This document shows, in pieces, positions 1 through 46,224 of a stretch of DNA of 46,224 nucleotides. The position numbers and the translations under genes were made by a program. Origin of the DNA: Campylobacteraceae bacterium (lineage in GTDB: Bacteria; Campylobacterota; Campylobacteria; Campylobacterales; Sulfurovaceae). Below the pieces are notes generated by a model, which saw only the letters and a program-made list of their open reading frames with translations, had not been told where the DNA came from and did not search any database. Numbering within the stretch: the first letter of the stretch is position 1; every line of letters begins with the position of its first letter. The DNA lies in NCBI GenBank assembly GCA_027080995.1, contig JALWNT010000063.1, positions 1 through 46,224 of the forward strand, given 5' to 3'.

Positions 1-429
1 TTTGCCAAGAGGGGAGCGGCACAATCTGAAAAGAACAGGGCTGAGGCGTATCTGAAGAAAATTTCTCCCAAAATAACGGAGGAGTTCCTGCTGCATCGTT
101 ACGGTACGGAATGGATCCTCCTGGTGAAGCTGGCGACTGAGGATGTGAAATCTTTGGAGGGGGTCATCTTGCCGTTGGCGCATCGTTATCCGAAATTGCT
201 GGTGACGCGTTCGAACGGCGAAGTTCTTGAGAAAAAAGAAAAGATGGCAGCAGAAGGTGAGGCTTCTGGTGTTTTACGGACGGCATTTTTCGTGGGAATC
301 GCAGGAATGGTTTTGCTCATACTGGTCTGGTTCGCCATGAGGATTCATCGTCTCGGAAATATCCGGAAAAAAGCAGGAAAAATGGAGAAGCGTTTCGAAG
401 ATATCAGGAGGAGACTGGATGAAGAATAA
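1..429 (+). CDS. C-terminal part of an unrecognised single-pass membrane protein (5' end outside the window)
   Basis: The frame is open from base 1 to the TAA at 427-429, so the start lies upstream; the GTG at 124 is internal and need not be a start. The visible 142 residues are a charged soluble segment, one hydrophobic membrane segment (about residues 100-121, from TAFFVGIAGM to LVWFAM), and a short basic coiled-coil-like cytoplasmic tail. No family is recognised. Its last 11 bases overlap the start of the sensor-kinase-like gene, so the two are probably co-translated and may form a membrane sensing unit. This role is inferred from position only. Confidence 0.7.
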   Translation, partial: FAKRGAAQSEKNRAEAYLKKISPKITEEFLLHRYGTEWILLVKLATEDVKSLEGVILPLAHRYPKLLVTRSNGEVLEKKEKMAAEGEASGVLRTAFFVGIAGMVLLILVWFAMRIHRLGNIRKKAGKMEKRFEDIRRRLDEE

Positions 430-2917
430 ACGCGATTGGAAAAGATCTTTGCGCCGGGTATTCCCGTTGGCGGCAGGAGTGGTTCTGACGGTGACGATCG
501 GAAGAGCGGAGACGATTTTTTTGCTGAAGTCATCTGCCTCCGTTCAGCCGCTCAAAAGTGAGGAGATGACGTTGCGGCGTAAGATCCGAGGAGATGAGGG
601 TCTCGCCGATCTTGCGAAACGACTCGGATTTTCGTTGGGAATTCGTCAAATAGGAGGGGAATATTATCTGGTCGGCGGTCCCGTTCCCGACGGTTTCGAG
701 ACGGCACTTTTTGCTTGGAAACTGCGTGCACTCTCACCCGGAACGATCGCCTTGACGCTCCCGGCTTCTCCCACGCAGATCACTCCTCGCTCTTCTTCCG
801 TCGCCTTTTCGTCGGATGAGGAGCTTCCACAGCTCTGGATCGCACTTTTTGCTTTGGCGTTGATCGGAGTACTGGGACTCTACGTCTCGTCCCAACAGTT
901 ACGAAAACTTCAGGAACGTTTCGAACGGATGAAGAGGAGCCAGGAAGAGATAGAGAAGCAGCTCAGCGGTTTTCTGACGACAGTGAGTGAAGAGATTTAC
1001 AGTATGAGCAAAGAGGCCAATACCCAACTGGGAAAACTGGTCCGGAAGAAAAGGAGTGAATCACTGGATGATAATCTCAAACAGGTGATGCAGATCGAAA
1101 ACAAAATCCTCGACAATTCGATGCACCTTCTCAATTTCCTGCGTCTCAAAGCGCACAAAATCACATTGCGTGAAGAGCCTTTCGATCTGAACACGATGCT
1201 GGGAGATGTCCTGACAGCTCTGCGTGAGAGAATCGCCCCGAGCGACAAGGAGCTGATCTTTGATCTCGAGCGGGATCTTCCGCGAAAAGTGAAGGGGGAT
1301 TTTTCCCACAGTATTGAAGTTCTTAGCAATTTGTTGGAAGAGGCGCTTGTGAATACTCGGGGTGAGGACGTCCAACTCTCCCTTTCGGCGTTTCGTCCCT
1401 ATACGGAGCAGGGGGAGCTGCGTTTTCGGATCGCGTATCTGGCGGCGGAAGATGACGCATTCGATCCTGAGACTTTTTTCGTCCCGCAACGCGACGAAGA
1501 GACGGGAGAGTATCGCAATATGGGGCTTTATGTCGCTAAGGAATTGAGTGAGCTGATGGGCGGGACTCTCCGGGCAGGATCGGCGGCGGGAGGCCATCTG
1601 CGTCTGCTCGATCTGATGCTTCCGCTCGCTTCGGCGGAAAAGGAGGGTGAGCAGCGACGTTACCGTTTGCCTGAGCGGGAGTTGACCCGTAAAGAGATCC
1701 TCGTTGTCACCCACAATGAGATTACATCGGAAGCATTGCGCAAACTTTTTGCCTATTATCGGCATCGTGTGACGCTTATGAATCTTGCGCACTTCGAGTC
1801 GAAGCGCCCTTCTCTGAAGCGTTTCGATCTTGTCATTCTCGATGAGATACTCATCGATGATCTCTTCGTGGAGTATGTCCGCACGCTCCAGAAGGAACGC
1901 GATGTGCGTATCGTAGCCCTGCACAACCTCTTTCAGCCGCCGCGTTTGCTTCCCGAAGATGTTATCAGTGCCATCCTAGGCAAACCGGCCACGCTTCTGG
2001 ATGTCTATAACCTCATTGTTGATCTCTACGCCCCCAGAAAACCAGTAAAAAACGAAGAATCGGATTTGGAAGAGGAAGGGGTTCCAAGCCGAACCTTTCA
2101 TGCGGATTTTCCTGCGCAGGAGGGGGTGACTCTGAAGGATTTTCGGCATTTTGCCGGAATGCGTCTGCTTATTGTGGAAGACAATCCTCTCAATCTCAAA
2201 ATGATTTTGAAGGTCTTAGAAGGGTCGGGAATCAGAATTGAAACGGCGGAAAACGGGTTGAAAGCGGTGGAGAGTGTCGAACGACATTCCGCAGGGAGTT
2301 TCGATCTGGTTTTGATGGACATCAACATGCCGGTCATGGATGGATATCAAGCGACCCGTCTCATCCGTCAATCACGTTCGGGGGCCAAGCTGCCGATCGT
2401 CGCACTCTCGGCACTCAACCTGGAGAACGAAATTCAGCGAATGCGTGAAGCGGGAATGGACGGATATCTGCCCAAACCCATCGACCTGGGTAAACTCTAT
2501 ACGGCTTTCGCGACTTATCTCGAAGCAAAAAAGGTTCCTCTCGCCTTGGAAGAGGAGAAAAAGAGTCAAACTCCCGTCAGCTATCATACGATCGATTACA
2601 AAAAGGCATTGCAGTATTGCAGCGGAAACGTAACGCTTCTCGAAGAGATTTTGGAGAGTTTCGTCGATGCCTACGGCGAGAGCGATCGAAATCTTCGCCG
2701 TTTACTTCAGCGACGGGAATACGAAGAGATGCGCAAAGTGCTGCTCGATCTCCTCGGAATCAGCGGCACCATCGCCGCGGAGGATCTTCATAAGCGCGTC
2801 AAAGCCTTCTATCGAGACATCCTACTGCACCGTTTCGACGATCTTCCCCAGCGTCTGGAAGAGTACTCCTCGGCGCTGAAAGCACTCTGCGAAGAGATCA
2901 GGCAGAAGCGCTCGTAG
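419..2917 (+). CDS. Hybrid sensor-kinase-like protein with a degenerate kinase core and one intact receiver domain
   Basis: An 832-residue membrane signalling protein. In order: signal-anchor (about 10-30), periplasmic region, membrane segment (about 139-156), coiled coil (about 160-185), HisKA-like helices (about 185-250), HATPase-like fold (about 255-403), a degenerate receiver (about 425-535), a canonical receiver (about 580-700) and a C-terminal Hpt-like helical bundle (about 720-830). The HisKA motif reads VSEEI at 189-193 where family members have SHEI, so the phosphoacceptor His is Glu191. The N-box is NLLEEALVN, without the usual second Asn. The Hpt motif reads LLGISGTIAAE, lacking its His. 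The second receiver keeps the acidic pair, phosphoacceptor Asp634, Ser664 and Lys686. By family knowledge it should not autophosphorylate by the standard route; a role as a phospho-accepting scaffold or regulator is inferred. It overlaps the preceding gene by 11 bp. Confidence 0.85.
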   Translation: MKNKRDWKRSLRRVFPLAAGVVLTVTIGRAETIFLLKSSASVQPLKSEEMTLRRKIRGDEGLADLAKRLGFSLGIRQIGGEYYLVGGPVPDGFETALFAWKLRALSPGTIALTLPASPTQITPRSSSVAFSSDEELPQLWIALFALALIGVLGLYVSSQQLRKLQERFERMKRSQEEIEKQLSGFLTTVSEEIYSMSKEANTQLGKLVRKKRSESLDDNLKQVMQIENKILDNSMHLLNFLRLKAHKITLREEPFDLNTMLGDVLTALRERIAPSDKELIFDLERDLPRKVKGDFSHSIEVLSNLLEEALVNTRGEDVQLSLSAFRPYTEQGELRFRIAYLAAEDDAFDPETFFVPQRDEETGEYRNMGLYVAKELSELMGGTLRAGSAAGGHLRLLDLMLPLASAEKEGEQRRYRLPERELTRKEILVVTHNEITSEALRKLFAYYRHRVTLMNLAHFESKRPSLKRFDLVILDEILIDDLFVEYVRTLQKERDVRIVALHNLFQPPRLLPEDVISAILGKPATLLDVYNLIVDLYAPRKPVKNEESDLEEEGVPSRTFHADFPAQEGVTLKDFRHFAGMRLLIVEDNPLNLKMILKVLEGSGIRIETAENGLKAVESVERHSAGSFDLVLMDINMPVMDGYQATRLIRQSRSGAKLPIVALSALNLENEIQRMREAGMDGYLPKPIDLGKLYTAFATYLEAKKVPLALEEEKKSQTPVSYHTIDYKKALQYCSGNVTLLEEILESFVDAYGESDRNLRRLLQRREYEEMRKVLLDLLGISGTIAAEDLHKRVKAFYRDILLHRFDDLPQRLEEYSSALKALCEEIRQKRS

Positions 2918-3434
2918 AGGAGGGGAAGAGAAAATTCTCTTGCTTCCACACTTCGCTAGAGAGAGGGCGAAAAAGGTGGGTGATTTTCCACTCTCCGCGA
3001 TCGTACTCGAGGAGGGCACATTCACACTGTCCGCTCTCCCGACCGCACAGCTCTCCCGGGTTGAGGTAGAGGCTCGATCCCTTGAACTCACAGGCGAAAC
3101 GATGAGTATGTCCGTAGACGATGAGATCGGTGTCTGGGGTGAGGTAGTAGGGCAGGTGCATCAATTTGACCGTCAGCGCATCGATTTTCAGATACCAGGG
3201 CTCTTTCTTGATACGGTAAAAGGAAGCGAGAGGGAGCAAAGATCGGTCATTGTTGCCGAAGACCGCGGCATAGGGAAGCCCTGTCTCCTCCAGTTGACGC
3301 AGGTTCTCTTCGATGCAGAAATCTCCCGCGTGAAGCAGTGTACAAGCTCCCTCTTGTAAAAGTTTTTCCAACGCACTTTTTTGCAAATCGCTGCGGCGGT
3401 GGGGATCGGAGAGGATGCCGATTTTCAGATTCAT
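2898..3434 (-). CDS. Calcineurin-like metallophosphoesterase, YfcE/MJ0936 type
   Basis: A 178-residue protein with the two-metal phosphodiesterase signature: SDPH (Asp10, His12), HAGD (Asp38), GNND (Asn61) and YGHTH (His109, His111). The size fits the compact bacterial YfcE/MJ0936 group, which hydrolyse phosphodiester bonds; the natural substrate is usually unknown. The first motif has Pro where SDTH is common. It lies 17 bp downstream of glcD on the same strand and is probably the last gene of pgbA-glcD-phosphoesterase. Its 3' end overlaps the convergent kinase-like gene by 20 bp, with no room for a separate terminator. Confidence 0.85.
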   Translation of the reverse strand: MNLKIGILSDPHRRSDLQKSALEKLLQEGACTLLHAGDFCIEENLRQLEETGLPYAAVFGNNDRSLLPLASFYRIKKEPWYLKIDALTVKLMHLPYYLTPDTDLIVYGHTHRFACEFKGSSLYLNPGELCGRESGQCECALLEYDRGEWKITHLFRPLSSEVWKQENFLFPSSTSASA

Positions 3435-3451
3435 TTGCAGAGGTTTGCCGA

Positions 3452-4834
3452 CTACAATCCCATTTTCCCGGGATTGAGAATGCCGTTGGGATCGAACGCG
3501 TGTTTGATCCGGCGAAAGAGTTCCATCTCCGCCGGTGTGAAGGCGAGGGTCATGAATTCGGCTTTGCTCAGGCCGATGCCATGTTCACCGCTGAGGGTAC
3601 CGCCCATCTCCACTACCAGTTCGAAGATTTCGCGAATCGCTTTGTGCCCCTTTTCCAGCTCTTCGGGATCACTGCCGTCGACCATGACGTTGACGTGGAT
3701 GTTTCCGTCGCCGGCATGGCCGAAGCAGGGGACGACCAATCCGTACTTCTCCCCGATCGCGTAGATCCGCTCCAGAGCTTCGGGCAGCAAGCTACGCGGG
3801 ACGGAGATATCTTCGTTGAGTTTTTTGCTTCCGTACATCGTGATGGAGGGCGAGGCTCCTCGGCGTCCTTTCCAGATCCGTTCGCGCTCCTCGGTGCTCT
3901 CGGCCACGCGGAACTCCTGCGCGCCGTTCTCTTTGAAAGAGCGCTCCAGGACTTCGAGCTGGAACTCGATCTCTTCGGGGACGTTGCCGTCGACGTCACC
4001 GATGAGCAGAGCTCCCGCCTCCTCGGGGAGTTCGATGCCCAGTTTCTCTTTGACGGCCCGTACGACCAGCGCATCGAGAAACTCCATCGCGACGGGGTTG
4101 GCCCCTTCGGCGAGGGATTTGAAGACCGCGTTCATCGCCGCCTTGACGTCGGGAAAGATTCCCATGTAGGATTTGACGTAGCGGGGTTTGGGAATCAGCT
4201 TGAGGGTCAATTCCGTCAAAACGGCCAGGGTGCCTTCACTGGCGGTCAAGATCCCGGCGATGTTGTAGCCCGCGACATCCTTGATGGTTCGTTTGCCGGC
4301 GCGGATCACGTCGCCGTTGGGCAGGACCGCCCGCAGCGCCATCACGTAATCCTTGGTCAATCCGTATTTGGCCGCCCGCATTCCTCCCGCGTTTTCACTG
4401 ACATTGCCGCCGAGCGTGGAGTACTCTTCGCTGGCGGGATCGGGAGGATAGAAGAGCCCCATCGCTTCGACGCGGCGTTGGAGATCCTTGTTGATGACGC
4501 CGGGCTGGACGATGGCGAGCATGTTCTCCCGGTCGATTTCGAGGATTTTGTTCATGTGCTTTTCGAAGCCCAGGACGATGCCGCCGCTGGCGGGGAGGGC
4601 TCCGCCGGTAAACCCGCTGCCGGCGCCCCGGGGGACGATGGGGATGCGATGGTGGTTGCAATAGGTCAGGATCCGGCTGACATCCTCTTCGTCGCGCGGG
4701 AAGACGACGGCATCGGGTTCGTAATGGGTCCGTGTGGCGTCGTAGCTGTAGGCCCGTCGGTGGGCTTGGTCGCTTCGGACGTTTTCTTCGCCCACGAGTT
4801 CACGCAGACCTGCAAGCAGCTGATCGTCGATCAT
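3452..4834 (-). CDS. glcD: FAD-linked oxidase, glycolate/D-lactate dehydrogenase GlcD-type subunit
   Basis: A 460-residue flavoprotein of the VAO/PCMH family. The N-terminal FAD-binding domain (about 38-215) has VPRGAGSGFTGG and ENAGG; the C-terminal substrate domain ends with GHAGDGNIHVN, GEHGIG and the family-typical terminal NPGKMG. Members oxidise 2-hydroxyacids (glycolate or D-lactate) and feed electrons to partner subunits or quinone. No GlcE or GlcF is adjacent, so the partner and exact substrate are open. The ATG start overlaps the TGA of the pgbA-like gene (4831-4834), and the same pair is adjacent in Helicobacter pylori (pgbA and glcD), which supports a conserved operon. Confidence 0.92.
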   Translation of the reverse strand: MIDDQLLAGLRELVGEENVRSDQAHRRAYSYDATRTHYEPDAVVFPRDEEDVSRILTYCNHHRIPIVPRGAGSGFTGGALPASGGIVLGFEKHMNKILEIDRENMLAIVQPGVINKDLQRRVEAMGLFYPPDPASEEYSTLGGNVSENAGGMRAAKYGLTKDYVMALRAVLPNGDVIRAGKRTIKDVAGYNIAGILTASEGTLAVLTELTLKLIPKPRYVKSYMGIFPDVKAAMNAVFKSLAEGANPVAMEFLDALVVRAVKEKLGIELPEEAGALLIGDVDGNVPEEIEFQLEVLERSFKENGAQEFRVAESTEERERIWKGRRGASPSITMYGSKKLNEDISVPRSLLPEALERIYAIGEKYGLVVPCFGHAGDGNIHVNVMVDGSDPEELEKGHKAIREIFELVVEMGGTLSGEHGIGLSKAEFMTLAFTPAEMELFRRIKHAFDPNGILNPGKMGL

Positions 4835-5520
4835 TTGATCCTCCCGACACTCTGATAGTAGTCTCCCTCGCTCTTGCCGCCCAAGAATCCGCCCCGCACG
4901 CCGCTGAAGCGGGTGTAGAAGGGGTATCGGGTCTCCTGCCCCAGCGGATGGAAAGATCGGCTGGCCACGATCCGGGAGCTGATGGGATCGAAAAGGATCG
5001 CTCGATCCTTCTGGACGATGTAGACGAGACCGACCTGGGCTTCCCGGGCGAAGCCGGCCAGATTGGAGGCGTCGGGTGCGCTGTCGCCTTCTCGGGAGAG
5101 GTAGGCGGCGTAGAGATCGGGATGGATGAAAAACCGGCCGCCGCCCCGGGTGATCGCCCGATAGGTTTCGGCATTGGGTGCTAGGACCAAGACATTGTTG
5201 TAGAGGTATCCGCCGATCACTTTATCACCGGGACGTGCGACCTGTTTGGGAGTGGGAAGACCTTTGTGGTCGAGGAGGTCGCCTTTGCGTACCGTCGCCT
5301 TCCCCGGCGATGTCTGCACCAGGATTCCGGTGATCGCCTGCAGCCCTTTGCCGAAATCGTGCACGACGATTCCGCTCATCCCGTTGACGGGCAGCGGCTT
5401 GGAGAGGGTGATTTGATCTCCATCCACGGCGCTGACGCTGCTGTGGACGGTGGGGGGATAAAATCCCGCCCACGCGCTCATCAGACACAGGTTCAAAATC
5501 AATGCAAATCTTTTTAACAT
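4831..5520 (-). CDS. PgbA N-terminal-domain protein (short plasminogen-binding-protein homologue), secreted
   Basis: A 229-residue protein with a signal peptide (MLKRFALILNLCLMSAWAG) followed by the FYPP start and beta-rich region typical of the Campylobacterota PgbA N-terminal family. I recognise it from sequence feel plus the conserved neighbour glcD. H. pylori PgbA is about twice as long; this protein keeps only the N-terminal domain. It ends in a lysine (GRIK), and a C-terminal Lys is what PgbA uses to bind plasminogen, but in a likely free-living organism this may be chance. The start has an AAGGA Shine-Dalgarno (SD) sequence and an upstream TATAAT on the minus strand. The original, non-host function of the domain is unknown. 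Confidence 0.75.
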   Translation of the reverse strand: MLKRFALILNLCLMSAWAGFYPPTVHSSVSAVDGDQITLSKPLPVNGMSGIVVHDFGKGLQAITGILVQTSPGKATVRKGDLLDHKGLPTPKQVARPGDKVIGGYLYNNVLVLAPNAETYRAITRGGGRFFIHPDLYAAYLSREGDSAPDASNLAGFAREAQVGLVYIVQKDRAILFDPISSRIVASRSFHPLGQETRYPFYTRFSGVRGGFLGGKSEGDYYQSVGRIK

Positions 5521-5568
5521 CTTTTTTCCTTTTGCTTAGGCTAATGACATCTTTCTCTTTGAGAGACG

Positions 5569-5574
5569 ATTATA
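5569..5574 (-). promoter_or_regulatory. -10 element for the pgbA-glcD-phosphoesterase operon
   Basis: TATAAT on the minus strand, about 50 bp before the ATG at 5520. No good -35 is needed in this phylum, where the -10 dominates. It faces away from the promoter at 5626. Confidence 0.6.
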
Positions 5575-5625
5575 CTTTCTCTATTTTGAAAGACTGATGA
5601 GGGAGAGGGTAAACGGTCGCTTGGT

Positions 5626-5631
5626 TATAAT
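5626..5631 (+). promoter_or_regulatory. -10 element for the csd3-like gene
   Basis: TATAAT followed by TCCCGCC, about 37 bp before the GTG start at 5668. The same -10 plus TTCCGCC-like context recurs upstream of other genes in the window (for example 8269 and 17948). Confidence 0.65.
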
Positions 5632-5667
5632 TCCCGCCAAAAAGCGCACAGAGAGACGGAGAGAACG

Positions 5668-7002
5668 GTGAAGAGATTCTGGGTGGTGTTTCTGGTGACA
5701 AGCATGGTGCTTTGGGGTGCCGAAGTCCATCGCAGTCAGTGGAAGAGTGGAGAAACCTTTTCCGAATATCTCCAACGGTACGGAATTTCCCAGGATCTGC
5801 TCAAGAGCATTAGCGACGACGACAGCAAATACCTCTCCGAGATCCAAGGGGGAGAACCTTTCTACGAGATGCTTGAGGGATCGACGTTGATCGACGCGCT
5901 GATCCCCATCGGAGAGGAGATGCAGATCGAGCTCTCCCGGGATCTGCGCAACGGCCGGTATCGCTTCGACATCGTTCCCATCGTCTACAGAAAAGTCGAG
6001 GATGAAGTCCTGGTACGCATCGAAAAAAACTGCTACAGCGACATCGATCGCCTTACCCGCAATCCCCGTTTGGGATTTCTTCTGAAGCGGCTCTACAAAG
6101 GTTCGGTGGATTTCCGAAAATTTCGGGCGGGGGATAAAATCGCTTTCGTTTACGATCAAAAGAGTCGTCTGGGGCAACCCTGGGGGCCCCCTCATATCCG
6201 GGGTGCCGTCGTCGAGGGGCGGCGGGGTAAACCCCGCTTTATCTTTGTCGACGAAGAGGGAAACGCCTGGGGGGATATCCGCAAAACCGTCCGAAAGACG
6301 AAAACCGCCAAAAAACGGGTAGAGTACAGCACGACCCGGACGATCCGCATCCGGCAGCGGGGGTCGAGCCGCTTCGTCAGGCCTATCCCCGGAGCGCGGA
6401 TCACCTCCCGTTTCTCCTACAAGCGATGGCATCCGATTCTGCACCGCTATCGTCCCCATCTCGGTATTGATTTTGGAGCCCGTCGGGGGACCCCGATCCA
6501 TGCCACGGGAAGCGGGCGGGTGATTTACGCGGGATGGATGCGCGGATACGGCAAAGTGGTCAAGATCGATCACGGTCACGGCTACGTCTCTCTCTACGCG
6601 CATCAAAGCCGGTTGAAGGTTCGAAGGGGAAGCTATGTCAAGCGGGGAGAGGTGATCGGTTATGTCGGAAGTACAGGGCGAAGCACCGGGCCCCATCTAC
6701 ATTTCGGTCTCTATCGCCACGGTCGGGCTATCGATCCGCTGAAAGTTCTGGGACGAAACTCGGGACCTCATTATGTGACCCGCAGAATCACCACACACCA
6801 TACAAAGTTGCAAAGCTACACCAAAGTCACGAAACACACCGTGCCGATCAAAGGGGCGGCGGCGATGAAAAAACGTCTCGAAAAGCTTTTGGAAGGTTCA
6901 AAACCTCAAGCTTTTCGCTGGGAGACAATCGCCGCGAATTTGATCCACGTGGAGGATCGTAATGCTTCGGCAAGGGAGGAGAATCTGACACATCGGCAAT
7001 AA
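5668..7002 (+). CDS. csd3: M23 metallopeptidase, Csd3/HdpA-type peptidoglycan hydrolase
   Basis: A 444-residue periplasmic enzyme with a signal peptide (about 1-18), N-terminal regulatory domains (about 20-225) and a LytM/M23 catalytic domain (about 240-355). Zinc-site motifs are HLGID (His264, Asp268) and HLHF (His343, His345), with a supporting His312. In H. pylori, Csd3 (HdpA) trims peptide stems and cuts crosslinks, shaping the helical cell; there it also lies next to the pgbA-glcD pair. Past the catalytic domain is a basic, His/Thr-rich tail of about 85 residues of unclear role. The start is GTG with GGAGAG upstream. The Nudix gene follows after 15 bp. Confidence 0.9.
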   Translation: MKRFWVVFLVTSMVLWGAEVHRSQWKSGETFSEYLQRYGISQDLLKSISDDDSKYLSEIQGGEPFYEMLEGSTLIDALIPIGEEMQIELSRDLRNGRYRFDIVPIVYRKVEDEVLVRIEKNCYSDIDRLTRNPRLGFLLKRLYKGSVDFRKFRAGDKIAFVYDQKSRLGQPWGPPHIRGAVVEGRRGKPRFIFVDEEGNAWGDIRKTVRKTKTAKKRVEYSTTRTIRIRQRGSSRFVRPIPGARITSRFSYKRWHPILHRYRPHLGIDFGARRGTPIHATGSGRVIYAGWMRGYGKVVKIDHGHGYVSLYAHQSRLKVRRGSYVKRGEVIGYVGSTGRSTGPHLHFGLYRHGRAIDPLKVLGRNSGPHYVTRRITTHHTKLQSYTKVTKHTVPIKGAAAMKKRLEKLLEGSKPQAFRWETIAANLIHVEDRNASAREENLTHRQ

Positions 7003-7017
7003 GAGGGGGATCATCTC

Positions 7018-7599
7018 ATGAAAATACGAATTGAAAATTTTCGTCTGGAGCCTCTGGAGGCTGGGCGCTACATTCACCCCTGTCTCGCTCGATTTCGCAT
7101 GGACGGTGAGCAGAAGAGCTGGGAAGTGCTTCGTTCACGTGACAGTGTGGCGATACTGCTTTGGCATCGGGAGCGGGAACGTTTCATCTTGGTCCGTCAG
7201 TTTCGTCCGCCGGTCTATCTGAGCAACGGAGAGGGGATGACGGTTGAACTCTGTGCCGGTCTGCTGGATAAACCGGAGCTGAGCCCCGAAGAGGTGGCAC
7301 GCGAAGAGATCGAAGAGGAGTGCGGCTATCGTGTCGCCTCCGAAGATCTGCAGCGGATCACTTCCTTTTATACCTCGGTCGGACATTCGGGAAGTCGGCA
7401 AATCCTCTACTATGCGGAAGTGACGGAAGCGATGCGTACCGGACCGGGAGGAGGCGTCCCCGGAGAGGAGAAGATCGAAGTCGTTGAGTATACCCTCCAG
7501 GAGGCACGCAGTCTCGCGGAGGATGAAACGATCGCCCGGACCCCCGGACTGCTCTACGCATTGTGTTGGTGGGAAAAGAACAGAGGCGATGGGAGATGA
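7018..7599 (+). CDS. Nudix hydrolase, NUDT14-like (UDP-sugar or ADP-ribose pyrophosphatase)
   Basis: A 193-residue Nudix enzyme. The box runs from GLLDKPE to EEIEEECGY at about 81-104 with one extra residue relative to the 23-residue consensus, as in eukaryotic NUDT14 (UDP-glucose pyrophosphatase). Further NUDT14-like motifs are ELCAG just before the box, the GSRQ after it and the GPGGG loop. Such enzymes hydrolyse nucleoside diphosphate sugars to nucleoside monophosphate and sugar phosphate. It follows the csd3-like gene closely with a GAGGGG SD, so they are probably co-transcribed; a wall-precursor or housekeeping role is inferred. Confidence 0.85.
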   Translation: MKIRIENFRLEPLEAGRYIHPCLARFRMDGEQKSWEVLRSRDSVAILLWHRERERFILVRQFRPPVYLSNGEGMTVELCAGLLDKPELSPEEVAREEIEEECGYRVASEDLQRITSFYTSVGHSGSRQILYYAEVTEAMRTGPGGGVPGEEKIEVVEYTLQEARSLAEDETIARTPGLLYALCWWEKNRGDGR

Positions 7600-7605
7600 G
7601 AATTG

Positions 7606-7634
7606 AACCCAAATTCTACTGCATAAAATGGGTT
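7606..7634. repeat. Inverted repeat between convergent genes, AACCCAAATT-TGCATA family, copy 1
   Basis: AACCCA (7606-7611) pairs with TGGGTT (7629-7634) around a 17-nt loop containing TGCATA. It sits between the convergent Nudix and globin stop codons. A longer relative sharing AACCCAAATT and TGCATA occupies the next convergent gap at 27163-27214. A two-way terminator or REP-like element is likely. Confidence 0.5.
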
Positions 7635-7649
7635 GAAGTAATCTCCGCG

Positions 7650-7684
7650 AACGAGGAGCGAAAAGCGAACGACGAAGAACGAAG
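7650..7684. repeat. Heptad array, unit RRCGARR, five units, abutting the globin stop codon
   Basis: Five consecutive 7-bp units each carry CGA at positions 3-5 (first unit AACGAGG, last AACGAAG). The array ends at 7684 and the globin stop codon begins at 7685. No open reading frame or promoter is needed to explain it; it is one of several heptad-periodic spacers in the window. Confidence 0.6.
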
Positions 7685-8182
7685 CTACTGATCCTCTTTC
7701 GCCTGGGTGTAGCTGGCGTAGTAGGTGCTGCCGTCGCTGAAGGTGTTGACGGTGAGTTTGGAGAATTGGTCGAGGTAATCCCAAAACTCCTTTTTGATCG
7801 CTTCGTCAACCCCTTCGACTTCGTCGAGGGCGTCGCGCATCGTCCCGAGCCACTCGACGCGGGCCTTTTCGTTAATGGAAAATTCGTCGTGAAGACGGAT
7901 CATATACTCGTTGAGGTCCATGCTCTGTGCTTCATCTTCGTAGACCTTCGGGCCGCCGCAAATCTGGATGAAAAATTTTGAATTTTTCTCCTTGACCTTT
8001 TCGAACTCCTCTTCGTCCTGGGGGAAAAAGTGGGCGATGTCGCTCTCGTAGATTTTGTCGTAGAAGTTGTACATCAGTTTGCGCATCCCCTCTTCGCCTC
8101 CGATCGCTTCGTAGAAGCGTTTGCTCGGGTTTTTGAAGCGGACCGTTTCGCCTTTTTCGACAGGGCTGATTTCCAGTGCCAT
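7685..8182 (-). CDS. Truncated haemoglobin-family globin
   Basis: A 165-residue 2-on-2 globin. FYEAIGGEEGMRKLMYNFY matches the A/B/CD start of truncated haemoglobins. The region ICGGP, then RLHDEFSI (His in the proximal F8 position) and WLGTMRDAL matches the group II-like F-to-G stretch. The roughly 20-residue N-terminal extension and C-terminal tail are longer than the minimal fold. Such globins bind O2 or NO, and in Campylobacter globins protect against nitrosative stress under an FNR-family regulator. The start has AAGGA upstream. A TTGA-N6-TCAA palindrome lies about 57-70 bp before the start codon, consistent with that type of control. The subgroup is less certain than the globin call. 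Confidence 0.82.
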   Translation of the reverse strand: MALEISPVEKGETVRFKNPSKRFYEAIGGEEGMRKLMYNFYDKIYESDIAHFFPQDEEEFEKVKEKNSKFFIQICGGPKVYEDEAQSMDLNEYMIRLHDEFSINEKARVEWLGTMRDALDEVEGVDEAIKKEFWDYLDQFSKLTVNTFSDGSTYYASYTQAKEDQ

Positions 8183-8213
8183 AGTTTTCCTTCGTATTTT
8201 AATTAGGAGTAAT

Positions 8214-8219
8214 ATTATC
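8214..8219 (-). promoter_or_regulatory. -10 element for the globin gene
   Basis: GATAAT on the minus strand, 32-37 bp before the globin ATG. It would place transcription start near 8204-8207, with the palindrome at 8239-8252 centred roughly 38-41 bp upstream. Confidence 0.5.
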
Positions 8220-8238
8220 CTATTTAGAGTGAAAGCGC

Positions 8239-8252
8239 TTGACCGGGATCAA
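8239..8252. promoter_or_regulatory. FNR/CRP-like operator between the globin and HIT genes
   Basis: TTGACCGGGATCAA matches the CRP/FNR-family half-site pattern TTGAY-N4-ATCAA with one asymmetry. It lies between divergent promoters: about 40 bp upstream of the inferred globin start (the class II activator position) and about 36 bp upstream of the inferred HIT start. Confidence 0.5.
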
Positions 8253-8268
8253 GTTGCAAGCCTTTCGC

Positions 8269-8274
8269 TATAAT
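8269..8274 (+). promoter_or_regulatory. -10 element for the HIT gene
   Basis: TATAAT followed by TCCGCC, about 48 bp before the HIT start codon at 8322. Confidence 0.6.
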
Positions 8275-8321
8275 TCCGCCAGTGAGTTTCCCAGTGAGTT
8301 TCAATGAAAAAAGGAGAAAAA

Positions 8322-8675
8322 ATGTGCATTTTCTGCAAAATCGTCGCGGGAGAGATCCCCAACAATACCGTCCACGAGAACGAAGAGTTTCTGGCTTTTC
8401 ACGATCTCTATCCCAAGGCACCGATCCACGTTCTTGTCATTCCCAAGAAGCATATCTGCTGTTTCCAGGAGGTGGATGCCGAGACGATGGCGAAGATGAC
8501 GCCCTTTATCCAGGAGGTTACCCGCAAGCTCGGCATCGATCAGAGCGGTTACCGCCTCATCGTCAACAACGGTGAAGACGGCGGGCAGGAGATCCACCAC
8601 CTGCACGTCCATATCCTCGGCGGCGGCAAGCTGCGCTGGGACCATCAGCACGAGGATGCCCGCAAAAACATTTGA
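8322..8675 (+). CDS. HIT-family nucleotide-binding protein (HINT-type)
   Basis: A 117-residue histidine-triad protein starting MCIFCKIVAGEIP, with the active site HHLHVHILGG near the C-terminus. HINT enzymes hydrolyse adenosine phosphoramidates and aminoacyl-AMP; the physiological substrate is often unknown. I chose the ATG at 8322 because AAGGAG sits 5 nt before it; an in-frame ATG at 8304 would place this SD inside the gene and add six atypical residues. The gene precedes pheS, as in H. pylori. A small GCCCC-GTA-GGGGC hairpin follows at 8682-8694 without a T-run. Confidence 0.9.
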   Translation: MCIFCKIVAGEIPNNTVHENEEFLAFHDLYPKAPIHVLVIPKKHICCFQEVDAETMAKMTPFIQEVTRKLGIDQSGYRLIVNNGEDGGQEIHHLHVHILGGGKLRWDHQHEDARKNI

Positions 8676-8821
8676 CCGCTTGCCCCGTAGGGGCTCCGAC
8701 GCAATCAGCGACTGCCAAAGCTGCCGGATGAAACCGGCGAAATGATCAAAAAAACCCGTTATACCGTCTCCGGGAGAGAGGGAGAACTTCGTTCAAAACC
8801 CGTCCCCCAGCGATTTTTCGC

Positions 8822-8827
8822 TAAAAT
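8822..8827 (+). promoter_or_regulatory. Possible -10 element for pheST-aroA-ispH
   Basis: TAAAAT, 32 bp upstream of the TTG start of pheS. It would drive the four overlapping genes that follow. Confidence 0.4.
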
Positions 8828-8858
8828 CCCCACATTTCATCATCAGTGAGGTAACGGA

Positions 8859-9851
8859 TTGGAAAATCTCGAAGAAAAGATAGCGGGGGCGTCGTCCCTC
8901 GAGGATCTGGAGAAGGTCCGGATCGAAATCTTCGGCAAAAAGGGAGCCCTGGCGGCGGAATTCGCCAAGCTCAAGGATGTGCCCGGGCCGGAGAAAAAAG
9001 CGTTCGCCGAAGGGTTGAACCGGCGCAAAGCTCAGCTGCAGGCGCTCTTCGACGCCCGCAAAGAGAAGCTCGCGGCCGAAGCGCTGGAGCGGACGATGCG
9101 CTCCGAAGCGCTTGATGTGAGTCTCTATTCGGGCCTGGGTGAGAAGGGAGCTCTGCATCCGGTCCGTGAGACGATGGATCGGATCATCGACTATTTCGTA
9201 GCGCTCAACTTCGCCGTTGAGAGCGGGCCGATGGTGGAGGACGATTTTCACAATTTCGAAGCGCTTAACCTCCCCAAGCATCACCCCGCCCGGGATATGC
9301 AGGACACCTTCTACTTCGCCGACGGCACCCTGCTGCGTACCCACACGTCTCCGGTGCAGATCCGGACGATGCTGCGCCAGAAGCCGCCGATTCGGATGAT
9401 CGCTCCGGGAGCGGTCTTTCGCCGCGATTACGACCTGACGCATACCCCGATGTTCCATCAGGTGGAGGGATTGGTCGTAGAAGAGGGCGACCGGGTGAGC
9501 TTCGCCAACCTCAAATGGATCCTCACCGACTTTCTGCACGAAATGTTCGGGGAGGTCGAGGTGCGCTTTCGCCCCAGCTTCTTCCCTTTTACGGAGCCCT
9601 CCGCGGAGGTGGACATCAGCTGCATCTTCTGCGGCGGCGAAGGGTGCCGGGTCTGTTCGCGCACCGGCTGGCTGGAGGTCCTCGGCTGCGGGGTCGTGGA
9701 TCCCAACGTCTTCAAAGCGGTAGGCTACGAAGGGGTCAGCGGCTACGCCTTCGGACTCGGAGTGGAGCGTTTCGCGATGCTCCTGCACCGCATTCCCGAT
9801 CTGCGCTCTCTTTTCGAGGGTGACATTCGACTATTGGAGCAATTCAGATGA
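8859..9851 (+). CDS. pheS: Phenylalanine-tRNA ligase alpha subunit
   Basis: A 330-residue class II synthetase catalytic subunit. An N-terminal coiled coil (about 1-90) contacts tRNA. The catalytic domain shows motif 2 ([15 protein letters not shown], about 188-202) and motif 3 ([10 protein letters not shown], about 307-316), with THTSPVQ upstream. It works as an alpha2beta2 tetramer with PheT to charge tRNA-Phe in the cytoplasm. The start is TTG (8859) preceded by GAGG with 7-nt spacing. The end overlaps pheT by ATGA at 9848-9851, so subunit synthesis is coupled. Confidence 0.96.
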
Positions 9852-12181
9852 TCGTCACACGCAGCTGGCTGGAGGAGTACATCGATCTCTCCGGCATCGA
9901 CAACGACCGGCTCTACGAAACTTTCAACTCCATCGGCCTCGAAGTGGATCGGCTGGAGCCCGTGGTCCTTCCCCCCAAAGTGGTGGTCGGAAAGATTCTG
10001 GAGTGCGGCAAGCATCCCGACGCGGACAAACTCAACGTCTGCCGGGTCGATACCGGGGACGCAGAGCGGCAGATCGTCTGCGGCGCCGCCAACGTCCGGG
10101 AAGCCGAGTATGTGGCCGTGGCTCTGCCCGGCGCCGTGCTGCCCGGTGATTTCGCGATCAAACCCGCCAAGCTTCGCGGGGTCGAAAGTCTGGGAATGAT
10201 CTGCTCCATGGGGGAGCTGGGGTTGCCCGAGAGCGGCCCGGGGATTTGGATCCTCGACGAGAGCCTCGGAGAGATGGTCCCCGGCCGTGAACTGGCGGAC
10301 TACGCAAAGATCGCCGATACGGTCATCGAGCTGGAGTTGACCGCCAACCGGGGGGATTGTCTGAGTGTCCACGGGGTGGCCCGGGATCTCTCGGCGGCGT
10401 TCGAGCGTCCGCTGCGACACGTGGAGGTCAAGCCGCGCCTGACGAGCAAACGCGGCATCGCCCGCAGTGTCGATCTGCATACCCACGGGGTGATCGACGC
10501 CGATCTGCTCTATGTGCTGGCGGAGAACGAAAAAGTCGCCGCCGACGCGCTGATCCGCCTGCGTCTGGCGCTGGTGGATGCTTACCGTGAAGAGGCTCTC
10601 GAGGCACTATTGGCCTACGCGACGCATGCGACGGGAGTGATCCTGCGCGCTTACGATGTGGAGAAACTTCGAAGCGGAGGGGGGCCTCTGCCGTTGCAGA
10701 TCGAGGAGAAAGAGAGAGGTTTCGTCGCCGTCCGCACCGGCGAGACGGAACTCTCCATCGTCGGGGTACGCCAAAACGAAGAGAGCCGGGCGACGGCCGA
10801 GAGTCGGGAGATCCTCTTCGAAGCCTCCTACATCGATCCGGAGGTCCTGGTCCCGATGGTGGCGCGAAGCGGGCTTCAGACCGACGCGCTCTACTATCGC
10901 AGTTCCCGGGGCAGCGAGCCCGATCTCGATTTCGGGATGGGGGCTCTCTTTGCCGCCTGCGACGCAAAAGGGGAGTGTCGGTTCAGTGAAGCGGAGCTGC
11001 GCATCGAAGCGGAGCAGGAGCGCCGCAGCGTGCCCGTCGATCTGAAAAAGCTCGATGCGATCATCGGGCAGCATATCCCCGCGGGCAAAGTCTATACGAT
11101 CTTGGAGAAGCTCGGCTTCACGGTGCATAAAGCTTCCGAGGGGGTTTTCGGAGCCGTCGTGCCCCCCTGGCGCCACGACATCTCCAACCTCCAGGATATC
11201 GCCGAAGAGATTCTGCGCATCGTAGGGATCAACCGCATCGATGCGAAGCCGCTGCAGCTGACCGAACGCAACCGCCTGACGGAGACGACCCGTCGATATC
11301 GTCTCCGGCGGGATCTGCGCGAGCGGGCCGTGGCCGCGGGCTATTTCGAGGCGGTCACCTACGCCTTCTCCGAAAAGGCGACGCTGGAGCGCTACGGATT
11401 TCCGCTCTTGGATGAGAGCGTCGAGCTGGTCAACCCCATCGTCGAGGAGCTCAATACCCTGCGCAGTACATTGACGGTCAACCTCCTGGAGGCGGCGCGA
11501 CGCAATCTCAGCTACGGCAAGCGGCGGATTCCTCTCTTTGAGATCGGTTCGGTTTTCGACCGTGAGCGTAACGAACACGAGAAATTCACTCTGCTTTGGA
11601 GCGGGGATGCCGAAGAGCCGAGCGTCGTCAATCACGGCAAGCCGCCCCGCATCGATTTCGCCCGTTTCGTCCGGACGCTGGGGGAGATCCTCGGAGAATT
11701 TACCCTGGGGCCCTGCCGGGAGACGAACGGTCTGATCCATCCCTATCAGTCTGCGACGCTCTACCTCGGCGATCGGCCGGCGGGATGGCTGAGCAAACTG
11801 CATCCCGAAGCGGCGGAAGCTTTCGGCCTGGAGGAGAGTTATCTGGCGGAGCTGGATTTCGAAGTCCTGATTCCTCCGCATCGCAACGCCGAAGCGATCT
11901 CCAATTTCCAGGGAACCTACAAAGATCTCAGCCTTTTGGTGGAGAAGGAGCTTCCCTACGCCCGGATGGCCGAAATCCTCGAGGCGCTGGATCTGCCGCT
12001 GCTGCAGCGCTTCTTCCCTGTCGACCTCTACGAAGATGAGAGTCTGGGGGAGCGCAAGAGTGTCACGCTGCGCTTCTTCCTCCAATCCTCCGAAGGAACC
12101 CTCTCCGAGGAGGCGATCGAAGAGACGATGGAGACGATCCTCTCCAGCCTTGTCGAAGGGTGCGGGGCCCGCCTGCGATGA
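9848..12181 (+). CDS. pheT: Phenylalanine-tRNA ligase beta subunit
   Basis: A 777-residue subunit. It has an OB-fold tRNA-binding domain (about 39-148; [10 protein letters not shown] and VCGAANVR), the B3/B4 editing domain region, the B5 DNA-binding-like domain (about 394-462), a catalytic-like core, and a C-terminal ferredoxin-fold anticodon-binding domain (about 683-777) that grips tRNA-Phe. It removes mischarged Tyr by family knowledge. Both ends overlap neighbours with ATGA junctions (pheS at 9848, aroA at 12178), a sign of a tightly coupled operon. Length and domain order are normal. Confidence 0.96.
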
Positions 12182-13473
12182 AAACGGTCCGCATCGCTCC
12201 GGCTCCGAGTGCTTTCGAGATCGACTGCGACCGCATCGCCGCGGACAAATCGATCTCCCACCGCTGCGCCATCTTCGCGCTGCTGAGTGATCGCCCCTCG
12301 ACGATCGACAATTTTCTTCGGGCCGAAGATACCCTCGCTTCTCTCTCCATCGCCGAGCAGTTGGGTGCAACGGCCGAATGGAGCGAAAAGGGCGTGTTGA
12401 CGATCACTCCTCCCGCGCGCCTGCGTGAACCCGACGATGTCCTCGACTGCGGCAACGCCGGGACGGGAATGCGCCTCTACTGCGGCTTTTTGGCGGGAGT
12501 GGAGGGGAGTTTCGTCCTCACCGGAGACCGCTACCTGCGGGCCCGTCCGATGAAACGCGTCACCGGGCCTCTGCAGAGTGTGGGAGCGAAACTCGACGGA
12601 CGAGAAGAGGGCAATCTCGCCCCTTTGCACATCCGGGGCGGTAAGCTCAAAGCCTTCCGCTACGCTTCTCCCGTCGATTCGGCGCAGGTCAAATCGGCGA
12701 TGATTTTGGCCGCACTGCGGGGGGACGGGCGCAGCTATTACCGCGAATCCTTCCTCAGCCGGGATCACAGTGAGAGGATGCTGCACGGAATGGGGGCGAA
12801 GATTGGGCGCGACACCGAAGGGTGGATCACGATCGATCCGATGGAAGGACCGCTCAAGCCGCTGAAGCTTCGGGTGCCCGCCGACCCCTCCAGCGCCTTT
12901 TTCTTCGCGGTGGCGGCGGCGATTCTGCCCGGTTCACGGGTCAAATTCGAGGGGATCAGTCTCAACCCGACCCGCATCGAAGCCTTTCGGGTTCTGAAGA
13001 GTATGGGTGCGGCGATCGAGTATCGGATCCGCCAGGACCTCTACGAACCGATCGGTGAAATCACGGTGCGCTACAACGGGCGGCTCGGGGCCGTGGAGGT
13101 GGCCGAGCGCATCGCTTGGCTCATCGACGAGCTGCCGGCGCTGGCCGTGGCGATGGCGACGGCCGAAGGGGTCAGCCGGGTCCGTAACGCCGCCGAACTT
13201 CGGGTCAAAGAGAGCGACCGCATCGCCTCGACGCTCCGGGCGCTGGAGGCGTGCGGGATCGAGACGGAGGAGTACGACGACGGGTATGCGGTGCACGGGG
13301 GGACGCTGCATTCCGCCGTCATCGACAGCCACGGTGACCACCGGATCGCGATGAGTTTCGCCGTCGCGGGACTGCTCTGCGGGATGGAGATCGTCGATAC
13401 CGACTGCGTCGCCACCTCCTTCCCGAACTTTTTCGACATCCTTTCACAGATTACGGAGGTTCACACCCTATGA
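12178..13473 (+). CDS. aroA: 3-phosphoshikimate 1-carboxyvinyltransferase (EPSP synthase)
   Basis: A 431-residue enzyme that joins phosphoenolpyruvate to shikimate 3-phosphate in the pathway to chorismate. Visible motifs: ADKSISHR (Lys24, Ser25, Arg29), [11 protein letters not shown] in the PEP-binding loop, KESDRI, and [14 protein letters not shown] near the C-terminus. I chose the ATG at 12178, which overlaps the pheT stop as ATGA; an in-frame upstream start at 12160 would only add MRGPPA. It ends in another ATGA overlap with ispH. The association of aroA with pheST and ispH is conserved in Helicobacter. Confidence 0.96.
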
Positions 13474-14327
13474 AAATCAAACTCGCCTCCTCCTACGGGT
13501 TCTGTTACGGGGTCAAGCGGGCGATTCGCATCGCCGAAGAGCACCCAGGCAGCTCCACCTACGGTCCGTTGATCCACAACAAAGATGAAATCGCCCGCCT
13601 CAAAGAGCGGTACGACATCGGTCTGATCGAGAGTTTCGAAGAGGCGGAGAAGACCGATTCCATCGTCATCCGAACCCACGGCATCCCGAAAAACGAGCTC
13701 AAAAAGCTCAAAGCCGAAGGCAAAAAGATCGTCAACGCCACCTGCCCTTATGTCACTACCCCTCAACAGATCGTCGAACAGATGAGCCGGGAAGGCTACA
13801 GCATCGTGATCTTCGGCGACCAGAACCATCCCGAGATCAAAGGGGTGGTCAGTTACGCCGAGGATCCCCGCGACGCTTTCGTCGTTCTCGATCCCGAAGA
13901 TTTGGACGAACTTCCGCTCAAATCCAAAGTGGCCGTCGTTGCCCAGACGACCCGCAAACCGGAGGACTTTCTCAAGATCGTCGGGGCGTTGACGCTGCGC
14001 TCGAAAGAGGTGCGGGTCTTCAACACCATCTGCAACGCCACCTTCGAAAATCAGGACGCAGCCGCCGAACTGGCCAGAGAGGCCGACGTGATGATTGTCA
14101 TCGGGGGCAAGCACTCCTCCAACACCAAACAGCTCCATTCCATCTGCAAAAACTATTGCGATGAGAGCTATCTGATCGAAAATGAAAAAGAGCTCGATCC
14201 CACTTGGTTCAAGGGCAAGGAGCTCTGCGGGATCAGCGCCGGGGCTTCCACCCCCGACTGGATCGTCCAAAACGTCATCGATCGGATCGAAGCAATCGTG
14301 CGAGACGATGTCTCTAGTGAGGAGTGA
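13470..14327 (+). CDS. ispH: 4-hydroxy-3-methylbut-2-enyl diphosphate reductase (IspH/LytB)
   Basis: A 285-residue iron-sulfur enzyme making IPP and DMAPP in the last step of the MEP isoprenoid pathway. The three cluster cysteines are Cys12 (GFCYGV), Cys92 (ATCPYV) and Cys188 (TICNAT); RTHG and NHPEIKG motifs supply the substrate-site His and Glu. The start overlaps aroA by ATGA. The last few codons (SSEE-stop) lie within the first heptads of a 7-bp repeat array (from 14317), so the extreme C-terminus appears to have been set by a repeat that reached into the gene. The catalytic core is unaffected. Confidence 0.95.
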
Positions 14328-14515
14328 GGAGTTGGCGGTTAGTGGTTTTTTAATGGAGGCGGGAATCCCTTCCTGCAATGTAGGCTGAACTCCTGGCCCC
14401 GATAATCGCGCCACGGGCATACAAATGCCCGATGCCCCACTGCCGATCCGCAAAGCGGATCTCACTGCCTTTTTCCCCGTTTTTCCCAACACATAGTACC
14501 TGACACGCAGCACTT
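14317..14515. repeat. Composite spacer with three heptad arrays (ispH-rpsA gap)
   Basis: The 252-bp gap before rpsA is mostly repeat-like. Units GTGAGGA, GTGAGGA, GTTGGCG and GTTAGTG occupy 14317-14344, starting inside ispH. RATGCCC-type units occupy 14424-14444. RRYACNN-type units occupy 14488-14515 (AACACAT first, AGCACTT last). Between the first two lies the paired-hairpin element at 14352-14400. No gene was found here. Confidence 0.55.
14352..14400. repeat. Paired-hairpin intergenic element, copy 1
   Basis: A 49-bp element beginning AATGGAGGCGGGA and ending in CCCC. It aligns without gaps to 24352-24400, with 36 of 49 positions identical by my count. In this copy the stems are partly eroded: the GGGA/TCCC inner stem remains and the second hairpin is weaker. 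Confidence 0.5.
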
Positions 14516-14540
14516 TCCCCCGACTTTAAACTATTCCCGG

Positions 14541-14546
14541 TATAAT
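14541..14546 (+). promoter_or_regulatory. -10 element for rpsA-serA
   Basis: TATAAT 34 bp before the rpsA ATG. The rpsA SD is AAGGA at 14568-14572 with 7-nt spacing. Confidence 0.65.
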
Positions 14547-14579
14547 TATCGCCAAAATGCGAAAAGTAAGGATTGGTAT

Positions 14580-16250
14580 ATGAAGTTCGAAGACATCGAA
14601 ATTGAGGACGTTGATTTTGAAGCGATGCTGGAGGAGTCTTTCAAAAAAGAGGCTCGCGGCAGCGGGGATCTGACCGAAGGCACCATCGTCAAAATCAACG
14701 AAGAAGAGAACCAGGCGGTCGTAGACATCGGCCGGAAAAACGAAGCGTTCGTCAACCTGGATCAGCTCCGTGACGAAGAGGGGAATCTTCTCTTCAAAGA
14801 AGGTGATACTCTACCCGTCGTCATCACCGGTAGCCGGGGCGAGCGCCCGATGGTCTCTTACGACCTGGCCAAAAAACGCCAGGCGATGAACGAATTCATC
14901 GAGGAGTACGACGAAGAGCAGGAGTACGTAGTTGAAGGAACCGTCACCAAGAAGAACAAGGGCGGCTACGTCGTCGAAGCCGACGGGCTGGAGTTTTTCA
15001 TGCCCCGGACGCTCTCCTATCTCAGCTCCAAGACCGACGCCATCGGCAAGAAGGTCAAAGGAGTCATCGTCAAAGTCGACAAGGAGAAAGGCTCCGTCGT
15101 CATCTCCCGCAAAGAGCTCATCGAACGTGACAAGGCCCGTGTCCAGGAGATCGTCGAAAAGCTCCTCGAGAGCAAAGAGCCCGTGACAGGAATCGTCAAA
15201 AAGATAACCAGCTACGGTATGTTCGTCGACGTCGGAGGAATGGACGGTTTGGTCCACTACTCACAAATCTCCCACAAGGGACCCGTCAACCCCTCCAAAT
15301 ATTTCCAGGAAGGGGACGAAGTCAACGTCGTGGCGCTCGATTACGACAAGAAGAAGCGTCATCTCTCCCTCTCCATCAAAGAGGCCAACCCCGATCCCTG
15401 GAACAACATCGACGAAATCATCGAAGTGGGCGATACCGTCGAAGCGGTGGTCAGCAACATCGAGCCCTACGGTGTCTTCGTCGATCTGGGTGAAGATCTT
15501 GAAGCCTTCTTGCATGTCTCCGAAATCTCCTGGGACAAGAACGTCAAGCACCCCAAAGATTACCTCGAAGTGGGTGAAGAGATCAACGTCGAAGTGATCG
15601 AGATCGACAAAGAGAAGCGCCGCCTGCGCGTCAGCCTCAAAAACCTTCTGCCCAAGCCGATGGAAGAGTTTTCGCGCAAGCATCATGTCGGCGACGTGCT
15701 GACCGGTACCGTCTCTTCCCTGACCGATTTCGGCGCCTTCGTTCGCCTCGAAGGCGGGGTCGAGGGGCTGCTGCACAATCAGGAGACCTCCTGGGACAAA
15801 AGCAAGCGCGCCAAAGATCTCTTCAACGTCGGTGACGAAGTCGAAGTGAAGATCATCAAGATCGACACCGACGCCGGCAAAATCAGCCTCAGCCGCAAAG
15901 CGCTGGAGAAGTCGCCCGTCGAAACCTTCGCCGAGAACCACAAAGTCGGCGACATCGTCACCGGAACCGTCAAAGACAAGAAAGATTTCGGTGTCTTCAT
16001 CGCTCTGGACGACAACGTCGACGCCCTGATCCGCACCGAAGATCTGCATCCGCTGAAATTCGACGAGATCGAGCCCGGTCAAGAGATCAAAGGGGTCATC
16101 ACCCACATCGATCCCCGCAACGATCGGATCCGTGTCTCCGTCCGCCGCCTCGAGCGTCAGGAGGAGCGTGAAGCGCTCAAACACCTCAACGAGGAGCAAG
16201 ACAGCAGCATGACTCTGGGCGATCTGATCAAAGATCAGCTCCAGAAATAA
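14580..16250 (+). CDS. rpsA: 30S ribosomal protein S1
   Basis: A 556-residue protein of six tandem S1 OB-fold repeats: about 28-95, 113-178, 195-266, 282-353, 369-440 and 455-525. The last four carry the clear YG(M/V)FVD or FGAFV-type S1 signature; the first two are the ribosome-binding, more divergent type. S1 recruits mRNA to the 30S subunit. An acidic N-terminus (EDIEIEDVDFE) precedes repeat 1. It has its own TATAAT promoter and lies 19 bp before serA. The ispH-rpsA-serA order matches H. pylori. Confidence 0.95.
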   Translation: MKFEDIEIEDVDFEAMLEESFKKEARGSGDLTEGTIVKINEEENQAVVDIGRKNEAFVNLDQLRDEEGNLLFKEGDTLPVVITGSRGERPMVSYDLAKKRQAMNEFIEEYDEEQEYVVEGTVTKKNKGGYVVEADGLEFFMPRTLSYLSSKTDAIGKKVKGVIVKVDKEKGSVVISRKELIERDKARVQEIVEKLLESKEPVTGIVKKITSYGMFVDVGGMDGLVHYSQISHKGPVNPSKYFQEGDEVNVVALDYDKKKRHLSLSIKEANPDPWNNIDEIIEVGDTVEAVVSNIEPYGVFVDLGEDLEAFLHVSEISWDKNVKHPKDYLEVGEEINVEVIEIDKEKRRLRVSLKNLLPKPMEEFSRKHHVGDVLTGTVSSLTDFGAFVRLEGGVEGLLHNQETSWDKSKRAKDLFNVGDEVEVKIIKIDTDAGKISLSRKALEKSPVETFAENHKVGDIVTGTVKDKKDFGVFIALDDNVDALIRTEDLHPLKFDEIEPGQEIKGVITHIDPRNDRIRVSVRRLERQEEREALKHLNEEQDSSMTLGDLIKDQLQK

Positions 16251-16269
16251 AGTGAAGGACAACGTTTCG

Positions 16270-17862
16270 ATGCCTCAATACACCATCGTAGTCTGTGATC
16301 ATATCCATGAGAGCGGATTGAAGATCCTCGCCTCCGATCCCGAGGTGGAGATGATCAACGCGGCAGACGAGCCCAAAGACGTTTTGCTCGAAAAGTACAT
16401 CCCTCTGGCCGATGTGGCCATCACCCGTAGCTCCACCGACGTCGACGCGAAGTTTCTGGCCCAGGCCAAAAAACTCAAAGCGATCGTCCGTGCTGGCGTG
16501 GGGGTGGACAACGTCGATATCCCCGGCTGTTCCAAGCTCGGCATCGTCGTCATGAACGTCCCCACCGCCAACACCATCGCGGCGGTCGAAATGACGATGG
16601 CGCATATGCTCGCCTGTGTCCGGCAGTTTCCCTACGCCCACAACAATCTCAAGCTCGACCGCGTCTGGCGTCGGCAGGATTGGTACGGGACCGAGCTCAA
16701 GGACAAAAAGCTCGGGATCATCGGCTTCGGGAACATCGGTTCACGGGTCGGGAAACGGGCCAAAGCCTTCGAGATGGACGTCATCGCCTACGACCCCTAC
16801 ATCGACCCGCGCAAAGCGACCGATCTCGACATCGCCTATACGGAGAATTTCGACGACATTCTCGCCTGCGACATCATCACGATCCATACGCCCAAAACCG
16901 AAGAGACTGTCGGAATGATCGGGCAAGAAGAGATCGCGAAGATGAAAGACGGGGTGATCCTCATCAACTGCGCCCGCGGCGGTCTCTACGATGAAGCGGC
17001 GCTCTACGAGGGGCTCAAGAGCGGCAAGATCGCCATGGCGGGGATCGACGTCTTCGAGAAAGAGCCGGCGACGGACAACCCTCTGCTGGATCTGAACAAC
17101 ATCACCGTCACTCCGCATCTGGGTGCCAATACCCGTGAATCGCAGCGCAACATCGCCGTACAGGCTTGCGAAAATGCCATCTCGGCCGCCAAAGGAATCG
17201 CCTATCCCAACGCACTGAACCTGCCGATTCGGGAGAACGAACTTCCCGATTTTGTCGCGCCCTTCCTGGAACTGGTTCAGAAAATCGGGAATCTAAGTGC
17301 GCAAGTTCCTAAGAGTGGTGCGAAATCGATCAAAGTGATTGCAGAAGGAGCGATTGCTGAATATATCGATTCTTTGGCGACTTTTGCGACGGTGGGAGTG
17401 ATGAGCGAGTCGTTGGCGGATAGCATCAACTACGTCAATGCCGAATATGTGGCCAAAGAGCGAGGAATCGAGATTGTCAAAGAGGCTGTCGCCGATGCCA
17501 AAGGTTTCAAAAACCTTGTCACTGTGAAACTTACGACACAGAATGGACAAGTTTTTCGCATCAGCGCGACGGTTTTCGAAGAGAATTTGCAGCGGATTGT
17601 CGACATCGACGGCTATACGTTGGATCTGGAACCTAAAGGACGGATGATTCTTTTCAAGAACAACGACGAACCCGGTGTCATCGGTGATGTCGGCCGCATC
17701 ATCGCCGAAGCGGGACTCAACATCGCCGACTTCCGTCTCGGACGGGACAAGACGGGACAGGCATTGGCCATTGTCCGTGTCGACGGTACGATAGAGAAAG
17801 AACTCATCGATCGTCTGGCGGCATTGCCGGCTTGCATCAGCGTCAAATCCGTTTCACTCTAG
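16270..17862 (+). CDS. serA: D-3-phosphoglycerate dehydrogenase
   Basis: A 530-residue long-form enzyme, first step of serine synthesis (3-phosphoglycerate to 3-phosphohydroxypyruvate with NAD). It has a Rossmann motif GIIGFGNIG (about 148), catalytic NCARGG, a GIDVFEKEP Glu region and TPHLGANT His. An intervening ASB domain (about 316-450) and a C-terminal ACT domain (about 456-530) probably bind serine for feedback. I chose the ATG at 16270 (MPQYTIVVCD); a GTG at 16252 is in frame but adds six unconserved residues. From about 17285 to 17640 codon choice becomes more AT-rich than on either side, a possible recombined segment. Confidence 0.95.
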   Translation: MPQYTIVVCDHIHESGLKILASDPEVEMINAADEPKDVLLEKYIPLADVAITRSSTDVDAKFLAQAKKLKAIVRAGVGVDNVDIPGCSKLGIVVMNVPTANTIAAVEMTMAHMLACVRQFPYAHNNLKLDRVWRRQDWYGTELKDKKLGIIGFGNIGSRVGKRAKAFEMDVIAYDPYIDPRKATDLDIAYTENFDDILACDIITIHTPKTEETVGMIGQEEIAKMKDGVILINCARGGLYDEAALYEGLKSGKIAMAGIDVFEKEPATDNPLLDLNNITVTPHLGANTRESQRNIAVQACENAISAAKGIAYPNALNLPIRENELPDFVAPFLELVQKIGNLSAQVPKSGAKSIKVIAEGAIAEYIDSLATFATVGVMSESLADSINYVNAEYVAKERGIEIVKEAVADAKGFKNLVTVKLTTQNGQVFRISATVFEENLQRIVDIDGYTLDLEPKGRMILFKNNDEPGVIGDVGRIIAEAGLNIADFRLGRDKTGQALAIVRVDGTIEKELIDRLAALPACISVKSVSL

Positions 17863-17869
17863 AAAGGAT

Positions 17870-17884
17870 GGAGAGATTTTCTCC
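17870..17884 (+). terminator. Weak hairpin after serA
   Basis: GGAGA-GATTT-TCTCC begins 8 bp after the serA stop. No clear T-run follows, so it may be a weak or Rho-assisted terminator. Confidence 0.3.
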
Positions 17885-17908
17885 TCCACTGCATTCCTTC
17901 CTCTGAAA

Positions 17909-18003
17909 TCATAAGTTCTATAAAAGAGGCTCATAAGTAATCTTCGATATAATTCCCGAAATATTCATAAACGATTAATGCTTTATTAGTGAACTATTCA
18001 TAA
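17909..18003 (+). promoter_or_regulatory. Four phased TCATAA direct repeats upstream of the efflux operon
   Basis: TCATAA starts at 17909, 17931, 17965 and 17998; the first pair extends to TCATAAGT and the second pair to TATTCATAA. Spacings of 22, 34 and 33 bp are close to whole helical turns. Same-face direct repeats are typical of OmpR-type regulator sites. No regulator gene is adjacent. Confidence 0.4.
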
Positions 18004-18024
18004 CTTCATATTTTTTGCTATACT
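17948..18024 (+). promoter_or_regulatory. Two -10 elements upstream of the tolC-like gene
   Basis: TATAAT at 17948-17953 and an extended -10 (TGC then TATACT) at 18016-18024. The second is 34 bp before the ATG and is the better candidate. The spacer from 17863 to 18057 holds no gene. Confidence 0.55.
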
Positions 18025-18057
18025 ACGTTAATTGTCGAGAATTTCGAGGAGTAGACC

Positions 18058-19437
18058 ATGTTACGCACTTTTGCACTGTTGATGATCGGATTGCTGCCGC
18101 TCTTCGCCGGATTGAAAAATCTGTCGATGAGAGAGGCTTTGGGTATGCTGGACAAAAAAAACCTGGAGATCCGGGTTTCTCGATACGACGAAGTGATGAA
18201 AAAATACGATGAATTGGCTGTCGAGGGCAAAAACTGGGGATCGGCGTCGATCACGATCCAGGCTTTGCGCTCCAACGATGCCGGAAATGTCTTCGGTTTC
18301 AAACTTCAGAGCCGTGAGGCGGATTTCGGCGATTTCGGCTTTTCGGATTTCCTTCCCTGTATGGGACCGACACCTCCCGCATACTGTCGGGATATCCTGA
18401 ACCGCCAGCCTCATGATTTGAACTATCCGGGAGCACGTAACCACTTTCTGACGAAATTCCACTACGAAGTTCCGGTCTATACGGGCGGAAAACTCAGCGA
18501 GTACAAAAAGATCACCCAAAAGCTCTACGAAATGAGCAAGCTTGATACGCGCAAACTGCATGACGAAAAGATTTTTCAGGTCAAAAAGGCCTTTTACAAT
18601 ATCACTTTGGTCGAACGTTACGTCACCAATCTTCGCAAAATCCGTCGCAATATGCTCAAGCTCAAAAAGACGATCCTTGAGATGAAAAAAGAGGGCTACA
18701 CCAAGAAAACCGATGTGCTCGAAATCGAAGCGCGTCTGGCGAAGGTGGACAGTATGCTCAATCAGGCCAAGCTCAATCGCACGCTGGCCTATCAGTTTCT
18801 CTCCTTCCTCCTCGACACCGACGTCGATTCGATTCGCAAAGTCGATCTGCTGATCCACGCTCCCAAAGTGACGCAGGCGGACATCGAGCGGATGAGCCTC
18901 GATATCCAAAAAGCCAAGATGGGCCTCGAAGTGGCCCGCCACGCCATCGCCACGGAAAAAGCCAACTTCCTGCCGATGGTTGGAGCCTTTGCCGAATACG
19001 GCAGTGCGGACAATACACTTTGGAACGACTTTGCCAAGAAAGATTTCTATACCGTGGGGATGCAATTCAAACTCAATATCTTCAACGGGGGAAGTGACAA
19101 GGCCAAACTGGAAAAGGCTCGTGTGCGGCATATGAAAGTGGCGACCCAGGTCGAATTGGCCAAAAAAGGAATCGCTCTGAAAGTTCGCAAGCTCGAAACG
19201 GCGATCGATTCGCTGGAATTCGATCTGCGCAGCGAGCGAAAACAGTTGGCATTGGCCCGGGAGATCTACCGCACCTATGAAGCGAAGTACAAAGAAGGCC
19301 TCGCCTCCATCACTGACGTATTGATCAAGCAATCGATCGAGTTGCAGGTTTTGCTGGAATATCTGCAAGTTGCCAACAAACACAGTGAAAAAGTCTTCGA
19401 ACTCGAAAAAATTCTCGACATGGGAGGTCGTTCATGA
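18058..19437 (+). CDS. TolC-family outer membrane efflux channel
   Basis: A 459-residue protein with a signal peptide (MLRTFALLMIGLLPLFAG) and two long alternating helical OEP repeats characteristic of TolC-like channels (roughly 150-290 and 300-450). Trimeric TolC proteins form the outer-membrane duct of tripartite pumps. It is the first gene of a four-gene operon with adaptor and split RND permease; the adaptor start overlaps its stop as ATGA (19434-19437). The SD and start region GAGGAGTAGACCATG is identical to that of efp. The substrate is unknown. Confidence 0.88.
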   Translation: MLRTFALLMIGLLPLFAGLKNLSMREALGMLDKKNLEIRVSRYDEVMKKYDELAVEGKNWGSASITIQALRSNDAGNVFGFKLQSREADFGDFGFSDFLPCMGPTPPAYCRDILNRQPHDLNYPGARNHFLTKFHYEVPVYTGGKLSEYKKITQKLYEMSKLDTRKLHDEKIFQVKKAFYNITLVERYVTNLRKIRRNMLKLKKTILEMKKEGYTKKTDVLEIEARLAKVDSMLNQAKLNRTLAYQFLSFLLDTDVDSIRKVDLLIHAPKVTQADIERMSLDIQKAKMGLEVARHAIATEKANFLPMVGAFAEYGSADNTLWNDFAKKDFYTVGMQFKLNIFNGGSDKAKLEKARVRHMKVATQVELAKKGIALKVRKLETAIDSLEFDLRSERKQLALAREIYRTYEAKYKEGLASITDVLIKQSIELQVLLEYLQVANKHSEKVFELEKILDMGGRS

Positions 19438-20243
19438 AAAAAATCCTGCTTGCGGCGCTGTTGGCGTCAGGGACCCTGATCGCCGGAGTGCTTCAGCTCA
19501 GCGGCACCGTCATCTCCGACAATCAAAAGATGATCACGAGCCGCTTCATGGGCTTCATCAAAAACATGCGCGTCAGCGAAGGCGATCAGGTCAAGAAGGG
19601 GCAGATCCTCTATGAGATCGACTCCAAGGAGATCGAAGCAGCAGTCAAACAGGTCGACCTGGCGATTTCGCAGGCCCGCTTGGCTTTGCAAATGAACCAA
19701 AATCAGCTCAACAATGTTCTGCTCAATCTTGCACGGAACAAGCGTCTTTTCGAGAAGGATATGGTTTCCAAATTTGAACTGGAGCAGCTGGAACTGGCGG
19801 CGAAAAATATGCGTGATATGGTCGAAATCGCCAAAAAACAGGTGGAGCAGGCTGAAGCGCAGAAAGAGGCCGTCCTCAACCAATACAAATACCTGACGAT
19901 CAAAGCTCCCAACGACGGTGTCGTCGTCGCCAAGAAGCTCAACGAGGGGGATATGCAGATCCCCGGGATGCCGGCGCTTGTCATCACCGATCTGAAGCAT
20001 CTCAAAGTGCTGGTGGAGATCAGCGAAAGCAATCTCAAATTCGTCCGCATCGGCAAAAAGGTCAAGATAGAGATCCCCTCCGTTAAGTTCAAGACCGAGG
20101 GGACGATCAGCGCCATCATCCCGGCCTCGAATCCTATGACCCACAAATTCAAAGTCAAAATCAGCTTCGAGAAGAAAGACGCCTTCGTCTTCCCCGGAAT
20201 GTACGCCAAAGTCTATATTCCCGAAGAGGTCGGTAAAAAATGA
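19434..20243 (+). CDS. Periplasmic adaptor (HlyD/AcrA-type membrane fusion protein) of an RND pump
   Basis: A compact 269-residue adaptor with a signal peptide (about 1-17). A split biotinyl-lipoyl domain (about 20-60 and 145-180; KKGQILYEID on one side, IKAPNDGVV on the other) flanks a coiled-coil hairpin (about 60-145), followed by a beta-barrel domain (about 185-265). The membrane-proximal domain of AcrA seems absent, which accounts for the small size. It links the TolC-like channel to the permease. Both ends overlap neighbours by ATGA. Confidence 0.88.
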   Translation: MKKILLAALLASGTLIAGVLQLSGTVISDNQKMITSRFMGFIKNMRVSEGDQVKKGQILYEIDSKEIEAAVKQVDLAISQARLALQMNQNQLNNVLLNLARNKRLFEKDMVSKFELEQLELAAKNMRDMVEIAKKQVEQAEAQKEAVLNQYKYLTIKAPNDGVVVAKKLNEGDMQIPGMPALVITDLKHLKVLVEISESNLKFVRIGKKVKIEIPSVKFKTEGTISAIIPASNPMTHKFKVKISFEKKDAFVFPGMYAKVYIPEEVGKK

Positions 20244-21871
20244 TCTCCTACAAACCGAAAGATATCGCCGGGAAACTGGCGCTGGGCTTTCTGAAAAACC
20301 CCCTCACTTCGGTGCTGGGGATTTCACTGCTGCTGTTGGGCTTCATCTCGTTGCAGGTCATGCCCCGTGAGGAGGATCCTCAGATCGCGATTTCGGGCGG
20401 GGCGGTCATCGCCCCGATGCCCGGAGCGACTCCCCGGGAGATCGAAAACGTCATCGTCAACCCGCTGGAGCGAAAGCTGCGCGAGATCAAAGGGATCAAG
20501 CACATCTACGGCATCGCGATGCACGACGTCGGGATCGTCAACGTCGTCTACAAGATTGGAGAGCGTCGGGAAGATGCCAACCTCAAGCTCTACGACAAAG
20601 TGATGCAGAATATGGACAATCTCCCCAAAGGGGTGATGCAGCCGCTGGTCAAACCCTTCGACATCGACATCGACATTCCCATCCTCACCTTTGCTTTCTA
20701 TCCCCTGGAGGGGCAAAAGGCCGACTACGAGAAACTCTTTCCCATCGCCCGGCGCTTGCAGCAGCGGATCAACGCTGTGCACAACGTCGCCAAAACGACC
20801 TTGGTCGGGGCGCACAAACCGCAGTTCAACGTCGAGGTGGATTTGGGCAAGTTGACGGCGTACAACCTCTCGATGGGGCAAATTATGAAAGCGATCCAAT
20901 CCATCGCCGTAGATGTCCCCAACGTCAAAGGGCGCACCAAAGACAAAAAACTGCTGATCTTCGGAGTCAAGAACGCTATCGATACCGTCGACGACGTCAA
21001 AAACATCATCGTGGCTCAATATATGGGCTCACCGATCTATCTGCGGGACGTCGCACGCGTTGAGCGGGGGATCGACTTCCAGAATTTCAAAACCGCCTAC
21101 GTCGGTTTCAAAAAGGCCAAGACCCCCGAAGAGGCGGCCAAAGAGAAACTTTCGCCGATCAAGCAGCAGATCACCCTCACCGTCTCCAAACTGGCGGGGA
21201 CCAACGCCGTCTTCGTCGCCAACGATGTTTTGAAGGTGATGGAGGAGTATAGAGATCAACTGCGTAAACAGGGCTTCGGCTACATCGTGACCCGTAACTA
21301 CGGCAAGCGCGCCAACGACGCCGTCAACGAGCTGGTCGATCACCTGCTCATCACCATCGCGATTATTGCGATTATGCTGGTTTTCGCCCTGGGCTTCAAG
21401 GAGGCAATCATCGTCACACTGACCGTGCCGGCGATCCTGGCGGTGACGCTCTTTATCGCCTGGATCTCCGGGCAGACGATCAACCGGATCACCCTCTTTG
21501 CTTTCTTGCTGGCTCTGGGCCTGCTCGTGGATGCGGCGATCATCGTCATCGAAAACATTCACCGTCATCTACATTCGCACGATGTCGACGAGCGTAGCAT
21601 GGAGGAGATCCTCGTCGAAGCGACCGACGAGATCGGCGCACCGACCAACGTCGCGACGCTGGCGATCATCATGACGATGATCCCGATGCTCTTTGTCGGC
21701 GGGATGATGGGGTCCTTTATGAAGCCGATTCCTCTCAACGTCCCCGTAGCACTGGTGGCCTCTTTGGTCGTTGCTTACATCTTCACCCCCTATTTGAGCC
21801 TCAAACTGCTCAAAAAACCTGAACACAAGCATCATCACGGCAAGCACGCCGGACAGGAAGGAGTGAAATGA
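20240..21871 (+). CDS. RND efflux permease, N-terminal half as a separate protein (TM1-TM6)
   Basis: 543 residues matching the first half of an RND permease, usually one chain of about 1,030: TM1 (about 15-36), the first porter/docking loop with the MPREEDPQI entry, then TM2-TM6. The TM4 motif GLLVDAAIIVIENI keeps one Asp (Asp431) of the proton-relay pair found as DD in AcrB, as in several other RND subfamilies. The chain ends after TM6 with a His-rich tail (HKHHHGKH). The next gene encodes the second half and overlaps by ATGA. The pair should assemble as one permease; the substrate is unknown. Confidence 0.88.
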   Translation: MISYKPKDIAGKLALGFLKNPLTSVLGISLLLLGFISLQVMPREEDPQIAISGGAVIAPMPGATPREIENVIVNPLERKLREIKGIKHIYGIAMHDVGIVNVVYKIGERREDANLKLYDKVMQNMDNLPKGVMQPLVKPFDIDIDIPILTFAFYPLEGQKADYEKLFPIARRLQQRINAVHNVAKTTLVGAHKPQFNVEVDLGKLTAYNLSMGQIMKAIQSIAVDVPNVKGRTKDKKLLIFGVKNAIDTVDDVKNIIVAQYMGSPIYLRDVARVERGIDFQNFKTAYVGFKKAKTPEEAAKEKLSPIKQQITLTVSKLAGTNAVFVANDVLKVMEEYRDQLRKQGFGYIVTRNYGKRANDAVNELVDHLLITIAIIAIMLVFALGFKEAIIVTLTVPAILAVTLFIAWISGQTINRITLFAFLLALGLLVDAAIIVIENIHRHLHSHDVDERSMEEILVEATDEIGAPTNVATLAIIMTMIPMLFVGGMMGSFMKPIPLNVPVALVASLVVAYIFTPYLSLKLLKKPEHKHHHGKHAGQEGVK

Positions 21872-23604
21872 TGAAAAAGTTCGAAAATTTCGTTCACGCC
21901 ATCCTGGAGAGCAAATCCAAAAAGACCCTGGTGATTCTGCTGACGATCCTCGCTCTGCTGGGGTCCGTCGCGATGATCCCCCTCAAGATCGTCAAAGCCA
22001 AGATGCTGCCGGGCAAGAGCGACAACACATACTCCGTCTATGTCACGACGCCGACGGGCAGCTCCATCGAGCAGACGTACAAAGTGAGTAAATGCGTCGT
22101 CGAGCAGTTAAAAAAAGAGCCCCAGGTCCTCAATATGGAGATATATGCGGGGATGGGGATTCCTCTCGACTACGCGGGTCTTGTCAAAGGCTCGGGGATG
22201 AAAAACAGCGAAAACGTCGCCGAAATCGCCGTCAACCTCACCGACAAGCACGAGCGGGAAGAGACCTCCTATATGATGGTCCACCGTCTGCGTCCGGTCG
22301 TCAAAAAAGCGTGTGAAGGTCTCGTCCCCGGTACGACGATCCAGTTCGTAGAGCAGCCCGCCGGCCCCCCGACTCTGGCCTCCATCGTCGTCGAGGTCAC
22401 CGGCCACAATCTCAAACGCGACCGTAAGCTTGCCGTCGAAGTCGCCAATATCCTCTCCAAGACCCCCAAGGTCGTCGACGTGGATATCATGATGGACGAC
22501 ATCTACAAAAAATTCGATCTAATCCCCGACAAGGAGAAGATCGCCCGCAGCGGGCTCACGGTCGATCAGGTCAACAAAATCATTTACCTGGCCTTCGAGG
22601 GGATGGCCGTCGCGCACAAAAACTCCGCCAACGAGCCGGATCAGATTCAGATCTTTGAGGTGCTGGATCCGAAAACGAAGCTTTTCCCCAACAAAAGCAA
22701 AGAAGCGCTGATGACGAAGCTCAACGAGCTGAACCTGATGAACCGGAAGGGGATGATGGTCCCCGTCAGTGAAGTGGTGCAGGTCAAGGAGGTGGATTCC
22801 AAACCGGGCATTATGCAAAAAGACTTGCACCGAATGATCAACGTCACCGCCGAAACAGATGAAGAGTCCCAGGTCTATCCTCTGCTTGAAGCGCGCCAGA
22901 AGATGATCGACTATTTCAGAAAAAAGGGCTGGAAGGTCGAGAAAGAACCCGGGATGTCCACCTATATGTTTGACTTGCATTTGATCGATCCGAAGACGGG
23001 GGAGAAGTTTCTGCTGCGTTGGGACGGAGAGATGAAAGTGACGCTGGATACTTTCCGGGATCTGGGAGGTGCCTTCATCGGGGCTTTGATCCTCATTTTC
23101 CTGCTCCTGGTGATCTATTACAAAAACTACAGTCTGCCGACGATCATTCTGATCGGAAGTTTCCTCTCGATCATCGGCGTCATTGTCGGGCATTGGGTCG
23201 CGGATCTGGTGACGCGGGATACCTTCTTCCTGACGGCGACTTCGCTGATCGGCTTCATCGCCCTGATGGGGATCAGCTCACGCAACTCCCTGCTGCTGAT
23301 CGACTTCGCCAAATCGCTGATGGAGGCCAAGGGAATGCCCAAGCGTCGGGCCATCGCCGTCTCCTCCGCGACCCGGGCCAAGCCGATTATGCTCACGGCG
23401 ATTGCGATCATCCTCGGTTCGGCGTTGCTGGCCAGCGACCCGATCTTCGGCGGCCTCGGTGTCGCGCTGATCTCCGGGACCGTGGCGGCGGTCTTCGTCT
23501 CGCTGATCTTCGTCCCGGTGCTTTTGGACAACTCCAAGGGGATGGATCTCGACGACGACAACCCGCTGCATCACGATCCCAGCGATATCTCCATTACCCG
23601 CTGA
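21868..23604 (+). CDS. RND efflux permease, C-terminal half as a separate protein (TM7-TM12)
   Basis: 578 residues matching the second half of an RND permease: a cytoplasmic amphipathic helix, TM7 (about 20-42), the second periplasmic loop (about 45-390) and TM8-TM12. The TM10 motif GISSRNSLLLIDF has Arg472 where AcrB has its relay Lys. AAGGAG at 21858-21863 precedes tandem ATGs at 21868 and 21871; SD spacing favours the second, making 577 residues. Because this half has its own SD and start and no residues seem missing at the junction, this looks like a real gene split and not a frameshift. Confidence 0.88.
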   Translation: MMKKFENFVHAILESKSKKTLVILLTILALLGSVAMIPLKIVKAKMLPGKSDNTYSVYVTTPTGSSIEQTYKVSKCVVEQLKKEPQVLNMEIYAGMGIPLDYAGLVKGSGMKNSENVAEIAVNLTDKHEREETSYMMVHRLRPVVKKACEGLVPGTTIQFVEQPAGPPTLASIVVEVTGHNLKRDRKLAVEVANILSKTPKVVDVDIMMDDIYKKFDLIPDKEKIARSGLTVDQVNKIIYLAFEGMAVAHKNSANEPDQIQIFEVLDPKTKLFPNKSKEALMTKLNELNLMNRKGMMVPVSEVVQVKEVDSKPGIMQKDLHRMINVTAETDEESQVYPLLEARQKMIDYFRKKGWKVEKEPGMSTYMFDLHLIDPKTGEKFLLRWDGEMKVTLDTFRDLGGAFIGALILIFLLLVIYYKNYSLPTIILIGSFLSIIGVIVGHWVADLVTRDTFFLTATSLIGFIALMGISSRNSLLLIDFAKSLMEAKGMPKRRAIAVSSATRAKPIMLTAIAIILGSALLASDPIFGGLGVALISGTVAAVFVSLIFVPVLLDNSKGMDLDDDNPLHHDPSDISITR

Positions 23605-23613
23605 CCCCTGCAG

Positions 23614-23639
23614 CCCGTGCCCGGCACGCCGGGGGCGGG
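23614..23639 (+). terminator. GC-rich hairpin after the efflux operon
   Basis: CCCG and CCCGG pair with CCGGG and CGGG across a CACG loop, with a 2-nt internal mismatch. It starts 10 bp past the permease stop. The downstream T-content is modest. Confidence 0.5.
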
Positions 23640-23666
23640 TTACTCCTCCTCTTATCCTCTCTTCGA

Positions 23667-23672
23667 TATAAT
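23667..23672 (+). promoter_or_regulatory. -10 element for efp
   Basis: TATAAT, 32 bp before the efp ATG. Confidence 0.6.
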
Positions 23673-23703
23673 CTGCTCCATCAAACAGTATGAGGAGTAG
23701 ACC

Positions 23704-24267
23704 ATGGCAACCATCGGCATGGGTGATATCAAAAAAGGGGTTCGCCTCGAGATCGACGGCAACCCTTTCAAAGTGATCGAATTTCAGCACGTCAAACCGG
23801 GCAAAGGCGCCGCGTTTGTCCGGATCAAGATCCGCAACCTCTCCACCGGCAAAGTGATCGAAAAGACAGTCCACGCCGGCGACAAGTTCGAGGTGCCCAA
23901 CCTGGAGCAGAAAAAGATGCAGTATCTCTACGACGACGGAGAGTTTCTGCAGTTTATGGATACGACGACATTCGATCAGATCGGCCTGACCCACGAGCAG
24001 GTCGGCGACGTTTTCGACTTTATGGTCGACGGGATGGAAGCGGATATCCTCTTCCACAACGGCAAGCCCATCACCGTGGAGATCCCTCAGACCGTCGTTC
24101 TCGAAGTGGTGGAGACTCCGCCCAACTTCAAAGGCGACTCCCAGGGCGGCAAAAAGCCCGCCACTTTAGAGAGCGGCGCCGTCGTGCAGGTCCCTTTCCA
24201 CATTCTCGAAGGCGACAAAATCAAAGTCGATACCACGGAAGGGAAATACCTCGAAAAGGTGAAATGA
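23704..24267 (+). CDS. efp: Translation elongation factor P
   Basis: A 187-residue three-domain protein that relieves ribosome stalling at polyproline. The KOW-like N-terminal domain carries the tip loop [10 protein letters not shown] with Lys34, the position that is lysylated in E. coli; no modification enzyme gene is nearby. The central OB domain and C-terminal OB domain ([17 protein letters not shown]) are complete. The family length is normal. Confidence 0.96.
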
Positions 24268-24269
24268 TT

Positions 24270-24400
24270 CTAATTTCACCTTCTCGTATGTGAAATTAGA
24301 AAATAGAAATGAGAAATTTTGCTATGTGTTGCTTCGCAACGCATTGAGGCAAATGGAGGCGGGACTGAAATCCCGCAATGCAGGGTTGAAGCCTGCCCCC
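24270..24400. repeat. Composite intergenic repeat after efp: inverted repeat, heptads and paired-hairpin element copy 2
   Basis: CTAATTTCAC (24270-24279) and GTGAAATTAG (24290-24299) form a perfect 10-bp stem just past the efp stop. From 24293 the right arm continues as heptads AAATTAG, AAAATAG, AAATGAG (to 24313). A GTTGC-TTC-GCAAC hairpin follows (24328-24340). The 49-bp element at 24352-24400 then forms GCGGGA/TCCCGC and GCAGG/CCTGC hairpins and matches 14352-14400. The rest of the gap to 24543 holds only the promoter at 24504. Confidence 0.55.
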
Positions 24401-24503
24401 ACCAAATGACAAAGATTCTCTCAGCTGCGAATGCTTCGTAGGTGTCCCCACTAACCAATACACCCCTAGACCAATAACAAAATCTCTGTTTTCCCAATTC
24501 CGT

Positions 24504-24509
24504 TATAAT
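24504..24509 (+). promoter_or_regulatory. -10 element for the DJ-1 family gene
   Basis: TATAAT, 35 bp before the ATG, with a near-perfect SD AAGGAGG at 24532-24538. Confidence 0.6.
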
Positions 24510-24543
24510 CTTCCGTATAAATTTCATTGTCAAGGAGGATCGT

Positions 24544-25104
24544 ATGGCACGTGCATTGGTACCTTTGGCTGAGGGCTTCGAAGAGATCGAAGGTGTCAGC
24601 ATCATCGACATTCTGCGTCGCGGAGGGGTGGAGGTGCACAGCGCCTATCTGCCCGGAGAATTCGCCACCGATCTGGTGACCGGGGCCAACGGCATCACCG
24701 TCCAAGCGGATCTCCCGCTGGCGACGGTCGTCGTGGACGAGTACGACATCATCGCGCTTCCGGGCGGCTGGGGCGGGACCAACCGCCTGGCCGAAGACCC
24801 CACCGCCCAGCGTCTGCTCAAAGAGTTCGCCGCGCAGGGCAAATGGGTTGCGGCGATGTGTGCGGCTCCCTACGCTCTGCATGTGGCCGGGGTACTCAGC
24901 AAGCGCTACACCTGTTACCCCAGCGTCGAAGAGCAGATCCGCCCCGAAGACCGGGTGGACGAAAAGGTCGTCGTCGACGGCAAAGTCATCACTTCCCAGG
25001 GCCCCGGTACGGCGATCTGTTTCGCCCTGGAGATCGTCCGGCAGCTGGTCGGCCAGGAGAGTTACGAAACCGTCCGCAACGGCACCCTCGCCACCTACTG
25101 CTAA
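24544..25104 (+). CDS. DJ-1/PfpI family protein (YajL-like)
   Basis: A 186-residue protein with the DJ-1 fold. Glu16 and the nucleophile-elbow Cys106 in AAMCAAPYAL match the conserved acid and reactive cysteine of DJ-1 and YajL; ALPGGWGGTN is the family loop. Bacterial homologues have been assigned chaperone, glyoxalase-like or oxidative-stress roles, and the exact activity is disputed, so no reaction is assigned. The gene has its own promoter and is followed by a good terminator. Confidence 0.9.
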   Translation: MARALVPLAEGFEEIEGVSIIDILRRGGVEVHSAYLPGEFATDLVTGANGITVQADLPLATVVVDEYDIIALPGGWGGTNRLAEDPTAQRLLKEFAAQGKWVAAMCAAPYALHVAGVLSKRYTCYPSVEEQIRPEDRVDEKVVVDGKVITSQGPGTAICFALEIVRQLVGQESYETVRNGTLATYC

Positions 25105-25109
25105 GCGCC

Positions 25110-25131
25110 GCCCCGGCCTTTCGGGGCTTTC
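25110..25131 (+). terminator. Rho-independent-type terminator after the DJ-1 gene
   Basis: GCCCCG (25110-25115) pairs with CGGGGC (25122-25127) around GCCTTT, followed by a short T-run. It lies 6 bp beyond the stop codon. Confidence 0.65.
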
Positions 25132-25159
25132 CCCTTACTTCACTTTTTTCAAACAATGT

Positions 25160-25238
25160 CGTACTCCGTGTTCCGACTTTCGCGCTCCGTGTGTTATTCT
25201 CCCAAAACCTAAAATCAAATCACGAATAACGAATCACC
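25160..25238. repeat. Two heptad arrays in the DJ-1/DedA gap
   Basis: Five units of CGNNYTC type (CGTACTC first) run from 25160 to 25194. Three units of AATNACS type (AATCACG, AATAACG, AATCACC) run from 25218 to 25238. The first array is the reverse complement of the GARNNCG type at 34468-34495. The remaining stretch to 25309 contains no recognisable gene. Confidence 0.6.
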
Positions 25239-25309
25239 TCCGAACATCGTCTCGTCTACAAAATTATCGGAGATTTGATCGTCGTGGCGCAGGCGCAATG
25301 CCGATACCA

Positions 25310-25897
25310 TTACTGAGCGTCGCGTCTGCGCCGGGAAAAGAAACGCCGAAGCTGCCAGGCGCCTAGCCCTACCAGAAGGATCGCGAGCAGCAGATCTTCA
25401 AGACGTTGAAGCTCTCCGAAGATACGCTCGATCCCCGTCCCCAGCAGAGCGCCCAGGGCGATGCCCCCTGCCGCCCAGATACCGACGCCTAGAGCGTCGA
25501 GCAGGCTGAAGCGCTTCCAGGGGTAGCGGTAGACCCCGAGAGTCAGTGGGAAGAGGATCGCGCCGCTGTAGATGAAACGCCCGCTGAAAGCGAGCCAGTC
25601 CCCTTTGGAGCGGACCTTCTCCTCCAGCCGGTTGACGTGGGTGGCGAGCCGGGGGAAGCGGACGAGGAGGGGGCGGGTGTAGCGGCGCCCCAGCAGATAC
25701 CAGAGCTGGTCCCCCAGGATCGCTCCGGAGACGGCCGCAGCGAAGGCCTCCGTAGGTGAGAGCATCCCCAGATAGCAGAGGATCCCCGTCGCCAGAATCA
25801 TCGTAGTCCCCTCGACCATCATCCCGAAAAAGACGATCCAGAGCCCGTACTGAGAGACCCAGGGGGTGATTTCGTGCAGGAGAGTTTCCATAGGCAT
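25310..25897 (-). CDS. DedA/VTT-family membrane protein
   Basis: A 195-residue polytopic membrane protein. GDQLWYLLGR and GRFIYSGAILFPLTLG match the conserved DedA motifs (GDxxxYxxGR and the R-F-hydroxyl-G loop) that form the re-entrant helices. DedA proteins help recycle undecaprenyl phosphate or flip phospholipids and affect envelope integrity. The protein ends in a basic Arg-rich tail after the last membrane segment. Two ATGs, at 25897 and 25891, are possible; neither has a strong SD, and the second has better spacing to CGGA. It is divergent from the aminotransferase. Confidence 0.87.
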   Translation of the reverse strand: MPMETLLHEITPWVSQYGLWIVFFGMMVEGTTMILATGILCYLGMLSPTEAFAAAVSGAILGDQLWYLLGRRYTRPLLVRFPRLATHVNRLEEKVRSKGDWLAFSGRFIYSGAILFPLTLGVYRYPWKRFSLLDALGVGIWAAGGIALGALLGTGIERIFGELQRLEDLLLAILLVGLGAWQLRRFFSRRRRDAQ

Positions 25898-25947
25898 TCC
25901 GTTTTTTTGTCAAGTTTAGCAGAAGAAATGCAATGGACTGACTCGGC

Positions 25948-25987
25948 GCGGCCCTCTCTTGACAAGGCCGCTCTTTGGCACTACAAT
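25948..25987 (+). promoter_or_regulatory. Strong sigma70-type promoter with overlapping palindrome, upstream of the aminotransferase
   Basis: TTGACA (25959-25964), a 17-bp spacer and TACAAT (25982-25987) form a near-consensus promoter. A perfect inverted repeat, GCGGCC (25948-25953) and GGCCGC (25966-25971), brackets the -35, as an operator would. Confidence 0.6.
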
Positions 25988-26013
25988 CGCTGAAAAAATT
26001 GCACGAGGTCTCC

Positions 26014-27141
26014 GTGAAAAAAATCGATAGAGCTGCTCGGGAAATCACCCCCTTTTATGTAATGGAACTCCTGCGCAAAGCCCAGCGCTACGAAGATACG
26101 ATCCATTTCGAGGTGGGTCAGCCGGACCTGCCGCCAGCTCCCGGCGTCAAAAAGGCACTGCTGGAGGCTGTGGAGGCGGAGCGTTTCGCCTACACGGAGA
26201 GCCTGGGACTTCGGACCCTGCGGGAGAAGATCGCGGCCCACTACCGCCGGGAGTACGGGGTGCAGATCGATCCCGGACGGATTTTGATCACTCCGGGGAC
26301 GAGCCTCGCTTTTATGGTAGCTTACGAGTTGCTTCTGGGGCCCGGGGATCGGCTGGGGCTGAGTGATCCCTCCTATCCCTGCTACAAAAATTTCGCCGCG
26401 ATGGTGGATGCGCGGACCCTCACCTTCCCCGTCGGCCCCCACAACGACTATCAGCTCCGTCCCGAGGATCTGGGGGAGGCAAAGCTCGACGTTTTGCACA
26501 TCGCTTCTCCCTCCAATCCCACGGGGACCCTCTACCGGGCCGAACGCCTCGAAGCGCTGATTCGCCACTGCGAAGCGCGGGGGATCGCCTTCGTCTCCGA
26601 TGAGCTTTACCACGGACTGGTCTATGAAGGGCGGGCCCGTACGGCTCTGGAGTTCAGCGACGAGGCGATCGTCATCAACGGCTTTTCCAAATATTTCTGC
26701 ATGCCGGGGTTGCGCCTGGGGTGGATGATCCTCCCCGAAGCGCTGGTGCGCCCGGCGGAGCTCATCGCGCAAAATCTCTACATCGCCGCCCAGACACCGG
26801 CGCAGTACGCGGCACTGGAGGCCTTCGATCATGCGCATCTGGATCGGGTGCGCAAAACCTTTCGCGAGCGTCGGGATTGGCTCTACGGCGAACTCTCGCA
26901 GCTTTTTACGATCGACGCCAAACCCGACGGAGCCTTCTATCTCTGGTGCAATGTCTCGGCGTATAGTGACGACGCGGTCGCTTTCAGCGAAGAGTTGCTC
27001 CAGAGGCTGCACATCGCCGTCACACCGGGGATCGATTTCGGAGAGAGGGAGACTCGAAAGTACCTGCGCTTCGCCTACACCCGCAGTATCGAGCACATGG
27101 CCGAAGGAATCGAGCGGCTGAAACAGTATCTAAGAGGATAG
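26014..27141 (+). CDS. Class I/II PLP-dependent aminotransferase
   Basis: A 375-residue fold-type I aminotransferase. PLP-site residues: Asn168 (SPSNPTG), Asp196 and Tyr199 (SDELYHG) and the Schiff-base Lys226 (GFSKYFCMPGLRLGW). Arg near the C-terminus (LRFAY) binds the substrate carboxylate. It most resembles aspartate/alanine-type enzymes; the substrate cannot be fixed from sequence alone. I chose GTG 26014 with GAGG upstream because the promoter -10 (25982-25987) lies inside the longer frame from 25975, which therefore cannot be the true start. Confidence 0.9.
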   Translation: MKKIDRAAREITPFYVMELLRKAQRYEDTIHFEVGQPDLPPAPGVKKALLEAVEAERFAYTESLGLRTLREKIAAHYRREYGVQIDPGRILITPGTSLAFMVAYELLLGPGDRLGLSDPSYPCYKNFAAMVDARTLTFPVGPHNDYQLRPEDLGEAKLDVLHIASPSNPTGTLYRAERLEALIRHCEARGIAFVSDELYHGLVYEGRARTALEFSDEAIVINGFSKYFCMPGLRLGWMILPEALVRPAELIAQNLYIAAQTPAQYAALEAFDHAHLDRVRKTFRERRDWLYGELSQLFTIDAKPDGAFYLWCNVSAYSDDAVAFSEELLQRLHIAVTPGIDFGERETRKYLRFAYTRSIEHMAEGIERLKQYLRG

Positions 27142-27162
27142 ATTTTCTTTTCCGAACAGAGA

Positions 27163-27214
27163 TTAACCCAAATTATGCAGATGGCGTGCTGGCTAATGCA
27201 TAGTTTGGGATTAA
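27163..27214. repeat. Large imperfect inverted repeat between convergent genes, AACCCAAATT-TGCATA family, copy 2
   Basis: Left arm 27163-27179 and right arm 27197-27214 pair over 17-18 bp with one bulge and one mismatch, around a 17-nt loop. The right arm includes the rhlE stop codon. It shares AACCCAAATT and TGCATA with the element at 7606-7634, which also lies between convergent genes. It probably ends transcription from both sides. Confidence 0.6.
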
Positions 27215-28425
27215 CGACGTCGGGATGAGCCTCTGCGGTTTTGTCCCCGATTTCCCCGGCCGTTTTGGATCGGCTCGGGGTGGATGCTGGGGTCGACCTC
27301 GAAGCCGGCGGTTTTCATCTTGGGGATTTCGCTTTTGATGAAGCGCTCGATGTTGCGCAGGAGCTGGTGTTCGTCGACGCAGACGAGAGAGACGGCCTCT
27401 CCGCTGCTGCCGGCACGCCCGGTGCGGCCGATGCGATGGACGTAGTCCTCGGGGACGTTGGGGAGCTCGTAGTTGACGACGTGGGGGAGCTCGGCGATGT
27501 CGATGCCCCGAGCGGCGATGTCGGTGGCGACCAGGACGCGGACGCGGTTCTCTTTGAAGCCTTTGAGGGCTTTCATCCGCGCGCTTTGGGTTTTGTTGCC
27601 GTGGATGGCGGCGGAGGAGATCCCCTCACGTTCGAGCTGCTGGGAGAGTTTGTTGGCGCCGTGCTTGGTGCGGGTGAAGACCAGGACCTGCTTCCACTCC
27701 TCGTCGCGGATCAGTTTGATCAGCAGCTCCTGCTTGCGGCGCTTATCGACGTGGTGGACCCGCTGGGAGACCTGCTCGGCGGTGGTGTTCTCTCGGGCGA
27801 CTTCGACGGTGGCGGGATCACGCAGCATCCCGGAGGCGAGGCGCTTGATCTCGGGGGAGAAGGTGGCGGAGAAGAGCAGGGTCTGACGATCTTTGGGGGT
27901 CATCGCGATGATCTTCTTGATGTCGTGGATGAAGCCCATATCGAGCATCCGGTCCGCTTCGTCGAGGATCAGGGTTTCGACGGCGGAGAGGTCGACGGCT
28001 TTTTGATTGGCCAGGTCCAGCAGACGGCCGGGGGTGGCGATGACGATATCGACGCCGTTGTTCAGCGCCCGCTTTTGGGGCTCGATGCCGACGCCGCCGT
28101 AGACGACGGTGGAGCGGATTTTGAGGTTTTTGCCGTAGGTGCGCACACTCTCGGCGACCTGGGCGGCCAGCTCGCGGGTGGGGGTCAGCACCAGCGCACG
28201 GATCTGCCGTCGCCCCATCTTTTTGGGAGCGCTGCTCAGACGCTGAAGCAGGGGCAGGGTGAAGCCTGCGGTCTTGCCGGTGCCGGTCTGGGCGGCGGCC
28301 AGGAGGTCGCGCCCCTCGAGGACCAGGGGAATGGCTTGGGCTTGAATGGGCGTGGGCTCGGTGTAGCCTTCGGTTTTGACGGCACGCAGAAGCGCGTCGT
28401 CGAGATTGAGTTGATCGAATGTCAT
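27211..28425 (-). CDS. rhlE: DEAD-box ATP-dependent RNA helicase, RhlE type
   Basis: A 404-residue helicase with the full motif set: Q motif ([11 protein letters not shown]), [10 protein letters not shown] (motif I), TPTRELA (Ia), TPGR (Ib), [11 protein letters not shown] (II), SAT (III), TDIAARGID (V) and HRIGRTGR (VI). The last 25 or so residues are an Arg/Gly/Asn-rich basic tail for RNA binding. RhlE helicases remodel rRNA and mRNA and act in RNA decay and cold adaptation. The SD is AAGG, 7 nt upstream. The best promoter candidate lies about 140 bp upstream, which implies a long 5' leader. Confidence 0.93.
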
Positions 28426-28570
28426 TGGGTACCTTGTGGGTGGGTTCTCTCATACACGAAGTATTTCGGTCGGAACCTGGAAAAATTTTGGGTGGATTTA
28501 TCAAATATCAAGAGGCAAAATGCGGAATCAATAGTCGTAAATCATCGCAGACCGATGAGCGATTGGGCGG

Positions 28571-28576
28571 AGTATA
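28571..28576 (-). promoter_or_regulatory. Candidate -10 for rhlE, far upstream
   Basis: TATACT on the minus strand. Transcription from here would give a leader of about 140 nt before the rhlE ATG. A nearer weak promoter cannot be excluded. Confidence 0.35.
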
Positions 28577-28631
28577 GCGGAATCTTTGATTAAAAGATAG
28601 AGGTTGGCACCTTCGGTACTGGAAATAATAT

Positions 28632-28688
28632 TTGCGACTTGAGGGGCGAAGCCCCGTGCTTGCGACTTGCGACGGAACCGAAGGTTCC
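28632..28688. repeat. TTGCGAC heptads with GAA-loop hairpins at the 3' end of the RND gene
   Basis: TTGCGAC units occur at 28632-28638 and twice at 28660-28673. They flank GGGGC-GAA-GCCCC (28643-28655). A second hairpin, GGAACC-GAA-GGTTCC, spans 28674-28688 and touches the RND stop codon. The same arrangement precedes the bioA stop at 34624-34656. The rest of the 263-bp gap (28426-28688) holds the rhlE leader and no gene. Confidence 0.5.
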
Positions 28689-31600
28689 CTATCGTTCACG
28701 TACCCGGTAGATCACCGCGTACATCAGCGGTACGTAGATGAGGTTGAGCACCGTCGCCCAGGCGATGCCGTATCCGAGGCTGACGGCCATGGGTTGGATG
28801 ATGAGGGCCTGGCCGCTGGCGAAGAAGATCAGGGTCAAAAGCCCCAGGACCGTCGTGAGGGAAGTCAGGAAGATCGGGCGTAGGCGCATCGACGCTTTTT
28901 GGGCCAGTTCGTCGTACGTTTTCGATCCGCGGATGAAGTCGAGCATGATCAGGGCGTCATTGACGACGACGCCGGCGAGGCCGACCATCCCCATCACCCC
29001 GGGGAGGGTGAGGTTGAGCCCCATCAGTTTGGTGCCGACCAGGGCCCCCAGGATCGAGAGGGGGATGACGGAGACGGTGATCAGCGGCAGGATCAGGGAG
29101 TTGAACATCCAGACCAGAGAGAGAAAGATCAGAAAGAGCGCGATGACGGCGGCTTCGCCCATCTCCCGTTTGACCTGCCGGTTCTCCTTCTCCTCTCCCT
29201 TGACGATCACTTTGATCCCCTCTTTTCCCAGGCGGTGGAGGAAGGGGCGCAGGCGATCCATCACTTCGCTGGGAAGGATGATTTTTTTGTCGGTGCGGGC
29301 GGTGACGGTCCAGACCCGCTCGCCGTCCTCTTTGTAGATTTTGAGCATGCTCTTTTTGTAGAGGAAATCGGCCACGTCCCGCAGTGCTACTTCGCGGCCG
29401 TCGGGGGTGGTGATGCGCAGGGCGCCCAGATCGACGTTGCGGTCGCGGGAGGGGTCTTCGATGCGGATGCGGACCAGGCCGCTGCGGTCGAACATTTTGC
29501 CGTATTCGGCGTCGAGGTAGAGGCCGCGGAGGATCTGCACGAGCCGCCCCTCGTCGAGGCCCAGTTTCTGCCCGTAGTCGTTGACCCGCAGTTTCAGTTC
29601 CTGCGGTCCTTCGACGGCGTTGTCGGCGATGTCGAGGACGCCGGGAATCGCGTGCAGCCTCTTTTCGAGGCGTTTGAGGGCGGCGAAGACTTTGCTGTCG
29701 TCGGGGGCGGAGAGGCCGATCTCGATGTCGTGGCCGACGATCCCCGCCTGGGGGACGAAGGCGGTCAGCTCCTGATAGAGCGGGGTGTGGCTTGGGCCGA
29801 TCTTGAGCGCTTTGTAGGGGGCGAGGACTTTCTGCGCACGCCGGAGGATCTCCTGGGCGCTGTGTTCGCGCAGCATATCGTGGGCGTCGTATTCGATGGA
29901 GAGCAGGGGGTTGATGTATTTGTCGAAGAAGTTCTGCGGTTTGCGCTCGTGGAGGTTGAGGAAGATATGAAAGAGGTTTTCGCCGCTCTCGGCACGCTGG
30001 TCGGGGGTGAATTTCATCCCGACGATGGAGGTGACGGAGGAGACGTCGGTACCGTTGAACTCTTTGAGGAGATCGTTTTCGATCCGGCGCATCAGCTTTT
30101 CGGTCTCTTCGAGGCGATTGTCCACGTCGACCTTGCCGCTGATGTAGACCTGGCTGGCGTCGAAGGCGGGGAAAAGCTGGAATTTGCTGAGTTTGACCAT
30201 CCCGACGGTGGCGGCGAGGATGCCGGCGACCAGCAGCGTCAGGGAGAGCTTTTTGTAGCGCAGCAGGGCATGCAAAAGACTCTCATAGAGGAGGATCGCG
30301 CGGTCCCAGAGGGGGCTGGGCTCGTGGTGGTCGATCCGGTGCCCCCAGCTGAAGAGCTCCTTGGCGTGCAGGGGGAGGAAGTAGAAGGCTTCAAAGAGGG
30401 AGCTCAGCAGCAGGATCGTGATCATCACGGGCAGGACTTTCATAAAGACCCCGAGCTGCCCGCTCATGATCAGCAGAGGCAAAAAGGCGAAGACTGTCGT
30501 CAGTGTCGCCGTGACCACCGCGGGGAACATCTCCGCCGCCCCGTCGATGGCGGCTTCTCTGGGGGGCTTGCCCATCTCCATATGCCGGTAAATGTTTTCG
30601 GCGACGACGATCGCTTCGTCCACGAGCATTCCCAGGGCGATGAGGGCCCCGAGCATCGTCAGCATATTGAGGCTGTAGCCCAGCATCTCCGAGCCGATGA
30701 GGGCGATGAAGAAGCTGGTGGGAATCCCCAGCGCCACGACGGCGGCGATGCGCCAGTTGACGCTCAAAAAGAGGGCGGCGAAGACGAGGATCAGGCCGAA
30801 GAAGATGTTAGAGCTGACGAGGTTGATTCGGTTTTTGATCCAGATGGAGGTGTCGGTGTAGACTTCAAAGTGCAAGGAGGGGTATTTTTTGGCGAAATCG
30901 TGCAGCAGCGCACGGATCTGTCTGCTCAAGGCGATGGCGTTGCCCGATTGGGTTTTGGTGAGGTTGAGTGAAATGTTCTCGTGCCCGTTGAAGTGCGAGA
31001 TTTCTCGGGGAGTGCTGAGGCGAAACTCCACCGCCGCCACGTCGCCGATGCGGATGCGGCGCTCGCCGAGTCCGAGCAGGGTGTCGCGGATTTTTGCAGC
31101 CTCTTTTTCGCCGTTGATCGTCGAGAGGTAGATCTCCCGGCCGTGCTGCTTGAAGGTTCCGGCGGGGTAGATAGAGCTCAGCCCCTGGATCGCCTGGTAG
31201 AAGAGCGTCTTGGGGATGCCGTAGGCTTCGAGCTTCTTGTCATCGACGGCGATGCGCAGCTCCCGGTCGGCGTCGCCCCGGACGTCGATGCTGTTGAGGC
31301 TTTTGAAGCGGGAGAGGCGGCTTTTGAGCGCTTTGGCCGCTTCGAGCAGTTCTGCCTTTGGGACGTCACCGGAGACGGCGATGAGCAGAAGGGGGAAGTT
31401 GTGGATGACGATGCGGGCGACGGGTTCGTTCATATCTGCCGGCAGGTCGCGCTTGACGTTGGCGATGACATCTTTGACGTCGCTGAGGACCAGTTGTTGA
31501 TCGGCCCCGGGTTTGAGATCGGCGGTGATGGAGAAGGAGCCGTTTTGGATCACGGTCTCGATGTCGCTGAGGTTTTCGACGCTTTTGAGGTCCTCTTCGA

Positions 31601-31805
31601 TGGAACGCACCGCCATCTTGTCGAGGATATCGGCGCTGGCCCCAGGATAGCCGCCGGTGATGCGGATCTTGTCGAGGTCGGCGGGCGGGAAGATCTCCTT
31701 GGGGATCTTCTGGTAAGCAAAGAGCGCCAGAACCATCACGAGCAGAAAGAGGATGTGGTTCAGAATCGGCCGATCGAGGGCAAAGGCGAGAAAGCGACGG
31801 ATCAT
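28689..31805 (-). CDS. RND-family efflux permease (full length)
   Basis: A 1,038-residue inner-membrane pump with the usual duplicated layout: TM1, periplasmic loop, TM2-TM6, then TM7, a second loop and TM8-TM12. The TM4 motif is GMLVDEAIVVAENIYRH, one relay Asp followed by Glu; TM10 has GVVVNDALIMLDF with Asn at the AcrB Lys940 position. These variants occur in other HAE-type RND proteins. No adaptor or TolC gene is adjacent, so it may borrow partners. It is the last gene of rsmH-ftsL-RND, overlapping the ftsL-like gene by ATGA, an unusual partner for division and ribosome-methylation genes. The substrate is unknown. Confidence 0.92.
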   Translation of the reverse strand: MIRRFLAFALDRPILNHILFLLVMVLALFAYQKIPKEIFPPADLDKIRITGGYPGASADILDKMAVRSIEEDLKSVENLSDIETVIQNGSFSITADLKPGADQQLVLSDVKDVIANVKRDLPADMNEPVARIVIHNFPLLLIAVSGDVPKAELLEAAKALKSRLSRFKSLNSIDVRGDADRELRIAVDDKKLEAYGIPKTLFYQAIQGLSSIYPAGTFKQHGREIYLSTINGEKEAAKIRDTLLGLGERRIRIGDVAAVEFRLSTPREISHFNGHENISLNLTKTQSGNAIALSRQIRALLHDFAKKYPSLHFEVYTDTSIWIKNRINLVSSNIFFGLILVFAALFLSVNWRIAAVVALGIPTSFFIALIGSEMLGYSLNMLTMLGALIALGMLVDEAIVVAENIYRHMEMGKPPREAAIDGAAEMFPAVVTATLTTVFAFLPLLIMSGQLGVFMKVLPVMITILLLSSLFEAFYFLPLHAKELFSWGHRIDHHEPSPLWDRAILLYESLLHALLRYKKLSLTLLVAGILAATVGMVKLSKFQLFPAFDASQVYISGKVDVDNRLEETEKLMRRIENDLLKEFNGTDVSSVTSIVGMKFTPDQRAESGENLFHIFLNLHERKPQNFFDKYINPLLSIEYDAHDMLREHSAQEILRRAQKVLAPYKALKIGPSHTPLYQELTAFVPQAGIVGHDIEIGLSAPDDSKVFAALKRLEKRLHAIPGVLDIADNAVEGPQELKLRVNDYGQKLGLDEGRLVQILRGLYLDAEYGKMFDRSGLVRIRIEDPSRDRNVDLGALRITTPDGREVALRDVADFLYKKSMLKIYKEDGERVWTVTARTDKKIILPSEVMDRLRPFLHRLGKEGIKVIVKGEEKENRQVKREMGEAAVIALFLIFLSLVWMFNSLILPLITVSVIPLSILGALVGTKLMGLNLTLPGVMGMVGLAGVVVNDALIMLDFIRGSKTYDELAQKASMRLRPIFLTSLTTVLGLLTLIFFASGQALIIQPMAVSLGYGIAWATVLNLIYVPLMYAVIYRVRER

Positions 31806-32089
31806 TGGGCCGTCTCCGTGTTGTCGTTCTGGTTGTCGTCGTCGAGGCTGAAGATCGTGTCGGTGACTTCGGTTTTGTATTTGAGGCGCTCGACGTTGGT
31901 TTTGAGGATGCTGTTCTCTTCACGTAGCGCCGCCACTTCGGCGTCGAGTTTGTTGAGCGCCCGGCTTTCGTAGTAGATGCGGTTGCTGAGGTAGATTTTG
32001 ACACCGGCGAGCATGACGACAATGGTCATCGCGATCAGTGCGATGGCGAGAGTACCGGGAGTGATGCCGCGGGGAGGACGTCGGCTCAT
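31802..32089 (-). CDS. FtsL-like small bitopic division protein
   Basis: A 95-residue protein with a short basic cytoplasmic N-terminus, one membrane segment (about 13-35) and a periplasmic leucine-zipper coiled coil (about 38-75), then an acidic tail. This is the FtsL/FtsB layout, and its place directly after rsmH is the standard position of ftsL. FtsL joins FtsB and FtsQ in the divisome that activates septal wall synthesis. Sequence conservation in this family is low, so the call relies mainly on topology and gene order. It overlaps both neighbours by ATGA. Confidence 0.75.
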   Translation of the reverse strand: MSRRPPRGITPGTLAIALIAMTIVVMLAGVKIYLSNRIYYESRALNKLDAEVAALREENSILKTNVERLKYKTEVTDTIFSLDDDNQNDNTETAQ

Positions 32090-33057
32090 CCCTCGTTTCC
32101 CTGTTCTGGTTTTTCACGAAAGCGGAAGCTGCGGAGTTTGGCGCTGCGGCTGCGGGGGTTGGCGGCGGCCTCTTTAGAGGAGGCGACGATCGCTTTGCGC
32201 TGCAGAGGCTTCCCCAGAGCGTGGCCGCCTCCGCAGAGGCAGCGGGGGGTGCCCGGCGGGCAGATGCAGTCGCGGCTCCAGTCGCGGAAACGGTTCTTGA
32301 CCCGGCGGTCTTCGAGAGAGTGGAAGGTGATCAGCGAAACGATCGCACCGGAGGGGGGAGCGGCTTCGAGAGTGTCGAGGAGGCGGTCGATCTCGCCCAG
32401 TTCGTCGTTGACCGCGATGCGGATCGCCTGAAAGGGTTGGGTGGCGGGATGGATGCGCCCCCGACGGGGCAAGACGCTCTCGACGATCGCTGCCAGTTCC
32501 CGGCCGCTGCGGATCGGTCGACGGCTGCGGGCTTTGACGATCGCTTCGGCGAGTCGGCGGGCGGGACGGATCTCGCCGTAGTCTTGGAAGATCCGCTCCA
32601 AAGCCTCTGCGCTATAGCTGTTGACCAAAGTCTCGGCGCTGAACTCCTGCTGCGGGTTCATTCGCATATCCAGCGTTTCGCTCTCAAAAGAGAAGCCGCG
32701 TTCACGGTGATCGAGCTGGAGGGAAGAGACCCCGAAATCGGCGAGGATCCCCACGATCCGCTCCCGGGCGAGAAGGTCGGGCAAAAGCTCGGAAAAGGAG
32801 CCGTGCAGCAGCCGTACGCGCTCGGCATAAGGAGCGAGCCTCCGCTGCGAAAAGGCCAGAGCTTCGGGGTCGCGGTCGATGCCCAGCAGCCGCAGGCCGG
32901 GATGCGCGCGCAGGATCGCTTCGCTGTGGCCGGCGTATCCCAGGGTACAGTCGATGAGGGTTCCCGTCGCGCCGATCCCGTCGAAACTTCGAAGAACGGC
33001 ATCGAGGAGGACCGGAATGTGGGGGCTGGCGACCTTCTCCTGCGCTCTCTCTGTCAA
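32086..33057 (-). CDS. rsmH: 16S rRNA (cytosine-1402-N4)-methyltransferase
   Basis: A 323-residue SAM-dependent methyltransferase: HIPVLLDAVL start, DCTLGYAGHSEAIL (SAM site), GIDRDPEAL, ADFGVSSLQLD, and the terminal SLITFHSLEDRRVK and CICPPGTP motifs are diagnostic of RsmH (MraW). It methylates C1402 in the ribosomal decoding centre. I chose TTG at 33057: AAGGA lies 7 nt before it, and a TATGAT promoter at 33096-33101 overlaps the TTG of the longer frame (to 33096). The start of the FtsL-like gene overlaps its stop. Confidence 0.92.
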   Translation of the reverse strand: MTERAQEKVASPHIPVLLDAVLRSFDGIGATGTLIDCTLGYAGHSEAILRAHPGLRLLGIDRDPEALAFSQRRLAPYAERVRLLHGSFSELLPDLLARERIVGILADFGVSSLQLDHRERGFSFESETLDMRMNPQQEFSAETLVNSYSAEALERIFQDYGEIRPARRLAEAIVKARSRRPIRSGRELAAIVESVLPRRGRIHPATQPFQAIRIAVNDELGEIDRLLDTLEAAPPSGAIVSLITFHSLEDRRVKNRFRDWSRDCICPPGTPRCLCGGGHALGKPLQRKAIVASSKEAAANPRSRSAKLRSFRFREKPEQGNEG

Positions 33058-33095
33058 GGTATTTTCCTTTTCGCTGCAATACTCTATCGTGCGCA

Positions 33096-33155
33096 ATCAT
33101 ACCAAAACTCTTTCCATATTATTTAACATAATCTACAGAGTCTCTATGCTATGAT
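33096..33155. promoter_or_regulatory. Divergent promoters for rsmH (minus) and the Sel1 gene (plus)
   Basis: Minus strand: TATGAT at 33096-33101 for rsmH-ftsL-RND. Plus strand: extended -10, TGC then TATGAT at 33147-33155, for the Sel1 gene. Both support the downstream start codons chosen for these genes. Confidence 0.5.
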
Positions 33156-33198
33156 CCGTGTAGGAATCCAAAGTTTTTGCGAAACGGTAAAGGGAAAA

Positions 33199-34413
33199 AT
33201 GGAAGAGATTACACTGCGTTTCGAGATCATCAGATTGGCCGTGGAGCTCGGTGATTTCGACACGATCGATCTGCAGTGCCGAAAACTGCAAAGCCTCAGT
33301 CTCGATGAACGGCTCGATGAGATCATCGAACTGCTCGAGAGTAGAAACTATCGCCAAGCTCTTTATGGGATGAAATATTATCACCAAAGTCTCGAAGATG
33401 AATTTTTTAACGAACAACATGAGAGGGAGGTGAGAGCGGGAATTTCGCAGAGCGAAGAGCTCGGTGAGAAATCGCAACGTTTCGGTGAAGATATCGAGTT
33501 GGAAGAGGAGGACTCGCAAGAGGATGAGTACGTGATGAATCTTGACGATATCCTGCGTTTTGCCGAAGAGGATATTTCGGAAAAGGCATCTGAAACTTCT
33601 TCCGAAGAGGCGCATCCTGAAAAAATAGAAAAAGAAGTTCGAGAAACGAAAAAGGCTTCTTCCCCAACCGAAGAGTATTACGATAAGGCATCCTCCACCC
33701 CGTCAAGCAAGAGAGGAGTTTCCGAAAAAACATTTTCCCCGTCGCCAAAGGCGGAGAGTACCGAGAAAGTTCGGCAAGAGTCCACAAAAGTCAATGAGCG
33801 TGAAGAAACGCCTGAGAGTGAGCCTTTCGAAGAGTCTATGGAGCGGACAAAGCACCCTCCCATCTCTTACATCGGCCAAAAGTATCGAAACATGATGCAT
33901 CAATTTCCGCCGGTAGAGAGTGCTGAAACGTTGGTGCCTGAAGTGGAAAAGATGCGAGAGAAAATCGCGACGGAAGGATACACCGAAGAGGAGATCGAAC
34001 ACTTTCTCCAGGCTTATCAGGATTACAAAAAAGAGGGGCATCGGGCAGAGGCGGCTCAGGTGCTTCTCCTGGCGGCTGCGACCGAATCGAAATTCGCTCA
34101 GTTTCTCCTCGCCCGTGAACTCTTTCGGGGAGAAGTGATCCAAAAGGACCACGCCGAATCCTTCACCCAGATCAATACCCTTGCCGATCAGAATTTCGCC
34201 GAAGCGATCTGCGATCTGGGACAATTCTACGAATACGGTATCGGCATCGGCAAAGATCGTGAAATGGCCCTACTTCTCTACGAAGAGGCGGCCGAACTCG
34301 GTGTGGCCCGAGCCCGAAAACATTACGAACGGCTGAAAAACTCTCGGGGAATCAAAGGCTTGCTCGGGAAGGTGAAAGTACCGCTCAAATTGCCGAAGAA
34401 GACGAAGGAGTGA
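33199..34413 (+). CDS. Sel1-repeat protein with a long acidic low-complexity linker
   Basis: A 404-residue protein, probably cytoplasmic, with no signal peptide. The N-terminal helical region (about 1-75) includes a repair-like helical pair; residues about 80-235 are rich in Glu, Ser and Lys and likely disordered. The C-terminal part (about 250-390) contains Sel1/TPR-like repeats (for example AEAICDLGQFYEYGIGIGKD and ALLLYEEAAELGVARA), ending in a basic tail. Sel1 repeats mediate protein contacts, so an adaptor role is likely; the partner is unknown. I chose ATG 33199 with AAAGGG upstream; the ATG at 33151 lies within the -10 sequence. A strong terminator follows. Confidence 0.8.
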   Translation: MEEITLRFEIIRLAVELGDFDTIDLQCRKLQSLSLDERLDEIIELLESRNYRQALYGMKYYHQSLEDEFFNEQHEREVRAGISQSEELGEKSQRFGEDIELEEEDSQEDEYVMNLDDILRFAEEDISEKASETSSEEAHPEKIEKEVRETKKASSPTEEYYDKASSTPSSKRGVSEKTFSPSPKAESTEKVRQESTKVNEREETPESEPFEESMERTKHPPISYIGQKYRNMMHQFPPVESAETLVPEVEKMREKIATEGYTEEEIEHFLQAYQDYKKEGHRAEAAQVLLLAAATESKFAQFLLARELFRGEVIQKDHAESFTQINTLADQNFAEAICDLGQFYEYGIGIGKDREMALLLYEEAAELGVARARKHYERLKNSRGIKGLLGKVKVPLKLPKKTKE

Positions 34414-34423
34414 GAAACTACTA

Positions 34424-34656
34424 ATTCGTCGTTCGTCATTCGTATAGCCGCATGGCGGCTTTTTTCGGAGTTCGGAATACGGAACGCGGAGCACAAAGTT
34501 ATTTGAGAGTGAGTAGTCCGCAGTTTCGGTACACGTTGCTTCACAACGTCCCACATGACCGGTGACAGTGCTGTAGGCGCACAAAATGCCCAATGCCGAT
34601 GCGCATAGCGGATTTCAATGCCCTCGCCGAAGGCGACACCGCTTGCAACTTGCGAC
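34424..34656. repeat. Composite heptad and hairpin spacer between the Sel1 gene and bioA
   Basis: The 244-bp convergent gap holds no gene. Heptads: RTTCGTM units at 34424-34444, GARNNCG-type units at 34468-34495, AATGCCS units at 34585-34598 and TTGCRAC units at 34643-34656, the last ending next to the bioA stop. Hairpins: CGTTG-CTTCA-CAACG (34534-34548) and TCGCC-GAA-GGCGA (34624-34636), besides the terminator at 34446. Confidence 0.55.
34446..34466 (+). terminator. Rho-independent terminator of the Sel1-repeat gene
   Basis: AGCCGC-ATG-GCGGCT (34446-34460) followed by a run of six T. It lies 32 bp after the stop codon, immediately after a heptad array. Confidence 0.85.
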
Positions 34657-34657
34657 T

Positions 34658-35953
34658 CTATAGCCGTTCGATCCCCTCGTACGCCACCTTCATCATCTTG
34701 TCGATCTCTTCGTTCGTGATGATATAGGGCGGCATGAAATAGATGACGTTTCCCAGCGGGCGCAGCAGAACTTCGTGCTCCAGTCCGTAGCGGTAGATCT
34801 CCAGGCCGATCCGTTCTTCGGGGGAATAGCCGGCCAGCTCCACGGCGGCGATCATTCCGGTTTGCCGGACCTCTTTGACGTTGGGGAGTGTCGAAAACTT
34901 TTTCAGATTGTGGGCGATGCGTTCGCTTTTTTCCCGGTTTTTTTCCAGCACATTGTCGCTTTCGAAGATCTCCAGCGTCGCCAGGGCCGCGGCGCAGGCG
35001 ATGGGGTTGCCGGTGTAACTGTGGGAGTGGAGGAAAGCCTTGTGCTCGTTGTAGTCGCAATAGAAAGCGCCGTAGATTTCGTCGCTTGTCAGGACGGCGG
35101 AGAGGGGAAGAAATCCGCCGGTGAGGCCCTTGGAGAGGGCCATGAAATCAGGGCTGATACGGGCCTGTTCGCAGGCGAACAACGTCCCGGTGCGGCCGAA
35201 GCCCGTCATAATTTCGTCCGCGATGAGATGAATACCGTAACGGCGGGTCAATGCCCGGGCTTCCCGGAGATAGTCGGGGGAATACAGGTGCATCCCGCCC
35301 GCTCCCTGGACCAGCGGTTCGACGATCAGCGCGGAGATTTCGTGCCCCCGCCGCTGCAGAATCGCTTCAAGAGCCGTAAGCGCTTCGGCCGTCGCTTCGG
35401 GGCTTTTGTCCCGGGGGACGGGCGTCTGAATGTTGGCGATGAGCAGGGGGGCGTAGGTGGCTTTGTAGAGTTCCACGTCTCCCACACTGAGGGCTCCGAG
35501 CGTTTCACCGTGGTAACTGTTGCTCAGAGAGAGAAAGAGGGGACGTTCCTCCCCCCGGTTTCGGTGAAAGTGATAGCTCATCTTTAGAGCTACTTCAACG
35601 GCGCTGGAGCCGTTGTCGGCATAAAAAACTTTTGTGAGTCCTTCGGGAGTGAGTTCGACCAGTTTTTTGGCCAGAGTGACGGCGGGAGGGTGGGTGAAGC
35701 CCGCCAGGAGGACGTGTTCGAGCTCTCGGGCCTGGCGGGAGACGGCTGCGGCGATACGCGGGTTGCCGTGGCCGAAGAGATTGACCCACCAACTGCTGAT
35801 CGCGTCGAGATAGCGTCGTCCTTCAAAGTCGTAGAGCCAGACGCCTTCGGCGCGTTTGATCGGCACAAGAGGAAGCCGTTCATGATCCTTCATCTGCGTA
35901 CAGGGGTGCCACAGATAGCGCAAATCTTCTTCCATCCATTCCCGATTGTTCAT
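34658..35953 (-). CDS. bioA: Adenosylmethionine-8-amino-7-oxononanoate aminotransferase (biotin synthesis)
   Basis: A 431-residue PLP enzyme that makes 7,8-diaminopelargonate with SAM as amino donor. LWHPCTQM near the N-terminus and DAISSWWVNLFGHGNP are specific to BioA. Asp246 (ADEIMTGFGRTG) and the Schiff-base Lys275 (SKGLTGG) form the PLP site. Its start has AGGAGG. No other biotin gene is adjacent; its link to ppiD-ftsA-ftsZ is a Campylobacterota gene-order feature. Its promoter overlaps that of ppiD. Confidence 0.95.
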   Translation of the reverse strand: MNNREWMEEDLRYLWHPCTQMKDHERLPLVPIKRAEGVWLYDFEGRRYLDAISSWWVNLFGHGNPRIAAAVSRQARELEHVLLAGFTHPPAVTLAKKLVELTPEGLTKVFYADNGSSAVEVALKMSYHFHRNRGEERPLFLSLSNSYHGETLGALSVGDVELYKATYAPLLIANIQTPVPRDKSPEATAEALTALEAILQRRGHEISALIVEPLVQGAGGMHLYSPDYLREARALTRRYGIHLIADEIMTGFGRTGTLFACEQARISPDFMALSKGLTGGFLPLSAVLTSDEIYGAFYCDYNEHKAFLHSHSYTGNPIACAAALATLEIFESDNVLEKNREKSERIAHNLKKFSTLPNVKEVRQTGMIAAVELAGYSPEERIGLEIYRYGLEHEVLLRPLGNVIYFMPPYIITNEEIDKMMKVAYEGIERL

Positions 35954-35993
35954 TCCGCCTCCTGGGCTAATCGCCTCTTAATGTCATGTTCAC

Positions 35994-36003
35994 TAAAATT
36001 ATA
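35994..36003. promoter_or_regulatory. Overlapping divergent -10 elements for bioA and ppiD
   Basis: Plus strand: TAAAAT at 35994-35999, 35 bp before the ppiD ATG. Minus strand: TATAAT at 35998-36003, 44 bp before the bioA ATG. The two overlap by 2 bp, so polymerase binding should be mutually exclusive. Confidence 0.5.
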
Positions 36004-36034
36004 GGCAAATTTTATCGACAAGGCGGCTACGGGC

Positions 36035-37501
36035 ATGATTGCATGGATGCAAAAACACAACAAATATCTGGTGATCACGATTTGGATCGCCACCATCGCC
36101 TTCATCGGGGCCGGATTCGTCGGCTGGGGAACCTATCAGTACGGCTCCAAAGCCGGTGCGATCGCCCGAGTCGGTGACGTGACGATCAGTCAGGAAAAGT
36201 TCAATTTCACCTATCAAAATCTCTACCGACAGTACGCCGAAATGTTCAAAGGAAATTTCGACGACGCCAAGGCGAAAAAAATGGGCTTGGACAAAGAGGT
36301 GTTTCGTCGTCTTGTCTCCCAGGCGATGCTGCTGAATCTGGCGAAGGAGTACGGAGTGATCGTCTCGGACGAAGAGTTGGCCGAAGCGATCGCCGAACTG
36401 CCGGCTTTCAGGACGAACGGAAAATTCGACAAAAGAGTCTACAAAACATTTCTTGAGGCCCGTGGACTCAAAGCGAAAACCTTCGAAAGCATTCTGCGTG
36501 ACGATCTGACCATCGAGAAGTTGATGGGGTTTCTCAACCTGAATGCCGTACCTTTCGAGAAAGAGGTGGTGGCATCGGCTCTAAGTGTTTCGGACAAAAT
36601 CCGCTACCAGGTGCTCAATCCGGCAAGCGTCGATCTCAATGCGAGCGAAGCGGATCTGAAAAAGCTCTGGGAGGGTGAAAAAGAGAAATTTATGACCCCT
36701 CGCCACTATACGTTGGCACTGCTTTGGACCGATACTTCGGACCTCAATGCGAGCGAAGCGGATTTGAAAACCTTTTATCAGAAAAACAGCTTCAACTATA
36801 CCGATGCCGAAGGGAAAGAGTTGGGTTTCGAAAAAGCCCGTGCCCGGGTGGAGAGGGACTATCGGATCAAAAAAGGAAAGAAAAAGGCTCTTCTCGATTA
36901 CATTGCGTTTAAAAAAGGGAAGAAAAAAGCGACAGAAATCAAAGATCTGCCGGTCGGAGACAAATCGCTTCCTCGAAGTCTCTGGAAAGAGATCGAAAAC
37001 ACCTCTCCAGGCGGACTGATCAAGCCCCGTCCCGTCAAAGACCGTTATGTGACCGTCCGAATCGAAAAGACGACCGCTCCGCGACCCATGCGTTTTGAGG
37101 AGGCCAAGGCTTTGGTGGCTGCCCAATGGAAAAAAGAAGCGGCGGCCAAGGCGATCGAAAAAGAGGCGAAAGAGCTTTTGAAAACACCGGAAAAAATCTC
37201 CGGAGAGAGCCCCTGGCTCAGCCTGACGGAGAGTGTCACTCTGCCGCCGCTCTCTCTTTCCGAAAGTTTGCAATTCGTGCAAAAGCTATTTACATCTAAT
37301 GAAAAAGAGGGTATTATCGATCTAGCCGGCAAAAAAGTTGTCTATGTGATCGAAGAGCAGCGGTTCGGGCAGAACGATAAAAATCTGACAAAAAAAATCG
37401 GGGCGACTGCCGATCGAATCAAAAAAGGTGAATTTGAAGGATCTCTGTTGAAGTCCCTCTATGAAAAATATCCCGTCAAATCGTTTGTAAAAGGATTCTA
37501 G
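36035..37501 (+). CDS. PpiD/SurA-like periplasmic folding factor with a membrane anchor
   Basis: A 488-residue protein: short cytoplasmic start, membrane anchor (about 11-33), a SurA_N-type chaperone domain (about 40-190) and a parvulin-like region (about 210-370), then a helical tail. As in PpiD it should sit at the inner-membrane face and help secreted proteins fold; whether the parvulin domain is an active prolyl isomerase is unclear. DLNASEADLK occurs twice (residues 200-209 and 236-245), encoded by near-identical 30-nt repeats 108 bp apart. It lies 2 bp upstream of ftsA. Confidence 0.85.
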   Translation: MIAWMQKHNKYLVITIWIATIAFIGAGFVGWGTYQYGSKAGAIARVGDVTISQEKFNFTYQNLYRQYAEMFKGNFDDAKAKKMGLDKEVFRRLVSQAMLLNLAKEYGVIVSDEELAEAIAELPAFRTNGKFDKRVYKTFLEARGLKAKTFESILRDDLTIEKLMGFLNLNAVPFEKEVVASALSVSDKIRYQVLNPASVDLNASEADLKKLWEGEKEKFMTPRHYTLALLWTDTSDLNASEADLKTFYQKNSFNYTDAEGKELGFEKARARVERDYRIKKGKKKALLDYIAFKKGKKKATEIKDLPVGDKSLPRSLWKEIENTSPGGLIKPRPVKDRYVTVRIEKTTAPRPMRFEEAKALVAAQWKKEAAAKAIEKEAKELLKTPEKISGESPWLSLTESVTLPPLSLSESLQFVQKLFTSNEKEGIIDLAGKKVVYVIEEQRFGQNDKNLTKKIGATADRIKKGEFEGSLLKSLYEKYPVKSFVKGF

Positions 37502-37503
37502 AA

Positions 37504-38940
37504 GTGTCGAAAACGATTCTAGCCATCGATGTCGGCTCCACGAAAGTCGCGGCCGTTATCGCCGAAGTGAATGCTGACAACGGTCTGACGATCACGGGGC
37601 ACGGCGTCGTCGAATCCAAAGGTGTCAAAAAAGGGGTGATCACCAACATAGAACTCGCCTCCAAATCGATCAAAAAAGCGCTCAACGATGCGCGAAGAAT
37701 CGCAGGCAACAACATCTCCGTCGCGACCGTCTCCATCTCCAATGCTTACGCCCGCAGTCTCAATTCGTCGGGCATTGTCAACATCCCCCACAAAGACATT
37801 TCGATCAAAGAGATCAAGCGGGTCATGGATACGGCGCTCTACAATGCCAACATTCCCAATGAATTTGAAGTGATCCATGTGCTCCCCTACAACTTCAAAG
37901 TGGACGATCAGGATTTTATCGAGGATCCCTACGGGATGAACGCCAGCCGCTTGGAGGTCAGTGTCAATATCATCATGACCCAAAAATCGGCGTTGAATAA
38001 TTTGACCAAAGCGGTGCGCGCCGCCGGACTGGAGATCGGAGGAATCGTTCTCAACAGTTACGCCTCCGCCATCGCCGTCATAGGAGACGACGAACGGGAA
38101 CTGGGGGTTGCCGTCATCGATATGGGCGGTCAGACCAGCAATCTGATCATCCATGTGGGCAATTCGATCCGCTACAACGATTTTCTCGCCGTGGGTTCCA
38201 ACCACATCACCAACGATCTCTCCATGGCGCTGCATACGCCGCTGAGCGTGGCAGAGAAGGTGAAGATCCGCCACGGCAATCTGCTGGAGAGCAGCAGTGA
38301 GAGCATCGAACTCCCGGTGATCGGGGATGAAGAGAGTCGCAACCCTGTCCCGCTCGAAACCGTTCATGCCATCATATTGGCACGGGTCGAAGAGGCGCTG
38401 ATGCTGCTGGCTAAGTCCATCGACAAAAGTGCTCTGCGGGAGCAGATCGGTGCGGGAGCGGTCCTGACCGGAGGAATGACCAAGCTCAAAGGGATGCGCG
38501 AATTGGCCCAGGCGATTTTCGGGATGCCGGTACGCATCGGTCTGCCCCGGGAGTTAGACGGCATGTACGAAGAGATGAAAGATCCCGCCTTCTCGACCGT
38601 GGTCGGTCTTTTGCTCCATCAGGCGGGCGGGCATACGCAATACGAGATCGATTTCGGAAAGAATCTTTTGCATCATAAAGAGGTTTCCACTTCAGAGACT
38701 CTTGACGATTTGCAACTCGGTGGACGGAAAGAGGAGAGTTCGGAAGAGAAGGAGTTTTCCTTCGATTTCAACGAACCCGGGAAAAAAGAGAAAAAAAACC
38801 GCCGATCTTCCCGACGCAGCGCTGAAAAGAACGTCGAAGAGGAAGAAACGGCTTTCGACTTCGGTGATCTGCCCAAACCCTCCAAAGAGGAGGGTGGGGG
38901 CCTTGGCAAATTCGTCAACTGGATGAAACAACTCTTTTGA
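37504..38940 (+). CDS. ftsA: Cell division protein FtsA
   Basis: A 478-residue actin-like ATPase that tethers FtsZ to the membrane. The N-terminal phosphate loop AIDVGSTKVAAVIAE, the SHS2 (1C) subdomain, the second nucleotide loop DMGGQTSNLI and the adenosine loop AGAVLTGGMTKLKGM are all present. It ends with an acidic/basic linker (about 395-460) and the amphipathic membrane-targeting helix GKFVNWMKQLF. The linker is longer than in E. coli FtsA (about 420 residues total). The start is GTG, with AAAGGA 9 nt upstream. Confidence 0.96.
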   Translation: MSKTILAIDVGSTKVAAVIAEVNADNGLTITGHGVVESKGVKKGVITNIELASKSIKKALNDARRIAGNNISVATVSISNAYARSLNSSGIVNIPHKDISIKEIKRVMDTALYNANIPNEFEVIHVLPYNFKVDDQDFIEDPYGMNASRLEVSVNIIMTQKSALNNLTKAVRAAGLEIGGIVLNSYASAIAVIGDDERELGVAVIDMGGQTSNLIIHVGNSIRYNDFLAVGSNHITNDLSMALHTPLSVAEKVKIRHGNLLESSSESIELPVIGDEESRNPVPLETVHAIILARVEEALMLLAKSIDKSALREQIGAGAVLTGGMTKLKGMRELAQAIFGMPVRIGLPRELDGMYEEMKDPAFSTVVGLLLHQAGGHTQYEIDFGKNLLHHKEVSTSETLDDLQLGGRKEESSEEKEFSFDFNEPGKKEKKNRRSSRRSAEKNVEEEETAFDFGDLPKPSKEEGGGLGKFVNWMKQLF

Positions 38941-38967
38941 GACATATATTAAGGATGGGAGAAGACT

Positions 38968-40149
38968 ATGGCACATTTTGACATTGAAATCGAGACAACG
39001 GCCGGTGCAGACAACGGAATCGAGGGCGCCAAAATCAAAGCGATCGGTGTCGGAGGCGGCGGCGGAAATATGATCAATCACATGATTTCCGAAAATGTCA
39101 AGGGGATCGATCTGATCGTCGCTAATACCGATGCGCAGGCTCTGGACTCATCGATGGCTCCGATCAAGCTGCAGCTTGGACCCAACGTCACCCGGGGACT
39201 CGGAGCCGGAATGAAGCCCGAAATCGGCCGCGAAGCTGCTTTGGAGAGTTTCGGAGAGATCAAAGAGACTCTCGCGGGGGCCGACATCGTCTTTATCTCC
39301 GCGGGTCTCGGCGGCGGTACGGGCACGGGAGCCGCCCCGATCATCGCCCAGGCGGCCAAAGAGGTCGGAGCGCTTACCGTCTCCGTCGTCACCACCCCTT
39401 TCCGTTTCGAAGGTCGCAAACGTCAGCAGCTCGGAAAAGCGGGACTCGAAGAGTTGAAGCGTGAGAGCGACTCCATCATCGTCGTTCCCAACGAGCGGCT
39501 GCTCTCCATCGTCGAAAAGAATCTCGGTATCAAAGAGAGTTTCCGCCTCGTCGACGATGTCCTTTGTCAGGCGGTCGCCGGGATCTCCAACGTCATCCTC
39601 TCCCACGGCCCCAACGACATCAACCTCGACTTCGCCGACGTCAAGACGGTCATGAGCCACCGCGGACTGGCGCTCATGGGATCGGGCAGCAGCACCGGAG
39701 CCAACGCCGCTTACGATGCGGCCAAGGCGGCCATCGATTCGCCCCTGCTGGACAACATCTCCATCAACGGAGCCAAAGGGGTGCTGGTGCACTTCCATAT
39801 TCATCCCGACTATCCGATCCTGCAAATCTCCGAAGCGATGGATATCATCGAAGAGCATGCGGACGAGGATGCCAGCGTCATCTTCGGTACCACGACCGAC
39901 AACAATCTCGAAATCGATCAAGTCAAGATCACGATCGTTGCGACCGGATTCGAGGAGCCCGAAAGCGTGGCGGCTCCGACTCAGGCCGAAAAGGCGAAGA
40001 GCGCGACGGATCTTCTCGCCTCCCGTTCGGCGGGCAACAACGCCAACCCCTACAACACCTTCCAGGGCGGAAGAAAAGTGGTGGGAGGCTACGATATCGA
40101 CGAAGATCTCCTGGATGTGCCGACCTTTCTGCGCAAGCAGATGGATTGA
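38968..40149 (+). CDS. ftsZ: Cell division protein FtsZ
   Basis: A 393-residue tubulin-like GTPase that forms the division ring. The tubulin signature GGGTGTGAAP is at about 114-123; VGGGGGN (nucleotide loop) and NDINLDFADV (T7 loop, catalytic Asp) are intact. A short disordered linker leads to the C-terminal peptide DVPTFLRKQMD, which binds FtsA. It lies 27 bp after ftsA with an AAGGA-type SD and is the last gene of ppiD-ftsA-ftsZ. Confidence 0.97.
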   Translation: MAHFDIEIETTAGADNGIEGAKIKAIGVGGGGGNMINHMISENVKGIDLIVANTDAQALDSSMAPIKLQLGPNVTRGLGAGMKPEIGREAALESFGEIKETLAGADIVFISAGLGGGTGTGAAPIIAQAAKEVGALTVSVVTTPFRFEGRKRQQLGKAGLEELKRESDSIIVVPNERLLSIVEKNLGIKESFRLVDDVLCQAVAGISNVILSHGPNDINLDFADVKTVMSHRGLALMGSGSSTGANAAYDAAKAAIDSPLLDNISINGAKGVLVHFHIHPDYPILQISEAMDIIEEHADEDASVIFGTTTDNNLEIDQVKITIVATGFEEPESVAAPTQAEKAKSATDLLASRSAGNNANPYNTFQGGRKVVGGYDIDEDLLDVPTFLRKQMD

Positions 40150-40165
40150 GAGAAAGCCTTTTCTC
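40150..40165 (+). terminator. Hairpin and pyrimidine tract after ftsZ
   Basis: GAGAAA-GCCT-TTTCTC begins at the ftsZ stop codon and is followed by a long C/T-rich tract up to 40195. The stem is short, so the strength is uncertain. Confidence 0.4.
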
Positions 40166-40199
40166 CTCTCCCCCTCCTTTTCCCTCTTTTTTTCGCTAC

Positions 40200-40205
40200 C
40201 ATAAT
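40200..40205 (+). promoter_or_regulatory. -10 element for the UPF0323 operon
   Basis: CATAAT, 59 bp before the ATG; the SD is AAGGAG at 40252-40257. Confidence 0.45.
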
Positions 40206-40263
40206 CTCTCATCAATTGAACAAAACAGCTAAACATTTTTTTTGAATACATAAGGAGACAAGA

Positions 40264-40884
40264 ATGAAATACATTAAAAAAATCGGAAACTATGGAGCGG
40301 GTCTCGGACTGGGCGCCCTCTTGGCCGTCGGTCTGGGCGGCTGCCAACAGCGTTCGAGCGAGCAGGCGGCTGCGGCCCAGCCTCAGCAGAAAAACGCCTT
40401 CGTCGTTATCGAGGAAGTCAAACCCGGCAAGTACAAGGTCGCGGAGGAGTTTCCCGCCAAGGAGACCCGCATCATCCTCAAGAAGCTCGACGGGACGGAG
40501 AAGGTCCTCACAAAAGAAGAGATGGATGCCTTGATCAAAAAGGAGGAGGCGAAGATCGAAAACGGTACGTCGCCTCTGACCAGCCCCGAAGGTGCGCAGG
40601 TGGCCCAGCAGGGAGGTCTGAGTCTGGGGGAGGCGATCCTCGCCAGCGCCGCGGGAGCGATGATCGGCTCCTGGATCGGCAGCAAACTCTTCAACAACCC
40701 CAACTACCAAAAGACCCGGCGTGCCGGTTACAAGACTCCCACGGCTTACAACCGCAGCGTCAACAGCTTCAAAAAAGGCGCCCGTACGACGAGCCGAAGC
40801 TCAAGCACTCGGCGCAGCGGCTTTTTCGGTAGCAGCCGTTCGATGACGAGTAGCCGAAGCCGCAGCGGTTTCTTCGGAGGCTGA
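40264..40884 (+). CDS. UPF0323 family lipoprotein
   Basis: A 206-residue lipoprotein of a family found in Campylobacterota (H. pylori HP0232 type). The lipobox GLGGC puts lipidated Cys at residue 27. Conserved family features: NAFVVIEE, the EEAKIENGTS segment, a Gly/Ala-rich helix SAAGAMIGSWIGSKLFNNPNY cut here at its end, and Ser/Arg-rich C-terminal repeats with GFFG (SGFFGSS and SGFFGG). The function is unknown. It is followed 3 bp later by the glutathionylspermidine-synthase-like gene, a pairing also seen in H. pylori (HP0232-HP0233), so the two proteins probably work together. Confidence 0.88.
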   Translation: MKYIKKIGNYGAGLGLGALLAVGLGGCQQRSSEQAAAAQPQQKNAFVVIEEVKPGKYKVAEEFPAKETRIILKKLDGTEKVLTKEEMDALIKKEEAKIENGTSPLTSPEGAQVAQQGGLSLGEAILASAAGAMIGSWIGSKLFNNPNYQKTRRAGYKTPTAYNRSVNSFKKGARTTSRSSSTRRSGFFGSSRSMTSSRSRSGFFGG

Positions 40885-40887
40885 GAA

Positions 40888-42075
40888 ATGGTCCGATTGC
40901 GCCCCGTCGAGCCGCTCGATACCGCCTATCTCGAAGAGCTGGGGTTCACTTGGCATACCGACAGCGACGAGACCCCTTATCTGGCCGACGTCCTCGTCGA
41001 AGTGACGGAGGCGGAGGCGGAAGCTTACTACGAAGCGGGCAACGAACTTTACGATATGTACGTTGCCGCGGGCGAGCATGTGATCGCCAACAATCTCTTT
41101 CACGAGATCGGCATCCCCTTCAACCTGGTGGAGTTGATCAAAGAGAGCTGGGAGAACGAAGTGCATTGGCATCTCTACGGTCGCTTCGATCTGGCCGGAG
41201 GGATCGACGGCAAGCCGATCAAACTGCTGGAGTTCAATGCCGACACCCCCACGGCGCTCTTCGAGACGGCGATCGTCCAGTGGGCGATCCTCAAGCGCAA
41301 CGGTCTGGACGAGATGGCCCAGTTCAACGGCGTCTACGATGCGCTGCTGGAAAACTTCAAACGCCTCGTGACGCTGGAGGAGAGCGTGGAGGGTTTCCAC
41401 GAGCGCTACGAGGGGTGGCGCTTTCTCTTTACCTCGATCCGGGGCAACGCGGAGGAGGAAAATACCGTCCGACTCTTGCAATACATTGCGACAGAGGCGG
41501 GATACGAGACGGAGTTTGCCTACATCGACGAGATCGAATTCGACGCAGAGGAGGGGATCTTCTACGAGGGGGTCAACTACGAACTCTGGTTCAAGCTGAT
41601 TCCCTGGGAGGCGATCGCCCTCGAGGAGCCGGATCTTGCGATGCTTCTGACCCAGATCGTCCGCAACCAAAAAGCGATCATCTTCAACCCCGCCTACACT
41701 CTGATGTTCCAGAGCAAAGGGATGCTCAAAATCCTCTGGGATCTCTACCCCGGTCATCCTCTGCTCCTGGAGAGCTCGTTCGAGCCGCTTAAGGGGAAAA
41801 TGCAGGTCAAAAAGCCCTTTTTCGGGCGTGAAGGGGGCAACGTTGCGATCCTGGAGAGCGACGGCAGCACCGTGGTCACCGATCTGCAGGGAGAGTACGC
41901 CAATTTTCCGATGCTCTACCAGGAGTATGCGGAGCTGCCGGCGGACACCGAGGGGCGGCGCTATCAGGCTGGGCTCTTTTTCGCCTACGAATCCTGCGGT
42001 CTGGGTTATCGGCGCGGCGGAGAGATCCTTGATAATCTCTCCAAATTCGTCGGCCACGTGATCGTTCCCGCATGA
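40888..42075 (+). CDS. Glutathionylspermidine synthase-family ATP-grasp protein (YgiC/YjfC-like)
   Basis: A 395-residue protein of the GSP-synthase ATP-grasp family without the amidase half of E. coli Gsp. Visible family features: GRFDLAGGIDGKPIKLLEFNADTP (cut: LEFNADTPT is the core) and, near the C-terminus, VKKPFFGREGGNV, an ATP/metal-binding loop. Family members form peptide-like C-N bonds using ATP; YgiC-like proteins have no settled substrate, so glutathionylspermidine production here is not claimed. It sits between the UPF0323 lipoprotein and an L,D-transpeptidase and overlaps the latter by ATGA. Confidence 0.85.
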   Translation: MVRLRPVEPLDTAYLEELGFTWHTDSDETPYLADVLVEVTEAEAEAYYEAGNELYDMYVAAGEHVIANNLFHEIGIPFNLVELIKESWENEVHWHLYGRFDLAGGIDGKPIKLLEFNADTPTALFETAIVQWAILKRNGLDEMAQFNGVYDALLENFKRLVTLEESVEGFHERYEGWRFLFTSIRGNAEEENTVRLLQYIATEAGYETEFAYIDEIEFDAEEGIFYEGVNYELWFKLIPWEAIALEEPDLAMLLTQIVRNQKAIIFNPAYTLMFQSKGMLKILWDLYPGHPLLLESSFEPLKGKMQVKKPFFGREGGNVAILESDGSTVVTDLQGEYANFPMLYQEYAELPADTEGRRYQAGLFFAYESCGLGYRRGGEILDNLSKFVGHVIVPA

Positions 42076-42635
42076 AAACGTCAACGATAAGATTTTTTTT
42101 CACCGTTTTGGTTTCGGGTCTTGTGTCGCTGACAGCCGGAAAGCCCGGACCTTTGGCTGCCGTCGACTCCGCGGGGGAAAATGCCGTTCGCGTGGTGAAA
42201 AAACCGATACTAAAAGCCCAAAAAGTCCTCATCGACAAATCGGAGCGTACGCTCTATTTGATCCGCAACGGCAAAGTCTATCGTCACTATCACATCGCCC
42301 TGGGCAGGCACCCCGAAGGTCCGAAAATTAAAGAGCACGACGGACGCACCCCGGAGGGGAACTATACGCTCGATTATAAAAATGCGCAGAGCCATTATTA
42401 CCGGGCGATCCACGTCAGCTATCCCGGCCCCAAAGATCTAGCCCGGGCCAAAAAGCTCGGCATCAACCCCGGCGGGGCGATCATGATCCACGGACAGCCC
42501 AACTGGTGGGGCTGGCTTTCACCCATTCGTCAGCGCTTCGACTGGACCGCCGGCTGCATCGCCGTCAGCAACGGCGATATGGACGAGATCTGGCAGGCGG
42601 TCGCACCGGGGACGCCGGTTGAGATAAGGCCGTAA
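42072..42635 (+). CDS. L,D-transpeptidase (YkuD domain), exported
   Basis: A 187-residue protein with a signal peptide (about 1-22) and a YkuD domain (about 50-185). The catalytic motif is His140-Gly141 followed by DWTAGCIAVSN with nucleophile Cys162 (the family consensus is SHGC; TAGC is an accepted variant). It may form 3-3 peptidoglycan crosslinks or attach or trim peptides; Campylobacterota relatives such as Csd6 act as L,D-carboxypeptidases, so direction is uncertain. It ends in a repeated AAGGCCGT octamer that includes the stop codon, just before a heptad array. Confidence 0.88.
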   Translation: MKTSTIRFFFTVLVSGLVSLTAGKPGPLAAVDSAGENAVRVVKKPILKAQKVLIDKSERTLYLIRNGKVYRHYHIALGRHPEGPKIKEHDGRTPEGNYTLDYKNAQSHYYRAIHVSYPGPKDLARAKKLGINPGGAIMIHGQPNWWGWLSPIRQRFDWTAGCIAVSNGDMDEIWQAVAPGTPVEIRP

Positions 42636-42639
42636 GGCC

Positions 42640-42843
42640 GTGCTACGTATTACGTGTTACGTGCTACGAATTGGGTTGGAATATTGAGTCTTGGGCCCGC
42701 CATTGTGAACTTGATTCAGAATCCACGGTTGCCTAGGTATACGAAGCTTTGGATTCCGGATCGAGTCCGGAATGACAAATGTTTGTCAGAAAACTCAATT
42801 CTTAACACTTAGCACGTAGCACTTAACACATAACACGTAACAC
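42640..42843. repeat. Symmetrical intergenic element with heptad arrays as inverted arms
   Basis: Left arm 42640-42667: four GTRYTAC units. Right arm 42802-42843: six NTARCAC units, the reverse-complement type. GAATTG (42668-42673) and CAATTC (42796-42801) join arms to a 122-bp core. Over 34 bp the arms pair at 26 positions by my count. The core contains ATTCCGGA-TCGAG-TCCGGAAT (42753-42773), a palindrome of a type widespread in bacterial spacers. No gene is present. The helicase SD follows directly. Confidence 0.65.
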
Positions 42844-42860
42844 GAAAAAAAAGGATTCCT

Positions 42861-45032
42861 ATGGCCAAACCGGAGGCACAATGGTTGACCCTTCCTGCGG
42901 ACTATCCTCCCGAAAAGCGGGAGCGGGTTCTGCGGCGTTACGGGATCAAACCGGGAAATATCGACCGGGTCTGGGAGGCCGACGGCGCCGTACTCTATCG
43001 CCTCAAGCGGGGGCTCTCTCCCAAACTCCCGTCCGAGATGCTGCCCGATGAGGAGCGCAAAGGGCGGATCCTTCGTATCGCCGACTATATCGAGGAGTAT
43101 CGGCGGCTCATCGAGGCGGAGCGGGAGGCGGAGCGCCGCAGCCGGATCGAGGAGATCCGCCGTTTCAGCGGCCGGGAGCTGGAGAGTTTCGGCCGGGCGA
43201 TCCTGGATCTCAAGGGGCGCAGAGCCGGGCGGCTTTTCGATCTGGAGCTGGTCCGCTACGGCCGGGACCGCCGGATCGAGACGGAGATCAGCAGCGGCGA
43301 TATCGTGCTGATCAGCCGGGGCGATCCCCTCAAAAGCGATCTGAGCGCCACGGTCATGGGGGTGGGGCGCAACCATATCGAGCTGGCTTTTTCCCAGAGC
43401 CCTCCACGCTGGGCACTCAAAGAGCGGGTGCGGATCGATCTCTTCGTCAACGATGTGACCTTCAAGCGGATGGAGAGCAACCTGGAGCGGATGCGCCATC
43501 TGGAGGGTCCCTACCGCCGGATCCGGGATATTCTCCTGGGGCTGGCGGAGTGCGGCCCGGCCCCGAGGCTGGAGCAGGCCCCGATCCAGGGGCTCAATGC
43601 ATTGCAGCAGGAGGCGGTGGAGTGCTCCCTGGGGATGCAGGATCTCTTTTTGATCCACGGCCCGCCGGGGACGGGCAAGACCACGACCCTGGATCGGGTG
43701 ATCCGGGCTCACGTGGAGCAGGGGGACCGGGTGCTGGCGACGGCCGATTCCAACGTAGCGGTGGACAATCTGCTGGAGAAGCTCTCCGCCGAGGGGGAGC
43801 TGGATCTGCTGCGCATCGGCCATCCGGCGCGGATCGATTCGGCCCTGGAGCGCTACAGCCTGATGGTTCGGCTGACCCAGGCTCCCGAATACCCGGAGAT
43901 CCTGCGCCTGCAGGAGGAGGCCAAAGCCGCCGCCGAGCGCCGCAGCGCCTTCAGCAAACCCACCCCCGCCCGCACCCGGGGGATGAGCCGGGAGCGGATC
44001 CTGAAACTGGCCGAGGAGGGGCGCAGCTACCGGGGAGTAAGCCCCGAGACCCTGCGCTCCATGGCGAGCTGGTACCGGGAGGAGGAGAAGACCCAGGCGG
44101 CCTTCGACCGGCTGCGCCAGCTGGAGGAGGCGACGATCCGGCGCTTGGTGAATGAGGCGGATGTGGTGCTGGCCACCAACGCCATGGTGGGTGCCGAAGC
44201 CCTGGAGGGGGTCACCTTCGACCTCTCGGTGGTGGACGAGGGGAGCCAGCAGATCGAGCCCTCGACCCTGCTGCCCCTGCTGCGCTCCCCCCGGGGGATC
44301 CTGGCGGGGGACCACCGCCAGCTCCCCCCGACGGTGCTCAGCGATCTGGAGATCCTCAAACGCTCCCTCTTCGAGCGCCTGATCGCCGAGGGGCGCGTAC
44401 CGGCGACGATGCTGCGGGTGCAGTACCGGATGAACGAGACGATCATGGATTTTCCCAACCGGCTGATGTACGAGGGGAAGCTGGAGGCCGACGCTTCCGT
44501 CGCCAATCGCCGCCTGGAGCTGAGAGGCTCCGTCACCTCGGAGCTTCTCGATCCCCGCTGGCCCGTGGTCTTCGCCGACAGCTCCGGCACCGAAGCCCCC
44601 GAGCGCCTGCCGCCCCGCTCCACCTCCTACGAAAACCCCTGGGAGGCCCAGCAGATCGCCGGCTGGATCGGCGAACTGACCGCCGCCGGCGTCCCCGCCC
44701 GCTCCATCGGCGTCATCACCCCCTACCTGGCCCAGGTGAAGCTCCTGCGCCGGCTGCTGGAGGGAATCGAGGGGATCGAGGTCAAAAGCGTCGACGGCTT
44801 TCAGGGACGGGAGAAGGAGGTGATCTTCATCTCCCTGGTGCGCAGCAACCTGGCCCGCGCCGTGGGCTTCGTTTCCGATGCCCGGCGTCTCAATGTGGCG
44901 ATGACACGGGCGCGGAGTAAACTTGTTTTGGTGGGGGATCGACGGACTTTGGAGCCTAATGCGCCTTTTGATCGGCTTTTTAAGTGGTTCAAGGGGCGGG
45001 GTGATGCGAAGGTTTTTTCTTACCAGGAATGA
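42861..45032 (+). CDS. Superfamily 1 helicase, Upf1/IGHMBP2 type
   Basis: A 723-residue helicase. An N-terminal OB/coiled-coil region (about 1-220) precedes the motor: GPPGTGKTTT (motif I, from 267), TADSNVAVDNLL (Ia), VVDEGSQQ (II, Asp459; DEGS where DEAS/DEAT is common), GDHRQLPPTV (III), QYRMNE (IV), SVDGFQGREKEVI (V) and LNVAMTRAR (VI). Relatives unwind DNA or RNA 5' to 3'. Most of the gene (about 43,020-44,880) is far more GC-rich and CCGG/GAG-heavy than its surroundings, while the last 120 bases or so return to average, so it may be transferred or mosaic. It follows a repeat element and precedes an AT-rich ATPase. Confidence 0.9.
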   Translation: MAKPEAQWLTLPADYPPEKRERVLRRYGIKPGNIDRVWEADGAVLYRLKRGLSPKLPSEMLPDEERKGRILRIADYIEEYRRLIEAEREAERRSRIEEIRRFSGRELESFGRAILDLKGRRAGRLFDLELVRYGRDRRIETEISSGDIVLISRGDPLKSDLSATVMGVGRNHIELAFSQSPPRWALKERVRIDLFVNDVTFKRMESNLERMRHLEGPYRRIRDILLGLAECGPAPRLEQAPIQGLNALQQEAVECSLGMQDLFLIHGPPGTGKTTTLDRVIRAHVEQGDRVLATADSNVAVDNLLEKLSAEGELDLLRIGHPARIDSALERYSLMVRLTQAPEYPEILRLQEEAKAAAERRSAFSKPTPARTRGMSRERILKLAEEGRSYRGVSPETLRSMASWYREEEKTQAAFDRLRQLEEATIRRLVNEADVVLATNAMVGAEALEGVTFDLSVVDEGSQQIEPSTLLPLLRSPRGILAGDHRQLPPTVLSDLEILKRSLFERLIAEGRVPATMLRVQYRMNETIMDFPNRLMYEGKLEADASVANRRLELRGSVTSELLDPRWPVVFADSSGTEAPERLPPRSTSYENPWEAQQIAGWIGELTAAGVPARSIGVITPYLAQVKLLRRLLEGIEGIEVKSVDGFQGREKEVIFISLVRSNLARAVGFVSDARRLNVAMTRARSKLVLVGDRRTLEPNAPFDRLFKWFKGRGDAKVFSYQE

Positions 45033-45060
45033 GCATTTCCTCCCGTCCCTAGGGGATTCT

Positions 45061-45105
45061 CTTCATTTCTTTTTCCTTGTTTCGCGACAAAGAAAAGAAA
45101 CGAAG
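45061..45105. terminator. Long A/T-rich hairpin after the helicase gene
   Basis: Left arm 45061-45080 and right arm 45087-45105 pair over about 19 bp with one bulge and two mismatches (CTTCATTTC... against ...GAAACGAAG), loop TTCGCG. A further A-rich half-copy follows to 45119. Probably a terminator, possibly a repeat-family member. Confidence 0.45.
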
Positions 45106-45203
45106 TAAAGAAAAAGAAAGCGCGAGGGACTGACGCCAGGTAAATTCCTTCCTATTTATATCGCATCTATGCAGGAGTATTGAGCTTGTAACGATTATTG
45201 TGA

Positions 45204-45235
45204 GGAATAAATTAGCCGTTAGGGTAATTTATTCC
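45204..45235. repeat. Perfect 11-bp inverted repeat beside the AT-rich ATPase gene
   Basis: GGAATAAATTA (45204-45214) and TAATTTATTCC (45225-45235) flank a 10-nt loop GCCGTTAGGG. It lies 14 bp past the end of the ATPase gene. It could terminate that gene or mark a junction; no T-run follows. Confidence 0.5.
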
Positions 45236-45249
45236 ACTCCTCGTATTTG

Positions 45250-46224
45250 TTAAGTGCTTAAGCTGTATTTATCTTTTCTATTTGCAAAAGCAGGCATAGT
45301 TCCTTCTAGCACCTCAATTATTTTATTATTTATTTCTTTACTTTCAATAGCTCCCATGAGATATGTTATCTTATTTTTGTTTGCTTTATCTATTTCAGTA
45401 TAAATAATTTGTTCAGCATCGGAAACAACTGCAATATTTGGGTTATGTGTAACAATGATGATTTGACGCCTTTGTTTTGCTTGCTTTATATATGGAACTA
45501 AATATTCAAATACTGATTCATTATCTAAGTTATCCTCTGGCTGATCTATAATTAAAGGAATATCCCCTTTATCCACCAATAAATAGAAGATAATCAATAA
45601 TGCTCCTCGTTCTCCAGGTGACAGTTGTTCGATTCCCCGTCCATCCATTTTTATATCATATTGAACTTCTAAGTAGTCAAGATTCCAAAGAGTTAAATAA
45701 AAATCTTGAAGTTTTTTATAATCTCTAAACTGCCTATCTATTTTTTTATTTTTCTTAATAATAAATTCAATTTTTCTTTGCAATTTGAAAATATTTTTTA
45801 AATTGATTTCTTCTATTGATTTAATACTATCCATTATTTTTTGCTCATCAAATTTCATTCTACTTTTATGAAAAAAATCCATTATACTTTCATATAACTT
45901 TCTTTTATTTAGAACAATATTAGAAGTAAATTCTATAAATCCTTTGTTTGCATGAATATTAGCTTTTTCATCTTTCACAAATTCTAAAATAGGTTTGTAT
46001 AGTTCTTGATATATTTTTAATTCTTCTTTGTTTACACCTGTTAAATTCATATTTTTAATCAAATTCTCATCTATTGTAAAATGTCTATTAAATTGTTCAG
46101 CCCACTTATTTAGTTGTTTTTTTAGAAAAAATGATTTTGCTTCCTTTGACATTTTTTTATTATTTATATCTTTTCTATAATTTTCATATATTTTCTTCAT
46201 TTTTTTTGTGCCAATATATTTATT
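45250..46224 (-). CDS. C-terminal part of an SMC/ABC-type ATPase, TrlF-like (5' end outside the window)
   Basis: The frame is open to the right edge: eight codons precede the ATG at 46200 without a stop, so the start lies beyond the window and 324 residues are visible. A long charged coiled-coil region comes first, then the ABC signature LSPGERG, Walker B with D-loop LIIDQPEDNLDN and the His-switch IIIVTHNPN. The Walker A motif should lie upstream, outside view. DQPEDNLDN with LSPGERG is typical of TrlF-family and similar AAA-like ATPases, some in defence islands; the exact family needs the missing part. GC is far below the rest of the window, which indicates acquisition. Confidence 0.8.
   Translation of the reverse strand, partial: NKYIGTKKMKKIYENYRKDINNKKMSKEAKSFFLKKQLNKWAEQFNRHFTIDENLIKNMNLTGVNKEELKIYQELYKPILEFVKDEKANIHANKGFIEFTSNIVLNKRKLYESIMDFFHKSRMKFDEQKIMDSIKSIEEINLKNIFKLQRKIEFIIKKNKKIDRQFRDYKKLQDFYLTLWNLDYLEVQYDIKMDGRGIEQLSPGERGALLIIFYLLVDKGDIPLIIDQPEDNLDNESVFEYLVPYIKQAKQRRQIIIVTHNPNIAVVSDAEQIIYTEIDKANKNKITYLMGAIESKEINNKIIEVLEGTMPAFANRKDKYSLST

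Follow-up and report, generated by a model that had tools for sequence, protein, structure and literature searches.

The gene spacers of the Campylobacteraceae genome analysed here carry short arrays of degenerate seven-base repeats, and these arrays are real and genome-wide. Heptamer arrays as such are already known; new here is that many unit types stand under one set of rules in one clade, namely units of 7 nt, about four copies, mirror-image strands, and sites that are kept while the words in them change. It appears that the DNA of spacers, and in sdhB even that of a reading frame, is rewritten in seven-base steps. The sample from this genome (G000) comprised the window, i.e. the whole stretch of 46,224 nt of contig JALWNT010000063.1, and 40 other stretches, together 428,644 b of 1.97 Mb.

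Genes were called with a hexamer caller made for this analysis, with a Pfam check on part of the calls, and 194 spacers of at least 30 nt (37 kb in total) were tested. Each sequence was compared with its own copy at a given lag, and segments were scored (T) with +1 for a match and -1 for a mismatch. At T>=9, 12 and 15, lag 7 gave 67, 53 and 39 segments, compared to shuffle means of 2.1, 0.1 and 0.0. Lags 4-6, 8-13 and 15 gave at most 6, 3 and 1, and lag 14, the harmonic of 7, gave 49, 32 and 18. The lag-7 identity was 0.297 (0.295 without the window), while lags 5, 6, 8 and 9 ranged from 0.264 to 0.271. The original prediction of degenerate 7-bp tandem units in the spacers, which was to fall if lag 7 showed no excess over lags 5, 6, 8 and 9 or over shuffles, is borne out in the 428,644 b: the listed stretches do read in sevens, the excess is present, and the counts rule out chance or a degenerate reading as the source of the arrays. 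The genome thus contains tandem 7-nt units without other periods, as expected for short tandemly repeated repetitive (STRR) sequences, and its coding DNA showed period 3 without an excess at lag 7. The arrays are mainly intergenic, with 179 of 203 (T>=13) outside called genes and 24 inside. In a multi-genome lag survey that kept runs of N, this genome showed 80 segments at lag 7 and 9-14 at other lags, both values being inflated by these runs.

Seven of the arrays predicted for the window are strong (T>=12). The array GAACGAG/AGCGAAA with five units (7649..7684, + strand, T=13) ends directly in front of the stop codon of a globin-family gene (minus strand, 7685-8182); its counterpart in the congener G005 has one unit fewer and point changes. 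The array GTGAGGA/GTTNGNG (14316..14347, +, T=13) contains the stop codon of a LytB-family gene (13470-14327) and is also present in G005, where a hairpin and T-run module follows that is missing in G000. In front of a DJ-1 family gene lies GAAATNA with 3.7 units (24292..24317, +, T=13), followed by the hairpin-like GTGTTGCTTCGCAACGC; the matching spacer of genome G009 has an AGTAACT/AGTAACG array instead. Further strong arrays are CCNAAAA/AATMACG (25201..25237, -, T=12) and TTCGGAG/TACGGAA (34464..34490, +, T=12). The short array RTTCGTM with three units (34424..34444, -) still reaches T=10 at 34425-34443. The remaining entries did not stand out, each being below T>=9 and, with two to five copies or very degenerate units, singly chance-like: AATGCCC with three units (14424..14444, -), a unit type known from other arrays of the clade; a decayed array of the NACACNN kind (14488..14515, -), whose G005 counterpart by eye also reads roughly in sevens; the very degenerate CGNNYTC stretch (25160..25194, -); and the pairs TTGCGAC (28660..28673) and TTGCAAC/TTGCGAC (34643..34656), two copies each without assigned strand, which are not separable from chance. 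The predicted closeness to stop codons was confirmed more widely, since for 41 of 179 spacer arrays of the clade the distance to a gene edge is at most 4 nt.

One whole spacer, 42636..42860 (+), lies between a YkuD-family gene and an AAA-domain (helicase-like) gene. It comprises a left G-strand array of four GTGYTAC units (42639..42668, +, T=15), a central dispersed hairpin GGATTCCGGATCGAGTCCGGAATGAC, and a right C-strand array of six NTARCAC units (42794..42847, -, T=27). Its arms are complementary (inverted, 30 nt, 87%), and the predicted fold has an energy of -75.4 kcal/mol with a z of -5.9. The arms are kept in G005 and G002 around another centre, and G009 has the same centre. A BLAST search of this spacer against plasmids gave no match.

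Unit typing and the copy-number count were based on 239 arrays, eight of which are runs of N, and later analyses on 231; 51 arrays without an exact doublet were left out of the typing. The copy number peaks at 4-5 and does not fall off from 3, and segments that score at least 14 have a length mode of 29-33 nt. In total, 53 unit types were found, the commonest being AATGAGG, AAAATCC, ACTCCTC, AATGACC and AAACGAC. On the G strand the composition is G 0.34, T 0.31, A 0.28 and C 0.07. The commonest types contain no GGG on either strand, and only a minority do, such as AATGCCC and ACCCACT with 4 arrays each. Array pairs were more often of the same type if both came from one genome (0.062) than if they came from different ones (0.034; sd of the shuffled difference 0.005).

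The arrays obey a strand rule, in that the strand rich in G, T and A and poor in C leads away from the flanking gene and into the spacer. By spacer half, 69 G and 11 C arrays were found on the left and 10 G and 85 C on the right in the clade. Independently of gene calling, neighbouring arrays at most 350 nt apart were ordered G-then-C in 45 cases and C-then-G in 2, while those further apart, i.e. across genes, showed 3 and 36. The convergent pairing of G-rich arrays close to the ends of genes that is described for Xanthomonas is therefore present. The array at 7649..7684 is an exception, because in its convergent spacer the G-rich strand is found on the right, and the rule is less strict for single arrays (9 G/3 C left, 4 G/23 C right) and for the small number of arrays in clade spacers of the convergent and divergent kind. 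Loci with cyanobacterial titles follow the rule in tandem, divergent and convergent spacers (neighbours 39:3), and so do 33 hold-out loci under the same scan (left 29/7, right 13/28 G/C, p 3e-5; neighbours 21:2; four of 37 were dropped for other letters or short length). This indicates that gene direction is not the cause. Spacers without arrays have no matching GC skew in most contexts; in convergent cyanobacterial ones the left half shows a G skew of 0.085. In the clade, 166 of 179 arrays lie in co-directional spacers (3.4 per kb, compared to 0.8 in convergent and 0.4 in divergent ones); in cyanobacterial loci, convergent spacers are as array-rich as co-directional ones. Viral contigs were considered as carriers and rejected, because 30 stretches carry the array but lack the geometry (20/20 and 12/24, p 0.17; order 9:6). 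That the geometry arises because left and right arms pair specifically was likewise rejected: overall, their complementarity within a spacer (0.612) did not differ significantly from that between spacers (0.588, sd 0.019), with 6 of 39 spacers above 0.75.

The proposed comparison of orthologous spacers showed that occupied sites persist and that type changes outnumber changes in copy number. Both members carried an array in 75 of 259 orthologous spacer pairs, compared to 32 expected. At a flank identity of 80-88%, the same type was found in 77 comparisons, only another type in 156, no array in 30 and no spacer in 15. Across three identity bands, type change and copy-number change numbered 22 and 10, 156 and 23, and 117 and 10, respectively, where the type changes are inflated by multi-array spacers and the genome pairs are not independent (ordered here, unordered in the count of shared occupancy). 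Equal copy number was found in 12/22, 54/77 and 23/33 of the same-type comparisons between species. Since 10 of 22 same-type cases differ in copy number at a flank identity of at least 88%, slippage of whole units does occur; the swapping of words at kept sites, as read from these alignments, would not easily be explained by simple copying slips. The same was observed within sdhB (20 of 30 loci aligned), where in-frame arrays occupy the same codons with species-specific words. In G000 and G011, two arrays about 200 nt apart in one gene share a word foreign to the orthologs.

Hairpins accompany the arrays. On the 3' side of the G-rich strand, at a distance of up to 45 nt, they were found for 98 of 225 clade arrays and at 70 of 1982 control places, and the motif TTYGGW within about 18 nt 3' for 49 of 225 and at 39 of 1982. 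In array-bearing tandem spacers, hairpins of exactly 7 bp with a 3-nt loop numbered 39, compared to 0.8 in shuffles. Once duplicate stems are collapsed, the peak is less sharp (33, 27, 8 and 1 for 6, 7, 8 and 9 bp), hairpins beside cyanobacterial arrays are much weaker (21/220 against 45/1165 control places), and no 7-bp peak was found in the cyanobacterial loci. A 7-nt quantum of inverted repeats as a general law was therefore discarded, and the 7-bp hairpin is kept only as a module of this clade.

The arrays are dense in this genome (about 17 per 100 kb, or 19 if runs of N are counted) and in seven GC-rich congeners; in four other congeners and in most of the relatives sampled they are rare or missing. 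In 50 kb each of E. coli K-12 and Sulfurovum mangrovi, lag 7 gave no segment at T>=12. Gene order in common with Sulfurovum mangrovi, together with family hits, places G000 in Campylobacterota. A three-unit GTCATTG array occurs in many cyanobacteria, in some Bacteroidota, Planctomycetota, Verrucomicrobiota and relatives, and in Desulfobacterota. Of 74 cyanobacterial unit types, 8 also occur in the clade, with 22 of 148 arrays; as proof of transfer this was rejected, because about 3 types and 7 arrays are expected by chance (the clade list covers 53 of 1172 possible classes; even composition assumed), leaving at most a mild excess.

Regarding the origin, we tentatively favour, with clear reservations, the view that the arrays are STRR-type and are written, and at times wholly rewritten, by housekeeping copying in 7-nt steps, and are not a mobile element. 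The 3' ends that meet in gene spacers would be extended during repair of breaks or stalled forks; a cellular DNA polymerase would slip back 7 nt again and again, giving about 30 nt with some four copies of one word, and the arrays would persist since spacers tolerate them. This view builds on the arrays, their period, copy-number mode and strand geometry, the kept occupied spacers, the swapping of types and the enzyme searches given below; that 3' ends are extended by such a polymerase, and that the arrays have no sequence-specific function, is what we infer. Against it stands that neither a break nor a polymerase or an intermediate has been observed, and that breaks by themselves would not lead one to expect the co-directional excess (166/179) in the clade. 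The common word of the two arrays in one gene of G000 and G011 suggests, to judge from the alignment, that copying from array to array may have acted instead. The laxer rule for single arrays and for convergent and divergent clade spacers, the disobedient viral contigs, the skew of 0.085 in array-less spacers and the 10 of 22 copy-number differences also speak against housekeeping copying. The last of these, together with 23/77 and 10/33 in the other bands, the one-unit difference at 7649 between G000 and G005, and the period of 7 in several phyla, would instead fit ordinary microsatellites with a unit length set by the DNA polymerase footprint, a proposal of Mrazek et al. 2007 as relayed in the available part of PMC4679880. 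We regard this as possible but doubtful, since type changes (22, 156 and 117, inflated as stated) outnumber copy-number changes, and neither the copy-number peak at 4-5, the strand geometry nor the in-frame arrays with other words at conserved sdhB sites fit it. Of the functions originally left open, slippage thus covers only part of the change between species, and RNA-end processing stays hypothetical, the hairpins 3' of the G-rich strand (98/225) notwithstanding.

An element acting at the RNA level of operons, with G-rich sense RNA after the stop, C-rich RNA before the next start and irrelevant words, would be selected for structure, termination or translation control. It would account for the 166 of 179 arrays in co-directional spacers, for the hairpins 3' of the G strand (98/225) and for the fold of 42636-42860 (z -5.9), and it is plausible that G-rich words resembling an SD are avoided ahead of starts. 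We nevertheless consider it somewhat unlikely, given that left/right complementarity is no greater within than between spacers, that the rule holds in divergent and convergent cyanobacterial spacers, and that arrays lie in sdhB reading frames. The common unit types and hairpin modules (TTYGGW, 7-bp hairpins), the genome-specific types, and a 241-nt spacer of G000 that is flanked by TTCA on both sides and absent in G005, where the genes meet, could point to a non-autonomous, REPIN/SDR-like cassette of array and 7-bp hairpin, which either a transposase or recombination between modules would move. This is unlikely: the Y1 (RAYT) transposase of REPIN systems (Y1_Tnp, PF01797) was not found in five of nine GC-rich genomes searched (G000, G005, G006, G009 and G002), and the weak cyanobacterial hairpins and less sharply peaked distinct stems also argue against it. 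Reverse transcriptase (RVT_1, PF00078), as needed for DGR, retron or telomerase-like repeats, was found in none of the nine, some of which are incomplete (completeness 99.95% for G000, 75-88% for G002, G005 and G006). Both enzymes were therefore rejected as makers of the arrays, and the searches lend no support to a mobile element that uses a known enzyme. Chi-like signals, in which G-rich words facing a break halt end degradation and shield the flanking genes, would need just the observed geometry, but a recognition signal is one sequence and 53 types were found here, so that we consider this very improbable. Also rather improbable is telomere-like writing without an RNA template in several phyla. 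Both 3' ends of a break in a gene spacer would gain about four 7-nt repeats, self-templated and rich in G, T and A, before they are joined again. If true, mirror-image heptad arrays would be left behind and the words renewed repeatedly at the same sites.

Since about 1990, repeats of heptamers have been on record as curiosities of few genera, each with its own favourite word. The predicted likeness to the STRRs of filamentous cyanobacteria (Calothrix, Nostoc) proved correct for this Campylobacterota genome: degenerate 7-nt tandem words in spacers, the GTCATTG array and the strand arrangement are in common, whereas in the clade the copy number is more tightly 4-5, most unit types differ and 7-bp hairpins accompany the arrays. 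An earlier heptamer from Campylobacterota, GTGATTA of Helicobacter pylori, is cited in the available part of PMC4692102. According to the same part, the heptamers GGGNATC of Xanthomonas and GGGGAYT of Nostoc have mostly four units, form convergent pairs, lie mostly between co-directional ORFs with 7-11% inside genes, and are closer to the 5' neighbouring ORF (28 vs 160 nt, 5' taken here as that of the G-rich strand). The clade arrays resemble them in these traits; there, as described, one G4-forming word with a GGG or GGGG tract per unit is used, whereas here many words occur, most without GGG. TAACTGA direct repeats, described in the accessible text of PMC4679880 for marine Beggiatoaceae, where they often stand just before start codons, Cyanobacteria and Bacteroidetes, are likewise intergenic heptamers scattered over phyla. 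As described there, they consist of one fixed word with related words rare, whereas in this clade related words mix within arrays; TAACTGA is missing from the 53 types (51 arrays untyped). For long simple sequence repeats, Mrazek 2007, as relayed in parts of PMC4679880 and PMC4692102, finds units of 7 to be the most frequent class in most genomes, and the slippage account there, as relayed, predicts neither type swapping nor mirror-image strands. Altogether, the many words under one set of rules in this clade, and a strand rule that cyanobacterial loci obey too, suggest that the separate repeat families are products of one testable process.

Our own gene caller, applied to a 428,644-b sample of the genome that includes the window, delimited 194 gene-flanked spacers with a minimum length of 30 nt (37,010 b in total). 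Their self-identity amounted to 0.297 at lag 7, 0.289 at lag 14 and 0.284 at lag 21, compared to 0.264-0.271 at lags 5, 6, 8 and 9. Without the window, the lag-7 value was 0.295. Scoring of lag-7 segments (T; match +1, mismatch -1) yielded 67, 53 and 39 segments at T≥9, 12 and 15, compared to 2.1, 0.1 and 0.0 in shuffled spacers and a maximum of 6, 3 and 1 for any lag from 4 to 15 other than 7 and 14. The heptad periodicity of spacers proposed in the original prediction is thus confirmed for the sampled genome, and seven arrays in the window itself reached T≥12. The window (46,224 b, 56% GC) corresponds to contig 63 in a draft assembly of 1.97 Mb; near its end, a 20-nt AT-rich tandem array was observed (46151-46204, TRF score 59), which is not a heptad repeat. 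A Sulfurovum mangrovi record (Campylobacterota, Sulfurovaceae) showed a similar gene order around pheS-pheT, lytB, S1, serA, TolC, RND, efp and DJ-1, with 67% nucleotide identity to the window in the efflux genes.

When lag-7 segments with T≥12 were counted over the whole sequence, their density per 100 kb was 19 in this genome (G000; about 17 once N runs were excluded) and 23 to 65 in the congeners G001, G005, G006 and G008-G011, all of 55-58% GC. A value of 4 was determined for G002, from 25 kb only, and 0 to 7 for the congeners G003, G004, G007 and G012 (34-49% GC). In the 23 other family members and eight order members that were sampled, most of them represented by 20-40 kb, the density ranged from 0 to 15 and from 0 to 10, respectively, and no such segment was found in the Sulfurovum mangrovi stretch or in 50 kb of E. 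coli. Long AAAATCC arrays of 109-169 nt were located at the contig ends of three sampled stretches (L011, L015, L031); draft assemblies may break at long arrays and hence undercount them.

The anatomy was determined for 231 arrays, N runs dropped, from the nine GC-rich genomes (G000-G002, G005, G006, G008-G011). Segments with a score of at least 14 were mostly 29-33 nt long, corresponding to 4 to 5 copies. Among the arrays, 53 unit types were distinguished, 19 of which were shared by at least two genomes. On whichever strand G outnumbered C, the composition was 34% G, 31% T, 28% A and 7% C. A total of 179 arrays lay in 373 spacers with a minimum length of 40 nt from these genomes; the left half contained 69 G-rich and 11 C-rich arrays and the right half 10 and 85, with 4 neutral. 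Independent of gene calls, neighbouring arrays at most 350 nt apart were ordered G-then-C in 45 cases and C-then-G in 2; beyond 350 nt this reversed to 3 and 36, the pattern that an intervening gene would be expected to produce. Altogether, these counts indicate that, on both sides, the C-poor strand leads out of the gene into the spacer in the 5'-to-3' direction. The array at 7649-7684 in the window does not follow this rule. Co-directional spacers (261) held 166 of the 179 arrays, 38 convergent ones 7 and 74 divergent ones 6.

Of 225 arrays, 98 had a hairpin of at least 6 bp within 45 nt on the 3' side of the G strand and 67 had one on the 5' side, compared to 70 of 1982 control places. Perfect stems with a 3-nt loop in array-bearing co-directional spacers comprised exactly 7 bp in 39 cases (0.8 after shuffling), 6 bp in 27 and 8 bp in 5; after collapsing identical stems (loops of 3-4 nt), 33, 27, 8 and 1 distinct stems of 6, 7, 8 and 9 bp remained. 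A dispersed hairpin, CTGAACTTGATTCAGNATCCACG...GGATTCCGGATCNAGTCCGGAATGAC, was observed mid-spacer in several heptad spacers (window 42636-42860; L028:8295-8661; the orthologous spacers L074 and L078). Words resembling it are known from other phyla. In orthologs of the L032 spacers (e.g. L093), TTTCTCC-AAA-GGAGAAA hairpins precede start codons, where the ribosome-binding site would pair with its own inverted copy.

Arrays are not restricted to spacers, since 24 of 203 (T≥13) fall within called genes. The clearest case is an SdhB-type iron-sulfur protein gene (Pfam Fer2_3, Fer4_8), which, by eye, carries an in-frame array at a first site in all six GC-rich genomes with a close ortholog found (G000, G001, G006, G008, G009, G011), adding 33 to 45 nt relative to the relative G036, and a second array site in five of the six. 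No heptads were seen by eye at these sites in 14 other aligned relatives; G021 has a different insert. The words, AAAATCC in G000, ACTCCTC in G001 and G006 and CAACGCT in G011, are stop-free in the sense direction, and in G000 and G011 one word is common to both sites. An ORF without Pfam match at L027:11306-12622 (minus strand) holds three heptad arrays and may be an array-carrying gene or a false call.

The aligned blocks of G000 and G005 mostly share 87-92% identity; between these two genomes, several arrays kept sequence and number, others were replaced, and a hairpin module was gained or lost on its own. A 241-nt spacer between L022 genes, flanked by TTCA on both sides in G000, is absent from G005, where both genes abut. 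Of 259 orthologous spacer pairs, 75 had arrays in both members (32 expected by chance), 33 in one and 151 in none. Counted array by array over ordered genome pairs, flanks of ≥88% identity gave 22 of the same type, 22 of other type only, 0 without array and 4 with the spacer absent; the values were 77, 156, 30 and 15 at 80-88% and 33, 117, 11 and 14 below 80%, with the 'other type only' counts being inflated by multi-array spacers. Copy number was unchanged in 12/22, 54/77 and 23/33 same-type arrays, respectively. In nine one-array spacer pairs the type was the same in 3 and different in 6; the different ones include arms of one inverted repeat that were scored apart.

A GTCATTG x3 scan over 84,980 species genomes yielded at least 117 stretches. 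Cyanobacterial titles accounted for 63 of the 80 stretches listed, and the remainder belonged to Bacteroidota, Planctomycetota, Verrucomicrobiota and relatives, and Desulfobacterota or 'Deltaproteobacteria'. Among the cyanobacterial matches listed, G-rich/C-rich counts were 42/16 left and 22/52 right in co-directional, 7/3 and 2/13 in divergent, and 11/2 and 2/12 in convergent spacers, with 39 G-then-C and 3 C-then-G neighbours; the strand rule holds in all three orientations. The 17 non-cyanobacterial listed loci showed 8/1 and 4/9 (p 0.01), and 33 hold-out loci from the same scan 29/7 and 13/28. In the thirty viral stretches carrying the array, the rule was not seen.

Regarding the origin of the arrays, the nine GC-rich genomes showed no match to reverse transcriptase (PF00078), and five of them none to Y1 transposase (PF01797), so that neither of these two repeat-moving enzymes, to which the search was confined among transposases and the like, is common to all nine. 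The complete genome G011 contains seven Y1-type transposase matches of equal score; the genome of the window has none. Plain slippage would predict neither word changes that are commoner than copy-number changes nor mirror-image strands. Selection at the RNA level is compatible with the co-directional spacers; however, the strand rule also applies to divergent and convergent cyanobacterial spacers, and the arms of a single spacer are not generally complementary. Since the two enzymes, slippage and RNA-level selection fail in these respects, copying in 7-nt steps is favoured, as a housekeeping process that would act on 3' ends in spacers. Our confidence in this kind of process is moderate, and in its details low. 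Arrays of one genome share their type more often than arrays of different genomes do, which also allows array-to-array copying.

In the titles and abstract starts of the open-licence papers listed, neither such arrays in Sulfurovaceae nor a general strand rule for heptamer arrays was found. Heptamer work there concerns cyanobacteria, Xanthomonas and Beggiatoaceae (including PMC4692102 and PMC4679880), and one Helicobacter pylori heptamer is mentioned in PMC4692102. The Xanthomonas GGGNATC repeats mostly comprise four units in convergent pairs, lie closer to the 5' neighbouring ORF and occur mainly between co-directional ORFs (PMC4692102). On our reading, this layout, as published, is the same arrangement as that of the arrays described here.

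Follow-up and report, generated by a model that had tools for sequence, protein, structure and literature searches.

A Transpeptidase–Helicase Spacer as a Probable Composite of a Heptad-Armed Unit and a MITE, and the Association of Heptad Arms with PF05635 Genes

Introduction

A 225-bp spacer (42636–42860) separates an L,D-transpeptidase-like ORF from a helicase-like ORF in the window, the 46,224-nucleotide stretch of DNA analysed here. With tandem heptads at both edges and palindromes between them, the spacer raises the question of whether it is one element or several, and how it came to lie between these genes. An earlier note on this DNA had taken it for a single defined unit of about 204 bp. 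The reading favored here, with a probability of roughly 0.7, is that the spacer is a composite: a gene-less, heptad-armed unit belonging to a class of PF05635 elements, which was later hit by a MITE. Its outer layer would be a gene-less member of a group of small elements bounded at each end by about four heptads, the two arrays being inverted and G-rich in the inward direction. Elements of this group that do bear a gene would hold a PF05635 protein (S23p) between the arms, at intergenic junctions and in 23S rRNA. The inner layer would be a worn 131-bp MITE with an inverted pair of CGTC-type REPs, inserted between the arms.

There is no consensus on the origin of the heptamer arrays of cyanobacteria, Xanthomonas, Beggiatoa, and others, while the origin of the 23S intervening sequences (IVSs) and the role of S23p/PF05635 are open puzzles that the link to the arms touches.

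In what follows, G000 is the genome of the window and other G numbers are genomes of the same genus. Orthologues with names suggest that the host is a Nitratifractor-like member of the Campylobacterota. Gene calls come from a simple codon-usage script. Genome counts are based on searches and on retrieved stretches of genomes; many loci were selected for holding TARCAC or the MITE, and the genomes compared are related, so the counts are not independent.

Organization of the Spacer

The features of the spacer are listed in Table 1. The symmetry attributed to it, heptad arms around a palindromic core, is confirmed: the left heptads (GTGCTACGTATTACGTGTTACGTGCTACG) and the right heptads (CTTAACACTTAGCACGTAGCACTTAACACATAACACGTAACACG) are TARCACN arrays in inverted orientation, each the reverse complement of the other, and the palindrome ATTCCGGATCGAGTCCGGAAT is present between them. 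That this is not random also holds. As single-stranded DNA the spacer folds far more stably than 200 shuffled versions (z −5.0), the genome contains TARCACNTARCAC 77 times as against 0 for a reversed-pattern control, and period 7 is enriched. The hexamers GAATTG (from 42668) and CAATTC (to 42801) both exist at the inner edges of the arms, but they are not a designed pair, because the right one consists of the last base of the MITE end, the target duplication, and the edge of the array.

Table 1. Features of the spacer and its flanking genes
Feature	Position	Strand	Basis
Upstream gene, L,D-transpeptidase-like ORF (187 aa)	42072..42635	+	ORF; name from the earlier note
Left heptad arm, 4 units, TARCACN on the minus strand, end TACG	42640..42668	-	
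TATT, left half of imperfect 4-bp target duplication (3/4 match)	42682..42685	.	
Degenerate copy of the 131-bp MITE, ~20 bp missing beside the left terminal repeat	42686..42796	+	
Left CGTC-type palindrome: CGCC, stem 42702-42709/42715-42722, loop CTTGA, tail CCA	42698..42725	+	Sequence; PMC3733652 family definition
Right CGTC-type palindrome with ATTCCGGA-TCGAG-TCCGGAAT (42753-42773), inverted relative to the left one	42750..42777	-	Sequence; PMC3733652
Right MITE terminal repeat GTTTGTCAGAAAACTC	42781..42796	-	
AATT, right half of imperfect 4-bp target duplication	42797..42800	.	
Right heptad arm, 6 units of TARCACN	42801..42844	+	
A-rich stretch, AAGGATT ribosome-binding site ahead of the helicase start	42845..42860	+	
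Downstream gene, helicase-like ORF (723 aa)	42861..45032	+	

An Rfam scan of the spacer returned no family, its best match (a viral pseudoknot, E 0.54) being at the level of chance. The L,D-transpeptidase-like ORF is the neighbor at this junction in six sister genomes as well. The AAGGATT stretch is missing at the spacer-less junction of G011, where GGAGAG is found instead.

The Inner Element

The spacer, used as a query against its own genome, gave 42 matches. Extension of 37 core copies in the G000 DNA examined yields a 131-bp consensus with the ends GAGnnCTCTGAAAAACC...GGTTTTTCAGAGnnCTC. This element is of the MITE type: it is short and non-coding, has GAGnnCTCTGAAAAACC as its terminal inverted repeats, and is present in many dispersed copies. 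Of 27 copies taken from several genomes, 21 have the same four bases beyond both ends, whereas shuffling gave a mean of 4.9 and, in 5000 rounds, a maximum of 12; the flanks of the copy in the spacer agree imperfectly (Table 1). The suspicion that the spacer holds a non-autonomous mobile unit was thus correct as regards this MITE with its 4-bp duplications, but not in counting the arms as part of the same element.

The palindromes of the MITE have the consensus CGTC-ATCCTGAA-CTTGA-TTCAGGAT-CCA, accompanied by an inverted partner. They satisfy the definition of CGTC-tagged REPs (Di Nocera et al. 2013, PMC3733652), with CGTC or TGTC heads, 8-bp stems that open with AT, 5-base loops, CCA tails, and an arrangement in dimers, here an inverted heterodimer. 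A further likeness is found in H. neapolitanus, whose CGTC REP dimers lie inside a longer palindrome that contains GAAAaACC (PMC3733652). Unlike the published description, the dimer here sits within a 131-bp element with 4-bp target duplications, which is evidence of transposition. Given these duplications, at least these CGTC REP pairs have travelled inside a transposon-like unit.

CGTC REPs are described as having no dedicated transposase (Di Nocera et al. 2013, PMC3733652). Mobilization by a RAYT/REPIN system was rejected for this genome, since PF01797 (RAYT) is absent from G000 and the palindromes are of the CGTC type rather than GTAG REPs. The exact end motif of the MITE occurs in seven close genomes of the genus, with one match in G004, and was not found in G011, G003, G007, G010, or G012; a search of plasmids with the consensus likewise gave none. 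No autonomous partner was found, all terminal-repeat pairs in the MITE's own genome being MITE-sized and a partial sampling of relatives giving nothing convincing. A 1.1-kb terminal-repeat pair at locus L229 was discarded as a candidate partner because it consists of two separate MITEs flanking ordinary genes, and the other pairs are too distant.

Arms and Core in Sister Genomes

A comparison of the transpeptidase–helicase junction across the genus separates the two layers. The arms and the MITE are both present in G000 and G009. In G005 and G002 the same arms enclose a different core. In G001 the MITE is accompanied on the right by a short arm and on the left by other repeats, and G006 has neither arms nor MITE. 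In G011, whose genome is complete and in one contig, the two genes are 8 bp apart with no spacer, which supplies the empty site between the same two genes that had been proposed as a check on insertion. Among the 37 core copies in G000 DNA, only 3 have TARCAC within 130 bp. Arms and core are separable across both junctions and copies, and therefore the arms and the MITE came independently; the MITE was probably inserted between arms that were already there.

Other junctions are similarly changeable. One has TARCAC arms in G000, G001, G006, and G009 (decayed in the last), inverted GTAACTA arms in G011, and no spacer in G003. At the second compared junction (L136 3492–3791, with orthologues at L177, L218, L217, and L224), no two species have the same mosaic, which in each combines four-unit arrays with small hairpins such as GCGTTGC-NNA-GCAACGC. 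At the third, TARCAC arms are common to G000 and G011, and other heptads are found in G009. Unbiased sampling of DNA gave 7 arrays within 120 kb of G011, none within 140 kb of G003, and in G007 a single heptad sequence in two arrays at contig ends.

Two observations concern contig ends. In G007, which is otherwise heptad-poor, positions 1–137 of L198 consist of AATGCCC repeated about 20 times with hardly a deviation. Contigs C38 and C47 of the window's genome open with the same heptad spacer in opposite orientations (L126 1–216 and L129 1–258) and therefore probably adjoin or share a repeat.

Rules of the Heptad Arrays

Among 204 internal TARCACN units from the retrieved loci, five of the seven positions are fixed in at least 98% of cases. 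Of the other two, position 3 is divided about evenly between A and G, and position 7 varies among T, G, and A, with C almost never seen. At these free positions adjacent units resemble each other no more than randomly chosen ones do (0.51 against 0.495 and 0.29 against 0.336), an independence that argues against recent tandem expansion. The idea that the arms are remnants of repeat expansion at the ends of the core fails because the core's own ends lie inside the arms, and the independence of the units also speaks against it.

Seven is the only enriched period of tandem repeats, with 67 arrays against 0–4 for each other period from 4 to 13. Dozens of different heptad sequences occur, each array having about four copies; array lengths peak at 27–32 bp, and exactly four units are found in 60 of 88 TARCAC arrays. 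In 213 arrays out of 236, with 23 exceptions, the G-rich strand points away from the nearer gene and into the spacer, and this inward rule applies both at start edges (85 obey, 8 do not) and at stop edges (128 and 15). It extends to arrays without any GG, 99 of which follow it and 13 do not. GGG is present in only 18 of the 236 scored arrays, and TARCACN has no GG. Co-directional genes flank 101 of 123 heptad spacers; in G000 the figure is 28 of 30, compared with 56 of 97 heptad-free spacers. These arrays share with the heptamers of the STRR and Rehm types their intergenic position, their tandem arrangement in about four units, the inward G-strand, and the co-directional genes; the quadruplex-capable G-tracts of the Rehm type are lacking in the TARCACN arms.

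Left and right arrays belong to one family in 11 of 52 heptad spacers, where 7.4 are expected. Because this matching is little above chance, most heptad spacers are mosaics rather than clean two-armed units, and symmetry alone is no proof of a unit. A designed hairpin was rejected on the same near-chance pairing in ordinary heptad spacers.

Heptad Arms and PF05635 Genes

The connection of heptads to a protein family began with a TARCAC-armed spacer of G000 that contains a PF05635 ORF (23S rRNA-intervening sequence protein, E 2e-32), at L135 2042–2441, which is the same as L257 (C60:37941–38340). Genomes with TARCAC arrays have 4–8 PF05635 genes each (9 of 9 genomes), compared with 0–1 in genomes without them (4 of 4). 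Within the genus, 13 of 30 PF05635 genes are preceded by a G-rich array and followed by a C-rich one. The two arrays nearly always share one heptad, and every element has its own: GAATGAG, GATTTTG, GAAGAGT, AGATGGA, GAAGGTA, GTAACTA, or TARCAC. Other genes in the same kind of loci served as a control and have arrays on both sides in only 15 of 394 cases, none of the 15 being of the same family. A score for inverted arms, obtained by inverted alignment and so independent of the array detector, is at least 18 for 25 of 45 PF05635 genes and for 5 of 418 others (Fisher 2.5e-24). Further PF05635 arms beyond the detector's calls were recognized by eye. At L277, L266, and L279, the PF05635 arms alternate 7- and 8-base units (TTATTGG / TGTATTGG), which a strict period-7 scan overlooked.

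PF05635 units also have empty and exchanged sites. One junction is empty in the complete G011 (52 bp, against about 460 bp with the element) and another in G001 (29 bp, against about 520 bp). At a single junction, six species carry three elements, with TARCAC arms in G000, GTAACTA arms in G006, G008, and G009, and AGTCGCA arms in G001 and G011. The PF05635 proteins at this junction are 85–91% identical within these groups and 50–76% between them, while the flanking DNA is 81–92% identical. When different junctions are compared, units that share a heptad also have similar PF05635 proteins (mean normalized score 0.73, against 0.26 for unlike heptads), a covariation reached by 0 of 5000 Mantel permutations, although related genomes and the assignment of some heptads by eye weaken this result. 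A literature search, largely confined to papers available without subscription, found no published link between PF05635 and heptads, and viral contigs yielded no PF05635 relatives. The association of the arms with PF05635 is the strongest new lead of this analysis; it connects a poorly understood kind of bacterial repeat with one particular family of proteins.

PF05635 Units in Other Phyla and in 23S rRNA

Relatives of the PF05635 protein were found on plasmids of Nostoc, Calothrix, Anabaena, Stanieria, Pseudanabaena, Picosynechococcus, Aulosira, Geminocystis, and Azospirillum, and most are framed by inverted heptads that in each case belong to one family. The cyanobacterial plasmids with this armed arrangement are those of Nostoc, Anabaena, Calothrix, Stanieria, Aulosira, and Geminocystis. 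In Nostoc edaphicum, a PF05635 unit with AGTAGGG/CCCTACT arms lies between two ribonucleotide reductase genes, and in Anabaena one with AGGTGAC/GTCACCT arms lies between cas6 and cas4. Units on cyanobacterial plasmids lie amid CRISPR genes three times, twice between cas6 and cas4 and once between cas10 and cmr3 (L284, L288, L292). Among solved structures, the closest to the PF05635 protein is XCC0516, which comes from Xanthomonas campestris, also the species of the GGGAATC repeats of Rehm et al.

The PF05635 frame of Azospirillum lies inside 23S rRNA with heptad arms around it. In Coxiella burnetii the 23S rRNA IVS is closed by a 28-bp terminal stem, and tandem GACAGAT heptamers directly precede its S23p ORF (PMC4990558). 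The common feature is a PF05635 protein within terminal inverted repeats, to which the Azospirillum IVS adds heptad arms. The arms of the present spacer resemble those of PF05635 elements in being inverted, of one family, and G-rich inward, and no PF05635 gene or visible remnant was found between them. Unlike a 23S IVS, the unit at 42640–42844 is intergenic, lying between two protein genes of an operon, and has no gene.

Origin of the Spacer

The interior of the spacer consists of the MITE and short unique DNA, and the unit is therefore only proposed as a gene-less relative of the PF05635 elements. Because the spacer has no PF05635 remnant, though its arms match those of L135/L257, its descent is a matter of inference: we infer that the unit descended from PF05635 elements, or was spread in trans by such elements acting on its arms. 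As to mechanism, the PF05635 protein may recognize the folded or double-stranded heptad arms and aid the spread or upkeep of armed units, and gene-less units might be served in trans by the same protein. This mechanism is preferred, albeit tentatively, and the odds are somewhat against it. The heptad units showed no target duplications, and neither a recombinase nor a reverse transcriptase could be tied to them.

Several other explanations were weighed. That the arms are terminal repeats of the core within one mobile unit of about 204 bp might be argued from the places where the two recur together, with both arms at L014 and the right arm at L013, in the same genome, and also at the orthologous junction of G009. 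The terminal repeats and 4-bp duplications, however, bound the 131-bp core alone and lie inside the arms, 34 of the 37 core copies have no TARCAC arms within 130 bp, and the arms occur without this core at the G005/G002 junction and at many other loci, so this explanation is refuted in its essentials and can be given very little credence. Polymerase slippage could instead make and keep heptads at the edges of spacers with no element involved. Copy number does vary between sister species at the same place, and heptameric over-representation has been attributed to slippage (PMC4692102); yet neighboring TARCAC units differ freely at two positions while the other five stay fixed, and slippage predicts neither the inward G-strand rule nor arms of the same family around PF05635 genes. 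It is an improbable cause. A role in RNA is about equally improbable: G-rich repeats after stops and C-rich repeats before starts, or a hairpin formed by them, would be under selection for an effect on the stability or translation of mRNA where two genes run in the same direction. The co-directional setting of most heptad spacers agrees with this, the arms of the spacer without the MITE fold well as RNA (z −5.7), and translational regulation was proposed for the TAACTGA repeats (MacGregor, PMC4679880). Against it, arms with systematic mismatches, which fold weakly in G000, are kept in two species (L122/L153), left and right families are mostly unmatched, and sister species lack the spacer at the same operon junction; nor are period 7 and PF05635 explained.

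A G-quadruplex or i-motif function, as proposed for GGGAATC in Xanthomonas and Nostoc, would share the four-unit preference, orientation, and gene context seen here. Since heptads without G-tracts obey the same rule, quadruplexes are not its general cause, nor can their formation be the general reason for the four-unit rule; this is the least probable explanation of all. An end-healing process, in which a template-copying enzyme adds about four degenerate heptads to both 3' ends of a break at a gene junction, in the manner of telomeres, before the ends are joined, would leave each edge G-rich inward. It would suit the single orientation rule for both edges, the fixed length, the two degenerate positions, and the fact that left and right families are unrelated to each other where a spacer has no gene. 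It is nevertheless very unlikely, as arms of the same family around PF05635 genes better fit an element and RVT_1 is absent from all heptad-rich genomes of the genus, occurring only in the heptad-poor G004 and G007. On the same ground, telomerase-like writing by a reverse transcriptase was rejected.

Relation to Published Heptamer Repeats

In Xanthomonas and Nostoc, a single type of heptamer is already known to follow the inward G-strand rule. Rehm et al. (2015, PMC4692102) described GGGAATC and GGGGA(C/T)T in these genera and ascribed their four-unit preference to quadruplexes. Those repeats are likewise intergenic, prefer four units, lie mostly between co-directional genes, have the G-strand as sense after stops and antisense before starts, form occasional inverted pairs, and change rapidly in sequence among close relatives. 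In contrast, dozens of heptads follow the rule here, mostly without G-tracts and in a different phylum, and they are linked to PF05635 elements and empty sites. The TAACTGA direct repeats of Beggiatoaceae, for which translational regulation was proposed (MacGregor 2015, PMC4679880), are also intergenic heptamers, many of them directly before start codons, with a patchy distribution across phyla. They differ in being another heptamer, with one indirect repeat reported and no link to an element or protein. As far as the account given in PMC4692102 extends, the STRR heptanucleotides of heterocystous cyanobacteria (Calothrix) are similar in having several tandem families dispersed in one genome; the inward G-strand rule and the PF05635 link are additions to that account.

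A broader proposal, which we hold as a possibility somewhat short of even odds, is that bacterial heptamer arrays are the ends and gene-less offspring of one mobile class, whose sole gene encodes a PF05635 four-helix-bundle protein that recognizes its own heptad. The 23S IVSs would then be the same elements in rRNA, and each protein lineage would write or select its own heptad. If true, this common architecture, with inverted four-heptad arms, the G-strand inward, PF05635 inside, empty sister sites, and covariation of heptad and protein, would unite the puzzles of the heptamer arrays and the 23S IVSs, and it would be testable in cultivated strains.

One further repeat lies just beyond the helicase-like ORF. 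The sequence CATTTCTTTTTCCTTGTTTCGCGACAAAGAAAAGAAACGAAG...GCGCGAGGGACTGACG is found at 45040–45140 in the window; in G001 and G006 it is located in the orthologous transpeptidase–helicase spacer instead.
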